Part shown: positions 1-64,000 of the stretch, one piece after another
Layout of the letters: each line of letters starts with the position of its first letter
Numbering within the stretch: the first letter of the stretch is position 1
Notes under the pieces: generated by a model
The model's input: only the letters and a program-made list of their open reading frames with translations
Told to the model about the DNA's origin: nothing
Database searches by the model: none
NCBI GenBank assembly: GCA_021030905.1
Contig: JAGFMI010000026.1
Span: forward strand, 62,001 to 126,000
Length of the DNA stretch: 64,000 nt
Direction: 5' to 3'
DNA from: Pyrenula massariospora
Lineage: Eukaryota; Ascomycota; Eurotiomycetes; Pyrenulales; Pyrenulaceae
Program-made: the position numbers and the translations under genes

Positions 1-3000
1 CCGACTTCGGTTTTCTCGGGGGTAATCGTTGTTCTCGCCTGGAAATGCCAATTTGTGTCAGAATTGCCAATCTAACTGACACTCCCATGGGCGGGCCGAT
101 CTTCACTTCACACTCGCCGCCATTCGACATCTCCGTCATCTTGTATCAGGAGGCTCTGGTCTACGATTCTTCGAGCGAACTTTGCATTCTATGGCTACAG
201 TTGGACAGGGGGCGGGACTCTCTCTCTTTGGCATTTCAACTTGATTTCTTCACTGATGATCACACTCTCCTCTTCATTGGGCTCAGGCTGCATGGTCGGT
301 CGAAGATTTGGTTGCATGGGTTCGTGAGGAATGGACAGGAGCCTTGTACATAGCCTAACGTATGCATACTAGACAAGCTATCTAATGCTTGGCAAGAAGA
401 AACCGGTGGCTGATGGTGTTTGTGTAGACGCTAAGAATAGAAGGCCCACCTCCTTCGATGATTTCAGAGTTTTGCCTTGATCCTCACCGTAGGCATAACT
501 CGCCTTGACCCTGATCGCTTCGAGCTGGCACATCCCATTGAAAGCCGTGTCCAATAGCCTCAAGCCAGAGCACACAACCAATCTCCGCTGCTTCTGCACG
601 TTTAAAGCCCGGATATCTAATCATCTTCGGCAGACACAACCAGGACCGGCTCAATTAATTCCCTCAATGCCTCCATTTTTATCTGATCTTCAATCTCTCA
701 CACATCAACGTGACGCAGCTGCAGACGACATCAACTCCACCCCTACGTATGCCGGCCGAGAAGGTTTCCTTTGTGAAACCACACCACAGATCGTCTTTAC
801 CCCATCCAAGCATGTTTATGCTCCAAGCCGACCTCCGTCCGAGCTTCCTCAGCTCAACATACCACATCGAGCTCCACCGGCTCCACGTATATCATTTCCA
901 GCCCTTGTTTGAGGCCATTTCCTTCATCTCTGTATGACAATCGAGCTGCATCATCAGGTACTACGTACGCGGACAAACCTCATCGGCGGTCGCCTCCGCC
1001 CGTTTGATAATTGCGAAAGAGCTTCTGCTCAGTATCTTACAGACTTCGAAATTCACCTTACACGGTACCTACTCAACTCCGATACGATCCCAAACTTTGT
1101 GCTTGATTGCGTCCGCTGCACCCACCTTCCGTTGCCCCGTGTACCATGCATTGACCGTACTTCGGAGCCCTGCCGATTCGACGGGTTCCTGAATACGCAT
1201 CTGCTTATCCAGCGACCGTTGCGCTTCGCGAGAAACCTACAGCTGCTGGTGCTGCACGATCGACTGTTGAGCTCCGCTCAGCAAATCCCGCCAAGCAATG
1301 GATGCCCCTCTTTTGTGGTCCTCAATCAAAGTCGGCCAATCCTTCTCACAACATCGACGTCTCAACTTTGAGGTTAATCGCCGGTAGCAATAAGAAACGT
1401 ACTCTGGAAACCAAGACCTTACACCAGTTTGATCTTGCTGATCCTCACGCCGTTCTCAATTTTCCACACAAGCTCAGACCTTTCACTTAACCTTCAAACT
1501 CTCCGACATGCTTTCCGACTTTTGGCCCGTGCCTTCTCGTATAGAAAATACAGAGCCCGACTGCTGTGTTAATAACCTGCCTCGTAATTCCTTCGGATCG
1601 CTAGGGAGCAAAGGACGAAGCTATCCCGCTTTACCGTATTACTCGCTCATACATGCCCGCTGCAGCACGGCAGATTGTACCAGGATTCCTGCGATAGAGA
1701 CGCCCAACAAAACATCCGTCACACTCCACTATTCGCGATGCTAGAAAGTGCACGATCCAGGATCGCCATTTATTCCTGCAGGATGTGGCGTGAGGCTGAG
1801 ATTGACAAGCCTACGCGGATGTACTTCGGAACAAGCTCTCAGGATTGGTTCGAGGAGCGAACGTAAGCGCGACGCCTTGAGGTGGTGGAGGTGCAAATCA
1901 ACATCCATGATAAGGAACCTGATGATTAGAGCACGTCATTATTATGCCAGTAAGTCTGGAATGACAATGATATGTCGTTTTGAAAGACGAGTCAGGAGGA
2001 CGACGCTGCTGACGAGTTTATTCTGTCACGCTTATCGCAGACATACTTTCGCAAGACAGTTCCTTCCTCATTCGTCCCCTCTGGATCATATGCCTTTGTT
2101 TCTATCATCTTTCTTCATTGACCTGTCTCATAGCCTCATGTTCACTGGCTCCTTGATACGCTTCCCTGGATACATTTATGTTCAGTCTATCCTGCTAAGA
2201 CGTCCATGAGGCAAAGATAGATAGTTCTCATGTGAATATCCGCCTTCCTGATCATCATCAGCGCGGGTGTATTCATTCATTTCGACTTCTACCAGTGTCC
2301 TTTTCACACGCAACTGATACCCATGTCCAGCAAACCGAACATCAGAATCGCACGACATAATTATTTTCCATCCAAATAACCCCAGACCCCAGTTGTTTCT
2401 TTTTCCAGTCAAGCCTCTCTTAATTCTCTTTCGTCTTCTGGCCACCTACACAACACTATCTTCAAACCACATTCCCTCCCTCCCATTCCATCAATACCAC
2501 ACAAAACCACTCATTCACGCCTTCAGCACTATCATTAACCAATCTCGTCGACCCGCCTGCTTCTCGTCGCTTCCTCATAGAGCAGCTTTCCCGCTCCTTA
2601 ACCTGTACACTTGGAGACATAAATCTCTCACATCCTCTGGGGACGGCTATATTGTCTTGAACGCCGAGCTTCTTATCGAGTACTCTCCCCCCTTCTGCCC
2701 ATGCCCCGCTCATGGACATTCGGCCCCTGGCATGAATCTGAAGACCCTAGCTTGGAAGACGAGTTCCTGAGCCTTTCCCCTAGTTCCCTATTACCTTGAT
2801 TTCTAAGATTAAGCTACGATCGGCCCATAGAGCACCTACCTGCTCTTCTCACTTCCCTATCATCCTACTGCTATACTGCTAAAGCCTCCCATCGTTCCAC
2901 AGTCACCTGCTCCTCTCCCGGCCGACATGACTTGAGCCGAGTCTGCCAAAAGGTCCCTGAATAAATGCGAGCCACCAGGAAAAGGCGCATCTCTACGACC

Positions 3001-5009
3001 CGTCCGAAACACACAAGATACAAATAAGACGAAGTGAAAGGAACTCCACATACCTCCCCACCCCCTTAATGCCAATTTCGATTCATATTTTCGATCACCT
3101 CGTACGCCTAAGTTTGTTCGTCTATGTACTCTAGTACGGCATAGACCCGGTTGAGCGAACGAATGGCCGTAAACGCCCGACTAAGTTAGACAAATTGATC
3201 TTTCATGTGCACGCCTACATACATACATGCTTTGGCTGGCCTGGGTTTGGTTTCTCATCGAGCGTTTTCTCGAGTTACCACGATTTATGCGGCTGTACGG
3301 CTTGATCTGCGCTCTGGTACGTTTCCAGCATTCTACTTTGTATGTCTCTCTCTGTGTGTGCGTGTCTCCCCCATCGACCACGATCCCCGCTTCCATCCAT
3401 CCAGCACACACACGTTCCCCAGAAATCAAACTCGAGGAACTCCTAGTTCCATTCGATTCGACCTGGATATCTCCGTATTGTATCTAGCGATCGATCCATG
3501 GATTGATTGGCTGGGCTCCGGGGCTACTGGGTCTGTCCCGTCCCGTCCCGTTTTGTTCCCTGGTACCCATCAGGACTATGTTCAAAGACTTGGGTGGTCG
3601 ATTCCTCGGACTGACTCTTAAGGGGTGGAGGTGTACTCCACCAAACCCCCGACGAATCGATTGAGCCACTTGGACGTCTATCTATATCCCTGCTTCAATC
3701 AAGCTCGCGGGGGCAAAAGAGCAAATGGAAGGCGGGGCGAGGGACAAAAGGGCGGGATAAGATCTGACACCTCAGATCATATGGGACGATTGGACGGCCA
3801 TTTGCCTTCCTAGACGAGAGAAAAATCGGGCTGGTTTTGGTTTTGAGGAGTAGGGGGTCTGGTCTGGTCTTGCCTGGTTTATAGTAGTAGAAACGAGTAG
3901 GGATCACGGAGGAGGTGGAGAATGCCCATGGCGTCGTATCGTCTTGCTAAAGTTTTCCTTAGGATGAGGTGGGATGGGATGGGATGCTGTGTTTGCCTGG
4001 ATCGATTAGATATAAATATTGGTACTCCTTGTCTGGAAGTCAGGTGATGTTCATCCTTTCGCAACAAGTCCCTGACTGGCCGAATCGCATTCGGAGAAAT
4101 GGAAATAGAAATTGTCCTGTACGTTCCATTCAATTCATTCATCTCATCTTCTCCTATCGATGCTATGCTTCCTACTATCCAATTCCACCATCCACACACC
4201 CGCCTGCCTGCGTCGCTTCCGATCATCTCCAAGCAAATCCGCCGAGGCGCCACTGGCAATCCAGATGCCGCATGCAGACAGGCCGGGCAGATTCTCCCCG
4301 CGGTAGTACGCACGGCTCAATGGCTTGCCATGGCTGCCCTACCAACTCGACCTATAGTGTCATCCCATTCATATCCAATAGCCGCATCGATGTCTGATCC
4401 GCGGGCCTTCACCCAGATGCCCATTGATGAAACCCACACGCCGCCGGCTCAGCCCCTCCTCATCGACATGAGCCGTGTAGCAAAGTGAAAAGCAGCGCAC
4501 AAAAAGGGGACTGTGTTGGTCCTTTTCCCAAACGTCAGTCGGTGGTAATCAAAAAACGACCCTGGCCGTCCACTAGCCCGAGCCCCATTACCGCCCCAAT
4601 GGTAATAACAGTAAACATGATGTGAGAAAAAGGGGCATAAAAAAGAACCATCACACATGCATTTCCCATCCGCACGCAACATGAGACTTTTTGCCTTCAA
4701 CGCCTCGCCAAAAAGTAGAAATAAAATCGTAGATTGAAAAAAAGAGATGGTAGGTTAATGGTCTGGTTCAGATGAGAGGATTGCAAAGGGGCGGATATGG
4801 CGGATCTGGCAGCTGCAAAACAACCCAACCCGACACCCTTGTCTTGCTTGTGGCTTTTCCGATTTCACAGTCCCAAACTCAGCGCTTCGACACCGTTCGA
4901 ACAGTGTGGAAATGGGGGTTGAGGGAACAGCGGCCATCGGTGGATGCAAAGACGTTGAATGGTACAGTCAGTAACGGTTTTGAGCAAGGCCGTTCAAATA
5001 TAGCCATGA
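1..5009. other. Long region without a supportable gene
   Basis: Five kilobases downstream of the G-alpha gene with no open frame that I recognise. The plus strand from about 2390 to 2900 is strongly pyrimidine-rich, like a fungal leader or promoter. It contains one neat small frame, 2701-2799, of 32 codons, beginning MPRSWTFGPW. Moderate plus-strand frames at 505-912, 934-1371 and 1150-1490 have no family resemblance and do not join into a convincing spliced gene. Simple repeats are present: a CT/GT tract near 3342-3369, GTCCC units at 3535-3550 and GGGAT units at about 3970-3985. It could be a long regulatory region, or hold a poorly conserved or noncoding transcript. Confidence 0.5.
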
Positions 5010-6334
5010 TCATAAAATGCCGGAGTCTTTGAGAGCGTTCTGGAGAATGGTTTCTTTTACCGCAGCGAATACTAGTCGAATATTGGTAGTGTCGGTGGCT
5101 TGGGTGAGACTGTCACGTCTGAGCTTCATGATCGAAGAGAAGGTGTGGAGCGATTACTTACTGTGGGTAGAGATTCAGATGTGCTCGATTGACCTGGTTG
5201 AATCGCCAGAGGAGATATTTTGCAGCTCTATTGACGTCATTTCCACCCGAATAGTCTGGGAAGTAATTCGATAATGGGGATCGACCAAGCTTCTGCTTGA
5301 ATAAGTCGACTTTGTTGAGGAAGAGGATGATGCTGGTTCGCATAAACCACCGTGAATTGACCACCGAGTCGAAAAGGACGAGCGATTCCATCATGCGGTT
5401 CTGTACCCATCGTGTTAGAGAAGGCCAGAGTATTGTGAACAATACCGCAGCGTACCTGATTACTTTCTTCCAGTAGAACCTGATCATACTCGCTGAGGGC
5501 AACACAGAAGATAATTGACGTGACGTTTTCAAAACAGTGAATCCACTTCTTTCGCTCGCTCCTTTGACCACCAACGTCGAACATGCTGGTCCTGTTAGCA
5601 ACAATTGCCATAACACTAGGTCGACAGTAGCTCACTGTATGCTCAATTGGCCCATCGTAAACCTTGTCTCGTAAATACCGGTGGTCTTTGTCCGTGCTCT
5701 TAATACATCAGCTTCTATAGGTATGTAATCTGGGCTTGCTATTCGGTGGGCTTCGTCGAAGAAACTGCGAAATCATTAGAGTGAGTTCACATATTAGCCA
5801 GACCCATGAACATACTAGGGTGCAGAATCCATCAAATAAAACTCGCTGGCGTGTTCCATCACCTTGGGGACGGAAGCATCATTCCAAATGGCTGTGACAG
5901 CCTCCGCAACTTGGCTCTCCAATTCGGTGCCCGGATCTGGATCGACGGTGTAGTCCATTATATAGTCCATGAATTCTCGTACTGTGCCATCTTGAACGTC
6001 GATCTCGAATTGCCTGATCGCGCCTATCAGGCTCTTCATGCAATCAATCAAGTTCTTGTATATTGTAAGTCGATATAATGACAGCTCGTCTTTGCTATAT
6101 CCGTTCTGGTGAATGATCTTCATCTGTTTAACGATTGTCGACTTTCCACTTTCGCCCGAGCCTGCCTTGATCAGTTTTGTTTTAGTGTCTCACGAGATGT
6201 AGCATACCAAGCAATAAAATCTTGCATTCTCGTCTCAATCTCCTTGAGTCTTCTTCGAGCTTTCTATCTATCATTTGACTGTGCTTTTTCTGCTCCTGCG
6301 CCTCTCCATTCTCCGTGCTCCCACACGCGCCCAT
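5010..6334 (-). CDS. gna-3: Heterotrimeric G protein alpha subunit, group III (GNA-3/GanB type)
   Basis: This is a membrane-attached GTPase that relays receptor signals, in this subgroup typically nutrient sensing towards adenylate cyclase and PKA. Six exons join in frame: 6334-6208, 6161-5816, 5764-5636, 5585-5456, 5400-5162 and 5109-5010. The product is 356 residues, the usual length. It begins MGAC, with Gly2 for N-myristoylation and Cys4 for palmitoylation. The P-loop GSGESGKS is at about 43-50, and RTKTTG (switch I) and DVGGQRSE (switch II) follow. The C-terminus DSGIL lacks the Cys at -4 that group I proteins carry, and the internal sequence matches group III much better than GNA-1/FadA. 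All five introns are about 47-55 nt. It is divergent from the HOG1-type kinase across a 2.2-kb gap. The exon joins are my reading; the class call is family knowledge. Confidence 0.96.
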
Positions 6335-8516
6335 CGTGTAGACGCAATCGAGGTCGACGCCTGGCGGCCCACAATCAGGGCGCCGAGCTCCTTCAGGCAG
6401 GTAAATTCGGTCAACTTGGACGAGAGAAGGCGTCGGCTTGTCGCGGCTGCGAAGACTCGAGATTTAGGGATGAGGTAGACACGGATGCGGAGTAGCGACA
6501 GCAGGGGTAGGGTTCAAGTCGATGGAGCATGCGCCACTACAGGATTTGAATAGCCGACTTTGGCGCCTGCTGGTCGGTTTGGGATGCAATTATATTAAGA
6601 AGGACGTTGTTGGGTAGATGTTGGCGCGATGTAGAAACGCGGCAGCCGATGTGCAGAGTTGGGCGGAGTAAGGCAAGTCTCGGGCATTTGCAGCTGGAGA
6701 TCTGAATAGGGTCTGTGCAGAGCGATCGGAGGCAGGCCGACGGCGATGATGGCGAGGAGTTGTATCTGGCAATGTGTGAGATGCGGATCGACGAGAAGCG
6801 ACGGGGATACGAGATTGAATCGGGTAGAGTGGACAGGGAGCAGAAGTCTGGGTTTGGTGCGGGAGGCTGATGAAGTCGTGAGATGGTCGAGGTTCAATGG
6901 GCGGGTCACGTGTCGGCAAGCTTTACCCTGCGCTCTCCACTCCCGGGGCGCGGGTCCAGCAGGCCCTGGATAATAATGGAGACGACGGTATGACTTGGAC
7001 AGAGATGTGCTCGTCCCCTGCGTCTTTCGTGCTCCTCTGCACGCGGCGGTCAATTGATGTCGATGCAGCGCTGCTCTGGACGGTCTCGCCTCGATAATCG
7101 GTCGCTCGCTGACGGTCGGCAACGTCTCTGGGCCTGGCGTCTTCCCAGCGCAGGTGGCCGAAGCAGGATCTTCCCCCGTCCCACGCTGTCGGTGCTCTGG
7201 ACCCGCGGCGGCTATCTTCCTTTCCCCGCGCTCAACGCTGGCCGATGAAACTCAATCCACCACGTTGACGGTGATGGACGATGATGGCGGTGGTTCGTGA
7301 GACGCGATAGAGGCAGCCGTTGCTCTCTCGCCGTATGCAGGATCGAAGGAAGGGAGGAAGAGCCACGGGGCGGGAAGGCCCAAGATGACGCTGACGAGCG
7401 ACCGAAGCAAAGCGAGGCGGAGGCTGATTTTCGACCCTTTGAGCGCCTCAAGCCCCCGTCCCGTCCTCGATCGGGCCTCTTCCTCCAATGATCGTCGGCC
7501 CAAAGGCGAGCTTGAGGGGAGCTGCCAATTGCTGCCGTGGGGGAAATTGAAGCCTTACTCTCGCCTTTGTCTCTCTCATCACATGCGAGCACAAGTTGGC
7601 GGTACGAGGAGAGGTTCCTTGACGACTACTCCTTAGTTGACGTGCATCTCACGCTGCCTGTGCCATGTCCGCTGCATACGATCAGCATCGCATTCGCACG
7701 AGACGCCGAGCTCTAGACACCACCATCTAGGCGGCAATGGCAACACTGATAGGCTACTGTTCGCGTTCGCGTGGAGTTAGCAGGCCACTTCCATGATGCA
7801 CATCAAGCAGCGCGATTACACTCTCAAAGGCTCTCCGCTGCACTATCACAAAGACATCGCACACAAAAAGCCATGTGATTCGCGTGTGGCCCCATTGATG
7901 CACTCCAACCAAATGCTGTTCTCAGGCTGTACAAATAAAGCTACCGCTTGCCTCGGTAGGTACCTCCAAGTATCAATCCTCAAATTAAGTAGAACATCCA
8001 CATGGTCCGGGATGCATCCACTCCATCGAGTTCATTGCTATGAGGTGAAATGATCAAAAATAGAGCACATCTTCATGTGAAGTACTCGTCATCATGGTTT
8101 TGCAACACATTTATCTTCCGTGACAAGCTTCGACTTCGGCGCATTGTTTGGTACCAGGCGCGGTGGTGTCGTGCCCCACGCACCAGTGGTACAGGTAATC
8201 GCACGTTTTCCTGCTTTTCCAAGGCATAGGAGTCAAGCCTCTTCCCACACACCCGCCACACCACCAGCTGCTCTTCCCAAGGTACTCCCGCCCCAGCGCG
8301 TCCACCACCACACCGCAAAACCCTAGCTGCCTCATCTTCGTCTCCCTAGCTTGCAGCTCGACTAGCCAACAATCTCTGTAACTTCTATAGCGCCGGCCGC
8401 TCCTCGTGAAGCCAAATTCAACCTCTCGTCCTGCCTCACGACGTCAGCCTCCATTTATTGCTTGTTCAGGTCGCGCTTCTTCACTCTGCAAGCGGACGAG
8501 TTCAGCTGCACTCATC
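6335..8516. other. Divergent intergenic region, G-alpha / HOG1
   Basis: Shared upstream region of two divergently transcribed signalling genes. It is GC-rich between about 6590 and 7600, which creates many overlapping frames on both strands (for example 6595-7122 minus and 7212-7592 minus). None resembles a known protein. Probably long 5' leaders and promoters. Confidence 0.5.
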
Positions 8517-10247
<1,731 letters not shown>

Positions 10248-10749
10248 TGTCTGAGATGAGATGGGATGGGGTGGGGCGTTTTATTGGGAGATAGAGAAAG
10301 GAGAGGGAAGTGGGAATGTATCGATTGCATGAACGAATGACTAAGCGGATTAGAATCGGGGGCAAAAAAAATGATTGTGGAGTGAGAGGAGAAAGCAACA
10401 TGCAGATACAGTCTGTACGACACACCGCGAATCTTAGATCTCGGATGGATTGACCGGATGGGATGGGATGGCAAACATGCAACTGACTAACTGACTGTCT
10501 TGTCTTGTTTGGAGGATAAACATGCATGCATGACCTTTTTATTTCAAACGCGTAGAACAACAGCACGGCGCAGTTGTCTGACTGTCTGTCTGGTATGAAC
10601 GATGCCAGCGAATACCTTAGCTTTGGTTCTGAATGTTAGCCTTTTTGTTACCCGAAATGCTTAGCTGACTTTATAGTCAGGGGATGTGGATGACGCCAGG
10701 TGAATGCTGTGCTATGCCAGTCTCAATCTCCCTTCTTTTCTTTTCAATG
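10248..10749. other. Convergent 3' intergenic region
   Basis: 502 bp between the convergent stops of the HOG1-type kinase and the LCHN-like gene, presumably the 3' UTRs of both. It contains GGGAT-type simple repeats near 10250-10275 and 10455-10475. No gene seen. Confidence 0.6.
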
Positions 10750-13355
10750 TCACGATACCCTCGTATCAGGCGGCTCCTTTGCCGCCGTGGGCCGGTTTTC
10801 AGCTCCTTTCGTCTCTATTCCGACACCCCCCTCCCCGCCGTTTGCCCCCTTCGTCTCAGCCCGCCTCCCCCTAGTATCAGCACCTGTGTCGACATTCCTC
10901 TTTACGCCAGCCAAGACCTCCGTCCTCGCCTCGAGCTTCTCCTTCTCCTCCTTGTCCCTCTCCGCCTCGACATCCGCATCCCACGCCCTCCCAAATTTGA
11001 GCCCCGTCGTCCACCTTTTCGCCCCCTCACCGTCCCTCCCCTTCGCACTTTTCACGCTCCCCACCGGACTCCTCAACACCCCCGACATCCCCGCCCCACC
11101 ACTCGGCTCGATCGGACTATTCGCAGCCGACCTCCTCTCCTCCCACGCCTTCCTCTTCTCCCCCGCCCACGCGCCCCAACTGCTCAGGTACGCCCCCGCC
11201 TTCTCTCTTGCTACTGCCGCATTCGCCTGCACCTGCGCCATATCGATATTCGGCCTCTTCGCCGTCGCCGCAGAAACCCAACTATTCCCCGCCCTAGCCT
11301 GCGGACTCGACGCCGCCGCCGCAAGATCCCCCTCCACCGACCGCAACGCCGGGCTCGAGCTCCGACTGCGATTCTCCGCGTTTCGCTTCCGCTGCTCCTC
11401 CCGCAGCCGCTCCATGCCCGCCCAGACGTCGCCCAGCACGGCGCCGACCCGCTCCCGCCCCGCGACGAGGTGTTTGTTAAGGATCTCGCGGCCGTCGCGC
11501 ATCTTCTCGTCGAGGTGCAGTTCGGCCACCTGCTGCGTGATGCGGCGTTGGACGTCTTCGATCGTGAGGCCGCCGGCGCAGGGGTGGCGCGGTTCGATGA
11601 GGTCGAAGAGCGGGAGGCCGCTGGTGTGGGCGTGCCAAAGGGAGAAGGAGGGGGTGGTGTGGAGGTGAGTTGTGAAGGCGGAGGAGTAGTCGGTTGTTGG
11701 ATCGATTGGTTGGGAGTCAGAGTCGGTTGAGGAGCGGCGTTGATGGTGATGGGCACTGAGCGGGTTGGAGGTAAGGTGGTCGGAGTAAGAGATACTAGAA
11801 AGGAGGGCGAGAAGGTACTCTTCGAATTGGAGGCGGATGAATTCTTCGGAGCCCATGTAGCCGTGAGTCGTAGGGAGTGAGGGATTAGACTCGTCCCAGG
11901 TGTCTGATACAGTTTGCGTGAGAAAGTCGATCCAGCGACGGTCTGCCGCGGAGAGGGAAAGGGCGGATCGGAGAGAGGTGGAGGTTATGTTGATCGATAT
12001 TGGGTCATCGAGATTAATAAGAATGTCGCTATATTTGTCTCGTTGCTGGAGAAGGAGAGAATTCGTGGAACCGACCACGTAGGACTTAGTTCCATAATCA
12101 GCCAGTAGGTCAAGCTGTTGAAGGGGTGTGTATGGTCCGAAAAAGGCTCCCTGACGACGTCAACAAATAATCTAGCCGTACGCCAAAGCGAGAATTACCT
12201 TCCCAAATATCTGGATAGGAAGGCCCATGTATGCGAGCACTGTCCGAGTCAGCGGAGCTAGGCCATAAGAGACTCAGTAAGACGTACACGAGCTCCTCTC
12301 ACTCGTCTTCAAAGAGGTGGGTCTTTTCAGATGCTGGGCATAATTATCCAAGGTAGGATCTGCACAATCTTGCAAATTACGAATTAAGCCGGGTATCAAT
12401 GACAGAAGAGAAAATTGTATCATGCAAAGTCGTTCACATCTGGTACCAAAGAAGAGCATCTAAAGTTATTGTTAGTGAACTCTTCCGAGGCAAAATGTTG
12501 AAATTGAGACATACTTTTGGTTGTAACAGCAGACATTTGAATAGTACTAGAGTCTGATACTTGAACTCGTGAATGAGCTCTCGCAATGAAAGCCCTTCTA
12601 ATTGTTAGAAATACCTTCGTGAGTTTTCGAACTGTATTATACCAATATACTGATCTTTATTATCGGCCGCCGGCGGTGGCCTCATCAATAGACTTTCATG
12701 AAAGTGCTGTGGGGCCTTGTCAGTGGCGCGTCTTTCGAGTACTTATCTGTACATACCGACCTTGAGAATCTCAATATCTGTAAAGTCCCTGTCCATACTG
12801 GTAAGCATCCTCGACTAACCCCAGTAGTGACTTCTCGTACATCTGATCAAACCATGCATTTGTGACCGCACCGAGCCTTTCCCTTAATTGCCCGAAATGT
12901 TGTGGCTCATCCGTCACTACTACCACAGCCTTCTGAACTGTTGACCTCGTCACCTCCGGAGACCGATTCTTTAGCTTTGCAGCCTCCAACTGCCTTGTAC
13001 ACGAGATGCCGAACAACGACGTTGCTGGCTTTTTGTCGTGACCATTCTTGCGCAGCGTAAAGTAAGAGAAATCCTCTGTAGATCTAACAAACATATAAGC
13101 CTTAACGCTGCTTCTCGTCGCTTCGCGGGAAGGCGCACGCATGGGCACCATCAGACAAGGCCATGAAAGGGAGCAAGGACCAGTCGTTTTCTTCAGATGG
13201 ATCGTGTCTGTCTTCGGCTCCCAGCCAGAATTCAACCTCTGGGCCTCTGGGCACTGTTAGCGGGTTTGGTTAGATATTCAGGGAGTGGATCTGAACCTGG
13301 CATGATGAAAGTCGACTACAGCCACAAGTGGCCTGTAGGAAGCCGAGTCCGCCAT
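10750..13355 (-). CDS. LCHN/DENND11-like protein (DUF2347 plus DUF4484, yeast Anr2 relative)
   Basis: A DENN-superfamily protein related to human LCHN/DENND11 and yeast Anr2, thought to act in membrane traffic. Its exact role in filamentous fungi is not known. Nine exons fit in frame: 13355-13297, 13246-13139, 13083-12841, 12797-12761, 12706-12643, 12597-12515, 12459-12303, 12239-12199 and 12150-10750. The product is 730 residues. The start MADSASYRPLVAVVDFHHAR is followed by EDFSYFTLR, TRSTVQKAVVV, LLQPKMLFFGTRCERLC, YMGLPIQIFGKG and SYVVGSTNSL, a run that reads like the family order. The last exon carries the conserved GSEEFIRLQFEEYLLALL (DUF4484) and then a low-complexity charged tail. The exon 7/8 junction (donor GTGAGA at 12302) is the least certain. 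Large plus-strand frames at 10684-11730 are GC-rich shadows of this exon. Confidence 0.85.
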
Positions 13356-13980
13356 TTTGTTGACTGCTCGACATCAGAGAGAGAGCTTGTCCGTGAGCTT
13401 TGAAAGAGTGCTAGTTACGTTTCAGAAATGGAAATTCGAGGTCAGCGGCCGCCGTGGTGGAGGTAATTGCCAAGGCCGACCCCCAGTGGTACAGCTTGAG
13501 GTGGTCCGACAGAAATCCGTGGAATGTAAATATTAAGGGACCATGGCAGGCTAACATGATTTTAGTGTCCGATAGGGAGTACGTGTAAGCTTCAGAAGCT
13601 GTTTGAATTGGTCTATCTGCTATTGAATTGATCATGGACAATTGCAATCAACCCCTGGCCTCCAAGACTTTCTCCATGCCAGTCTATGCGCCAGGCGTAG
13701 TGCTCCACGTTTTGTGAGAGGGTAAAGAAACGATTCAGTCCAAGTCGGACGTTGATATTGTTCTGCTGATTTGGACACCCTTGGTCCTGACCAAATCAAT
13801 GATTCCCATGTCCATTAGAGCGTGCCTCGTGAAGCGATATCACCAAAAGAAAGAAAACTCCATGCTCCAGCCGCGCATGCAGTCAGATGCCCCCACCCGC
13901 TAAAACCAAATGGAGGAAACAGATTTTATCGTCTATTAGATCGTAGACCTGGAATGAAGGTAGACATTACTACTCGGCCT
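13356..13980. other. Intergenic, upstream of LCHN-like gene, downstream of cullin
   Basis: 625 bp between two genes on the minus strand. A minus frame at 13411-13647 has no resemblance to anything known. It should hold the LCHN-like promoter and the cullin 3' UTR. Confidence 0.5.
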
Positions 13981-16424
13981 TTAGGCAATGTAGGAAAGCT
14001 CATCATTGTCAAGTCGCTCGATGTAATCCTTCTCCATCAATGCATCAATATTCTTCTTAATATCGGGAACCTTCGGGGGAAACCGAGACTTGACTTGGTT
14101 GATGACCTCTTGAACAAGTTGAACATGCTTGAGCCTCTTCCGAGACTTCATGACACGTACGATGGCAGACTATCGATTCCATTAGCTTATGCTTGTAAGA
14201 TATGATGCTCGTTGTAGACACTTACTTGGAGCAGCAATTTCCGATCTTCTTCAACAGTCTTATGAGTATCTTCAGCTTCCTGCTTCTGCTCAGACTTGAC
14301 AGGAAGATTCAGGTTCACTTTGACTTTCTTGTTCTTGAAATTGTAATTCAGGGAATATTTGGACCCCGGCGTGGCTTTGCCACCCTCGGGCTGCACAAGG
14401 AGAACTTTGGCCTTCACAAGAATGCCAAGCGCGCTGTCCATGACTTCGTCACTGATTGCAGTAGTCTCCTGCATATCTTTGTAGTCAAAGCTATCGCCGT
14501 CGTTGAAGAGTAGGAGAATAGCCATCTGATACATCGAAACTTGGAACGTGTACGGCGTCTTCACATTCATCTTCACATAGTTTGCACGTATCTCGCCTTT
14601 GCAGAGCTGCCACAGCCAAGTCAGCTTACGGCCATTGTGTTTGTCAAAATAAAAGTGCTGGAACATCTCTTTCGCTTTCGTAATCTCAGCAGGCGGGTTG
14701 TAGTTGGTAGTCGGCGGATTCAGTGGCCAGAAGCCGGTGCCAAGAACTTGGAAGGTTGAATCGACTTCCTTCTTCTGGTCATTGTCACTCAGAAGCCTGT
14801 CCTGGAATTCGCGATAACTCGTATTAAGATCTTTTGAAATCTGTATGTCGTTGAACATGCGTTGGAGCTTGTTCGTGTACTCAAACCCGCAAGCTTCCTT
14901 CAATTTACTGATCATGCTGGTCTCCGCATCGTCGGAGACGGAGCTAGTATGAACGAGTCGCTTCGTAAGCATTCGAGAGTAAAATTTCTGAAATACATCC
15001 TTGTCCTCGATATACTTGAATACAACCATGATCTGGACCAGCATCTCTTCAAGCTCGGACTCTTCAGCTGTCTTGTTGCCTTTCTTGAGAATTTGATCAC
15101 TGTATTTGGCGAGTAACTCAGGAGACCTGGTTGAGCTTTGTTTGCAGACTTGGTTGCGGTTGACAAATTCCTTGCACGCATTATCCAAAGACCGTACGAA
15201 TTCCGATTCTCCGGCGAACGCAACATTCACAAGTTGCTGGTATTTTGAATGAACTTCGAGGAGAGCGTCGACATAAACCTTGGGTTCGAAATTATCGCCT
15301 CCAGCGGCAACCTTCTCAACGGCAGCCAGACCGGCTTTTCGGACGTGAGTCTCGAATCGAGCCCGAAGAGGGTCTAGACCGTCCTTGATGCGAGATAAAA
15401 GTTTGTACATACGGGCCAGGTCGTCAGTACGTTCATTGTCAAGAAGAACCTGGAACTCGTCTCTGAGTAGGACGGAGTGCGCTGTAATAAGGACATCGTT
15501 GCATGTATCCATCAGACGCTTCATAATATCCGCATGAAGGTACAGATCAACACGTCCTTTTTCTTCTTCTAGCCGAGCCTCAGCCTTTTTCATGTACTCA
15601 ACAACACTATTTTCCGCGACGAAGCGCTTGGATTCATTTTCATAGTACGTGCGAGTAGCGCCAATGTAAGGACGTTCGAAAAAGTAGCGGTAGACCTCAA
15701 GTGTAGACTTCGTGCTGTCATTCTCGTCGAGACCAAGCGAGACAAATGAATCGACAATGGATTTAAGTTGCATCTGATCGATTGTCTCGCCATTTCGTTG
15801 CTTCTCAACCAGCATCAAGACCGCGTCCATCACTTTCTCATGCGTCTCATCGAAAAAGTCAGACTTCCAGTGAACTAGATGAAGAGTGTACACGTCGTAG
15901 ATATCTTTCTTGCCTTCGTCCATCTCGCGCTTAACCCAGTGGCGATTCAGGTAGCGGAACAGGTGGTTGATAAGCTTGGCAGCTTGAGTGAATCGTTCCC
16001 ATTCTCGGATGTAGAAGCTCAAGAGAGCTTCATTCGAATATTTATGAGACTCTGCGACTATCCCCTTCAGATGTCGGTTGAGAAATTGCCCAAGCATCTG
16101 ATAGAGCTCTTCACCGAGGAGGTGTGCTGATGCTGTTAGTGACGAAGGATTGGACTTGTGCTTAAACTTACCCCCACGAGCATTGGCGGCTATTCCGCCC
16201 CCGATATTCAAAGTCTGTAGGGAGCTGACGGCTTTCTGGGAAGTGCAAAAGTTGTGCACGGCAGTGTAGAAATTCATGTAGGTCTTCATATCCATGCCCT
16301 TCTGTAGGTCTGCCATAATGATAATAAGAACAGCCTCTAGGTAGCCCCATGTCTCGTCCAAGTCATCTTTGTTGGACGGAGGAGGCGGAAACCTCGCAGG
16401 GTTGGCCGCTGCCGTAGAAGCCAT
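13981..16424 (-). CDS. culA: Cullin-1 scaffold of SCF ubiquitin ligases (CulA/Cdc53)
   Basis: This is the scaffold that joins Skp1/F-box substrate receptors at its N-terminus to Rbx1/E2 at its C-terminus. Three exons: 16424-16172, 16126-14226 and 14169-13981, giving 780 residues. N-terminal markers [10 protein letters not shown] and [12 protein letters not shown] are specific to cullin-1. The cullin homology region includes [11 protein letters not shown] and [18 protein letters not shown]. The last exon is the neddylation winged helix: IVRVMKSRK (modified Lys about residue 726) to the family-typical end [14 protein letters not shown]. Intron 1 is 45 nt, has no stop in frame and reads through as 15 extra residues. 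I remove it because it has GTAAGT..CAG ends and interrupts the conserved [10 protein letters not shown]. Confidence 0.96.
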
Positions 16425-17462
16425 TGTGGCGGCCCGTACTCGAGGTTGGGTAGAAGCTGATACGGTTCTCTATAGGTAGGAAAAGACGTGTCAGCAACAA
16501 TATCTGGAAGTGTTATGGCGAAGGAGGGTCGAACCAGATGCGTGTGCGATAGCGTGAGGAAGGTTAATGGTTGACTTACAGGTCCTTCTCAAGGACTTTC
16601 GCTGCTAGTCCACAGATTTCGTGCTCTCAAACGATCAGGATGAAGATCTATGGTAAGTGAGTTGTGGAAGGGTATTTGAAAAGGAAAGAATTCGCAAGAA
16701 TGGGAAGGATTTAGATAAGGGTCACGGTGAGGCACTAATCCGCGAAGTCTGGTGCCTGCCTGAAGAGATCCTCTCAAATGGGTAGCCCTCAGCAGGGGCT
16801 CACCAAAAGTGACGCAAGATACGAGATGATCAAAGGCCCATTCAAATTTTGGATCACCTTTTGCAAACGTCGACCAAAGTGATCGGCTTGAAAACGTGAC
16901 GAAGAGCTCTGAAGGATAGGTAGGAGGTGAAATGCACGTGGTTTGGAAGATTGACCATAAGGTGGGAAGTGCCTCTCCACTGTAATTAGGCCTCCGTGCG
17001 CTAGAGGCGAGGCTGAGGCTGACATATCCATCAGATACGGAAGACGAGACAATCGGCCATGCAATTGCACGAGAGTCGGCAAGGCTGACAGCCTCGCGAC
17101 ACGTCCTGGCGCGTCATCCCCACACCACGTGGGCGGGGAAACATACTGCGATTGAAGATTAAGGAATGATGAGGTTGCAACAATCATATCAGCCATCTCT
17201 CCAGGGAATTTGAGACACAGTTCATGGTAGACATCTAGAAGGTTGATGTATGTCTCGAGCTTCAAACCGGGTGATCTCTCTGAATTGACAGCGCGACAAA
17301 GTGCCCCGCATCGTAAGCTTTCAGACCGAGGCACGCATCAGTACCAAGAAAGAATACATCCCGGCCACTGAAAGTTTCACCCAAATCAACCAAGTACACC
17401 TAATAGCGTAGATACTGTGCACGTGGAGAAGGGACCATCTCAAAGGAGGAACTCCTATCATC
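16425..17462. other. Divergent intergenic region, cullin / cupin protein
   Basis: About 1 kb of 5' flanks. A 181-codon minus frame at 16789-17334 has no recognisable motif and no splice partner, and I do not call it. The cullin leader may contain an intron, since a GTAAGT-like site lies just upstream of its ATG, near 16575. Confidence 0.45.
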
Positions 17463-17990
17463 ATGTTCCTTACCCCATTATCATCCCTCCGCGTCTCCCG
17501 CCACCAAATCCCCTACTACAAAAACCTCCCCAACACTTCCATCCAAAACAGACCCCTCTACATCTACCATTCAGCGTTCCAAAACGCCACAGCCTCCCAA
17601 ATTGAGTCTCATCTTACATCTACGGGCGTCGTCGACCCAGCCTGGCGCTATACTATGTACAGTACCACCCATTTCCACTCCACAACCCACGAGGTCCTGA
17701 GCATTGCCTCCGGTTCGGCGCGGTTGTGCTTCGGGGGAGAGGACAATCCTGGAAGGCTTGAGACCGAAGCAGAGAAAGGCGATGTGATCGTTGTGCCAGC
17801 TGGAGTGGCACATCGGCTGTTGAAAGATCATGGCTCGTTTCAGATGGTTGGGTCATATCCCAAGCGAAAGAGCTGGGACATGTGTTATGGAAATGCGGGA
17901 GAAGAGGAAAAGGTCAAGGACATTGGCAAATTGAAGTGGTTTGAGAGAGATCCGGTGTATGGTGATCAGGGGCCGGTTCTAGAGGTCTAA
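17463..17990 (+). CDS. Cupin-domain protein (YjlB-like)
   Basis: Single-exon protein of 175 residues with one small beta-barrel cupin domain. The metal-binding signature is seen as HFHSTTHEVLSIASG (His-x-His-x4-Glu), a second part GDVIVVPAGVAHRL with the final histidine, and then the WDMCYG segment typical of the YjlB-like cupins. No signal peptide is obvious. The substrate is unknown; related proteins are probably cytosolic metal-dependent enzymes or binding proteins. The ATG at 17463 is chosen because the frame opens there and the N-terminal PYYKNLPNTSIQNRPLYIY leads straight into the domain. Its downstream neighbour is on the opposite strand. Confidence 0.82.
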   Translation: MFLTPLSSLRVSRHQIPYYKNLPNTSIQNRPLYIYHSAFQNATASQIESHLTSTGVVDPAWRYTMYSTTHFHSTTHEVLSIASGSARLCFGGEDNPGRLETEAEKGDVIVVPAGVAHRLLKDHGSFQMVGSYPKRKSWDMCYGNAGEEEKVKDIGKLKWFERDPVYGDQGPVLEV

Positions 17991-18187
17991 CACGCCTTAA
18001 GGAAAGAAAGAGGCCAAATGACAACCCGACTCGCTACCTCTCAACTAAAATCTGCAGAATTAAGAGGAGTTGATCAAGCAACGCTTGTCAAGCTCTGTCT
18101 AGTAGTTGCCGCCAGCGCTATGCAGAACATGAATACATGAATATCAGAGCAAGAACAAAGGATCAATGGCTTGGAAAATCGAAAGAA

Positions 18188-19509
18188 TCATGATTGGACA
18201 AGGCGCTCAACAACCCTAGCACAGAAAGAAAGAGTCAGTCAACTGATAGTACGAAACCAGAACAAGGATACACGTACCTGAGAACACTAATTGCGAAAGT
18301 CAAAAGCCAAGTCATCAGGGCAACCAATAACACCGACGCTAAACCTCTTTGCCTCGAACATATATCGTTATTCTTCCGGGAGGCAACGGAATTCCCATGC
18401 CCAGAAGCTAGGCAAGCACCGTCTGTATCTGACAGGCTCTCAAATGCTAAGGCCAGGTTGGCCGATTGGAAGACGATAAAAAACAGATCCAAGAAAATCA
18501 GTCTCATCTTCGCCCTGGCCGAGCGAAGCCCTAACGGCTTTCCAGTATACTCGTCCCAGGTTACATACACGATATAGGCAATTGCAATCGCATCGACGAT
18601 GATAGCCATCTCTGCTGACGGACCTTGCGGAAACTTATGAACATTGGAAAGGTGGTGTATAGAGCTTCCAAGTGCGAGCGCCGCGCAGGCGAAAAGAATC
18701 GTGGTGACACGGAATATGGCCGGGATCATCGGATGCCGTAGCACATATCGCTGATACCGTTTATACCATGCTTTCCTTTTTCTTCGAAAGGCGTGATATC
18801 TACTGCTGTTATCTTCGACATCATCCTCGTTATGTCCTGCAAGCCAAGGCTGAGAGTAGTCTCCGAAATGTTCATTCAAGTACTCAGGACTGACTTTCTC
18901 GCTTTGCCAGTTTTCGGGAGGGTATGAGCTAGCTTTAGCGAAGGTGACCCAGCGAGATTGCCGAAGACGAGGAGGGGTAGGGGCAGCCGTGAAATATGAG
19001 TCAGGTTCGCGTGGTCGTGCGAAGGTGAGGCCAGAGCTGTCGATCGAGGATGGTGTGTAATTATGATGAGCAACAAGGGCGGAGGAAGGAGGGTTAAGCA
19101 GGTTGTGTGTCGCATGCCATTCCACATCATCCTCGTCGGCAGACTGAACCCATGCTGTGTGGTAGATTACTTAGCTTACTGTAAATCCGTAAAAAGGCTC
19201 CTTGGTCTTACCTGGAATTGTGCGGACTTTGCGCTGCGCAGCCTTGTTCTGGGCTTCCACGTCTTCATGGATATGAGGCTGCACTGTTTGTCCAGTCGAG
19301 GAAAAGGACATCCCCGGCGGTCTGCTTTTCAAGGAACCGGTCTCGGGCTGCTTCTCATTCACGGTCGTTATCTGGGAGAAGCCGGAATCTCTACTGAACG
19401 AGTTTGATGAGCGTCTGCTTGGAGAGCCATCGCGCGCATTGGACGACCGAAGATGCCGTGGGAGCGCCTTCGAGGCCATCGCAGCCTTGAGCGAGTTGTC
19501 GTGTGACAA
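18188..19509 (-). CDS. SRF1-like regulator of phospholipase D, multi-pass membrane protein
   Basis: Probable homolog of yeast Srf1, a membrane protein that regulates phospholipase D (Spo14). Three exons fit: 19509-19212, 19154-18278 and 18215-18188, giving 400 residues. The N-terminal 150 residues are Ser-rich and disordered. Next comes the conserved stretch SRYHAFRRKRKAWYKRYQ and then four hydrophobic helices (starting at about MIPAIFRVTTILFACAALAL, EMAIIVDAIAIAYIVYV, LIFLDLFFIVFQSANLALA and LASVLLVALMTWLLTFAISV). The short last exon supplies the tail VVERLVQS. The joint TIP-A-WVQSADEDDVEW across intron 1 fits this family. The identity rests on family memory; the membrane topology is direct from the sequence. 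Confidence 0.78.
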
Positions 19510-19949
19510 TTGCCAGCCACTTCCAGGGTGTCTAGAAGAAACAGCCTAGCGAGTAACATGGTTAATCAAAGCTATGATTATGCGCTGGATGGTAATTTAT
19601 TGACATACATCATGCCTTTAAATATGCATACTTCTTGAGGGATTTCGATGGTCGTAAAAATATGCTCGTGTGAATAGCTCGGTCTTGATTGGGAAATTAA
19701 AATCTCGAGATCGCTGGGCCGACCCCAACTGCGGCGCTGTGGATCTTTTTTGACAGGGGCCGCAAAATGACGTTTACTTCCAGACTGATATCTTGAAACA
19801 GCCTTGATTTATTTACGCCTGACGACCTGGCCCCGAGAAGCCTAAAAACTAGGCCAAAATTAAAATCCCACAAATGATGGGCGAGTCCCTCAATATGCGC
19901 CTGTAGCAACCGTGAACATCCTTCTTCGCACGCCGCAGCCACCTCTGCG
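19510..19949. other. Divergent intergenic region, SRF1-like / K+-H+ exchange protein
   Basis: 440 bp of AT-richer 5' flank between two divergent genes. I see no further gene, repeat or RNA in it. Confidence 0.5.
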
Positions 19950-20994
19950 ATGCGCCTCTACGTCCTTCCCATCTCCAATCGGCGCGCCCTTATCTACGCT
20001 CAACGATTGAACAACCAATTGGTCCCGAAGAAAAGTTACGTCGACAATCTCACCGACAAAGCTGCGCGCAAATGGTCCGAATGGGAAGAAGCTCCCTCAG
20101 GTTGGAAGAAGACAGTCACCCAGTACGGTAACCATGCCTTTCAGCGCATAAGCTACGAGGAATGGGGGCTGAAGAGCATTCCGCCGTTGAGCCATCGGAG
20201 AAAAGCAGAGGAGCTGGAAGGGAATTGGAAGGTGGAGGTAGTGTATCCTGGAAGCGTCGTGCAACAGGAGAAAGTACCAGAGGTGTTAAGAAGGTTAGCG
20301 ACAGAGAAGCAGGGGATGCACAGGAGGAAGATGTGGTGGAGCTTAGTGGCAATGCCGTTTACAGCGCCAGTTGCGCTTGTGCCTATGTGAGTTGAGCGCC
20401 TCTAATTGCAGAGCTGGGTATCAGAAGCTACAGCACATCCTACCATTAGCTGGACCGGCGCCAGCGTTAACAATTCGATGCGCGACGACCTCTGATACCC
20501 TGCTTGCCTCAAGAGTATCCTAAGCTAACAGATGCCCGTAGAATACCGAACATACCTTTTTTCTACCTCGCATTCAGATGTTGGTCGCACTGGCGAGGTA
20601 AATTTCACTAAACTTCTAAGACATGCGGCAGCAGCTAATTCAGGATTTAGCATTGAATGGATCCAAACATACCGAATTTCTCCTTCATAACAAGCTCCTC
20701 CGATACACATCCTCTCCAATACTTGACGAGATCTATTCGCGAAGCTTTGCAAAACGGGCAACCCCTTTTTCCCTACTTCCAAATCCTGGCTCTGTCGCGA
20801 AAGCGGCCACGGAGGACGAAGTCATGCTCCTCGCCGAAACAAGTCACAAACAAATCGCCAAAGCCCTCGAATTTCCTGAGATTGGCATGGAAGTCGATCG
20901 GGCGGTACGGCAGGTGAAAAAACTAATCAATGCTAAGCAAGAGTTTAAGGAAGAAAAGGAGGAGCTGGAGGCGGCGCAGAAAGAGAAAAGATAG
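19950..20994 (+). CDS. Mitochondrial K+-H+ exchange-related protein (Mit_KHE1 family)
   Basis: Member of the fungal mitochondrial K+/H+ exchange-related family (yeast YDL183C type), placed at the inner membrane in K+ homeostasis. Three exons: 19950-20386, 20542-20597 and 20651-20994, giving 278 residues. The diagnostic membrane segment is assembled across intron 1: MWWSLVAMPFTAPVALVP followed by IPNIPFFYLAFRCWSHWRA. Downstream, GSKHTEFLL is conserved and the C-terminus is a charged coiled coil (QEFKEEKEELEAAQKEKR). Intron 1 is 155 nt, about 100 nt longer than its neighbours, because it carries one copy of the dispersed palindromic repeat (20411-20510). Without that copy it would be an ordinary 55-nt intron. 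Confidence 0.88.
20411..20510 (-). mobile_element. MITE-like palindromic repeat, copy 1 (in intron)
   Basis: About 100 bp whose two ends are inverted copies: GGGTATCAGAAG on the left and TCTGATACCC on the right, with GCCTC closing the right end. Core, reading on the minus strand: TTAACGCTGGCGCC. It lies wholly inside intron 1 of the K+/H+ exchange-related gene. No coding capacity. Confidence 0.85.
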
Positions 20995-21196
20995 TGTCTG
21001 TACGATATTGCATTACTGTGCGCGGTGATGGGGGCATGGTGCATATCTGCATATTGATAGATCTCGGCTCAAATAAGAGGTAGCCAGCAGAAACCAGACT
21101 CACACATAATGAGAAAAGAATGATAAATATATCTCTCCGAACCGGATCCCTGGAAATTACATTGCCGTTGCCGTTGCCAGCAAAGCAACAAGTCGG

Positions 21197-22385
21197 TCAC
21201 TCCCCTCCGGATCCTTTCACGGTCTGGAAATAGTCCTGAATCTTCATCTTCTTTTTAACTACCACCGTGTCCTCCCCATCTCCCTCTATCTCCGCCTTCC
21301 TTTTACCCTGCCCCTTCGGTGCAAGGTAAGTCCATCCTTCCCCCTCTCCAGCGGGTATGCCCGCAATCGGCTCCTCCCTTCTCTCCCATACCGTCCCCAT
21401 CTTTTTCCTAAAGTATTTCTTGAAGGTCTTCAGTCCTACATCGAGGTTTGTGCCGACCTGTGGAGTGAGGGTATGGCAGACCGGTGGACGGGTTTTGGAG
21501 GATGGGGGTGTGCTCACGGGAGATCCGGTAGACTGAGAAGAATCGGGAGATGTGGTTAGTGAAGAGGGTGAGGAGCGCTTGCGGGGGAGCTTGACGTAGA
21601 CGATATAGTTGGGAGGGTCGGTATTGGACTGACAGAGCTGAGGAGTGGTCAGTGAGAATTGTGGCAGTGGGGGAGATATTTTGGGGGAGACCCTGAGTGT
21701 CAGCTTCTCCGTGAGGTTGTCGAGGGTACTTTGCTTGGTGAGTTCGACGTTGTACGTGAAACCATTTGTGTCGGTGTAGATGTGGTAGTTCTCTACACAG
21801 TAGTTGAGCTATGAGCTCTTCGAACGCTTGATCAAGGCATGACTAACCAACGGCAATATCATTGCGTATCTCATCGGTCTCGGAAATGACTTTCTTGGCT
21901 TCACACAGGTCAGCATTACAGCGACCGAAAATCTAGAGCGCCAGGAGATGAACCTATCTTTCTCTCCCCAGTGTCCTTCTTCGCCTTTGGCGGCCGTTCC
22001 TGCTTCTTGACTTTGACCGAAATCTTCTTCGGTTGCTGCCACCTATACGGCTTCGCTGGCTTCGGCTTTCTTGATTTCGACAAAAGCGAGTCCTCAAGCC
22101 AGTCATATTTCACGACTTCATAACATGGCTGTGCAATGGCGTCTTTGACTGTCAAAGGTAGTATCAGAAACCTGCAAATTCGACGACCGTGAGAGCAAGC
22201 AAACCAGTCTTTGTCTTGGCTTTCCAAACGGCTTCCGTGCAGACCAGATGAGTGACTTTATCGTGCACCTCCGGAGACACCGCGCCACCATGTCCTTTCA
22301 CCCATTTGGCGATTTTCTCTGTATTTCTGCCAAAGTCCCCAGCGTGACAGAGGTTGACGTGGGCGAAGGTTAGCTTTTGTGGCAT
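21197..22385 (-). CDS. BRCT-domain protein with a WGR-like C-terminal region
   Basis: Likely nuclear protein for DNA-damage or chromatin interactions; no exact ortholog is recognised. Five exons: 22385-22205, 22148-21954, 21898-21848, 21792-21692 and 21637-21197, giving 322 residues. The N-terminal 85 residues form a BRCT fold (AHVNLCHAGDFG, KIAKWVKGHGGAVS, VTHLVCTE, YEVVKYDWLEDSLL). A Lys/Pro-rich basic linker follows. Then comes a WGR-like segment (YHIYTDTNGFTYNVELTK, NYIVYVKLPRK, LKTFKKYFRKKMGTVWERR). The C-terminus KKKMKIQDYFQTVKG resembles a PCNA-binding PIP-type motif (Q-x2-Y-F). The 54-nt segment 21691-21638 has no stop and could be read through; I treat it as an intron from its GT..CAG ends and because it splits the WGR-like strand. 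Intron 2 limits are the least certain. Confidence 0.78.
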
Positions 22386-23302
22386 AGCTCCTGAGTTTAA
22401 GCCTAGCGAGAAAGGGAGCTGCGAAAAGTTTCGCTGGACCACAATTTGAGATATGGAATTGCTGATTGAGAAGAAATACAATTGAATAGCCAGAAGTACA
22501 AGAGAAAGGAAACAAGCGATGTATAAGCAAGACCAGATCAAATGCAAATGAGTAAGAAGTAAATTATAGGATTTGAATGAAAGAGATATATAAGTAGTGA
22601 ATCAAGAGCTTCAACGTGCGCTTTACAAGTTGAGTGATGACCTTGCATTATCGATGAGCAGGGTTACAAGAAAGGAGAAAATATGGGTAGAATTTGATAA
22701 GGAGGAATGTGGAGCTAAAATCAGAGTGAATGGAAAGATATAGTAGAAGCCCACACTTGTCCATAATACTCACGGAGACGGTTTCTCTGGATCCTTTCAT
22801 CACCCGAACCTATTTCATCAATGCAAACCGGTCCTATGCTCCGATACCGGACATCAGTTGGAGTACTAGCTATCTCACGCGTTTGTAGCTCAGCGAGCTA
22901 AGTAATTTTCTATACACGAGTCTCGTTCTAGCATTCAAAAGAGCTCAGGAAAGAGCTAGACGAGACTGGGTGTCACAAGTCACGGCGCATCCAATACACG
23001 CCGGGCGGGCGCCAATGCTAATAATCAGATGTGCCACCACTTCTGACACCCAACCTCAAGAGTAGACGTTATGTCAGGATTTGGGATGCGATTTTGAGGA
23101 TAGTAGAATGAGATGAACGGATGCCCAAAATTTGACTCGTAGACAAGATACTATGAGAGGTGTGCTCGCGGCATATTAGAAAGCACCTACTGTTCAAATC
23201 TAGTATTTGTAGAATCCTGTTCTCAAGAGAGACTGCAGGAGTGTTCAGTTACCTCGAAGAAATCTGGTCTTTTTTCAAATTCAAAATGGGTATCATTGTT
23301 CA
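22386..23302. other. Intergenic region with one repeat copy
   Basis: 917 bp between the BRCT gene promoter and the 3' end of TRP1. It contains palindromic repeat copy 2 (22962-23057). A stretch near 22882-22905 resembles a tRNA A-box region but has no matching B box or cloverleaf. No gene called. Confidence 0.5.
22962..23057 (-). mobile_element. MITE-like palindromic repeat, copy 2
   Basis: 96 bp with inverted ends: GAGACTGGGTGTCACAAGTC on the left and ACTTCTGACACCCAACCTC on the right. The core on the minus strand reads TTAGCATTGGCGCCCGCCC, nearly identical to copies 3 and 6. Intergenic between the BRCT gene and TRP1. Confidence 0.88.
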
Positions 23303-25621
23303 TTATACGTTCTTGCCCTTGACAGCTTTTACAAAATTCTTTATCTTGTCAAAATCATGTTCCCCATTACTTTCGACGCCACTGCTAACATCCACTGCCA
23401 CGATTTGCTGGCCATCGTCTCTAAGCTCATTAAGGATCTCTGACACATTTTCCGGATCCAAACCCCCGGCTAACACAAATTGTGTGTCGCGGTCAGCTGC
23501 CAGAGTCTTCTTAATAGCGTCCAGATTTAATAAAGTGCCGGAACCACCAGCACCGTAGTCGAGAAGAGGAAGGGCATGGTAGCCTCTTAGCCCTATTCCC
23601 AAGTCACCAGGCGCAAATTTGCGGAGAACTGGTACTGGTATCAAGTTGGCCCACTCAAGTGGTTCTGACCCATGCAGTTGCACCACATCAAGTCCTAGTA
23701 ATTGCTGCTGATCCAGAATATACGACAATGGCTGATTGAGAAAGACACCAACAAGCAGCGCCCTGCTTTTATGTCTAATAAATTGGGCGGAATACTTAAA
23801 GAAATCCGTAGCCACAGATCGACTAGCACTTTTGTCGGGGTAGTTCGAAGCGGAGCGGCGGCGCGATGTTGCGCGAACGACATTAGCTATTTGTAGAGCC
23901 ACATCATCTTGAACGAATCGCTTCCGTCCCTGGACGCGTATGATACCGATCATGTCAGCACCTGCCTCGATAGCCACTTTAGCCGCCTCTGGTGACCGGG
24001 TACCGCATATCTTGACAGCCATTCGTTCCGGATGATGCACCAGAATCGATTCACTGGTTCCCCCCAGAAGATCGGCAACAAATGCTGCGGTGTTCGAGGA
24101 TCGCATCAAAGCTTCTCCCACTAGGATTGCTTTGACACCGTCCTTACTGTAGGCTTCCACGTCTTTGTGGCCAGAGATACCACTGAGAGCACACACAAGG
24201 GTGTTCTCCGGCACCAGGTCCATCAGTCGGCTCGTTGTGCCTAAGTCGACCTCAAAGCTCGTCAGATCTCGATTGTTAACACCAATGACTTCAGCCCCAA
24301 GCTTTGCTGCAATTTTCATCTCATCAGGAGTATTAACCTCAACCAAAGGCTCCATTCCAAGGCTTTGAGAATATTTGTACAGTCTTGACAATGTTGTAGC
24401 ATCTAGCATTTTCACAATTAGTAAAACCGTATCAGCTCCAGCTAGTCTAGCCTCCAATATCTGATATTCATCAAAGATGAACTCTTTTCGTAGCACAGCA
24501 GGCCTATTAGGCATCCCTTCTAGGCTTCTCCGGACGCCACGGAGGTCTTCTATACTTCCTTTGAACCACTCAGGCTCCGTCAACACAGATATAACACTTG
24601 CACCAGCCTTCGCATATTCTCTTGCCTGAGCGGGTGCACATGTATCTAGAGATATGATACCCTTTGATGGCGAAGCGCGCTTAATTTCGGCCATTAGGGA
24701 CAGTGGGTAAGGAGACTGCCTTAGTCTTTGCGGAAAGGATATCTGTGGAGGGGACAGGTTGAGATCATAAGCCGCCTGCAGGTCCTCTGTCCGCTGGGAG
24801 GGAATCAGCCTTTGTGCTGCAACGGACTGACGGCGGCGATCGTAGATTTTCTCCAGTATCGATTTCTTCTTTACTGTCGACGTTCCGTTGACAGCGACTT
24901 GACTATGTTTAGACTTTGTCTGCGAAAGCTTCGCCAGGCTATCACTGTCTTCCCACATACCTCCAGTCATTTTCAAAAAGTTCTGGAGCATTGTGCGGCC
25001 TTCTTGTGTAAGAATGCTTTCTGGGTGAAATTGTACTCCTTCCACGACAAAATCCTTATGCCGAACGCCCATAATAATGCCTCTGCCGCCATCTGGACCA
25101 GCTGCAATCCATGACGACACTTCAAGGGACTCTGGAATCGTTGGGTAGGTACCAGCTAGAGAGTGATACCTCGTCACAGGTAAGTCCTGAGGTAGTGATG
25201 CATAGACACCCTTATTGTCATGGCGTAAAGGTGAAGTCTTGCCGTGTAATATCTCTCCTGTAACCTCAATCTTACCGCCATAGGCTGAAATGATGCATTG
25301 CTGTCCCATACACACGCCAAGGATTGGAATTTTGCCACTGAAATAGCGAATCGCTTCATTGCTGATGCCTGAATCCGTGTCTGGATGTCCTGGTCCTGGG
25401 CTTATAACTAGCTGTGTAGGCTTTTTTCTCATCAATTCATCCAGAGATATTTGATCATTGCGAAACACAGTAACCGTCGCACCTTCTAGACAAAGATACT
25501 GATAGACGTTCCATGTGAAAGAGTCATAGTTGTCGATCAAAACCAGATTTGACGCAGAAGCCAGCTTTGGGGCAGGTGAAGGTTGATTTGGTGAATAATC
25601 TATCAATGTTGAAGTCGACAT
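23303..25621 (-). CDS. trp1: Trifunctional tryptophan biosynthesis protein (glutamine amidotransferase / IGP synthase / PRA isomerase)
   Basis: Single-exon gene of 772 residues with the standard ascomycete TrpC/TRP1 order. Residues about 25-215 are the class I glutamine amidotransferase subunit of anthranilate synthase ([10 protein letters not shown], nucleophile Cys104 in GVCMGQQ, FHPES). Residues about 255-520 are indole-3-glycerol-phosphate synthase ([43 protein letters not shown]). The rest is phosphoribosylanthranilate isomerase ([40 protein letters not shown]). It catalyses three steps of cytosolic tryptophan synthesis; component I would be a separate gene. The ATG at 25621 gives the expected short N-terminal extension. 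It shares a 312-bp promoter with the divergent NUP188 gene; a TGACTCA box there suggests cross-pathway (Gcn4/CPC1) control. Confidence 0.98.
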
Positions 25622-25933
25622 GACATATCAAAATCGTCCCCACTCAAATCCAAATTAAGCAGTTTCAGAAATCTCCGCGGCAGAAAGAAATTAAAGACGT
25701 AGCATTCTCACGGTATTTTCTGCATGCAGGAGAGCATTTCCTCTCGTGCTTCTTGACTCACCTACTCTTAGCGGTCATTATTTCTCTTCTGGCCTTATCT
25801 GGATCTGGGAAGGTTTTCCGAGTCGCGTTTCGCGGGAACCTTTTCCTACAGCGCGTCGCTGCAGCATCTCTTAACAAGGTGGATTGCATCCTGCAGATCC
25901 ATCATTGAAGTACGATGCGGTAAACCTTCCAGC
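25622..25933. other. Bidirectional promoter, TRP1 / NUP188
   Basis: 312 bp separate the two start codons, so both genes must be driven from here. Apart from the TGACTCA box listed separately, I see no other element I can name. Confidence 0.7.
25755..25761. promoter_or_regulatory. TGACTCA box (Gcn4/CPC1 type) upstream of TRP1
   Basis: Perfect 7-bp palindromic TGACTCA about 134 bp upstream of the TRP1 ATG. Gcn4/CPC1/CpcA bZIP factors bind this sequence upstream of amino-acid biosynthesis genes, and TRP1 is a classic target. Chance occurrence of a 7-mer in 312 bp is low but not negligible. Confidence 0.6.
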
Positions 25934-28900
25934 ATGGCTTCCGCTGGGGAGCTTTATTTCCCTCCACTAGATCGCTGCCTCAGCGGAGAGGCTCTGCTCA
26001 TGTAAGTATTTCACCCACCGCGCTCCAGCTGTAATTGACGTAGAGAAGCTCTTGGAAAGATGTATACACTCATTTGAGCGCCGGAAAATCTATTCAGAGA
26101 CCGTCAAGAATATACACTTTTTTGTCAAGCGACAATGCCCTTCACATGGTCTCTGATCCCACAAATCCGTTCCCTCAGCCAACACCAGATTCGAAAGCAT
26201 CGTTTGAGACCAAGACAGCTGCAATAAATATTACTCCATCTTCTCAAGGTCAATACAACCTCAACGAGATAAAAGACGATGCCTTATGGTTGAGCAAACA
26301 AGCCGATATAGATGAAGAGTCTTCCCTCCGCATTGTGGTTCTTGAATGGCAATGTCGGCCGGCGAGTCAACTGCAGCGAGGCTTTTCCGAGGCAGAGAAA
26401 GCAAGTGTTAGGGAAGCCTTCGGCCCTCAGAATGTTCCTCTCGCCATCAAAGACAACGCAACACTGGAAAATCTTTTGGCCAACGACAGTGACTCCGAGA
26501 AGTTTCTATCGATCGAGGATAGACGGATCCGATTGCTGAAAACCTACCTCGCAGAGCGCTGTTCCTTACTTGCGATCTCGAGACACCTTCTATCTGTTGC
26601 GCACGCAGGATCTCAATCTGAAAGAGAGACGAGAGAAAATATGGGCGACAGCTCGAACGGCAAACAAATCGTAGCCGCCTCAGAGGAGCTAGGAAACAGA
26701 GTTTTACATCGACAAGCGAAACTTTTCCCCGAAAATCCACAGGAAAAGGTGCTCATGATCTACATCGCCGCATTGAGAGAGCGCATCAACAAGATTGAAA
26801 GGGGGTGCGGATGGTTCCCAGAGACAGACCAAGGCCCCAAAGCTGAGATCGCCTGGCTAAATGCAATCCTCAAAGAAATGGTCACAATCATGGAGCTCAC
26901 ATTTTTACACTTGCGTGCTTTTCTTACCATTCCGTCTGCGCCCCTTGTACTAGAATGGCTAGGCCTCATGGTACAGTACACCTTCTTTGAACAAGTTGAG
27001 CTTGGATCTGTAGCACAGGCGCCACTTCTTGATGCCCTGAAATCATTGGCTCCCATTGTCACTCTATCTGTTCTCAATGTGAACGACTCCATCCAATACC
27101 TGCTTCAAAGCCCTCAACGATCTTTTGAAGAAAACGAGACTAACCAGCACTTTTTCTTTTTGAACCCCGAACACATCGATGAGATTCACGGAATCTTCTT
27201 AGATGCTGCCGCAAGCCATTCTCGAATCGCTAGTGTGCCTGTCCTTGCATGGGGCCTAATATGCTACACTCTTCGCGATGCAGCGTCCGAGCAGAGGGAG
27301 GTGCGAGAGAAGCTACTACAAGAAACCGCCAGGAGACGACATTCTGGAAGTAGCAGCGCATCGCTTCATCAGAGTCTGTACGAGGACATTTCTGAACATT
27401 TGAGACATGCCAGTGGGGGCACTAATTATCCCGAATTTCTTTTCCACAGCGCGACAGAAGTAAATGGTGTATTTGAGATCATAAGTCTCCTTGCAAACAG
27501 TTCTCACCCGGAAGAGCCCCTAGGTAATAGATGGAAACGCCAGTGCCTTCAGGAGCTCATTAGCCTCGCATTCGATACCGCTGGTTATTCCGAGACAATT
27601 CTACTAGCTATTTTCTCAACATTGGAGGAGCCGGCTTCCAGTACAGAGTCACATTCCTCGTTTCCGAGTCTGCGGCAGTTTGATCTTCGTGCAATATTCC
27701 TTGAGGATCAATTTTTGATGGGCTGCGTCTTCGACCTAGCTTTGAAGCGATTTCCTCATGAAGCTACATCGTTTCTAAGGCTATGCAAGCTCTTGGCTTC
27801 CTCGGAGATCTTGAACGACTCAAGGATGCCGTTTGTTGCGGAGAGATTAAGACTCGTCAACACATTCACACAGGCTATACCACCATCCTTTCGGGGATAT
27901 CAGACCATCAGAGAGGACGAAAACGCTAATTGGGTACAATTGATTCAGACGATTAGCATGCATGGCGGCAGCGGACCTCTCATGCTTGAATACGAGCATT
28001 ATCAGCCAGTGACTGATAAAACCACAGACCTGATCGTTCAGGGCTCCGAAGGGCAAGTGGTGTCTTCTGGAAAGCCTATTGTGATATGCTGGGTGCATAC
28101 CTACTCAATATTGTCATATCTTGGAAGATGGCTCTCCGTGATTCGTTCTGGACAAAATGAAGGTTCACAATGTGTGGACAGCCTCGAGAGCGTCGCTGCC
28201 GAGATTGTTGGCCTGTTGACTGCTCTCACATCAACGATTTCTTACCATGGTGATATTGAGGCTACGAGGGAAGTTCTTGAAGAGGTCAGTGCAGAGATTG
28301 CTGAGGAAGACGTACTTTCAGTGATTGCAGATATCTTTGAACAAGAGCTTCAAATCATGAAATATCGTGCAAGCTTTGAGAGATCACTTGACTTGCTTGT
28401 TGCTTGTGTTGAATTCTTCCACGCAATAATCAAGGTTCTGCCTGGTAGGATCTGGCCTATTCTAGGACGTAGCAGCCTGGTAGGCATGGATGGGAGCGGT
28501 GGGCTTCTGTCTTCTGTTGTACACTCAACAGAGGTATCATCAATGGACTTTGCATTCCTAGAGAGTTGCATCAGCTTGTACGAGGCGCTTGTTGAAGATG
28601 CTGTGTCGTGTTCCTTCACACAGGCGGATTTCTCGACACAGTTGAAGTCGAGCCAAACATTGTCACGAAGAACATCTACAAATACATCGCATACTCCGAC
28701 ACGGGTGCGAAGTCAATTATTACTTTCTTTTACTCAAATGACTTTTGAATTCTACGAAACGATATCTTCTTGGACCTTCCGCGAGCAGCAGCAACGTGCG
28801 AGAATTCTTGCCGACTTAGCGACATGTTTCAGAAAAGTGATTTATTACTGGTTTGGCATTGATGATACCCAAGATTTCAAGACTAAGCTTACTGCGGCGG

Positions 28901-31491
28901 TGGCGTTATCGGCATCATTTTTGATTGAATCTTTGAGCTTTTCATCAAATCGGGATGGATTACTCAACCCAATTCTAAAAGGGATCACGGATGGGCTAGA
29001 TCGTCTTGATCCATGCGCAAGTATTACAGCAACAAATGTTTGGAGAAGAGAGATTATTGCGACCATTGATTTATCTATGGAGGTCTTGAGGGCAAAGAGT
29101 CTCTCTGACCGAGCGCCTGCGGCAGCAAATCATCAGCTACTCAACACGTCTCCGATTTTAGTGCGTCTGTTTGCCGATGACTGCCTATCGAGGCCGATAG
29201 TCTTGAAGCTCTTGCAGCGATTGATCGTTGAGGAAGAAAAGCGGCCAGGATCTGAAGCACAATCTCTTCTCGGGCAGCTTGGACCAGAGTCTTCGTATCA
29301 ATTCATTGAAATGATTTCGTGCCTAGATCAGCCGTTCGAAAGTTGTCTAATTCTGGCTGACACTTGGAGTTTGCTACACTCGCTAGTCCAAAAACGCCAG
29401 CAATGGTTCGCTGTGGTCATACTGACAGGGACAATGTCTTATACACGAAACAGTCACACCCCAGCAGATGCATCGAAGAAGCTACGTGGAAAGTCTATCT
29501 TGACAAGAGCTCTGGACTACTTAGCTGAAGACTCAAGCTCGAAAGATATCACTGTGATCCCCAGCGTTTTATCCTTCGTGCAGCGTGCGCAGGAGAATTG
29601 GCCTTGGGCAACTCTCAGCATGTGGTCTCACAATGGATTTGTCAGGTTCCTCACAGAGTATCATAGAAAACTCACACAAAAGAAGACCTCAAGCCCGTTT
29701 GATGAATGTTACGAGACACAAACAGCCGCTATTATAGCCGATATTCTGACAAGCTATCTACATCATATCAGAGCAACCCAAGACCGAGCAGCATTCTCAA
29801 AGCTCCGAAGTGCTATCGAATATTACGCCGAGTGTGGAAAATCCAGATTAGGCTACAATGATTCCTTGCACGCCAATCTGAAGGAAAACGTCAAGCGCAT
29901 TTTTCCAGGGTGCGAACTTTCAAAGTTTAAGAAGACTTCTTCTGCCCCATTAGAATTTGGAGAGGATTTCTATTACGACGTGACCTTTGCCAGCAAAGTC
30001 TTAGGCTTTAGTCAAGCTTGGAAAGGAACTCGCGGGCAAGGACTTGAATCAGAGTTTCGTCGTGCAAACATCAATCTCTCTCTTGTTGATGCTCAATTGT
30101 GTCTATGGAAAAGCTGGAAATCGCTCGCTGTCGAGCATTCACCATACTTTGCTATTGATGGCGAAGTCCGCAAGTTTATGGCTAAGGCAATTGAAAAATG
30201 TCTTGAGTCAAATGCTCAGAACTATCCGGCAGACTCGTTATTTGACAGTCTCCTTCAGAGCCGGATAGAACTAGCCATTGCGCTTCTTCAGCGTCTCGTT
30301 GCTACAAAGACAAGAGCGATTGAGTTTGTTCACTTGCTAGAACCGGCTTGGACGGCCCTTACCTCTCGCACGACCAGCTACGAAGCTGCACTTGCCAATG
30401 ACGACTTAGTATACTTCAGATCACTGTTGAATGCCGTTTTCTTGGCCATTCAGTTCCATATCAGAGTTACTCCAACGAAATCTGAGCGTCACGAAAGAAC
30501 GAAGAACATTCTCCTTGACCTACTTAGGAATGTCGTTGCAAAAGGACTAAAGGCTCTCGTTACTGGTCTCCACGGACAATCCAATTCAGGAGACACGGAT
30601 TCTCAAATCGGCCCGACTGACTTCCGCCTCCTCCTTGCATTATTACAAGCGATCATCCGTGTTCCTGACCTCCACGTTTTAGGCTCCTCGCAAGCTTCCG
30701 AAGCACTTTTGCTTGGCCCTATTTCTGAATCTGCCTTACACCTCTATTCTTGGTCGCACAGTCTTCTCGGTCCTGGATCCGACCCTGTGTACGCTTCACT
30801 TAGTAGCTCTTTCCTCGTCAGCTTGTCAACTCTGCCTCTTCTAGCCGAAGATCTCGCTGCCTCCCAAAATGTCCTTTCATCGCTCGCCTCAGCCAAGATG
30901 ACACGCCTACTCATGACACGTCCCAAAGGCGCTGGACCGCTCGAAACAGAGCTATTACCACTTCGGCTCTACGAAACATGGACACAAGGAATTCTCCCAC
31001 TCTGCCTGAATCTGCTCCAAGCTGTCGGGCGCGCAGTGTCTGCTGACGTCTTGCACTTCCTGAACTTGATGCCCCATCAGCTTGAACGAGCATCGCTCGC
31101 TCTCAACGCACAGGGTGAATCGAGAAATTTCACATTGTCCTCCATCAAAGAGGTGCAGGATCTAGCATTAATTGCTGCGGTTCTGGACAAATACCGGGAA
31201 GCGGGGCAGAGCGCTGGTGTTGATCCGCTAGATTTCATAGAAGATCTGAAGTGGTGGAACAAGAGTGACAGAAAGGGGATCAGAGACGATGTTGATGATC
31301 TGCTCGCGAGCAGGCCAAAAATGAGGTTGAGACTTGTGCCGGGGGATGAGAGGGAGGCGGCTCTGGCGCAAAAGAAACCTAAGGGGGATCAGGGGGGCGG
31401 GAAAGGCGCATGCGTGAACGCGCTGGAGGAGTTGATTGTCGAGGAGCTAAGGAAATGTGCTGTCTGCTTGAAGGCAGAGACGGAGGAGTAG
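25934..31491 (+). CDS. nup188: Nucleoporin Nup188
   Basis: Large alpha-helical scaffold protein of the inner ring of the nuclear pore complex. Two exons: 25934-26001 and 26046-31491, giving 1837 residues, the size expected for the family. The short first exon supplies MASAGELYFPPLDRCLSGEALL, which matches the Nup188 start, and joins to SSWKDVYTHLSAGKSIQRP. The stretch FETKTAAINITPS..IKDDALWLSKQADIDEESSLRIVVLEWQ is characteristic of Nup188 and not of Nup192. The rest is helical solenoid without short motifs. The acceptor is GTAGAG at 26040-26045; the nearer TAG would put the frame into a stop. The end is Glu/Lys-rich with two cysteines (KCAVCLKAETEE). Confidence 0.93.
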
Positions 31492-32187
31492 AGGAGTACT
31501 TGAGAAAAGCATAGTGGTGGTTGTTGGATGCTAATTTGCACTTTTGAATAGATCATGATAATATAATGGCTTTTTCACACCTTAAATAGTGTCTGCAGCT
31601 TCGCTAAATAGTCCTTCTGCTCCGACTCGATTTGAGGCTAGGTGTCAGAAGCCGTGATGCATCTAATCGTTAATGTTGGCGCCTGCCCAGCGTAGCTTAG
31701 ATGCGCCACGACTTGTGACATTCGGCCTTGAATGTGGCTGCGTTTAGCACCACCATTCTTGGGCTCGATTGCCTAAGTTGGAAATATTGGATTTTGAAAC
31801 TACCCTGCTTCTATTCTCACTACATAGTGGTGCTTACGTTCACTGGATTGTGCTCTTCAACTTCAGACAAGCGTCATCTTTGGAACATCTTCTTGATTAA
31901 GATATTACGCAAGCAATCCGGTCGTCAGCCGCCATAACGCGCCCTTTGTCCAGCATAACGCCTCAATTTATGTCACCTCTGGCCCTGCCTTATTTCGTGC
32001 ATTGTCGAAGACCATCGACCTTCGTCTTTAAATTTGGATTTTTGCGAATTTACACTTAATAATACCGCAATCCATGGGAGAGACTCAGTAGGCGTTTTAG
32101 TCACCATCAATCTCTCTATCTAGATCTTCTCCCCATCCTCTCTTAGAATCCTTCCCCATCCCCTTCAACTCCTCCACCGCAACCATA
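31492..32187. other. Intergenic region with one repeat copy
   Basis: 696 bp between two plus-strand genes. Palindromic repeat copy 3 occupies 31634-31729. A frame at 31728-31937 (69 codons) begins at the repeat edge and has no resemblance to known proteins. The pyrimidine-rich tract 32100-32185 looks like the leader of the next gene. Confidence 0.5.
31634..31729 (+). mobile_element. MITE-like palindromic repeat, copy 3
   Basis: 96 bp beginning GAGGCTAGGTGTCAGAAGCC and ending with the inverted form GCCACGACTTGTGACATTC and GGCCTT. The core on the plus strand reads TTAATGTTGGCGCCTGCCC. Intergenic, between NUP188 and the metallo-beta-lactamase gene. Confidence 0.88.
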
Positions 32188-33552
32188 ATGTCAGGCCTTC
32201 CCCCTCTTGTCGAGCTTGACAGCGTCACCGTCCAAGTCATAATCGACAACGAAGTCGACCCTATATCCACCTACTCGAACCCTGGAATCGAGGTCTCTGG
32301 ACGGTTTTCTGATGTGGCTATGAACTCGCCGTTCATTCCGGAAGATCGTGGAGGGGCGGTCAAGGAGATGAGGCTGGAGAGTCTCTGTTGTGGGGCTCAC
32401 GGGCTGAGTTTGAAGATCGTGAGTGTTACGTCTCTTCCTTTGTGACTCAGGGGAGCAGTCGAGAAGGCGAAGGGAGCAAAAGTAAAAATGCTGACACGGA
32501 ACATGATTTGTAGACTGGTGTTAAGGGTGACGAGAGGCATACAGTTCTCTTCGATACTGGACCGGAGGGAAACATTTGGGAAGAGAACGTCAAAAGGCTA
32601 GGGACAGATCTAGCAGAGATTGACACCGTTGTGCTGAGCCACTGGCACCCCGACCACTCCGGTAAGTCTTGAAGATTACATTCTACAGCTCTCAATGGGC
32701 ATGTCACTCTATCCACTTTTCCTCCTCGCAGCTTTATCAATCATTTCTTCTCGTGCCAGTTCCATTCCTCGCTATTTCCACCAACGCAAAGCCTTACTCA
32801 CTACTTCCTTTCATCTCCCAGGCGGCATGCCCCGCGCCCTCAACATGATCCAGTCCGCAAAACGCTCTTCCCTCGCCGCCAAGCCGACCCCAACCCCCTA
32901 CCACCCCTCCCTCCAAGTCACCGTCGACATCCACCCCTCCCGCCCCACCTACCGCGGCTTCTCCACCCTCCGGGGCCCCATCTCCCTCCAACCCGACCCC
33001 ACGCTGAGCGAAATCTCCTCCACCGGCGCAGCCGTCACCCCCTTCGCCACCCCCCACTCCCTCCCCCCCTCCTCCTCCTCCTCCTCTTCCTTCTTCCTCC
33101 TCTCCGGGGAGATCCCCCGCGTCACCCCCTACGAGAAGGGCCTCCGCCGCGCCATCCGCTACGTCGTCCCCCCCGACCCCGACTCTCCCTCAACCCCAGG
33201 TTCCTGGGTCCCAGATGAAGACATAGCAGACGAGCGCCTCCTCGCCTGCGCCGTCCGCAACAAAGGCCTGGTGGTCTTCACCGGCTGCGCCCACGCCGGC
33301 GTGGTCAACACCTCCCTCCACGCTTTATCCCTGACTAATCACGTACACCCGCTCTACGCGGTGGTTGGGGGGTTCCATCTGGTCGGGCAGGAGGAGGATC
33401 ATATTAGGGAGACCGTGGAGGATTTGGGGAAGTTGGGGCCGCGGGTGCTGGTGCCGGGGCATTGTAGTGGGTGGCGGGTGAGGGGGGAGATTGAGAGGGT
33501 GATGCCCGGGGTTTGCGCGCCGGGGACGGTGGGGACGACGTTTCGGTTTTGA
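32188..33552 (+). CDS. Metallo-beta-lactamase-fold hydrolase
   Basis: Three exons: 32188-32418, 32514-32661 and 32822-33552, giving 369 residues. The metal-binding motif HWHPDH is at 120-125, after the strand HTVLFDTGPEG. Further metal ligands are likely in FTGCAHAGVVN and VVGGFHL, and the C-terminal histidine in LVPGHCSGW. This layout (DTG, H-x-H-x-DH, TGCAHAG, GGFHL, GHCTGW-like) resembles the 7,8-dihydropterin-6-methyl-PABA phosphate synthase-like branch of the superfamily, so a small-molecule hydrolase is more likely than a nuclease. The substrate is unknown. There is a poly-Ser tract (33068-33095) and extreme C bias in the first two thirds of exon 3 that flips to G bias near the stop. 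Cytosolic, no signal peptide. Confidence 0.86.
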
Positions 33553-34071
33553 GGGTTTGCTTTTGTTTTGGAGGGTCAGTTGTGTTGGAGGAATTTTGTC
33601 TACCGATGAAGGATGGTTTACGAAGTTTTGCAGGCATTATCGCTACAGCAAGCATTTCAGCGTACTCTCCAGCAGCGCCTAAGTCGTGATAGCACGCATC
33701 TAATGATAAGCCCTGGCGTCTGTTAGGTTAATGATGAGATACTCCACGACTTCTGATATCAAGCCTCGGATGGCTACTTACGACCTTACGCGGCACGATG
33801 AAAACAAGTCCCCTTAGGCCGGCTTCAGTCCAGAGAGCAGCGAGTCTCCATGTAAAGAAAAGGAATTATTATGACTACAAATATCAGAGCATATGTACTG
33901 TACATCCAATATCCGATGCCCTCGGAGACACCCACAAGACACGCCATCTCTGCAAATGAGCGAAGGCATTGGCAGGGGACATAATTACCTGCCATCACTC
34001 CTAAAACCGAGGATATGCCCCGTCATGCCAAAAACCCATGCAAATAACTTGGGAAAAAAAATAGATCTTGT
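33553..34071. other. Convergent intergenic region with one repeat copy
   Basis: 519 bp between convergent stops. Palindromic repeat copy 4 occupies about 33665-33767; the remainder is presumably 3' UTR. Confidence 0.5.
33665..33767 (+). mobile_element. MITE-like palindromic repeat, copy 4 (diverged left end)
   Basis: The right end is well kept (CCACGACTTCTGATATC then AAGCCTC) and the core GCCCTGGCGTCTGTTAGG is recognisable. The left end keeps only AAGTCGTGATAGCACGCATC and is otherwise diverged, so the start is approximate. Confidence 0.75.
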
Positions 34072-35346
34072 TCAAGCGACGCCACTCCTTTCCACATCCA
34101 TCGCATCCAGTATCCTCTTCACCTCCGCTCCTTCCGTCCCTTCGGCATCCAGCGTAACAAGCAGCTCATTGGCCTTCTTCTTCAACTCACGCAGAATGCC
34201 TTTGGTGTATTCAAAACTTCCCGTGCTCTCCATGTACGAGACAGCATACCGTTTGACTTCATCCTCAGTTGGTCTCTGCTTTAGGATATTGATCAGTTGG
34301 AGATTGTCTGGAGCTGCTCGGATGCTATGGATGACCGGGAATGAGAATTTGCCTTCTGTCAGATCTTCGCACAGCCCTTTGTTCTTGGTGTAGGTTCCGC
34401 TGGATAAGTTGAGATAGTCATCGCATATTTGGAAGATGAGACCCATTAAGTTGACGAGAGGTGTGTAGTCGTGTCTGGCTGTAAAGGACTCGGCTTGCAT
34501 GAGCTTGATCGCAAGGCGGAATAGACCGCCTGTCTTGTTCTGGACCATTTCTAGGTATTCATCTTCCGTGGGGCATGTCAGGGTATCTCTCCAGAAAAGG
34601 TCAAGGCCCTGACCCCGGTGAAGATTGATCATCTCCGAAATGAATATCTCTGAGCACACGTCTTTATTCCGCAGTGTTATCACCTCTTGCAGCGCCAGGA
34701 AGTACACGTAGTTGGCGGAATTGATCGTCTGCGGCACTCCAAAGATTGAATGTGCCACTGGCACACCTCTCCGCAGTAGCGAAGAGTCCTCCACATCATC
34801 GACCAGGAGCGAAGATGTGTGCAGCATTCCGACGAGCTTCGTTATTGTTGCCAGTGATCCTGTAGGAACATGGAGAAAGTTGTTGAAGGCATTTATTAGC
34901 TGAGTCCGAATATCTTTTCCGGGATGTGAGAGCAGGTATTCGTAGGGTCCCAATAATATCTTCTCTTTCCTACTTGACCACTTTTCAGGGGCCACATTCG
35001 AGCGCATCGCCATGTTTGACGGCTTGCGACTGTGTCCGTCTTTCGTGTCTTTAGGTGGTGTTTTCAGAGTCGAAGTGATTAGAGACGGGTCGGATATGCG
35101 TTTCGAGTGTCGCCTTGGTGGTATGTTGACAGGAGCAGCAGGATGGGTGGTCGATGCCTGGGCACCATTGATGGCAGTAGCGGGCGCAGATGAGCTTGAC
35201 ATTTTGTTGTTCGGTGACACCCACTGATCTTCTGGTAAAGGCTTCAAGACTGATTTTGAAGGCTGATGCGTAGGAGGATGGACAACGCCGGAGGAGCTGG
35301 TTCTTTCGGGGATTGCGTTGGGGTTTGTTAGACTATCAGCCGCCAT
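34072..35346 (-). CDS. ggs1: Geranylgeranyl diphosphate synthase
   Basis: Trans-prenyltransferase making C20 GGPP from FPP and IPP for protein prenylation, carotenoids and other terpenoids. Single exon, 424 residues. The first aspartate-rich motif is DDVED at 183-187 inside [16 protein letters not shown]. The second is DDYLN at 309-313 inside [13 protein letters not shown], the Asp-Asp-x-x-Asn form usual in eukaryotic GGPP synthases. [11 protein letters not shown] is also typical. The N-terminal 120 residues are Ser/Pro-rich and disordered, as in many filamentous fungi where the protein contains [11 protein letters not shown]-like stretches. No terpene cyclase, prenyltransferase partner or other pathway gene lies next to it, so a housekeeping role is the simplest reading. 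The ATG at 35346 opens the frame. Confidence 0.96.
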
Positions 35347-36015
35347 AATTGTTGGAGCCTATTCATGAGCTTGGTCCAGGATAAGGTTTTCGGGTCGCGC
35401 AGAGACGCGCAATCAATTCGACAACGCAACGAATGTTGCTGCCGAGTATTTCCAAGTCATCATCGACGAAGAGAAATGTACGAAATAAACTGTCTGGATG
35501 AGCTCGAGAAAAGGAAACGGACACAGTAGATCGGGTGCAACTCAGCTGTCGCAAAGCTCTAACGATGACGACGTTGTCGGATGACCTACGCATAGCCGCC
35601 GAACTGGCTGGGGCCATAACACCTGAAGGCTGCGCGCGGTGGCATCTACGCCAAAATCCTTTGAATCCTTCTGAAGACCTTCGATGGCTGCAGATAATAC
35701 TGATTCAACCTCATGCGATATTTTTTGAACTGCATTTCCTTCAAGGAGATGCCCTCGCCATCTGGAACAATGACTGGCAGCATTCACATGCCCGCCATCT
35801 AGCGAGCGGCACCCTGCAGATCGGCCGACGGACCCTGATGCCGCATCATCGGGCGGTGCGCGGCGGCAGAATCTCCTCTGGCCGGCCAACGCATGTTTAC
35901 ACTTATCCCAGTACAGTAATCAGCTTTCTCCAATTCCTCTCGCAATGTGTTCGACGTTGACCATTGAGTTCGAATCTATAACCGGCAGCCAAGAAACATT
36001 GCAGAACTGTCGTCC
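35347..36015. other. Divergent intergenic region, GGPPS / CDC14
   Basis: 669 bp of shared 5' flank. Overlapping frames on both strands (35535-35960 plus, 35542-35889 minus) are open but lack any known motif, and I do not call them. Confidence 0.5.
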
Positions 36016-37010
36016 ATGATGGAAACTCTCCTCTCTCACTCCTTCGACTATCTCTCCTCTCATGACCCGACCAAAATCCGCAAAGGCCTTCGCCAGGTCG
36101 AAGGTCTCCTCGCGCAGATATGTCTTTCCCGACCACCACAGACAGCAGCCGAAAAGCGAAGATCCGTAGCCTTGCCTGCCACCAATTCATCACTAGCACC
36201 ACCTAAACAACTCTCCGACCTCAAAGATGATCCTGCCTTTCGAGACTTCTTCAAGCTGCAGGAGAGCTTCCAGTGGAACGTCGCCATGCGGCTGATTGCC
36301 TGCTTAGAAAGATTATTAGGAAGAGGAAACGATGGACAGAGCGACCTTTTAATCGTCTCAACCCTCGACCTACTCCAAGGGATACTTTTACTCCACCCAC
36401 CATCACGCTCACTATTCTCAAGCGACATAAACATGAATGTACGCTCCCCCACACCACAATCCCCATCCTAACCTAACCTAACCTAACTATTCAAAAGCTC
36501 CTCCTCGACCTCCTCGACCCCACCCTCTGCCCCGCAATCCACAGCACCACCCTCCTCGTCCTCGTCACCGCCCTCCTCTCCCACCCGCCAAACACCCGCA
36601 CCTTCGAGTCCCAAGACGGCCTCCTCACCATCACCTCCCTCTTCAAGACCCGCGCCGTGCCTCGCGAGGTCAAGCTCAAGCTCGTCGAGTTTCTCTATTT
36701 CTACCTCATGCCCGAGACACCCACCACCACCAATCTACCCTCGAGTAGCAGCAGCGCGCCGAACACGGCGGTGCTCGGGCCGCAGCGGCGGGAGAGCCGG
36801 ATCGCGAGGATGGGGCTGGAGATGGGGTTCAAGCGGCGGGGGGAGACGGTTGCCGGTGCCAGCACCGGTGATGGGGTGGCGGTGGATGCGGAGGAGGGCA
36901 CGAGGACGACGGAAGAGAAGCAGGGGATGTTGGGGAGGTACCTGAATAACGTGGAAGATTTGGTGGGGGACCTGAGGGAGACACAGCCGTTTGGGACGGT
37001 GTTTGGGTGA
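36016..37010 (+). CDS. cdc14: Cdc14, septation initiation network component (Sid1 partner)
   Basis: Homolog of fission yeast Cdc14, the non-catalytic partner of the Sid1 kinase in the septation initiation network. It is not the unrelated budding-yeast phosphatase of the same name. Two exons, 36016-36438 and 36498-37010, give 311 residues. Conserved blocks are LLSHSFDYLSSHDPTKIRKGLRQVEGLLAQICLS, FFKLQESFQWNVAMRLI, LLLDLLDP, REVKLKLVEFLYFYLMPE and the C-terminal RYLNNVEDLVGDLRE. The start may be either of two adjacent ATGs at 36016/36019. Its 59-nt intron carries four CCTAA units just before the acceptor, giving several equivalent branch-site candidates. Confidence 0.9.
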
Positions 37011-37391
37011 TGCGTGCTGTACTGTGAGTAGGAGGCTGCATAGGGAATTAAGAACCTTGCTCACTGTCGTGACACTGCTGCCGAGGCTGGGTAGCAGAGG
37101 TCATGGCCGAGCCCAATCTCTGATACTAACGGGCGCCGACTTATTATTCGGAGCGGCCATACCATTTGTTATCCAGCCCTTGTGTACCATCAAACGCCAG
37201 TCGACACACTGCCCAAAAGTTATTTATGACACATGATTGGAGAAGTTTTCTACTCAAATAGCACATAACACAACAAGAACGCTACAAGCCATGCAAAACC
37301 CCCCATCCCGGAGACTGTGTAGCTCCACCTAAAACCATGCACAATACAATAAAGCACCAACCCCCCGTCCATACCAACCCCACCCACGCCC
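37011..37391. other. Convergent intergenic region with a diverged repeat copy
   Basis: 381 bp between convergent stops of CDC14 and the NLR-like gene. A decayed copy of the palindromic repeat fills 37083-37181. Confidence 0.5.
37083..37181. mobile_element. MITE-like palindromic repeat, copy 5 (strongly diverged)
   Basis: Starts GAGGCTGGGTAGCAGAGGTC and ends TTGTTATCCAGCCC, still recognisable as inverted ends, with a GGCGCC core. It shows more differences from the shared sequence than the other copies and is probably the oldest or most mutated. Confidence 0.6.
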
Positions 37392-40300
37392 CTACCTTGA
37401 CCAAAACATAACCAACTCATCAAAGTCCCGCATGCACAGCTCCTCCCTGGTCTTCGTGCTCTCGGGCAGCAGCTCGCGGTACAGCGCGACGGCGGTCTTG
37501 AGGTACTGGCGGGCCTCGGGCCAGCCCAGGCTCTGCAGGAGGGTGCCCTTCTGGAAGGAGGTGCGGGCTTTTTCGTGCTTGAAGTAGGGCTGGAAGAGGA
37601 AGACGTTGAGGGCTTGGTCGAGGAGGCGGCTGGTGAAGGGAGGGGGGAGAAGTTAGTGGTGAGTAGAAAGAAGGATGGGGAATGTGTGATGAGTATAGGG
37701 GGGAAGATGGGAAGGGGAAGGATGATGTGCGAAATTAGGTCCAAGCCGAGTTCAGTTATCAGAAGTCGTGGCACATCGACCATTTAGCTGGGCGGGTACC
37801 AGTACTAATTATCCGATATGCTGTAGCTTCTGGTATCGAACGTCGAGCGAGGCTGGGAAGAGAAGGAAAGGAGAAAGGAAAGTTGCCGGGGGGTGTCATT
37901 GAAGCGGGAGAGCTGAATGGTGATCAAACGGGGAGACCTACATGGCTTCCTCTGGCTGGTTTAGACGCGTACAATGACCAGCCAGGCGGCAACAGACGTC
38001 AGCAGTGCGGTGATGACTTGGTCCAACTGTGGCTCGGAACTGATTGTACGCTCTCGTGTGGTAGTCCATGCTTTCGTCGAGACGGCCCTGGGAGTATCTA
38101 ATATTACCCATGGCAAAAAGTAACCTCCCAGTTCTATTCAAGTAAATAAGCTATTTGATTCGCAAGAAATTAAGTTTGGCCGACCACACTTACTTCATCG
38201 ATGTCCTGTCATCCCGACCAAGTCGCTGCTCTCGATGTGTAAGGGCTTTTCCTACGACTTCAGCAGCCTCTTCGTGTTTGCCCTGAAGCCAAAGCGCCAG
38301 ACCTAGATTAGCGGCTGGAAGGGCAAATTGGACAGTTTCGTGAGCTCTAAGGTCTCTGTACTTCTCGATTGACTTCCGGAAATAGGAGGCGGCAACGTCG
38401 TATTTCTTTTGCCGCATATAATCATTTCCAATCTCGTTGTATGCCTGGGGTATTAGCTCATCCTCCCCTTGAAGCTGCGGCTCTAGGCTCTGCCGTAGAT
38501 AGAGGAATTTCTGATGTGTGTCAAACGCCTCCGCCGCGGCGTTTGTCACATTGCAGAGGGCGCCGTAATAATAGTATACCTTCGATAGTAGGCCAACAAT
38601 CTCACGATTGTTCAGATCGGACTCGACTCCTCTGGCGGCTTGTACTTCAGCAATTGCACGCGCTTGCCAGCTGAGTGAGTAAGCGTTCTTATACTCGCCT
38701 CGTTCGTACAGGCACCTAGATTCGTCAGTCTCGCTTCAACTAGAGGGAAGTCATTTGTACCAAGAGGCTTCGCTCATAATCTCGGCAAATTGAAAGCTGG
38801 ACCTGGGTGATAGGTCTAGCTGCAAATTCCCCTCATGAAATTGATGGAGCCGCAAGATGTGAGGGAGTAAGGTTGCACTCTTGCCCCATCTGGAAACTTC
38901 ATGAAGTTCGAGCAGTGATGGTCTTGGCCACAGCTTTGAGAACATTCCAATGGTTGCCTCGTAGACCTTCGTCAGCCTTTGAATCCCCATTCGGACTTTT
39001 GCCATGTCCTGAATAGTGCGGTGAATTTCTATCTCGCCACTATTGATATTCATAAGCGATGTCATAAGTAATTCTGATTTTGCAGCATCCCAGGCAGAAG
39101 GCGTTTGCGGGAACCCTTCAAGGTCAAGGTAGGGAGCTCCCTGGCGTAGCATCTCTTCTTTGATACCGTCAGGCTCTAGCAATGCTAGGACATCAACGAG
39201 GCAGGAGCTTTCGGTCAGCTTGCCCAGGGCAACAAAGATAACTGATTGGACATGATCATAAATCCTATGTTGGTCTGACTGAATTCGGCTTGATTCACTC
39301 AACGTGTCTCTTGTGCGACATATCTGATCAAGACAGCCTTCATCGAGCGTCAGGGACCCTTGCTTGATAAGATGCGATGCAGATACCAGTGCTATCGGCA
39401 CGCCACCTAAAACCTCAGCGATCCGAGCTGCAGCCAGAGTTTGCTCGGGGCGTCCGCCTGTTTGAGTAAGTTGGGTAAGGAATTCGATGGACATTCCCTG
39501 ATCAAACGGCTCAACATCAATGCCTAGCTGCCCAAAGAAGTTCGCCGTTCTGGTCAATGGATGCCGACTTGTAATGAGAATATCCCCTGCTCCACCTTCC
39601 GGCCAAAACTCTCTGAGCAAGTCTGGGTTCTCGACATTTTCAAACACAATTAGCCACCGGACATGTCCCGCAATCTGCTGGTTGTGCCGATCACTTCTTG
39701 AACAGTAGGCAAGCCAGCTCTTTAAGAGATCTCGACTTGCAAGCATATCACGGGCATCATCAATGGTGTGCAATCCAAGCCCAGTCGCAATCTCCTCATA
39801 AGCTACCCAAAGCTTGCTGACGTCGTCAGCGCGGATCCAAAATATGGCTTCGTATTCCGTCTGATGACTGTTCACGAAATGCGAAGCTATTTGAGTTTTA
39901 CCGGAACCAACATCGCCGCAGAGAGCAAATGTCCGAATCTTATCCCGCTGACGGGCGCTACTGGCATCTGTGGATGTTTGCAAAGTGTCTTGAAGCGCCC
40001 GCAAGATCTCATTGCGGGCAAAGTAATTCGGGTTGGGTGGTGGGACATTATAGCGATACGGCAAGTGAGGCTCAACATTTAAGAAAATGTCAATTGCAAT
40101 GCCATGGTCAATTTCCACAGGACTTTGTATTGTGTCAGTAGTATCTGATGAGTCAAAGGGCTGTCGCAGTAGTGAAGGTGATGTGGACTCGGAGCCATCC
40201 CTCGTGCAAACAGTATATTGCTCGGATGGTGTGAAGGAGGCACTTCCTACGGATCGTTAGAGTGAGAATTGGTAACATAGAAGGCGACCTACGGCGGAGA

Positions 40301-41628
40301 GCAATGCGATCAAGCGAGTTCCGTCTCTGCAAAACTGACTGGCGAGAAAAGTTGATAATGGCTGAATGCATCTGGCTGTTCACCGGGACAAGGCAAATCT
40401 CTTTGTGAGACCCATCTGCAAGTAGTCGAACCTCGTGCTTAGCGTCCGTGCTAGCAAGGGATGGATGCACGAGCTGTGATCATAGTTAGCTTATGATTAT
40501 GACTTGTGGTTTAACCTGCTAGCTATGTTCCTTATAAGCTCGCGTTATCAACATTTAGTTCTTTAAATCGTTTGGGAGGTCATTCTCTGCCAATAAGAAG
40601 TGCTTTTTCCCAATTCGTTTCCCAATGTACCCAAGTCGGCACCTGGTGGCCAACGAGGCCGTCACAACTTGACAGACGCTCTTTCGGGCATGATAAACCC
40701 GAGAGATAACACGATTTCCAAGACATCGTACTTGCAATACAGGTACGAAACCCTCGCCTCTGGACAATCCTGAAGGGCGACCTATTTGGAAGCCGACAAG
40801 GTGACGACCTATTGATCCTTTTTTTCCTCTTATTTCCCTCTCAATACAATAAGACTTAGGAAAATTCAACTTACTGTAAGTTTCTTTGATCTGAACTTGG
40901 ACAGCCGAGTGCCTTGGTTCTCATGGATAGTAAGTAGCTGAAAGTGATGGGAAACATAGTCGAATCTCGTAGAGAGGTCGGACAGTTGTGTCGCATCGCC
41001 TATGCGAAAAACACTCTCATGCATTGACCTCTCGATGAAGGCTTGTTTGAATCGATTGCAGAGCTGGTGAGCAGTCTCCTTGTCCTTTGGATGGGGACTG
41101 CCGAGTAGCACCAAGCCAGCAACATGTTCAGCCATTCCGTGAGCATGATCAATTCGAGAGTGGCAGAGGCATAAAGTCTAGATATCGATTCAGCCATCAA
41201 CGGCGTTGGTAACCCGGTTTGCTTACCTGTTTTACGATCGAGCCTCCGAGGCTGTGTGCAATAAAAATGATGGGCTTTGGTTGTCCGTTGCTTCGTTGTA
41301 GGTCGATTGCTTTATCGAGCAGCGCCGTTGCAGATTCTGAGATAGCGTGCCATGAGAAACTCCGTTCAGGGTACAGGCCGTGGTCCCAGACATAGCAGTC
41401 TCCGTCTCGGGAGACTTCTTCGAGCCAATGGCTTTTGGCTCCGGTTGGTTTCCATTGCTCCACCGGGGGTGTTCCGATTCCTGGAACGGCAATATACCTG
41501 CATATTAGGAGTTAATCACGATGTCTTGCGTTAGGAGGGCCATCTAATCTGACAGGGCTGGTTTATCCACCTGGTTGCGTGGACCAAAAAGTAGCCTCAA
41601 TGATGGAGGCATCGCTCAGGCACACCAT
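37392..41628 (-). CDS. NLR-like STAND protein: SesB-type alpha/beta hydrolase, NB-ARC ATPase, TPR repeats
   Basis: Eight exons join in frame: 41628-41585, 41497-41227, 41177-40875, 40473-40293, 40246-38761, 38715-38194, 38133-37942 and 37629-37392, giving 1078 residues. Residues 1-240 are a hydrolase domain (YIAVPGIGTP, YVWDHGLY, nucleophile Ser97 in AHSLGGS, LVLLGSPHP). The nucleotide-binding domain has Walker A GDVGSGKT at 377-384, a Walker B-like stretch WLIVFENVENP, and ILITSRHPLT and GGVPIAL. From about 730 on come TPR-like helices (AYNEIGNDYMRQKKYDVAASYFRKS, TADVCCRLAGHC). This domain set is known from fungal receptor-like proteins linked to heterokaryon incompatibility and defence. Exon 1 is short and the least certain. 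Intron 3 is 401 nt with an unrelated 104-codon open frame; intron 7 (312 nt) holds repeat copy 6. The last exon is far more GC-rich than the rest. Confidence 0.87.
37747..37845 (-). mobile_element. MITE-like palindromic repeat, copy 6 (in intron)
   Basis: Left end GTTATCAGAAGTCGTGGC, right end GCTTCTGGTATCGAAC. The core on the minus strand reads TTAGTACTGGTACCCGCCC. It sits inside intron 7 (37941-37630) of the NLR-like gene. Confidence 0.82.
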
Positions 41629-42276
41629 CACGCACTACATTGATCAAATATCTTCCAGCGATCACTGGAAATCTTACGCGAGGAGAAACGAAAGCTAGAA
41701 GGATCCAAATGGAAGTACGGGGTCACTGTGAAAAGAGAAACGGGGAAAAAGAGAGCCTAGCTTCGAGCAAGGAGGGGTAGCTTAGCTTCGTTCTCGCATC
41801 TTGGGTGCATCTTTGGGCCGCCTTCCGGGGAGCCTCATTCACAAAATCCAAGGCGAAGGTGGCGAAGACCTGGAACTTGCTAGTGTAGCGTGGGTTGATG
41901 ATCTGATAGGATGCCTCGAACTTTTTGGGTGGTGGTGGTTACGCGGAAGGTGGAGGATGGCAGCCTGGAGAACGCTTGGCAGCGTGATTGTGGTACCGCT
42001 AGCCCATACAAGCATCGCCTTGGGGCAGTGTGCATTCAACTAGCAAGAACATACATGAGTGGTACGCGAGCTGACCTGAGAGACGAGAGATCTCGAGAGA
42101 AAGGCAAATACTATTGCCATAGATTTGTAAATTGCAGATATCATTATCTCTTCAACCGTCCTCCCTGCGACAGCACCATACAACGCTTGATATCAGTACA
42201 GCAGCTCGGTAAGTTCCAACCAATGAGCTCAAATTCGAGTTAACGCTAGACACCAGTGCCATCAAGGCTTTCAGGA
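41629..42276. other. Intergenic region upstream of the NLR-like gene
   Basis: 648 bp between two minus-strand genes. Small frames at 41801-42043 and 41911-42243 show no motif. Presumably the NLR-like promoter plus the CorA-like 3' UTR. If the first exon of the NLR-like gene is wrong, its true start would lie here. Confidence 0.45.
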
Positions 42277-44254
42277 TTAAACAGAAGTATCATCACTCTG
42301 TCTTCCTTTACGCACCTTAACCTGCGTCCAATGATCCTCAAATGTTTTGCCCTGCAAATGAAAGAGCAAAATGACAGAGCTGACGGTCAGCACCGGCACG
42401 CTCACAGCGAACCACACCCAAATTCTCAAACTCTCCTGAACGAGCTCTTTAAAGTTCATCCCAAAGAAGCTTGTAGTAAAGCTCAGAGGTACGTAGATCA
42501 ACGAGAGTAGCGTGGCAATCTTCGTTAGCTGGGCTACGCTTTCTGCCATCTTGTTTGCCCGTGTAGACTCTGAGAGCGCAGCCTGGTGATTGGCATCCAT
42601 CATTCCTCGATCGCATGTTGCACTCAACTCACAGCAACGCTGGAGGAGGTGCTCGTAGTCTTCAAGGAGCAGTGACGCCGCGTCCTTCGCAATCGTTTCT
42701 TGATCAGCATTGCTCGACTTGGGCCATGAGGAGCCGCCACGAGTCTTGAGGCTGATGATATTTTCGCGCAGCTGGCGAGCGTGAAGTTCGAGGAGCTCTT
42801 TATGGAAGATGAGGTTTGCGAGAGACGGTGGTTTCGATAGCACCGTGAGACCAGTTTCGTGGGCAAGGACACTTTCCACCAGATTGAGAAACTGGACCTC
42901 GGCAAAAGCAGCGAAGCTGAAAAGGTCGTTGATGGCGTAAAAGGCGTCGTTTGCCATAGTAGGTTTGTCAAGTGTTTTGCCATAGTTCTCGTTCAGAAGG
43001 GCGCGGGACTGTTGGAATCCGACTGATGCTTCCTTTTGCTCAGCTGGCGAGCGAGAGAAGCGGTGCGAATTAAGTCCAATGCGTGGATGATGTCGAATGA
43101 CAGGGTAGAGCTCCAAAGGATGGATGTGCTTCAGAGAGTATTCGTGATCTGCGGACGATAGCCAGGGGCCTGGCAGTGATTTATCGAGATCCTTTGCTCA
43201 GCATCATTAATTTAAGAACGATCAAATAACATGTTTCATACCTTTCCACTATCCAACCATGCAATGACTTTACAGTGAGTCAGCGTCCTTCAAAGCCTTT
43301 TCATGTAGATCTCATGAGTGTTGCAAGATAGCTACTAACCTGTCCACGTATCGTTGACTTTGCAGCAAGTGATTGAGATATCTTGTTCAATGGAGCAGAA
43401 ATCATGGTCATGAATGGAAAATCGCACAACCATCGAAGAGCCTACTTCCGCATTGAACTGTCTTAGCTGATTGATATATTCTTTCATGCCACGGTTAGCA
43501 TAGGCCCGAGCAGCGTATAAACCGGCTTCTTGAGAGGACTGATTATGAGTCGTCCTTACTCCGATAGTGGGGATTCTTAGACGGACAATATTGTGGGAGG
43601 CGGAGGGTAAAGAAGGTGAGGAAAATCTGTTTGAAGGGCCGGGAACAATATTCAGATCCAAATGTCTCCGAAAATACTCTGGATCTACCTGGTATGGAAT
43701 CAGGAATCAGATATTTCACTTGCCAAAAAGCGATTACCTTGAACTTCGAGCCAACAGCGTTGAGCCATTCGGGGCTTGGATGACCTCTGAGGAACAGAAG
43801 TAGTCTCTCAGTTGAATGAAGTGAGTTTGAAGGATCCTGCTTAGCCGTTGAGAACCTTCGATGTGCATCTAAGAGCTCTTGAGGTGTACGCAAATGCTCA
43901 AAAACGGGATCGTCTCCAGGTGAAGATAAGTGATACAATGAAGCGTAAAGAGCTGGCTTGGGGTTTGGAGATCTGGACGCATGGAGTTCCTTCTCCTCCG
44001 GAGCGTCATAAGGTCGATACAGATACTCTGCGAGCTCGAGAAAATTGTTGCCCGGAAAAATGCTGGTGCGCACTGTCGAATCCGCATGTTTCCAGACGAG
44101 CTTCGCATACGATTCTGGTGTTACTATTTTACAATTAGCGAGTTTAGTAGTGATCCCAGCCTAGTCGCATACGTGGTGCATTGAGAGTTAGAGCACGAGG
44201 TCTGCCTGTCCTCGTCTTCGGTAGCCGGGACTGGTCTTCAGACATTTCACTCAT
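42277..44254 (-). CDS. CorA-like Mg2+/metal ion transporter
   Basis: Five exons: 44254-44173, 44123-43738, 43688-43340, 43267-43242 and 43191-42277, giving 585 residues. The C-terminus has two membrane helices (about 503-524 and 540-562). The first ends in the CorA signature Gly-Met-Asn at 525-527 within SFFGMNF. The second is WVWFAVSVPVLTVSSVILLF, and a basic tail follows. The N-terminal 300 residues form a fungal-specific cytosolic region with WLNAVGSKFKVDPEYFRRHLD and SITCCKVNDTW, seen in many CorA-like proteins of Pezizomycotina whose substrate is unproven. Exon 4 is only 26 nt. The start at 44254 is supported by a clean 49-nt intron with TACTAAC branch site joining it to the rest. Plasma-membrane location is inferred. 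Confidence 0.86.
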
Positions 44255-45126
44255 TAGGAAAACCTCATGAACGGTGTACGACTGTACAATTGTACAAATC
44301 GATGAAGCGATCGACTTCAAGCATTCTTATCTAATGCCGTGGGGGTACCATTGTCCTACCTGTTGCAATCTATTCCCAAGCAAGGCTGAGATAGTAGGCG
44401 CCATTTGCCTAGCAGAGTGGCTGTGACGCCACTCGCCGCCTTTTCTGGCCACGGTCATCTTCAGATGCTTGTGATAAGAACTATCGAATACGGTGAGACT
44501 TACACTCGTGGTCTAACAAAGCAGGTCGTCCGTTGAAAATAAGTCGATATGACCGCGAAAAAGTAATTTACCGCTGTCGGCCGTGACCGCTCCTGCTCAA
44601 CCTTGTAGGAGCCTGCCGCCTGCGCCGTCTCCCCGTCTTGAGGCTAGGTATCAGAAGTCATGACGCATCCAGTTGTTAGCATTGGCGTCTGTCCGACTAA
44701 TATCTAGGTCTGCGATGACTTCTGATATCCTGCCTCGTCAGCCTCGAAGCTGCACAACTTGCGTACATGCAAACGCGCTTGGAGTCATGTCCAATCCGCA
44801 TTAACCGTTCGCGAAGTACTTATTGTGGGGGTTTAAAAGGAAGAGGCAGCGACCGCAATTGCATTTCTAGACTGAGAGAATAATATCTCTAGTAAGGTAC
44901 TCGTCGCCGTAAACGCAATCAAATTGAGAAGGTTCCCACACGTGCACATTTGCAATTTAACCAGCGCTACCGTCCAATGTGACCAAATAGACGCCAACGC
45001 TACGATGATTCCTCTCATTCGGAATGCTTTTTGGGTATCGTCATGTACCCTGTATACCCATGCTATGCTCCAAAGACCAGAAGAAAAATATTTTGTCGAA
45101 GAATGCCGCCCGAGAAATTGTACCCT
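44255..45126. other. Intergenic region with one repeat copy
   Basis: 872 bp upstream of the CorA-like gene and downstream of the copper-fist gene. Palindromic repeat copy 7 occupies 44640-44736. Small frames at 44833-45130 show no motif. Confidence 0.5.
44640..44736 (+). mobile_element. MITE-like palindromic repeat, copy 7 (best-preserved ends)
   Basis: 97 bp starting GAGGCTAGGTATCAGAAGTC and ending GACTTCTGATATCCTGCCTC, the clearest pair of inverted ends in the window. The core on the plus strand reads TTAGCATTGGCGTCTGTCC. Intergenic. Confidence 0.92.
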
Positions 45127-46392
45127 CTAGGCCCTGTCCGGTTTCTCATATCCGTAAAAAGATGCAGGTAGATCAGGGAAGTCTATGTCGATATTCCCAT
45201 CGTTAATGCTGTCTATAGGTCTCATTCCGTCGACTGGGTTGACGCCGTTCATCTCATTGGTGTGGTTGATGCCGGTAACGTTACTGTGGGGGTTGTTGAC
45301 GCCCTCCATGTTATGGATATTCGGAGTGCCATTGTTGGCGTGGAGAACATGAGGTGTACTTGCACCTTCGGGAACGCTGAATTGAGCAAACCAGGTATTG
45401 CTCGGGATAGCGCTGCTATCATCAATCTGGTCCAGGCAAGTATTCAAATCAGGTGTGATCATAAGATCATGAGCAGACGGAAACCTTCCATTGCAAGTCT
45501 GAATATCAGAAGCGTGGTCATAATGAATTTTAAAACTGTTTTCCGGGAAGTGCGAAGCGGACATTTCACCGTAGTTTGGAGGTCTTTGCTGCCATGCTTG
45601 TTGTATGATGTTCCCCATGTGGAGCCTTGTAGCGGGGTTGTTGGGATGCATGGGACAGAACGCACAGGTACACGTCTCCCCACAATGACATTGATGAGCT
45701 GGACCATTGTGATTGGAAGGATCGATGTTAATATGACCAAGCTGCATAGCCATAGTACCATTAAACATATTATTCTGATTGATAGGCGTGGGTGAGCTAT
45801 TCATTCTTGCAGCAAAATTGACACCTGGCTGCGCTGAGAACTGAGCTTGGCCCGTAGGAGGAGGTACCATCATATTGGCACAGTGATTCCCTTGGATCGT
45901 CGAATATCCTGATAGATGGTCAGAAGTTGGTCCAGCCCCCATCTGGCTGGCCGAAGGGACGGGGTGGTGCTGTTGTGATGACGGGGTAGCTGATTGAGAA
46001 GGTGATCTATCGGACTGCGGTGTACAACAACTCTTGAGAACTTCTCCCGTGTTCTTGCTTGTTTGTATTGTGCCAATAAGCTTCCCGCATTCTGGTGTGC
46101 TGGTAGTCAACTTGAACACTACATAGAATTCCACCTGCTCATTTCTAATCTTTTGCTCTTTGGCCGTGGGGCGGCCTGGATTGTTCGTTCTCTGGAAGAA
46201 GGCGACTGATCCTTGACCAGGAAGAACCCCAGCTTGCTGTTGAAAAGTGTTCACCTCGAGACTGTATTTTCGGACAAGTTCATTCTGTTTCTTGGTGCCC
46301 CAGCACTTGCACTCGCCAGTGCGGTGGCCGTGGATACATGAGTCGCACGAGAGTCGCACCTTGCCCCAAGGGGGCACCACGATCTCAGGCAT
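45127..46392 (-). CDS. Copper-fist-type transcription factor, divergent (Mac1/Cuf1/Amt1-like)
   Basis: Single-exon protein of 421 residues. The N-terminus has the copper-fist DNA-binding signature CDSCIHGHRTGECKC (Cys16, Cys19, Cys28, Cys30). The usual zinc ligands are Cys-x2-Cys-x8-Cys-x-His, so here the fourth ligand would be Cys instead of His. A GRP sequence, which in the family follows soon after, is at 73-75, about 40 residues later than normal. A Ser/Gln/Pro-rich middle region follows. At 235-249 lies a cysteine cluster, CHCGETCTCAFCPMH, like the Cu(I)-sensing C-boxes of Mac1/GRISEA-type activators. Predicted to regulate copper or metal uptake genes in the nucleus. The neighbouring CorA-like transporter makes a metal theme possible, but the two are not shown to be linked. 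Confidence 0.8.
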   Translation of the reverse strand: MPEIVVPPWGKVRLSCDSCIHGHRTGECKCWGTKKQNELVRKYSLEVNTFQQQAGVLPGQGSVAFFQRTNNPGRPTAKEQKIRNEQVEFYVVFKLTTSTPECGKLIGTIQTSKNTGEVLKSCCTPQSDRSPSQSATPSSQQHHPVPSASQMGAGPTSDHLSGYSTIQGNHCANMMVPPPTGQAQFSAQPGVNFAARMNSSPTPINQNNMFNGTMAMQLGHINIDPSNHNGPAHQCHCGETCTCAFCPMHPNNPATRLHMGNIIQQAWQQRPPNYGEMSASHFPENSFKIHYDHASDIQTCNGRFPSAHDLMITPDLNTCLDQIDDSSAIPSNTWFAQFSVPEGASTPHVLHANNGTPNIHNMEGVNNPHSNVTGINHTNEMNGVNPVDGMRPIDSINDGNIDIDFPDLPASFYGYEKPDRA

Positions 46393-47965
46393 AAGTAGAG
46401 TTGTCGATCAGAACTTTGAGGTGTTATCTTGCGCAATATGGCCTTGTCAGATCGAAAAGTCTATGGTCGTAGGGTGTTGAAAGTGAACAAGGTCTCGAAG
46501 ATTTGAGAGGGTTCTGATGCGGTGGAGGATTTAGATCGATCAATAGTAGCGACTGAACGTGAGATTAGAGCACTGGAGAGGGTGAAGCTCTGACGAATTC
46601 GGCGTATGAAGATTGATGACCCGGAGGAAGGCGTAGTATTCATCCAGTGTGTACAATGAAGGAAAGGGATGGACTGGCTTTGCATCTGGCTCGTCTTCAT
46701 AGACATATGACGCCACATTCGTTAGAAAACCGAATTGTTGTTGAAGCTACGGAATCCTAGGTTTGGTTGGTGAGATCGCTGAGAAAGTATAACCCCTCCT
46801 GCTGCGGAGAGAAAAGGAACAGTCGGGCCAACCCCACTTCGAAACCCTACCAGATTTCATTTGTTTCGGAACACTGGAGCAGGTTTGAGACTTGAAATAA
46901 GGGTATGCTCGTGCATACATGCCCTTCTCCTTGTCTAAAGCTGGATCTGAGAAAGTCAGCTTTTCATTCCTACGCAAAGATTTTGAGCGCGAGTTGTAGA
47001 GGTTTCTGTCTGGTTGTTCAAGCCTTTCAGACAAGGCTGAGCCGCCAGTGGTGTTACCGATGTTTAACCGATATCTCCCTATAAACTCTCGGGAAGAATG
47101 TCTGTTAACGCCTGCTGTGTTCCGTGGAACTTCAAAGTTTGGACCAAAACTTTTTCGATACATGACTAAATTTGGAGAGACTCGTAGGTCACGTCCGATA
47201 CGTATACGGTCCGTTGACCTCAATACCTTTGATGCTGAACAGTCACAACCCAGGGGTGATTTCACAAGGCCTTAAGCGCGGAGAGATCCAGCATATCGGT
47301 CTCATCCGGCTCTGAAAACCTTGCATTTTTCGCAAATTCCAATTCTGGTAGCATGGATCCGTGGTGGAGAGTTGGCTCCCATTGACCTACTGGGTAGCAA
47401 ATTCTGATTTTGGCGCTTTCCAAGGGTCTTTCTCTTCGCACAAATCTCTGCGCATCCCTGTTCAAAATTATTGCTTACAGGTCTCGGCCGGCCGAGGCTA
47501 TGCCGTCTCCACTCGCTCTAAAAATTGATCGACATGGTAAAGCTTGACCAGCACTCCGTACAGCCGGATGCTATCTCTTGACAACCCCGCAAAGAGGCTG
47601 CTCGACCCTGAGAATCCAGGTACAGACCTCCGGATAAATTCGAATAGCCTCGCTTGAAGGACTTGCACCAATCTAAAATGACGTTCATTAAATTTCGATG
47701 CACCTACAAATCTGACGGGCCACGCGAACTTGCGTCTAGATCTCGCCCAAATCCCTGACTCTCCACGTCGAAACTTGTCAGGATATGGATGGCAACGCTA
47801 AGCCAGCATTCAGCCGGAGATCGACGCGGCGTGTTCATTATTGAGTAGGTGTTAATGGACCAACGGACCGCAATCAAGCAGTGAGATGTTCTTAATGGAG
47901 GTCTTCCTATGTGTTCACACGATGGACCAGCGACAAGGACCTTCGTGTCGTGAAGAAATTTTAAG
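46393..47965. other. Divergent intergenic region, copper-fist gene / carboxylesterase
   Basis: 1.57 kb of 5' flank for two divergent genes. The largest frame, 46747-47265 minus (172 codons), is basic and Arg/Ser-rich but shows no family motif, splice partner or codon pattern I can defend. No repeat copy here. Confidence 0.45.
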
Positions 47966-50094
47966 ATGCGTGCCCTTCTGCTCTATGCTGCTGCAGCATC
48001 GCTAGCCATAGTGTCAGCCTTCCCACAGATTCATCCTCGAGCTGCCAATGCCTCTAATTCCCTAACCTCCTTGACATTCTTATATCAGAACAATCTCAAC
48101 GCAAGCGACGATGTCAATCACGTTGGTGCAATTTTGCTAGATCCTTTACGTCAGTCCCAAGCGGCCGGTGCTTGCGCAAGTCTTGGAGAAACTCTCCTAT
48201 CCAAAGCTACCATACAAACGCACAAAACAGACTTTGTCCAGCAGTTATCGTACCAAGCCTTTGCTCGTCGGGCCGCACCATTGCAACTTTACTACATTGA
48301 TAATGGCGTTGTTGCAGTTGCTGAATCTGTTGGAGAGCTGACATTCCAGCCATTTCCTTTTGGGAATCTAGACTTGCCGGTTTTGTGTACTCAATCCAGC
48401 AACCAAAACAGCCCGACTGCTGCGGCTAATAGCTCGAATGAGATCACTGTGACTTCTACTGGGAATACTTATGTCGGGTATCGCAACAAAAAATCTTTTC
48501 GCTTCTCTGGCATTCCGTATGCCGATCCTCTGCAGCGATGGGTATATTCCGTTCCTTATTCTGGAAAGGGGCAGACAATTCAAGCAACAGCATACGGCTC
48601 ACAATGCTCCCAGTCTGGTTCGGGAGGTAGCGAGAATTGCTTGTTCTTGAATATCCAAACCCCGTACATTCCGAAGGCTGGTTCGACCTCCAATCTCCGG
48701 CCAGTGCATTTCTGGATCCACGGTGGTGGTTTCACGGGAGGTTCTGGTTCTGACCCTAACAGTGATGGCGGCAATTTGGCTTCAAGGGAGGATATAGTGA
48801 CCGTCACGATCAATTACCGCTTGTCTACGCTTGGCTTCCTCGCCGTTCCAAATACTACTGTCACAGGAAACTACGGTATTGCTGATCAGATCAACGCACT
48901 TCAAGTAAGACATTTTTGGCTTGATTCTTTTTCTGTACTAACAGCATCTAGTGGACTATAAATAATATTGCAAATTTCGGAGGGGACCCCAACAAAATAA
49001 CTATCAACGGAGAGTCTGCTGGCGCTGGCTCAACTCGCGTACTACTTGGATCTCCACCGGCGATTGGAAAGTATCAGGCTGCCATTTCCATGTCTAATCT
49101 AGGAGGAGGCGTCGATCTTGGCCTGAGTGGAGACTATGCGACTACTTACAGCAGCTATCTCACCGTTGCTCAATCCTACGCCCTCGCTGGACAGAACATC
49201 TTCCGTCAGGCAGGCTGCAATCAAACAAGCCTTGATGCCCAGATCACCTGTCTTAAAGCTGTCCCTGCCAACACCTTAGTTTCCTATTCAAATGTTGCCC
49301 GTTATGTTGTCCAAGACGGTACCTACGTCAATACGCCAGAGCTCATCGTGGACCGGCCGACTCCAAATACTGCTCACGTCCCGGTGATCTTTGGCATTGT
49401 TGAGAACGATGGAGCATCCTTCTCGACATATCCAAAGACGCCAGTAGCGAACGAGACTGCGGGAATACAAGCTGCTCTTGGAATCTCTGCTGCCTATGCC
49501 CAGTCTATCATCTCGTCCGGCTTGTTTCCATACTATGACACAGGAAATGTCACGCTTGACTCGTTCAATGTCTCTCAGCGCGTTGCCACCGACAATCAAT
49601 TCCGGTGTATAGACCAGGCTACGGTCTATGCCGGCGCTACGTCGGGGGCTTTTGCTAAAGCATACTACTACCAGATGGATCGCTCGATATATGGCTACGA
49701 TCCAAATAACCTTGGTGGACCGCCAGCGAGTCCTGGGTATCCTAACGGAAACCCTAACTTGCCATATTTCCGCCTACATGGAGCTGACATGCCATGGGTA
49801 TTTGGAAACCTACCAACAATAAGAGATGCAAATGATTTGTACAGTGTCCAATTGGGATCTGACTATTTTGGCCAATTCATAAGGACCTATGCTCCGGATC
49901 CAAGTGAGGTGTATTTAAGAGTGCGAGGCTACGACGCGACTCTGAGGAACGTGCAACAGTACGGAGAATGGCAGCAAGTCCAGGGGGAGAAGGGGCCAAT
50001 CCAGCTGATTGACTATCCCAGCACGTCAACCGGATTCATCGATGTCCCTCAGTGTGCATTCTTGAATTACTCGCTGAATTACTACTTGCAATGA
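47966..50094 (+). CDS. Secreted type-B carboxylesterase/lipase
   Basis: Alpha/beta hydrolase of the cholinesterase/carboxylesterase family. Two exons, 47966-48904 and 48952-50094, give 693 residues. The N-terminus MRALLLYAAAASLAIVSAFP is a signal peptide, followed by a 130-residue extra domain. The catalytic domain starts near FSGIPYADP and has ENCLFLNIQTP, the oxyanion loop FWIHGGGFTGGS, NYRLSTLGFL, and the nucleophile Ser335 in the elbow GESAGAG after FGGDPNKI. The acid is probably in FGIVENDGASF, and His is in the HGADMPWVFGN stretch. Many N-glycosylation sequons are consistent with secretion. Substrate not predictable; family members hydrolyse fatty or aromatic esters. It lies 271 bp upstream of SAM35 on the same strand. 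Confidence 0.94.
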
Positions 50095-50365
50095 CGGTTC
50101 ACGTAGACTAGTCAACTCTTCTTCCTACGTTCACAAATGGAATATACTCTCGTGCATTGAACTCTTAATAATTTCAAGTTCGTAGTTTTGCCTCAGTTAT
50201 CGGGAGGCACTCTTGCTGCATAGATCTCGACATGGTTCTTGCTTACCTAATTAGTGCACATGCATCAAACCTCGCATAAACTTCAGAAGGAGAGAATCCC
50301 TGCAACAATTTCTCAAGCTCCCAAGCTGCAACAATTCCCACAACATTCATTCATCTCAAGCATGG

Positions 50366-51384
50366 ATGATCTCTACAATGCCCACCGATGACAGCGCAGG
50401 AAATGAAAGTAGTGAAGCCAATGGAAAACCCTTCAATGCCTCAAAGTCTCAAAGACCTGCACCACCGCACCGCAGCCTTTTCTCCGTTCCCGAACCCATA
50501 AAGCGCATCTTTGACCGTTTCCCGCTGGTAACCTACTCTTCAAACAGCCTCCCAGCACGAGCTCCATGTGGTCAGAACAAGGACGCTCTATATGTCTTTA
50601 GCACGAACGATGAAGCCCGTCGTGGCCTACCATCTTTCAACCCAACATGCCTCAAATGGCAGGTTCGTACCTACTCACTTTCATAATTGTCTCTAGCTGA
50701 CCCTCCCACCAGGCATTATTGACCTTCCACCGGATTCCTCACGTCCTAGTCCCTTCAAACAACCATGCTTCTCCGACCGGCGTCCTTCCCTTCCTCCTCC
50801 CTTCTCCGTCTCCCTCGGCACCGAACCCTCCCCCAGTGCCTGCCTCGAAGCTTCCCAAACACCTCTCCCTCAATCTCCCACCACCGTCCGTCCGTCAAAC
50901 AGCCTATACAACTCTCCTCTCCTCTTCCATCCGCCCTGCTTATCTTCACTCTCTCTACCTCCTCCCTAAGAATTTCTCGTCAGTCGCTGCACCGCTCTAC
51001 GTCGAGCCTTGCACTACCTCAAGGCCTGTACGAGCCTCACTCTCGTATACACTCCGTGATGCTGCGTATCAAGAGATAGTCAAAGCCTCGCCGACGGCTT
51101 CTAATTACATCGAACCTGACGAACTATACGTGAATGCTAGGAAAGCATTCGAGGCACTGGAGACTCTTTTAGGGAATGATGTATGGTTCTTTGGTGCAAG
51201 TGAGCCGGGGGAGATGGATGCAGAGGTGTGGGCTTACACGTTTGTCATACTAGGCGGCCTTTATGGTGAAAAGCTGCAATGGAAGGATGTGAGGCTTAAG
51301 GAAGAGTTACACCGATGTCCGGAGTTGGTACGGCATGCGGAAAGGTGTTGGGAGCGCTTTCAGGAGAAGAGAACGGGATTATAG
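50366..51384 (+). CDS. sam35: SAM35/metaxin-like mitochondrial outer membrane sorting and assembly subunit
   Basis: Peripheral subunit of the SAM complex that inserts beta-barrel proteins into the mitochondrial outer membrane. Two exons, 50366-50662 and 50713-51384, give 322 residues. Conserved blocks are FSVPEPIKRIFDRFPLVTY, ALYVFSTNDEARRGLPSFNPTCLKWQ running across the intron into ALLTFHRI, and VPSNNHASPTGVLPFLLP. The C-terminal helical part (ARKAFEALETLLGNDVWFFGASEPGEMDAEVWAYTF) is GST-like, as in metaxins. No signal peptide or membrane anchor is evident. The ATG at 50366 is used because an ATG 5 nt upstream leads quickly to a stop. Confidence 0.9.
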
Positions 51385-53525
51385 ATGTAATTGAATACTG
51401 ACACCGAATACAATGAATATTTCTCTGTGCCTCCGGGAATGAACGCCGTTTGTTCTTGAAGCTGGTGGTCGGTTGGTGCTAATCGAATGACCTATTGAGC
51501 CTAGGAGTATCTCTCGCTTGCATCTTCGCGAAAACTCTCAACAATATCTCACCCAGCCTCAAGAAGCTGTAAAAAATCCTATGGCGCATGTCAGTCCATC
51601 AAGCTCTCGGTATCCCACGCTGAGACGGGACCATCTGAGGATTGCGCTGGCGGAAGCAAGAACGCTTTACTACGCTGCTGCCCAGAACCAGCCAGTTCGT
51701 TGACAGCGGCGAAGAATAGGATTTACCCAACTTCCGCACAACCATTGAGACCGGCCGCCTCTACGCTCTGACAAAGACAGATGAGGATTTGGAGCTGGAG
51801 ACAGGCAGCCAGCGGAAAGCATCAGTCGTCAACTTTGGCGAGCCCTTTTCAAAAAGTGCTGGCGGGTGCCGTGTGCACTTGTTAGAGCAACTAGATGACT
51901 CTGATACGAGGAGGAAGGAGGCTGTCGAGGGTTCAGAGCAGGTTGGTATTGCCATGGTTGGCAGGTTTGGGGGATTAGAGGGGGGATGCAGTGATGGTTT
52001 GTTAAATAATGGTAGGAGATGGAAGGCTGATGGGATAGAGCAAGGGAAGGGATTGAGCGCCGGAATTAAACAGGAGGCTCTTTCATATTCAGGGAGCCTT
52101 CTGAATACGATCGCTCTCCTCAAAATCCGAGTCTAGCGTACTACGAGACTCTTCATAACCGTGCAGCAGACTGAGCAGCTGTTACCTTCTGCTGTCATAT
52201 TGCTCATTCTGATGGTTCTCGGCGACATTAGATGTGTTGCAGCTTGATGGCAGTCCTCTAGCACTTTCTTGCCTAACGTAAAGTTCCGGATATTCGCATT
52301 GTGCCGGCATATTGCTCTTGGTACATGCCTCGCAACTTGTACACGCTCTGCTACAAAATGGCGCGGATGCTTCTGCAGAGCGGGTTGAGTACCTCCCTTC
52401 TCCACGGCTTGTAAAAGGTTAGGTGGATCTATGTCTTGCTCATTGACACAGAAATTTATGAGATAGAGTAAGCGACCTCCAGCCGAGACCATTACGCTAA
52501 TGAACGGTTGCGAGAGGTCTTGGACTGCAGTGGCATGGGAAAGGTAGTTAAAGGTGCTTGGCACAGCATTTTTACGCTCCCAGAGAAAAACTGCCTGTGC
52601 TCTCTGCTCGATAACAGATACACGGTCGTCAGGACCGTCTTGCCTTGTGCAGGCCCATCGCCTTTACGCGGAAGTACTTTCTTGTATTTCAATTTTGGTT
52701 GTACCACACTTTTCTCATTATTCAAGGCATTACATTGCTACGCCTGATGGTGTCCGTAGTCCTTTTGCTAGATACTCATTCTTTCGCAAAGAAATTTCCT
52801 GTCGAACGTCTTGCGCTAAGCGAGCGACTGCGTTCGAGAGTGCTCTTTGCCAATTTCTATTATTTCCTAATATATCGAAACATTAACTGACTTAATCTTT
52901 TACCCGACCTTGAAAAGATTCAACCTCAATGCCAAATTTCTTTCCCCGCAGCCTTGTAACAGTGTCAAGGGATTCTCTAGGGCTTATGAGCGCCGTTTGA
53001 GTTGATTGTTCGGCGATGAGAAGCTGTCTTCGACACCTTCAAGCCATTTTCCTGATTTCTTTTCAAGGCTCGGAGCAACATGAAAGCCGTTTGAGAGGGA
53101 CATTCGCATCGCTCATGTGACTTCAAGACAGCTTTGTGAGGGTGCTCTTCGGGTAGCCGAGTTGGCAGGTAGTGGCCGTTCTGAAGTGATGCTCGAAGAT
53201 GTTGTGTAAAGCAAGAATACGCTTGAATAGGCATGGCTCGTGACTGTCCCCTCTCAAGTGCTCTTGTCCGGTTTCACGAATTAACACTGCCAACTGTTGT
53301 TCTGCAGCATACCGCTCCGACCCTTGCAATGTTCCACAGACTCTGGTCAAAACTAGAAAGAGTCTGTGGCTCATGTTGCAAAAGGTGCCATCAATGCACA
53401 TTCTACCGAAGTATGACAAGATGTCCAGACATCTTCAAAAGGGCCATGGCCCGAGCGACTACAGTCCCAACATGCCAGACTCGTTCAGAGCTTCTACTGT
53501 TTTCTATCATCTACATATCACCACA
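51385..53525. other. Gene-poor stretch with possible unrecognised or decayed coding frames
   Basis: 2.1 kb without a supportable gene. The plus frame 51518-51703 (61 codons, ending in a Tyr/Ala/Gln-rich stretch) and the frame 51723-52136 (RLYALTKTDEDLELETGSQRKASVV, then an acidic/Gly-rich part) look coding in composition. They are separated by only about 25 nt with a stop, too short for a normal intron. They could be one decayed gene or a gene with an odd structure. A minus frame at 52133-52564 (143 codons) has a few His/Cys residues but no known motif. The leader of the DUF6594 gene lies at the right end. Confidence 0.4.
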
Positions 53526-54533
53526 ATGTCTGAAGAGGGGGCCAACGCCCGCTTAGAGGCTCAGAATGAAAGACCGACTGAGTTTGGTTATGCTAAAGTG
53601 GCACGGGTCATGGCGACCGATGAACAGTTTGCTATATTTCGGCGATTCTCCCATCTTGGACGGCAGGATCTGCTCTATCGTCAGGCAGAGCTAGTCCACA
53701 TGGAAAAGGACTATCTTGATTGTGTAGAGGCGGATGCCAAATCTGGGCAGGACGACGCTGGGTTCTTTCCTTCGGACTGGGGAACTTTGAATGATAAAAA
53801 CGCGACTCAATGGTCCAAGTGGCTCCAAATTCGAGAGAAACTCGACGCTTATTGTGAGTAATGGTTTGCTCCATTGTACAAAACCACAGCAGACTGACTT
53901 TCACTTGTTCCATTGCTAGATGACTGCTTTTTACGCCAAATGACCATCACAAAGTCTCATAACCCTTATCAATACGACCTTGAGGTCTTCCGCAAATGGC
54001 TCGAGTATCCAATGCAAGGAAACTATCCTTTGCATGGTAGGGACCGTGATATGTGGACGAACGAAAATTATAGTCACGATCTTGTTTCTCTTCTTCCTCC
54101 AACTTCCTCTGACAGGTTCACCCGCATGCTACTTCAAAAATTTTATCCGACTGTCCGCTCCTACTTGATTCGTTTCTTTCGCTACATCCGGGTAGGTAAG
54201 AAACCAGCAAGCTCAAAATCGGTACCGAAGCATAGCGGAGACGGGACGAGCAGAGATCCGGAATCTGGCCTGTATCGGTATCACATTAAGCGAATCAATT
54301 CAACGATCGATATTATCGTCACGGTCATCGCTTCTTTGTTCCCAGTCTTATCCATTATCGTGCTCTGGTTCGTTCATTCTATGAACGTCCGCCTTGGTCT
54401 TATCGCTGGGTTTACGACAGCGTTCGCTATTGCCTTGGCGACGTTGACACGGTGCACAAGACAGGAAGTATTTGCTGCGTGTGCAGCATACGCTGCAGTT
54501 CAAGTGGTCTTTCTTCAGATGACTTCGCACTGA
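53526..54533 (+). CDS. DUF6594 membrane protein
   Basis: Fungal-specific DUF6594 family; no biochemical role is established. Two exons, 53526-53853 and 53920-54533, give 313 residues. The N-terminal half carries the family's helical segment (EQFAIFRRFSHLGRQDLLYRQAELVHMEKDYLD, WLQIREKLDAYYDCFLRQ). The C-terminus has three adjacent hydrophobic helices (DIIVTVIASLFPVLSIIVLWFV, LGLIAGFTTAFAIALATLT, EVFAACAAYAAVQVVFLQ). The ATG at 53526 is preferred because homologous sequence starts close to it. An ATG at 53373 would add 51 residues in the same frame. DUF6594 genes are common in accessory regions of filamentous ascomycetes. Confidence 0.84.
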
Positions 54534-54722
54534 TGATAATCTCTGGCATTTGTCCAAGATGGTGAACAATGGAGTTTGCGGACAGGCGTTTCTCACCGTA
54601 GTGCAGCGGCATGAAACACAACGGATGTCCAATTTAGCGGTGTTTGTCATAGAAATTGGTACGGTGCAAAGCAACGGAAGCACAGCTCGGTATTCATGAG
54701 CCTAAAGGCTCGGCGTCTATAA

Positions 54723-54984
54723 TCAAGAAGATTTTTTAAAGACACGCCGGAACCACCCCTTCTTCTCCCCTCCTCTCCCACCCTCCTTCTTCCCCTTCCC
54801 CTTCCCCAACCCCAGCCGAGCGACGAGGCGGGCGGCGATCCCCTCCTCCTTCTCCTTCTTCCCCTGCTGTTCTATATGTGATTGGTCAGCTTCAACTCCT
54901 ACCGTATACGGCAATATCAGAAGACTTACCCTGTGTAAGGGGGTCTTGGCCCCCGCCAGCGCCCTTTCCCGAAGGAGTAGTCAT
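54723..54984 (-). CDS. Small basic protein of unknown function (67 residues)
   Basis: Two exons, 54984-54930 and 54871-54723, give MTTPSGKGAGGGQDPLTQ joined to EQQGKKEKEEGIAARLVARLGLG and a Lys/Gly-rich end FRRVFKKSS. The donor GTAAGT and acceptor ATAG are clean, the intron is 58 nt, and the frame is kept. The pattern of a Gly-rich start, short helix and basic tail looks like a genuine small protein and not chance, but I recognise no family. It is convergent with the DUF6594 gene, 189 bp away. Confidence 0.6.
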
Positions 54985-57200
54985 TATTTTTTTTATTTTT
55001 TTTGGGTCGGTGGTGGTGGGAGGAGGCGGCGAGCGGCGCGAAGAGACTCGGCACTAAAAAAAGCTTTATGGCTTGGTCTGGGCTAGAGTTAGCTTAACCA
55101 TGGTACTCTGGCAAAGCTTGACTAACCAACAGCGGCGAGGCAGCAGCAGCAGGAATTTGAGGGCTTTGGTGGTGCTGGTGAGAGCTTGAGGTCGACGGTA
55201 TGAGTGTTTTTGACTGTGACAACGTGCGGGCGGGCGAGCGAGCTCTGACCACCGAGCAGTGAATATTACGACGATGAAGGACACCTGACTCACCGATCAC
55301 AGGTTCACCTACCGACGACGACCTTCTCTAGCCGCCAGGCATCATCATATTTTGGCCTACGCGACTTTCCTGGCAGTGAATACTGGCGGGATCGGCACTT
55401 TTACCCTCCGATCACCGTATGGAACCCTATTCAGTCTGTCTCTATTGAGGATACATATCACAGATCAATGATTACCGTATAAGTATCTGACGGCTTCTAC
55501 ATCACAGTATTAGCTGTGGCAGTTCGCTATGAGAGCTCTCTCCCGAACGTCAAGCAAAATTAGAATGTCAAAAAGAGATAGCCGTCGAAAACGTTCACAG
55601 CTACTTCTACATCGTCACATATAGACCGTCGGAGGTCCTCGATAACTTTTCCAAGGTCAAAAGCGATCTGTGCTCATACGACGCGATTCTCTGAATTCTC
55701 GTCTAGGCTCACGATTTTCAGCTTCATCCCGTACACAGAGCTCCCCCCTTCATCGTTGCATCGCAAAGAGAACATTGCAGACACCTCCGGCAATCCTCAT
55801 AGCAGCACATCCTGCAAGCCATACTCTCTGTGAAAGCAAGCTCGAATGACCGTCCCAAACCCCTGTTCGTACTCCGCCTGAACGCACAATGGCACTGCAC
55901 CTACACTGCTTACGTTCGATCCGAGTACTGCCAGGATATCAGCAGCGGAAGCTATTCACATATCAAAAAAGCCCATAAGACATCCAGGCGGCTATTGGAT
56001 GAGCTCCTTAGGTCGTCATTGTGCAATGTGGTAATGCGAAGTTTTGGCTCCGTGGCCGTGAGAACTAGCGTGAAACTTTACAACACCATCAATTTCCCCT
56101 TTACATCACACCTATGCTTATCAATCCTGAAGTTAAGTTTTCTATGCTATGTATACTGGCGGAATCAGCTTTCTTACTCTCCGGTCCGTATGGGCTGCGG
56201 AGTGGAGGATCATATACCGCCTTTGGATCTACCGACGGCCTCTGGGCAGTGCTTTCATGCCACGGAGAGACCTCTGTGAAAGCGTTTAAGATCTGAAATC
56301 TGAGCATGACTATTCAGAAACGTAAATTCAGTCTTGAATCGGTCAAAGGACCATGACGGACTTCGGGCACTTTCAGATATCACACAGCACTACGAGAGAG
56401 CATTGCTAGGACTATGTTTATATGTGATCTGAAGGATGAAAGCATGTCTGATATATGCCAGACAACCCTCAGATCACATCTTCGGGTGTGGTAATGCATT
56501 GTGAGAGCTTCCAGCAGATATAACGATTTAGTCGCATTGTGTCAGAGAGCGTCATGTATTGTAGTAGAGGAACCTGACGGCGAGCTGTTAACTTGGTCTT
56601 TTGGTAATACTGGCGGGCACTGGGTACAACTCTACACTGTCCTGTGTTCTGTGACAGAAAACGCCTGGAGGTAATTCAATAACGCCAGCGGCTTGTTAAT
56701 ATCGTGGATCAAGTCCCTCGGCGTTTTAGTACATGTCATCCGTCTCCCGAAGATGTGTTTGTCCTAGTCTTTGAGTCTGCTGGTGGTAATGATCGGCTTG
56801 GCTTCACTGGATATGGATTGCGGCGTTGGATCATCCATTTTCAGCCTGATAGCAGCGATAGTGGCGTATGCTACAGCCAATGTAATTGCAAGTCTTCAGC
56901 TGAAGGTCATAGCTGCATGTCTTCATTCAGCTCGCCACACGACTATCCAGAGCCTGCGGCGACACACTTTGTTGAAATCGGCCTGGGGAACTCCCCTTTA
57001 TATAAAATCTTACAAAGGAAGTCCTTGTCTTTCCCTTTCCGATTGCGGAATTACCCCTTTGAGGTAGTCAGAGCCTTTGTTTCAACGCAGTCCCAGCCTA
57101 TATATCAGGGAAACTGGAGCCGTCAACTTGGACAACACCTCAACTTCTTATGCAAACTAGAACTTAATCGACATAGGAAGCTCTGATACCCGAATTACCC
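54985..57200. other. Long gap between the small protein gene and the PSD-like gene
   Basis: 2.2 kb with no supportable gene. Frames at 55830-56279 plus (149 codons) and 56704-57186 plus (160 codons) have no motif. A marked hairpin sits at 56422-56479 (listed separately). The right end presumably holds the promoter of the PSD-like gene. Confidence 0.45.
56422..56479. repeat. Isolated 58-bp inverted repeat (hairpin)
   Basis: A perfect 11-bp outer stem, ATGTGATCTGA against TCAGATCACAT. Between them a second short stem, GTCTG against CAGAC, surrounds ATATATG. Different sequence from the 97-bp repeat family. Single copy as far as I can see. Confidence 0.7.
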
Positions 57201-58487
57201 ATGATGTCCGACCCTCCACCGTTCCCGATCCCTGCGACCAAAGCCCAATGGATCATTGACCACCTCGTCGACGGGGTCTTCAAGGGAAACATCAAGGACT
57301 TGGACATTGCAGTGGCGACTGCCGTACAATCTGGCGTTCCCCAATTCAGTGACTGGGGCATCAGCGATAGTGACACGTTCCTGAGGTTTTTGAGCGGCGT
57401 TCTTACCTGGGTTCCGACTGAAACCTGTAATGGCAAGCTCATCTACTATACGCTGTGCTTGTTCTACTTTGTTTTCGATCAGGTGCCTCTGAATGCCCCG
57501 CCATACCAGAACCCGATCGATCCAAGCTCCATCGGGCAGGCTCTACTTCCGCTTAGCCAGTTCATTGTCGACTTTGCCAATGAGGTTGGCAGCTGGATGA
57601 GCACTACGAACTCTCTCACCCAGGCTTCTATTGCCACCTTCCAGGCGTCGCCGCTTTACAACTATGCAGAGGCTGATCCGCCACCTGGCGGCTACCAAAC
57701 TTTCAATGAACTGTTCTCGCGCAAGCTTAAACCAGGCATGCGTCCTACCAGCGGCGCTAACGGCGCGCAAGATCCCAACTATGACCGCCTCGTCACCTTC
57801 CCTGCCGACAGCACCTTCGACGGAGCTTGGTCCATCGACTCTAATGACAACGTCAACATCAAAGGCGTCGAGTGGAATATCAAAGACATTCTAGAAGAAA
57901 CCGCCCCAAAATATGCCTCTTACTTCACGGAAGGGATTTGGATGCACGCTTTCCTCAATACCTTCGATTATCACCGTCAGCACGCTCCGATCGCTGGTAC
58001 AGTCGTGGAGGCGAATGTCTTTCAGGCCATGGCTTATCTGCAAGTCCAAGCGGATCCTGTGACGCATCAATTGCGCCCGCACCGCAGCTATGTCAACCCG
58101 GACAAGAAGGATCGCGATCCGAATAGCGGCCTCGCCGGAACTCTAGACGCACCAGATGACGCTGGATACCAATGGCTGCAGACCCGTGGCTGCGTTATCA
58201 TCAATAACGAGCTCTTAGGCCACATCGCCGTCTTGCCTATGGGAATGGCCCAGGTCTCGTCCGTCAAGCTTGCAGTAGAGCCGGGTGATCTGGTCACGAA
58301 GGGTCAAGAGATCAGTCACTTCGAATTTGGAGGGAGCGATATCGTACTGGTTTTTCAGAAGGATGCTGATATTCAGATTTTGGGGGCGCAAGGTACGGAC
58401 TCGCAAGGGAATCCAACGAGTAAGCAAAAGTATCTCGTGGGCATGCCGTTAGGGTACTCGACGAAGGGTATGACGCCGCAGCCTTAA
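57201..58487 (+). CDS. Phosphatidylserine decarboxylase-like protein (PsiD-like branch)
   Basis: Single exon, 428 residues. The C-terminal catalytic domain has TFNELFSRKLKPGMRP, FPADSTFDG, WMHAFLNTFDYHRQHAPIAG with the two conserved histidines, IINNELLGHIAVLPMGMAQVSSV, and the self-cleavage site Gly-Gly-Ser (Ser379) in EFGGSDIV. Self-cleavage there would create the pyruvoyl cofactor. Membrane PSDs carry Leu-Gly-Ser-Thr and membrane or mitochondrial targeting segments. Here there is none, and the GGS motif and the N-terminal helical domain instead match the soluble PSD-like fungal enzymes, of which PsiD decarboxylates an aromatic amino acid. The substrate here is unknown. The P450 gene 1.1 kb downstream on the same strand suggests a small metabolic pair. 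Confidence 0.88.
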   Translation: MMSDPPPFPIPATKAQWIIDHLVDGVFKGNIKDLDIAVATAVQSGVPQFSDWGISDSDTFLRFLSGVLTWVPTETCNGKLIYYTLCLFYFVFDQVPLNAPPYQNPIDPSSIGQALLPLSQFIVDFANEVGSWMSTTNSLTQASIATFQASPLYNYAEADPPPGGYQTFNELFSRKLKPGMRPTSGANGAQDPNYDRLVTFPADSTFDGAWSIDSNDNVNIKGVEWNIKDILEETAPKYASYFTEGIWMHAFLNTFDYHRQHAPIAGTVVEANVFQAMAYLQVQADPVTHQLRPHRSYVNPDKKDRDPNSGLAGTLDAPDDAGYQWLQTRGCVIINNELLGHIAVLPMGMAQVSSVKLAVEPGDLVTKGQEISHFEFGGSDIVLVFQKDADIQILGAQGTDSQGNPTSKQKYLVGMPLGYSTKGMTPQP

Positions 58488-59610
58488 CTTCCAGTATGTC
58501 AGTATAGCTCTGACGGCCACCAAGCACCCTTGTATCAGTTCGTTCGTTCTCGTGAGAAATGTTAAGGACATGTACATACGTACGTGGAAAATTCCAATGG
58601 CTCTTCTCATTGTTCACTCGAGTACGGAGGACATGAAGGCAAGCTCCTGGATGGTAGATCGTCCTATGTAGGGCGGTATGAACAGGTTTAGGTGATTCTG
58701 CTACCCCTGAATTTTTTATAATTTGGCTGCAATAACATTCTGCCCACATCGCATAAAAATATGCCAAGATTCGTAGAAGGAGGCCTCCCGAGGGCATATA
58801 AAGTGAAGTTTATCAATGAGATAGACGTATAATAGAACACAAATCATTGTCTCGCATTGGAGTTCCGCTGTACTAAAGCTCAATCTTGATGTCCAGTGTT
58901 TAAAGTAGAGAATGATCGCTCAATACGCGACGCGTCGTTTAAGTAAGAGTCCACTTTCCCAGTGCGATAGGAAGGATTACTAGGACTGCAGTGGGCACTA
59001 AAATGCCTCTTCTGCAAGTTCAAAAAAGTGTATCCGATAGTATCTGCGATGAGAAAATTCTTTACAGAGCTTGTCGTAGCGGTGGTTGCGGAGTTGCCCA
59101 ACCTCGAGACTAGCCAGGCCGGGGTCCTGGGTTTGGCCGCAGGCGGGAAATGGTCAGCGGGATCCTTTACGGGATAGGCTACCAACAATTCGTTTGTTTC
59201 AGCCCCCATCCTTTTTGATCGTTTCCTAAGGCTTGAAGAAGTATCGTCGTCGCTCTGAGTCTGCACACAGCGTGAACATCTAGGGACTACGAGCCATTGA
59301 ATGCGTCCCAAGTCATCGGCTTGGGCTCAAACTCTGGCGGCAATGCAGTCAACAACCCCCATTCGCCCTCCCGAAGCCCATGTGCGTTAACGTGCATCAA
59401 CCCTTGATATTTCGGCCAATTCAGCTAGACAGATTCCGATTCATGTATCAATAAAGCAAGAGAGTCAGAACCATTGTCACGATGAATTGTCGAATCCCAC
59501 GAAACCAAAGCCTCTCTCCGTGCCTTCGAGGCCACCATCCGTGGAGCAATTTCTCTTACAATTTGTGTATTCAAATCTCGAAGCCGCACGTCCAGCACTT
59601 TTTCTTCAGA
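58488..59610. other. Intergenic region, PSD-like gene / P450
   Basis: 1.1 kb between two plus-strand genes. Minus frames at 58312-58797 and 58880-59311 show no motif. The P450 leader and promoter should be at the right end. Confidence 0.5.
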
Positions 59611-61155
59611 ATGTATCTCGATTACATCAGCCCCGCATCTGTCGTTGTACTCTGGGTTTGCGTAATCTTTCTCAGTCAATGGATCTATCACCATTTTCGA
59701 ACCGACGACCGTCTGAAGTCGTTTCCCGGCCCTCGGCTTGCCCGCTACACAAATTTGTGGATCGTTAAAGCAGCTTTCAGTGGACGCGTTGGTGAAGAAT
59801 ATCTCAAAATTGTTCAGAAATACGGCCCTATTGCACGAATCGGATCCAATCACCTCGTTACTAGTGACGAAGAATTTATCCGCCGCATGAGCGCAGTCCG
59901 CTCTCCCTACGTCCGCTCAGACTTCTACGCCGCATTCAAGTTCGATGCCGATTATGAAAACGTTTTCTCGGAAATGGACGATGCGAAACACACCGACATG
60001 CGCAAGAAGATCTCTCCAGCTTATTCCGGGAAGGAGAACTTTGAGCTTGAACCGATGATCGACCGCGTGATCATGGATTTAGCGTCTCTGCTGGAACGAC
60101 GGTATCTCTCCACCTCGACCGAGTACCGCCCGCTCGATTTTGCCCTGATCAGCCAATACTTTACCCTCGATGTCATTAGTGGACTCGCCTACTCTAAACC
60201 TTTCGGCTGGCTCGCAAATGAAACGGACATGTACGGCTACATTGGCAATATCCATGCCACCGTCCCAAATATGTACATTCTTAGCTCTATTCCCTGGCTA
60301 CTCCGACTCATGAAGCAAAGATGGTTCCAACGCCTTACCCTTCCAACAGTCAAAGACTCTATCGGAATGGGCGCAGTGAAAGGCGCGGCCCAGAAAGTCG
60401 TCGCCGAGCGATTCGATCCAGAGGCTCAACGAAACAACAAGCAACAGGACATGCTGGCAAGCCTCATGGCGCACGGTCTCACTCTCCAGCAATGCGCCGA
60501 TGAAGGGCTCCTTCAAATCCTAGCCGGCTCTGATACCACTGCAAGCATGATCCGCTTCACGATGCTACACATTCTCACCCACCCAACATGCTACGCGAGG
60601 CTGGTCAAAGAAATTGACCTCACTGTTCAAAGACATGACCTCCAGCCTGACCAAGTGATCCCCAACTCCGTAGCCACGGGTCTACCCTACCTTCAAGCCA
60701 TAGTCAAAGAATCCCTACGCCTTACGCCTCCCGTAAACGGTCTCTTAACCAAAGTCTCCCCACCAGAAGGCGACACTCTCCCCGACGGGACCTGCATCCC
60801 GAGTAACGTCGACATCGGAATCTCCATCTTAGCAACGATGCGCAATACTACCGTCTTCGGACCCGACGTCGATATCTTCCGCCCAGAACGATTCCTCGAA
60901 GCCAACGCCGACCAACAGAGCAAGATGGATCTCCTCCAAGAACTCGTCTTCGGCAGTGGGAGGTTCATGTGCCTGGGGAAATATATCGCAAAGGTTGAGA
61001 TGGGGAAGGTGGTTTTCGAGTTGTTCCGCAGGTTTGAGTGGGGGATCAACGATGGGTTGAGGCCGGTGACGTGGTCAAGGGCTTACGGGCTGTGTTTGCA
61101 GAAGGGGTTTTGGGTGAGGGTTGAGAGGAGGGAAGGGAATTGGGAGGAGTTGTGA
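59611..61155 (+). CDS. Cytochrome P450 monooxygenase
   Basis: Single exon, 514 residues from the ATG at 59611, which places the membrane anchor (starting ISPASVVVLWVCVIFLSQWI) at the N-terminus as in microsomal P450s. An in-frame earlier start (59482) would push the anchor inside. Next comes the proline-rich FPGPRLARYTNLW. The I-helix AGSDTT is at about 305-310, the ExxR pair Glu367/Arg370 is in KESLRL, FRPERF follows, and the heme loop FGSGRFMCLG has the ligand Cys454. Overall it resembles the pisatin-demethylase-like (CYP57-type) group, although I cannot assign a CYP number. The substrate is unknown. It follows the PSD-like decarboxylase gene on the same strand. Confidence 0.95.
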   Translation: MYLDYISPASVVVLWVCVIFLSQWIYHHFRTDDRLKSFPGPRLARYTNLWIVKAAFSGRVGEEYLKIVQKYGPIARIGSNHLVTSDEEFIRRMSAVRSPYVRSDFYAAFKFDADYENVFSEMDDAKHTDMRKKISPAYSGKENFELEPMIDRVIMDLASLLERRYLSTSTEYRPLDFALISQYFTLDVISGLAYSKPFGWLANETDMYGYIGNIHATVPNMYILSSIPWLLRLMKQRWFQRLTLPTVKDSIGMGAVKGAAQKVVAERFDPEAQRNNKQQDMLASLMAHGLTLQQCADEGLLQILAGSDTTASMIRFTMLHILTHPTCYARLVKEIDLTVQRHDLQPDQVIPNSVATGLPYLQAIVKESLRLTPPVNGLLTKVSPPEGDTLPDGTCIPSNVDIGISILATMRNTTVFGPDVDIFRPERFLEANADQQSKMDLLQELVFGSGRFMCLGKYIAKVEMGKVVFELFRRFEWGINDGLRPVTWSRAYGLCLQKGFWVRVERREGNWEEL

Positions 61156-62945
61156 GGCTCCATCCGCAGGGGCTGAATGGAGCGTGGGCGTATGCACTGG
61201 AAGGAGGTCGTGAGCGGTATTTCGGAGGATTCGTCTACGATGTGAAGGATGGCGTTGTCTGGATAGGGCGTCGTTCGGATGAGGATGTTCAGGAGGTAGA
61301 TGCCAAGGTTCTGGAGCCGCAGCAGACTCTCGCAATGGTTCAGCAGCAATCCAAAGAAAGGCGTTATGGAGTCATTCAATTAGGCGTAGGATCTACAATT
61401 CGAAAGGCAAACGAGACATGTGTTGGTTCAATCTACGCTGCCTATTTCTCAGCAGTCGATCAGACAAGCCTCTAAATAAACACGAAGCAACCACCAGCAT
61501 AACCCTTCCCATCCTCTAGTATTCCGCCGACACTTCACACCGCTTCATATCAACCGCTCCCGCATCGACAGTCACTTTACGCATGTACTAGCACACCACC
61601 ACCCACCCCGCCCATCCGCCCAATCACACCCCTCGGCCCCAAATCCCCCAAGCGTCCACAAGGACCTCGGCACCAAAAGGCCCCAAAAAAGCACATGACC
61701 CCGCGTCCCTAGCGCGCCCGCAATCTGCACGCACTCAGCCGGCCTCCTGCCGCTTCGAGTAGGAAATCCTTCGCAGCTCTACGCGAGCCGCGTCTGTCTG
61801 TCAGACTGGCTAGCTTTGTAATCGGCCTGATCTCCCAGACCACCATCTGAAGAATGACTCCTCGGACGGACCGAAGTACGGAGAGAGGGAAGGGATGGAG
61901 GTTGATGGGGGTGTGGCGAACGGAGAGGGGAATGAGTCATAGCTAACACAACGCAACGCCGAACGCCTAGGATAGTACCAAGGCGCGCGATCTGATCACC
62001 TAATCTGCTACTAGGTACCTATCGACTACGTAGACATAGTACGTCTATTACTCACACGAACACGAACAACAGCCCTTCGCATCTGAGAGAGAAATGCGAG
62101 AAGCGAAAAATGCGCTACATCTACAGGGCGTGGAGATCCTCAGGCACGCAAGTGAGGCTTTAGGCTCAGACACCGTGTGTCGATAATGATATGCCTGAGG
62201 TGTCATATCGCATCTCCATACCATAGTGTTGATTTTGGAGGTGCAACATTCATCGAAATATTTAAAATCAAATTAGCTGGAAGGCATCGGAACTGGTCCA
62301 GGCATCTACGCGACATGACACGGCGGTTTTCAAGGGCATAACATAATATGCTGCGATGGAAGATGGAAGTGGATGGAAGGCAGCCGGTTAGGCCTGGTGT
62401 AACATAGATATAGTTCCTGAGAGAAGAGAGTGTTGATTCCCTGCCAGATAATTATGTCTATAAAATGCCGAGAAAGTAGCTATTTAAGATCAAGATACAA
62501 ATAGAAGACAAACGCCCGGTTATGCCTGTTGTAATATAGTTGAGTGAGAGAAGAGAGGGCCAATTTCTTGCTAGATAGCCATGTCTATGAGCCCGAGAAT
62601 GTAGATATTCAAGATACAAAAAGAAGACAAGGATGGAAAGCACCAACGCCTGATCCCAGGTAATTTGATTGATGAGAGAGAAGACAATTTGTAGTCTAAA
62701 CATAATGACGGACCGATTCCCCGAAAAAAAAAACGCCCCTCCCTCTTCGGAGTAATGAGTATAGTAATCCCGTGGTATCTCTGTAAATGTCTCTTGTACA
62801 AAAGAAAATATGCCAAAGTAGGGGTAGTCCTATGCCCGAAACACCAAGAAAAGAAAGAAAAAGTGTCATCCAAAGCCGAGTGTGGGTGCAACCGTAGCCC
62901 AAACACCATCCATATAAACAAAAGAAAAATATTTCTCGTAAGATA
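61156..62945. other. Convergent intergenic region with a tandem duplication
   Basis: 1.8 kb between convergent stops. It contains a diverged tandem duplication (62384-62645) and C-rich low-complexity DNA near 61560-61720. No gene seen. Confidence 0.5.
62384..62645. repeat. Diverged tandem duplication, two units of about 130 bp
   Basis: Unit 1 (62384-62515) and unit 2 (62516 to about 62645) share CCGGTTA-GCCTG, GAGAGAAGAGAG, ATGTCTAT, TTCAAGATACAAA or close variants, and AGAAGACAA in the same order. A third partial trace (GATGAGAGAGAAGACAA) follows near 62671-62690. The units differ at many positions, so the duplication is old. Confidence 0.7.
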
Positions 62946-64000
62946 TCATGTCATTCCAAGGCTTTGTTGCCGTCCACCCATCTGCAACCGCGCCCTCAGC
63001 TGCCGCACCATATCCTCGAGGTATCGTATCCTCTCATCCTTCTTCCGACTTTCATGCTCCATCTTGATGAGCCGCTCGCTTAGCTCGATGTGTTCAAAGT
63101 TCTCGCCTGATGAGCTTTCGCGTTTTGGAGGAACGGCGAAGATTGATCCTCTTCTGCTGCCGGAAGGAAGTTCAGGAGTCTGTCCTTCTTCCTCCTCGTC
63201 GGCTTGAGCCCGCTTTCGCTTTTTGTTCGTAGGCACAGGGCTGTCTTGTTGCGTGAACTGTAATGTTTGTCTGATGTCAGGACTCGTCGGCTCGTACATC
63301 TCAACCCCTGCAACGTCGACATTTGAATTACCGCCCGGAGCATGTCGTCTCCGCATGTGCTCGTTCAGATTTTCTTTTCGCGTAAAGCCGTGACCCTGTC
63401 CGACGTGGCGGTTGCAGTTCGCAACTGGGCAGAAGAGAAGCTTCTTGGTAGTCACGTTCTTCTTGTGCACTTCGCGCTGGTGTCGGAGCAGGCCGCCCGA
63501 ATAAGTGAAACCTTGGATCTTGTCGCAAGCAGGATCGGGACACTTGTAGGGTCGTTCATGTTTGTCCATATGTTTGCTAGAAATGAACGTTAGCATTGAC
63601 GAGGGCGATTTGGTTGTGATAATACTTACTTCCATTCACACGACCGGCGGAATACAGGCCGCTCGTCCCGGCATTCTGGATGATGGCACTCGAGAAGACC
63701 TTCAGCATTGCGAGGAGGCTCTTCGCGCTTGACAGATATTCTCTGCCGGCTGCCTTCTGAGGATGGGGAGGTTGTATTTGGGTCGTGTGCAACAGCTATA
63801 GTGGACATGGGTGGAACGCCGGAGGACTGCGAGGTGACCGACCTGCGGCGGTCAAAATCGGTATCTTCGTTCTTGACACTGTGGGGGCTGGGATAGCCAG
63901 CAGACTCCAGCTCAGCCCCTCCCATAATCGAAAAGTCGTAGGCTTGGGCTAGGTCGACTGGGAGAGAACGATTGCGGTTTGGGCTAAATTCTACTTGAAG
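62946..64000 (-). CDS. C2H2 zinc-finger transcription factor (5' end beyond window)
   Basis: Two exons are visible: 64000-63630 (open to the window edge) and 63576-62946, together about 333 residues. Finger 1 is CHHPECRDERPVFRRSCEWNKHMDKH, built across the intron. Finger 2 is CPDPACDKIQGFTYSGGLLRHQREVH. Finger 3 is CPVANCNRHVGQGHGFTRKENLNEHMRRRH. Then come an acidic stretch with KKRKRAQADEEEE (likely nuclear localisation signal) and a C-terminal coiled coil (ELSERLIKMEHESRKKDERIRYLEDMVRQLRARL). The frame upstream of the ATG at 63925 stays open to base 64000, so that ATG may be internal. Family resembles fungal C2H2 regulators with long loops; the target genes are unknown. Confidence 0.88.

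Follow-up and report, generated by a model that had tools for sequence, protein, structure and literature searches.

Seven hairpin repeats in a 64-kb window of Pyrenula massariospora, very probably copies of a dispersed MITE family

Introduction

What kind of element are the seven near-palindromic repeats that lie within 24 kb of a 64-kb stretch of the Pyrenula massariospora genome? This stretch, the whole of the DNA analysed at the locus, is referred to here as the window; it also carries genes for a cullin, a three-domain TrpC, a polyprenyl synthase, Nup188 and a P450, a set which, together with a fungal rhodopsin domain encoded elsewhere in the genome, suggests a filamentous fungus. A search of the assembly for 5.8S rRNA gave no match. 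A first-pass annotation, made from the letters of the window, offered two readings of the repeats: non-autonomous, MITE-like DNA transposons, or a hairpin element of another nature, such as an RNA or a regulatory element. We have followed the repeats into the rest of the genome (37.8 Mb searched, in 33 contigs), and consider below their anatomy, their dispersal, the duplications at their ends, their relatives, the manner of their decay and their position relative to genes.

Results

Seven copies of one unit

All seven repeats proved to be present where they had been reported (Table 1). With a profile built from these repeats their E values are 4e-25 to 2e-17, and an independent profile, built from 55 genomic copies of which none comes from the window, recovers the same seven at 6e-26 to 4e-7; 20 windows shuffled at order 1 (1.28 Mb in all) gave a best score of 11.8 bits with the seven-copy model and of 9.5 bits with the independent one. 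No eighth copy was found in the 64-kb window with the seven-copy profile, and the next match of the independent profile has an E value of 1.9. The earlier observation that the repeat is absent from the flanking 20 kb on either side is right within the window for both repeat profiles, and a model of the sister ends described below adds no member there. Used as a blastn query, copy 7 found nine other genomic loci at 73-78% identity, with most of the unit covered.

Table 1. The seven repeat copies of the window, with the bases flanking them (left/right) and the z score of their folding against shuffled sequence.
Copy	Position	Strand	Flanks	Fold z	Remarks
MITE copy 1	20409..20511	-		-2.3	outermost bases uncertain by a few; small insertion in one arm
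MITE copy 2	22961..23058	-	TSD TCT/TCT	-3.75	top window score with the independent model
MITE copy 3	31633..31730	+	ATT/AAT (2/3 bases match)	-3.0	
MITE copy 4	33665..33768	+		+0.33	left arm decayed; folding lost
MITE copy 5	37082..37181	-		-3.0	sequence most diverged; blastn with this copy alone finds only itself
MITE copy 6	37747..37845	-	TSD GCT/GCT	-2.2	
MITE copy 7	44639..44737	+	TCT/TCA (2/3 bases match)	-6.5	strongest fold

The consensus, derived by modelling 56 well-aligned copies, is 98 bp long. It starts with CGAGG, finishes with CCTCG, and consists of two 31-bp arms, perfect reverse complements of each other, on either side of a 36-base loop that includes TTGGCGCC. The unit, first given as ~97 bp, is about 98 bp long and has an extra base at each end (C...G). 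MITEs are short, under about 600 bp; the unit has this character, being of 98 bp and without coding capacity, and it has terminal inverted repeats that are perfect over 31 bp in the consensus. The description of nearly the whole unit as folding on itself applies to six of the seven window copies (z -2.2 to -6.5) and fails for copy 4 (z +0.33).

Dispersal through the genome

Copies occur throughout the genome, and the 24 kb in which the repeat had been seen are not its limits. An 18-base arm pattern, allowed up to two mismatches, gave 379 genome-wide matches, against 10 for a reversed-pattern control, the high and dispersed copy number that is found with MITEs. The genome search proposed in the first-pass annotation has returned hundreds of copies, not few or none.

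To put a rough figure on the family we used a sampled set of 99 loci (a few of them overlapping) which together with the window amounts to 272 kb and yielded 114 different copies. Among the 16 copies chosen without the pattern, seven from the window and nine from the flanks of other copies, 11 of the 32 arms match it, and scaling by this rate gives about 540 copies; a second estimate, from the nine secondary copies and the 190 kb of flanking sequence that contain them, is about 1,800. The number of copies in the genome is therefore put roughly at several hundred to under two thousand. One of the nine secondary copies (L040:1634-1738) has a different loop.

Since the window holds seven arm-pattern matches, against 0.64 predicted from the genome average, it is a locally dense stretch. 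Over the genome clustering is only moderate, and strong genome-wide clustering was rejected: among 59 copies, each having an exact arm, pairs of neighbours number seven within 25 kb (2.2 expected, p 0.005) and 16 within 100 kb (8.4 expected, p 0.006), while the excess at 10 and 50 kb is not significant. A full-text search, the scope of which stops short of subscription journals and repeat databases, found six strings from the repeat ends in no paper, and none of the titles and abstract starts listed by topical searches describes the repeats; as far as could be searched, the family is undescribed.

A 3-bp target-site duplication

The first-pass annotation had seen no clear target-site duplication (TSD) and proposed that the copies be aligned with their flanks. 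This alignment revealed a TSD of 3 bp, which is exact in two of the window copies. Of 60 full-ended copies, 25 are flanked by an exact 3-bp duplication, where 1000 shuffles gave 2.3 on average and never more than 9; among the 31 copies that score at least 80 bits the number is 21. There is no excess in the 60 full-ended copies at lengths of 2, 4 or 6-9 bp; a length of 5 bp is represented by one copy (0.03 expected), and matching 3-mers at other offsets are seen in 0-3 copies. The duplication has in this way the fixed length that goes with a MITE, here 3 bp. An exact TSD is lacking in 35 of the 60, and 17 of the 60 agree at one base of the three or at none. Tc1/mariner elements duplicate TA, hAT elements 8 bp and Mutator elements about 9 bp; MITEs of these groups were rejected, there being no TSD excess at 2, 8 or 9 bp.

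The exact duplications read ACA, AAT (3), AGT (2), CTT, CGT and 12 singletons. On the left side A is the first of the three flanking bases in 28 of 60 copies and T the last in 31 of 60, with C before them in 25 of 60 and G after them in 26 of 60. The target leans in this way towards A at its start and T at its end, yet has no fixed sequence.

Sister hairpins with the same ends and other loops

The outer-end pattern CGAGGCTNGGNNNCAGAAGTCGTGGC has 373 matches in the genome and none in the control, and many of these lie in hairpins with other loops; a second list has 57 matches, again with none in the control. From both lists we picked 40 sister loci by hand, some because both ends matched, and found end pairs 85-170 bp apart in 34 of them. 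An exact 3-bp TSD flanks 14 of these 34 delimited loci, a fraction that is no fair sample because loci picked in this way favour well-kept ends; one of the 14, L143, belongs to the 98-bp family, and moving the right end of L118 one base further would bring the number to fifteen. The sister hairpins have the 26-bp ends in common with the 98-bp family, and loops that are unlike.

The youngest sisters seen come as two groups with lengths of 87 and 94 bp (L123, L132 and L134; L131 and L133), with 95.4-97.9% identity within groups and exact TSDs at all five copies (AAT, GCG, CAC, AGA and AAT). L123 and L133 were folded, and both form hairpins that are nearly perfect (z -11.4 and -13.6). Near-uniform young copies are in this way a property of sister subfamilies, at 95-98%, whereas members of the 98-bp family reach at most 93% identity to their consensus (median 85%; 59 copies), none of the 59 sampled being near-identical. 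The window's own 98-bp family predates the young sister groups. There are also composites of ~170 bp, in which a unit of the 98-bp type lies between the arms of another, at seven loci (L020, L026, L032, L062, L100, L114 and, with weaker outer arms, L078); L047 has one outer arm only.

Search for an autonomous partner

No long element or transposase with the ends of the repeat, for which the first-pass annotation had proposed to look, was found by searching with six transposase families and along the unpaired arms. DDE_Tnp_4 (PF13359) has no match in the genome, a weak absence as the control was positive in only one of 14 genomes; the absence of matches to Transposase_21 (PF02992), KDZ (PF18758) and Plavaka (PF18759) is likewise weak, no control genome being positive. 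MULE (PF10551) has no match in the genome, and DDE_1 (PF03184) matches three fragments that contain internal stops and are without the repeat ends.

Of the 216 arm matches in the first locus set, 28 are without a mate within 200 bp. With one exception (L072:557-584), each of these belongs to a copy that was recognised, has decayed or has been cut. Nine unpaired-arm loci (L016, L076, L085, L095, L107, L109, L111, L113 and L135) were followed inwards over about 0.75 to 6.7 kb, and neither a mate nor a transposase domain was seen. Ten open frames from four unpaired-arm loci included no transposase in a Pfam search; eight belong to no family, and those recognised are a fungal rhodopsin and a polysaccharide deacetylase. 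The unpaired arms so followed have the look of hairpins that were cut or have decayed, with other sequence next to them. The transposase may have been lost, may be missing from the assembly, or may be of a family that the searches missed or could not see.

The repeats might be MITEs of the PIF/Harbinger-related (PHIS) superfamily, whose Pangu group has ANT as its TSD and has been reported from fungi (PMC4482050). In favour of this are the duplication of 3 bp, its leaning to A at the start and T at the end, and the C and G found respectively before and after it. However, only five of the 25 exact TSDs are ANT (AAT three times, AGT twice), GCG and CAC occur as TSDs of young sister copies, and the DDE_Tnp_4 search, with the single positive control already mentioned, gave no match; we regard a Pangu-like origin as unlikely.

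Decay of the arms

C>T and G>A make up most of the changes from the consensus, a bias that is expected of old decaying DNA. Cytosine is most mutated before A, at 16.7%, against 7.7-11.7% in other contexts, and this resembles a weak trace of repeat-induced point mutation. A rival explanation, akin to the second reading of the first-pass annotation, is that the repeat is a structured hairpin, of RNA or DNA, conserved for a role in the host (as a terminator, an insulator or a source of small RNA), multiplied in the distant past and selected for folding. Several observations favour it. Folding is better than the shuffle average in six of the window's seven copies, at z -2.2 or lower; the nearest predicted gene of each window copy, as read from the coordinates, ends towards the copy; and the same change is present on both arms 38 times against 21.5 expected (maximum 37 in 2000 permutations), or 26 times against 15.8 when position 12 is left out.

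The excess of paired changes falls mostly at four positions, 8, 10, 12 and 30, which is what would be expected if subfamilies differ there. Upkeep of the hairpin by compensating changes should leave far fewer mismatches than are seen: in 56 copies the arms mismatch at 352 of 1735 compared positions, far outnumbering the 38 same changes. The arms thus decay largely independently, which disfavours a conserved structured RNA. Nor does the 3'-of-gene function that the seven window copies suggest hold in the genome sample, where copies within 200 bp of a gene lie on its 3' side 24 times against 14 (p = 0.15), and copies assigned to the nearest gene within 400 bp do so 33 times against 24 (p = 0.35). 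On this independent decay, and with no Rfam match in the window, a structured RNA was rejected, and a hairpin of host function, whether RNA or regulatory, is to be considered very improbable.

Position relative to genes

Only one of 112 copies overlaps predicted coding sequence, and there the coding call is weak; random placements overlap it in 30% of cases. In at least three cases a window copy comes shortly after a long open frame has ended in its stop (31491, 33552 and 37010). Fungal introner-like elements are introns, as described in PMC4457414, and the repeats are short, multi-copy and hairpin-forming, as such elements may be, with a GT near one end and an AG near the other that the inverted repeat provides by chance; but none of the 112 copies has predicted coding segments to both its left and its right at 120 bp or less, as judged by a simple codon-usage predictor which can miss short exons, and with the copies lying outside predicted coding sequence, several of them just past stops, their spread as spliceosomal introns is hardly credible and was rejected.

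Discussion

Shared ends, unlike loops and a TSD of fixed length are the mark of cut-and-paste by a trans-acting transposase (class II). The seven repeats are very probably copies of a MITE family that belongs to a cut-and-paste DNA transposon, on the strength of their dispersal, their shared ends, which are perfect inverted repeats in the consensus, their 3-bp TSDs, and sister families that have the same ends and other loops. Of the two readings first offered, it is the non-autonomous transposon that these results uphold.

An autonomous element would have supplied the transposase, which recognised and bound these ends, excised the element and inserted it at a target opened by a staggered cut of 3 bp, the filling-in of which would have produced the TSD. 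The copies would then have decayed, mostly neutrally, outside coding sequence, and the seven of the window, members of the 98-bp subfamily, would have inserted long ago in a stretch where copies are locally dense. That TSDs are still intact in the young sister copies implies that a matching transposase acted late in the lineage.

A more speculative form of the MITE reading, for which we see a small chance, is that the family represents an undescribed transposon superfamily, with ends CGAGGCTGGG...CGTGGC, an unspecific 3-bp TSD and a transposase outside the families searched, which repeatedly yields short hairpins with new loops. Under it the arms of new hairpins would be near-identical even at bases that vary between subfamilies, as if palindromes were made by fold-back copying, a suggestion that we likewise hold to be doubtful.

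What was the window's most striking non-coding feature is, on the MITE reading, an ordinary mobile element. With its exact ends, the length of its TSD and its sister families established, the family can be masked and dated, and a matching transposase, if found, would place it.

Among known systems, CACTA/EnSpm elements end in CACTA, whereas the repeats run from CGAGG to CCTCG, and no match to Transposase_21, a search with no positive control, was obtained. The TSDs of the CACTA/EnSpm (CMC) superfamily, given as 2-4 bp in PMC4482050, span the 3 bp found here, a likeness that extends to its MITEs. Tourist-like MITEs (PIF/Harbinger) are, like the repeats, short, non-coding and of high copy number, with terminal inverted repeats and a 3-bp TSD; however, the PIF/Harbinger duplication is TWA in the same source, and none of the 25 exact TSDs is TAA or TTA, nor is there a DDE_Tnp_4 match (one of 14 controls positive). 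The Pangu group is like the repeats in its 3-bp TSD, its fungal occurrence and its A...T tendency, and departs from them in its ANT. As regards genomic distribution, the repeats resemble, by description, the MITEs of Pyrenophora tritici-repentis, in which a family of over 200 members is recorded (PMC3538342): in each case one dominant family is dispersed through an ascomycete genome.

Other repeats and transposase traces

Besides single MITE copies, composite hairpins of about 170 bp, in which one element is nested within another of the same kind, were seen at several places in the genome; the nested form itself therefore seems to have been multiplied. Arm-like units also occur in a tandem-looking series, spaced roughly 85 bp apart. 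The flanks of MITE copies yielded a second dispersed repeat, distinct from the 98-bp family and about 210 bp long, with ends like TACAGTCAAGTCTCGA...TCGAGTCATGACTGTA and a likeness among copies of about 68-82%; it looks like a Tc1/mariner-type MITE, and the window holds no match to it.

Loci of repeats and composite hairpins elsewhere in the genome
Feature	Locus	Positions
~210-bp repeat	L026	953-1160
~210-bp repeat	L029	2738-2942
~210-bp repeat	L031	1103-1309
~210-bp repeat	L032	897-1109
~210-bp repeat	L075	291-503
~210-bp repeat	L081	
~210-bp repeat	L101	
Composite hairpin	L114	1032-1201
Composite hairpins	L020, L026, L032, L062, L078, L100	
Arm-like series	L117	201-504

Traces of DDE_1 transposase amounted to three fragments genome-wide (L128, L129 and L130), all with internal stops; intact DNA transposons may be scarce in this genome. 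No 5.8S rRNA match was obtained in the whole assembly (39 of 1309 candidates scored), though nine control genomes gave a signal; rDNA thus seems to be absent from the assembly, to have been left out of the sequence searched, or to have been overlooked by this search.

Position and local density of copies

The gene end nearest to each of the seven window copies (20409-44737) is a 3' end; across the genome sample this preference was not significant. Five copies (L048-L052), each with an exact arm, lie inside 70 kb at G000:C22:801783-870323, which, like the window, is a dense stretch of MITE copies.
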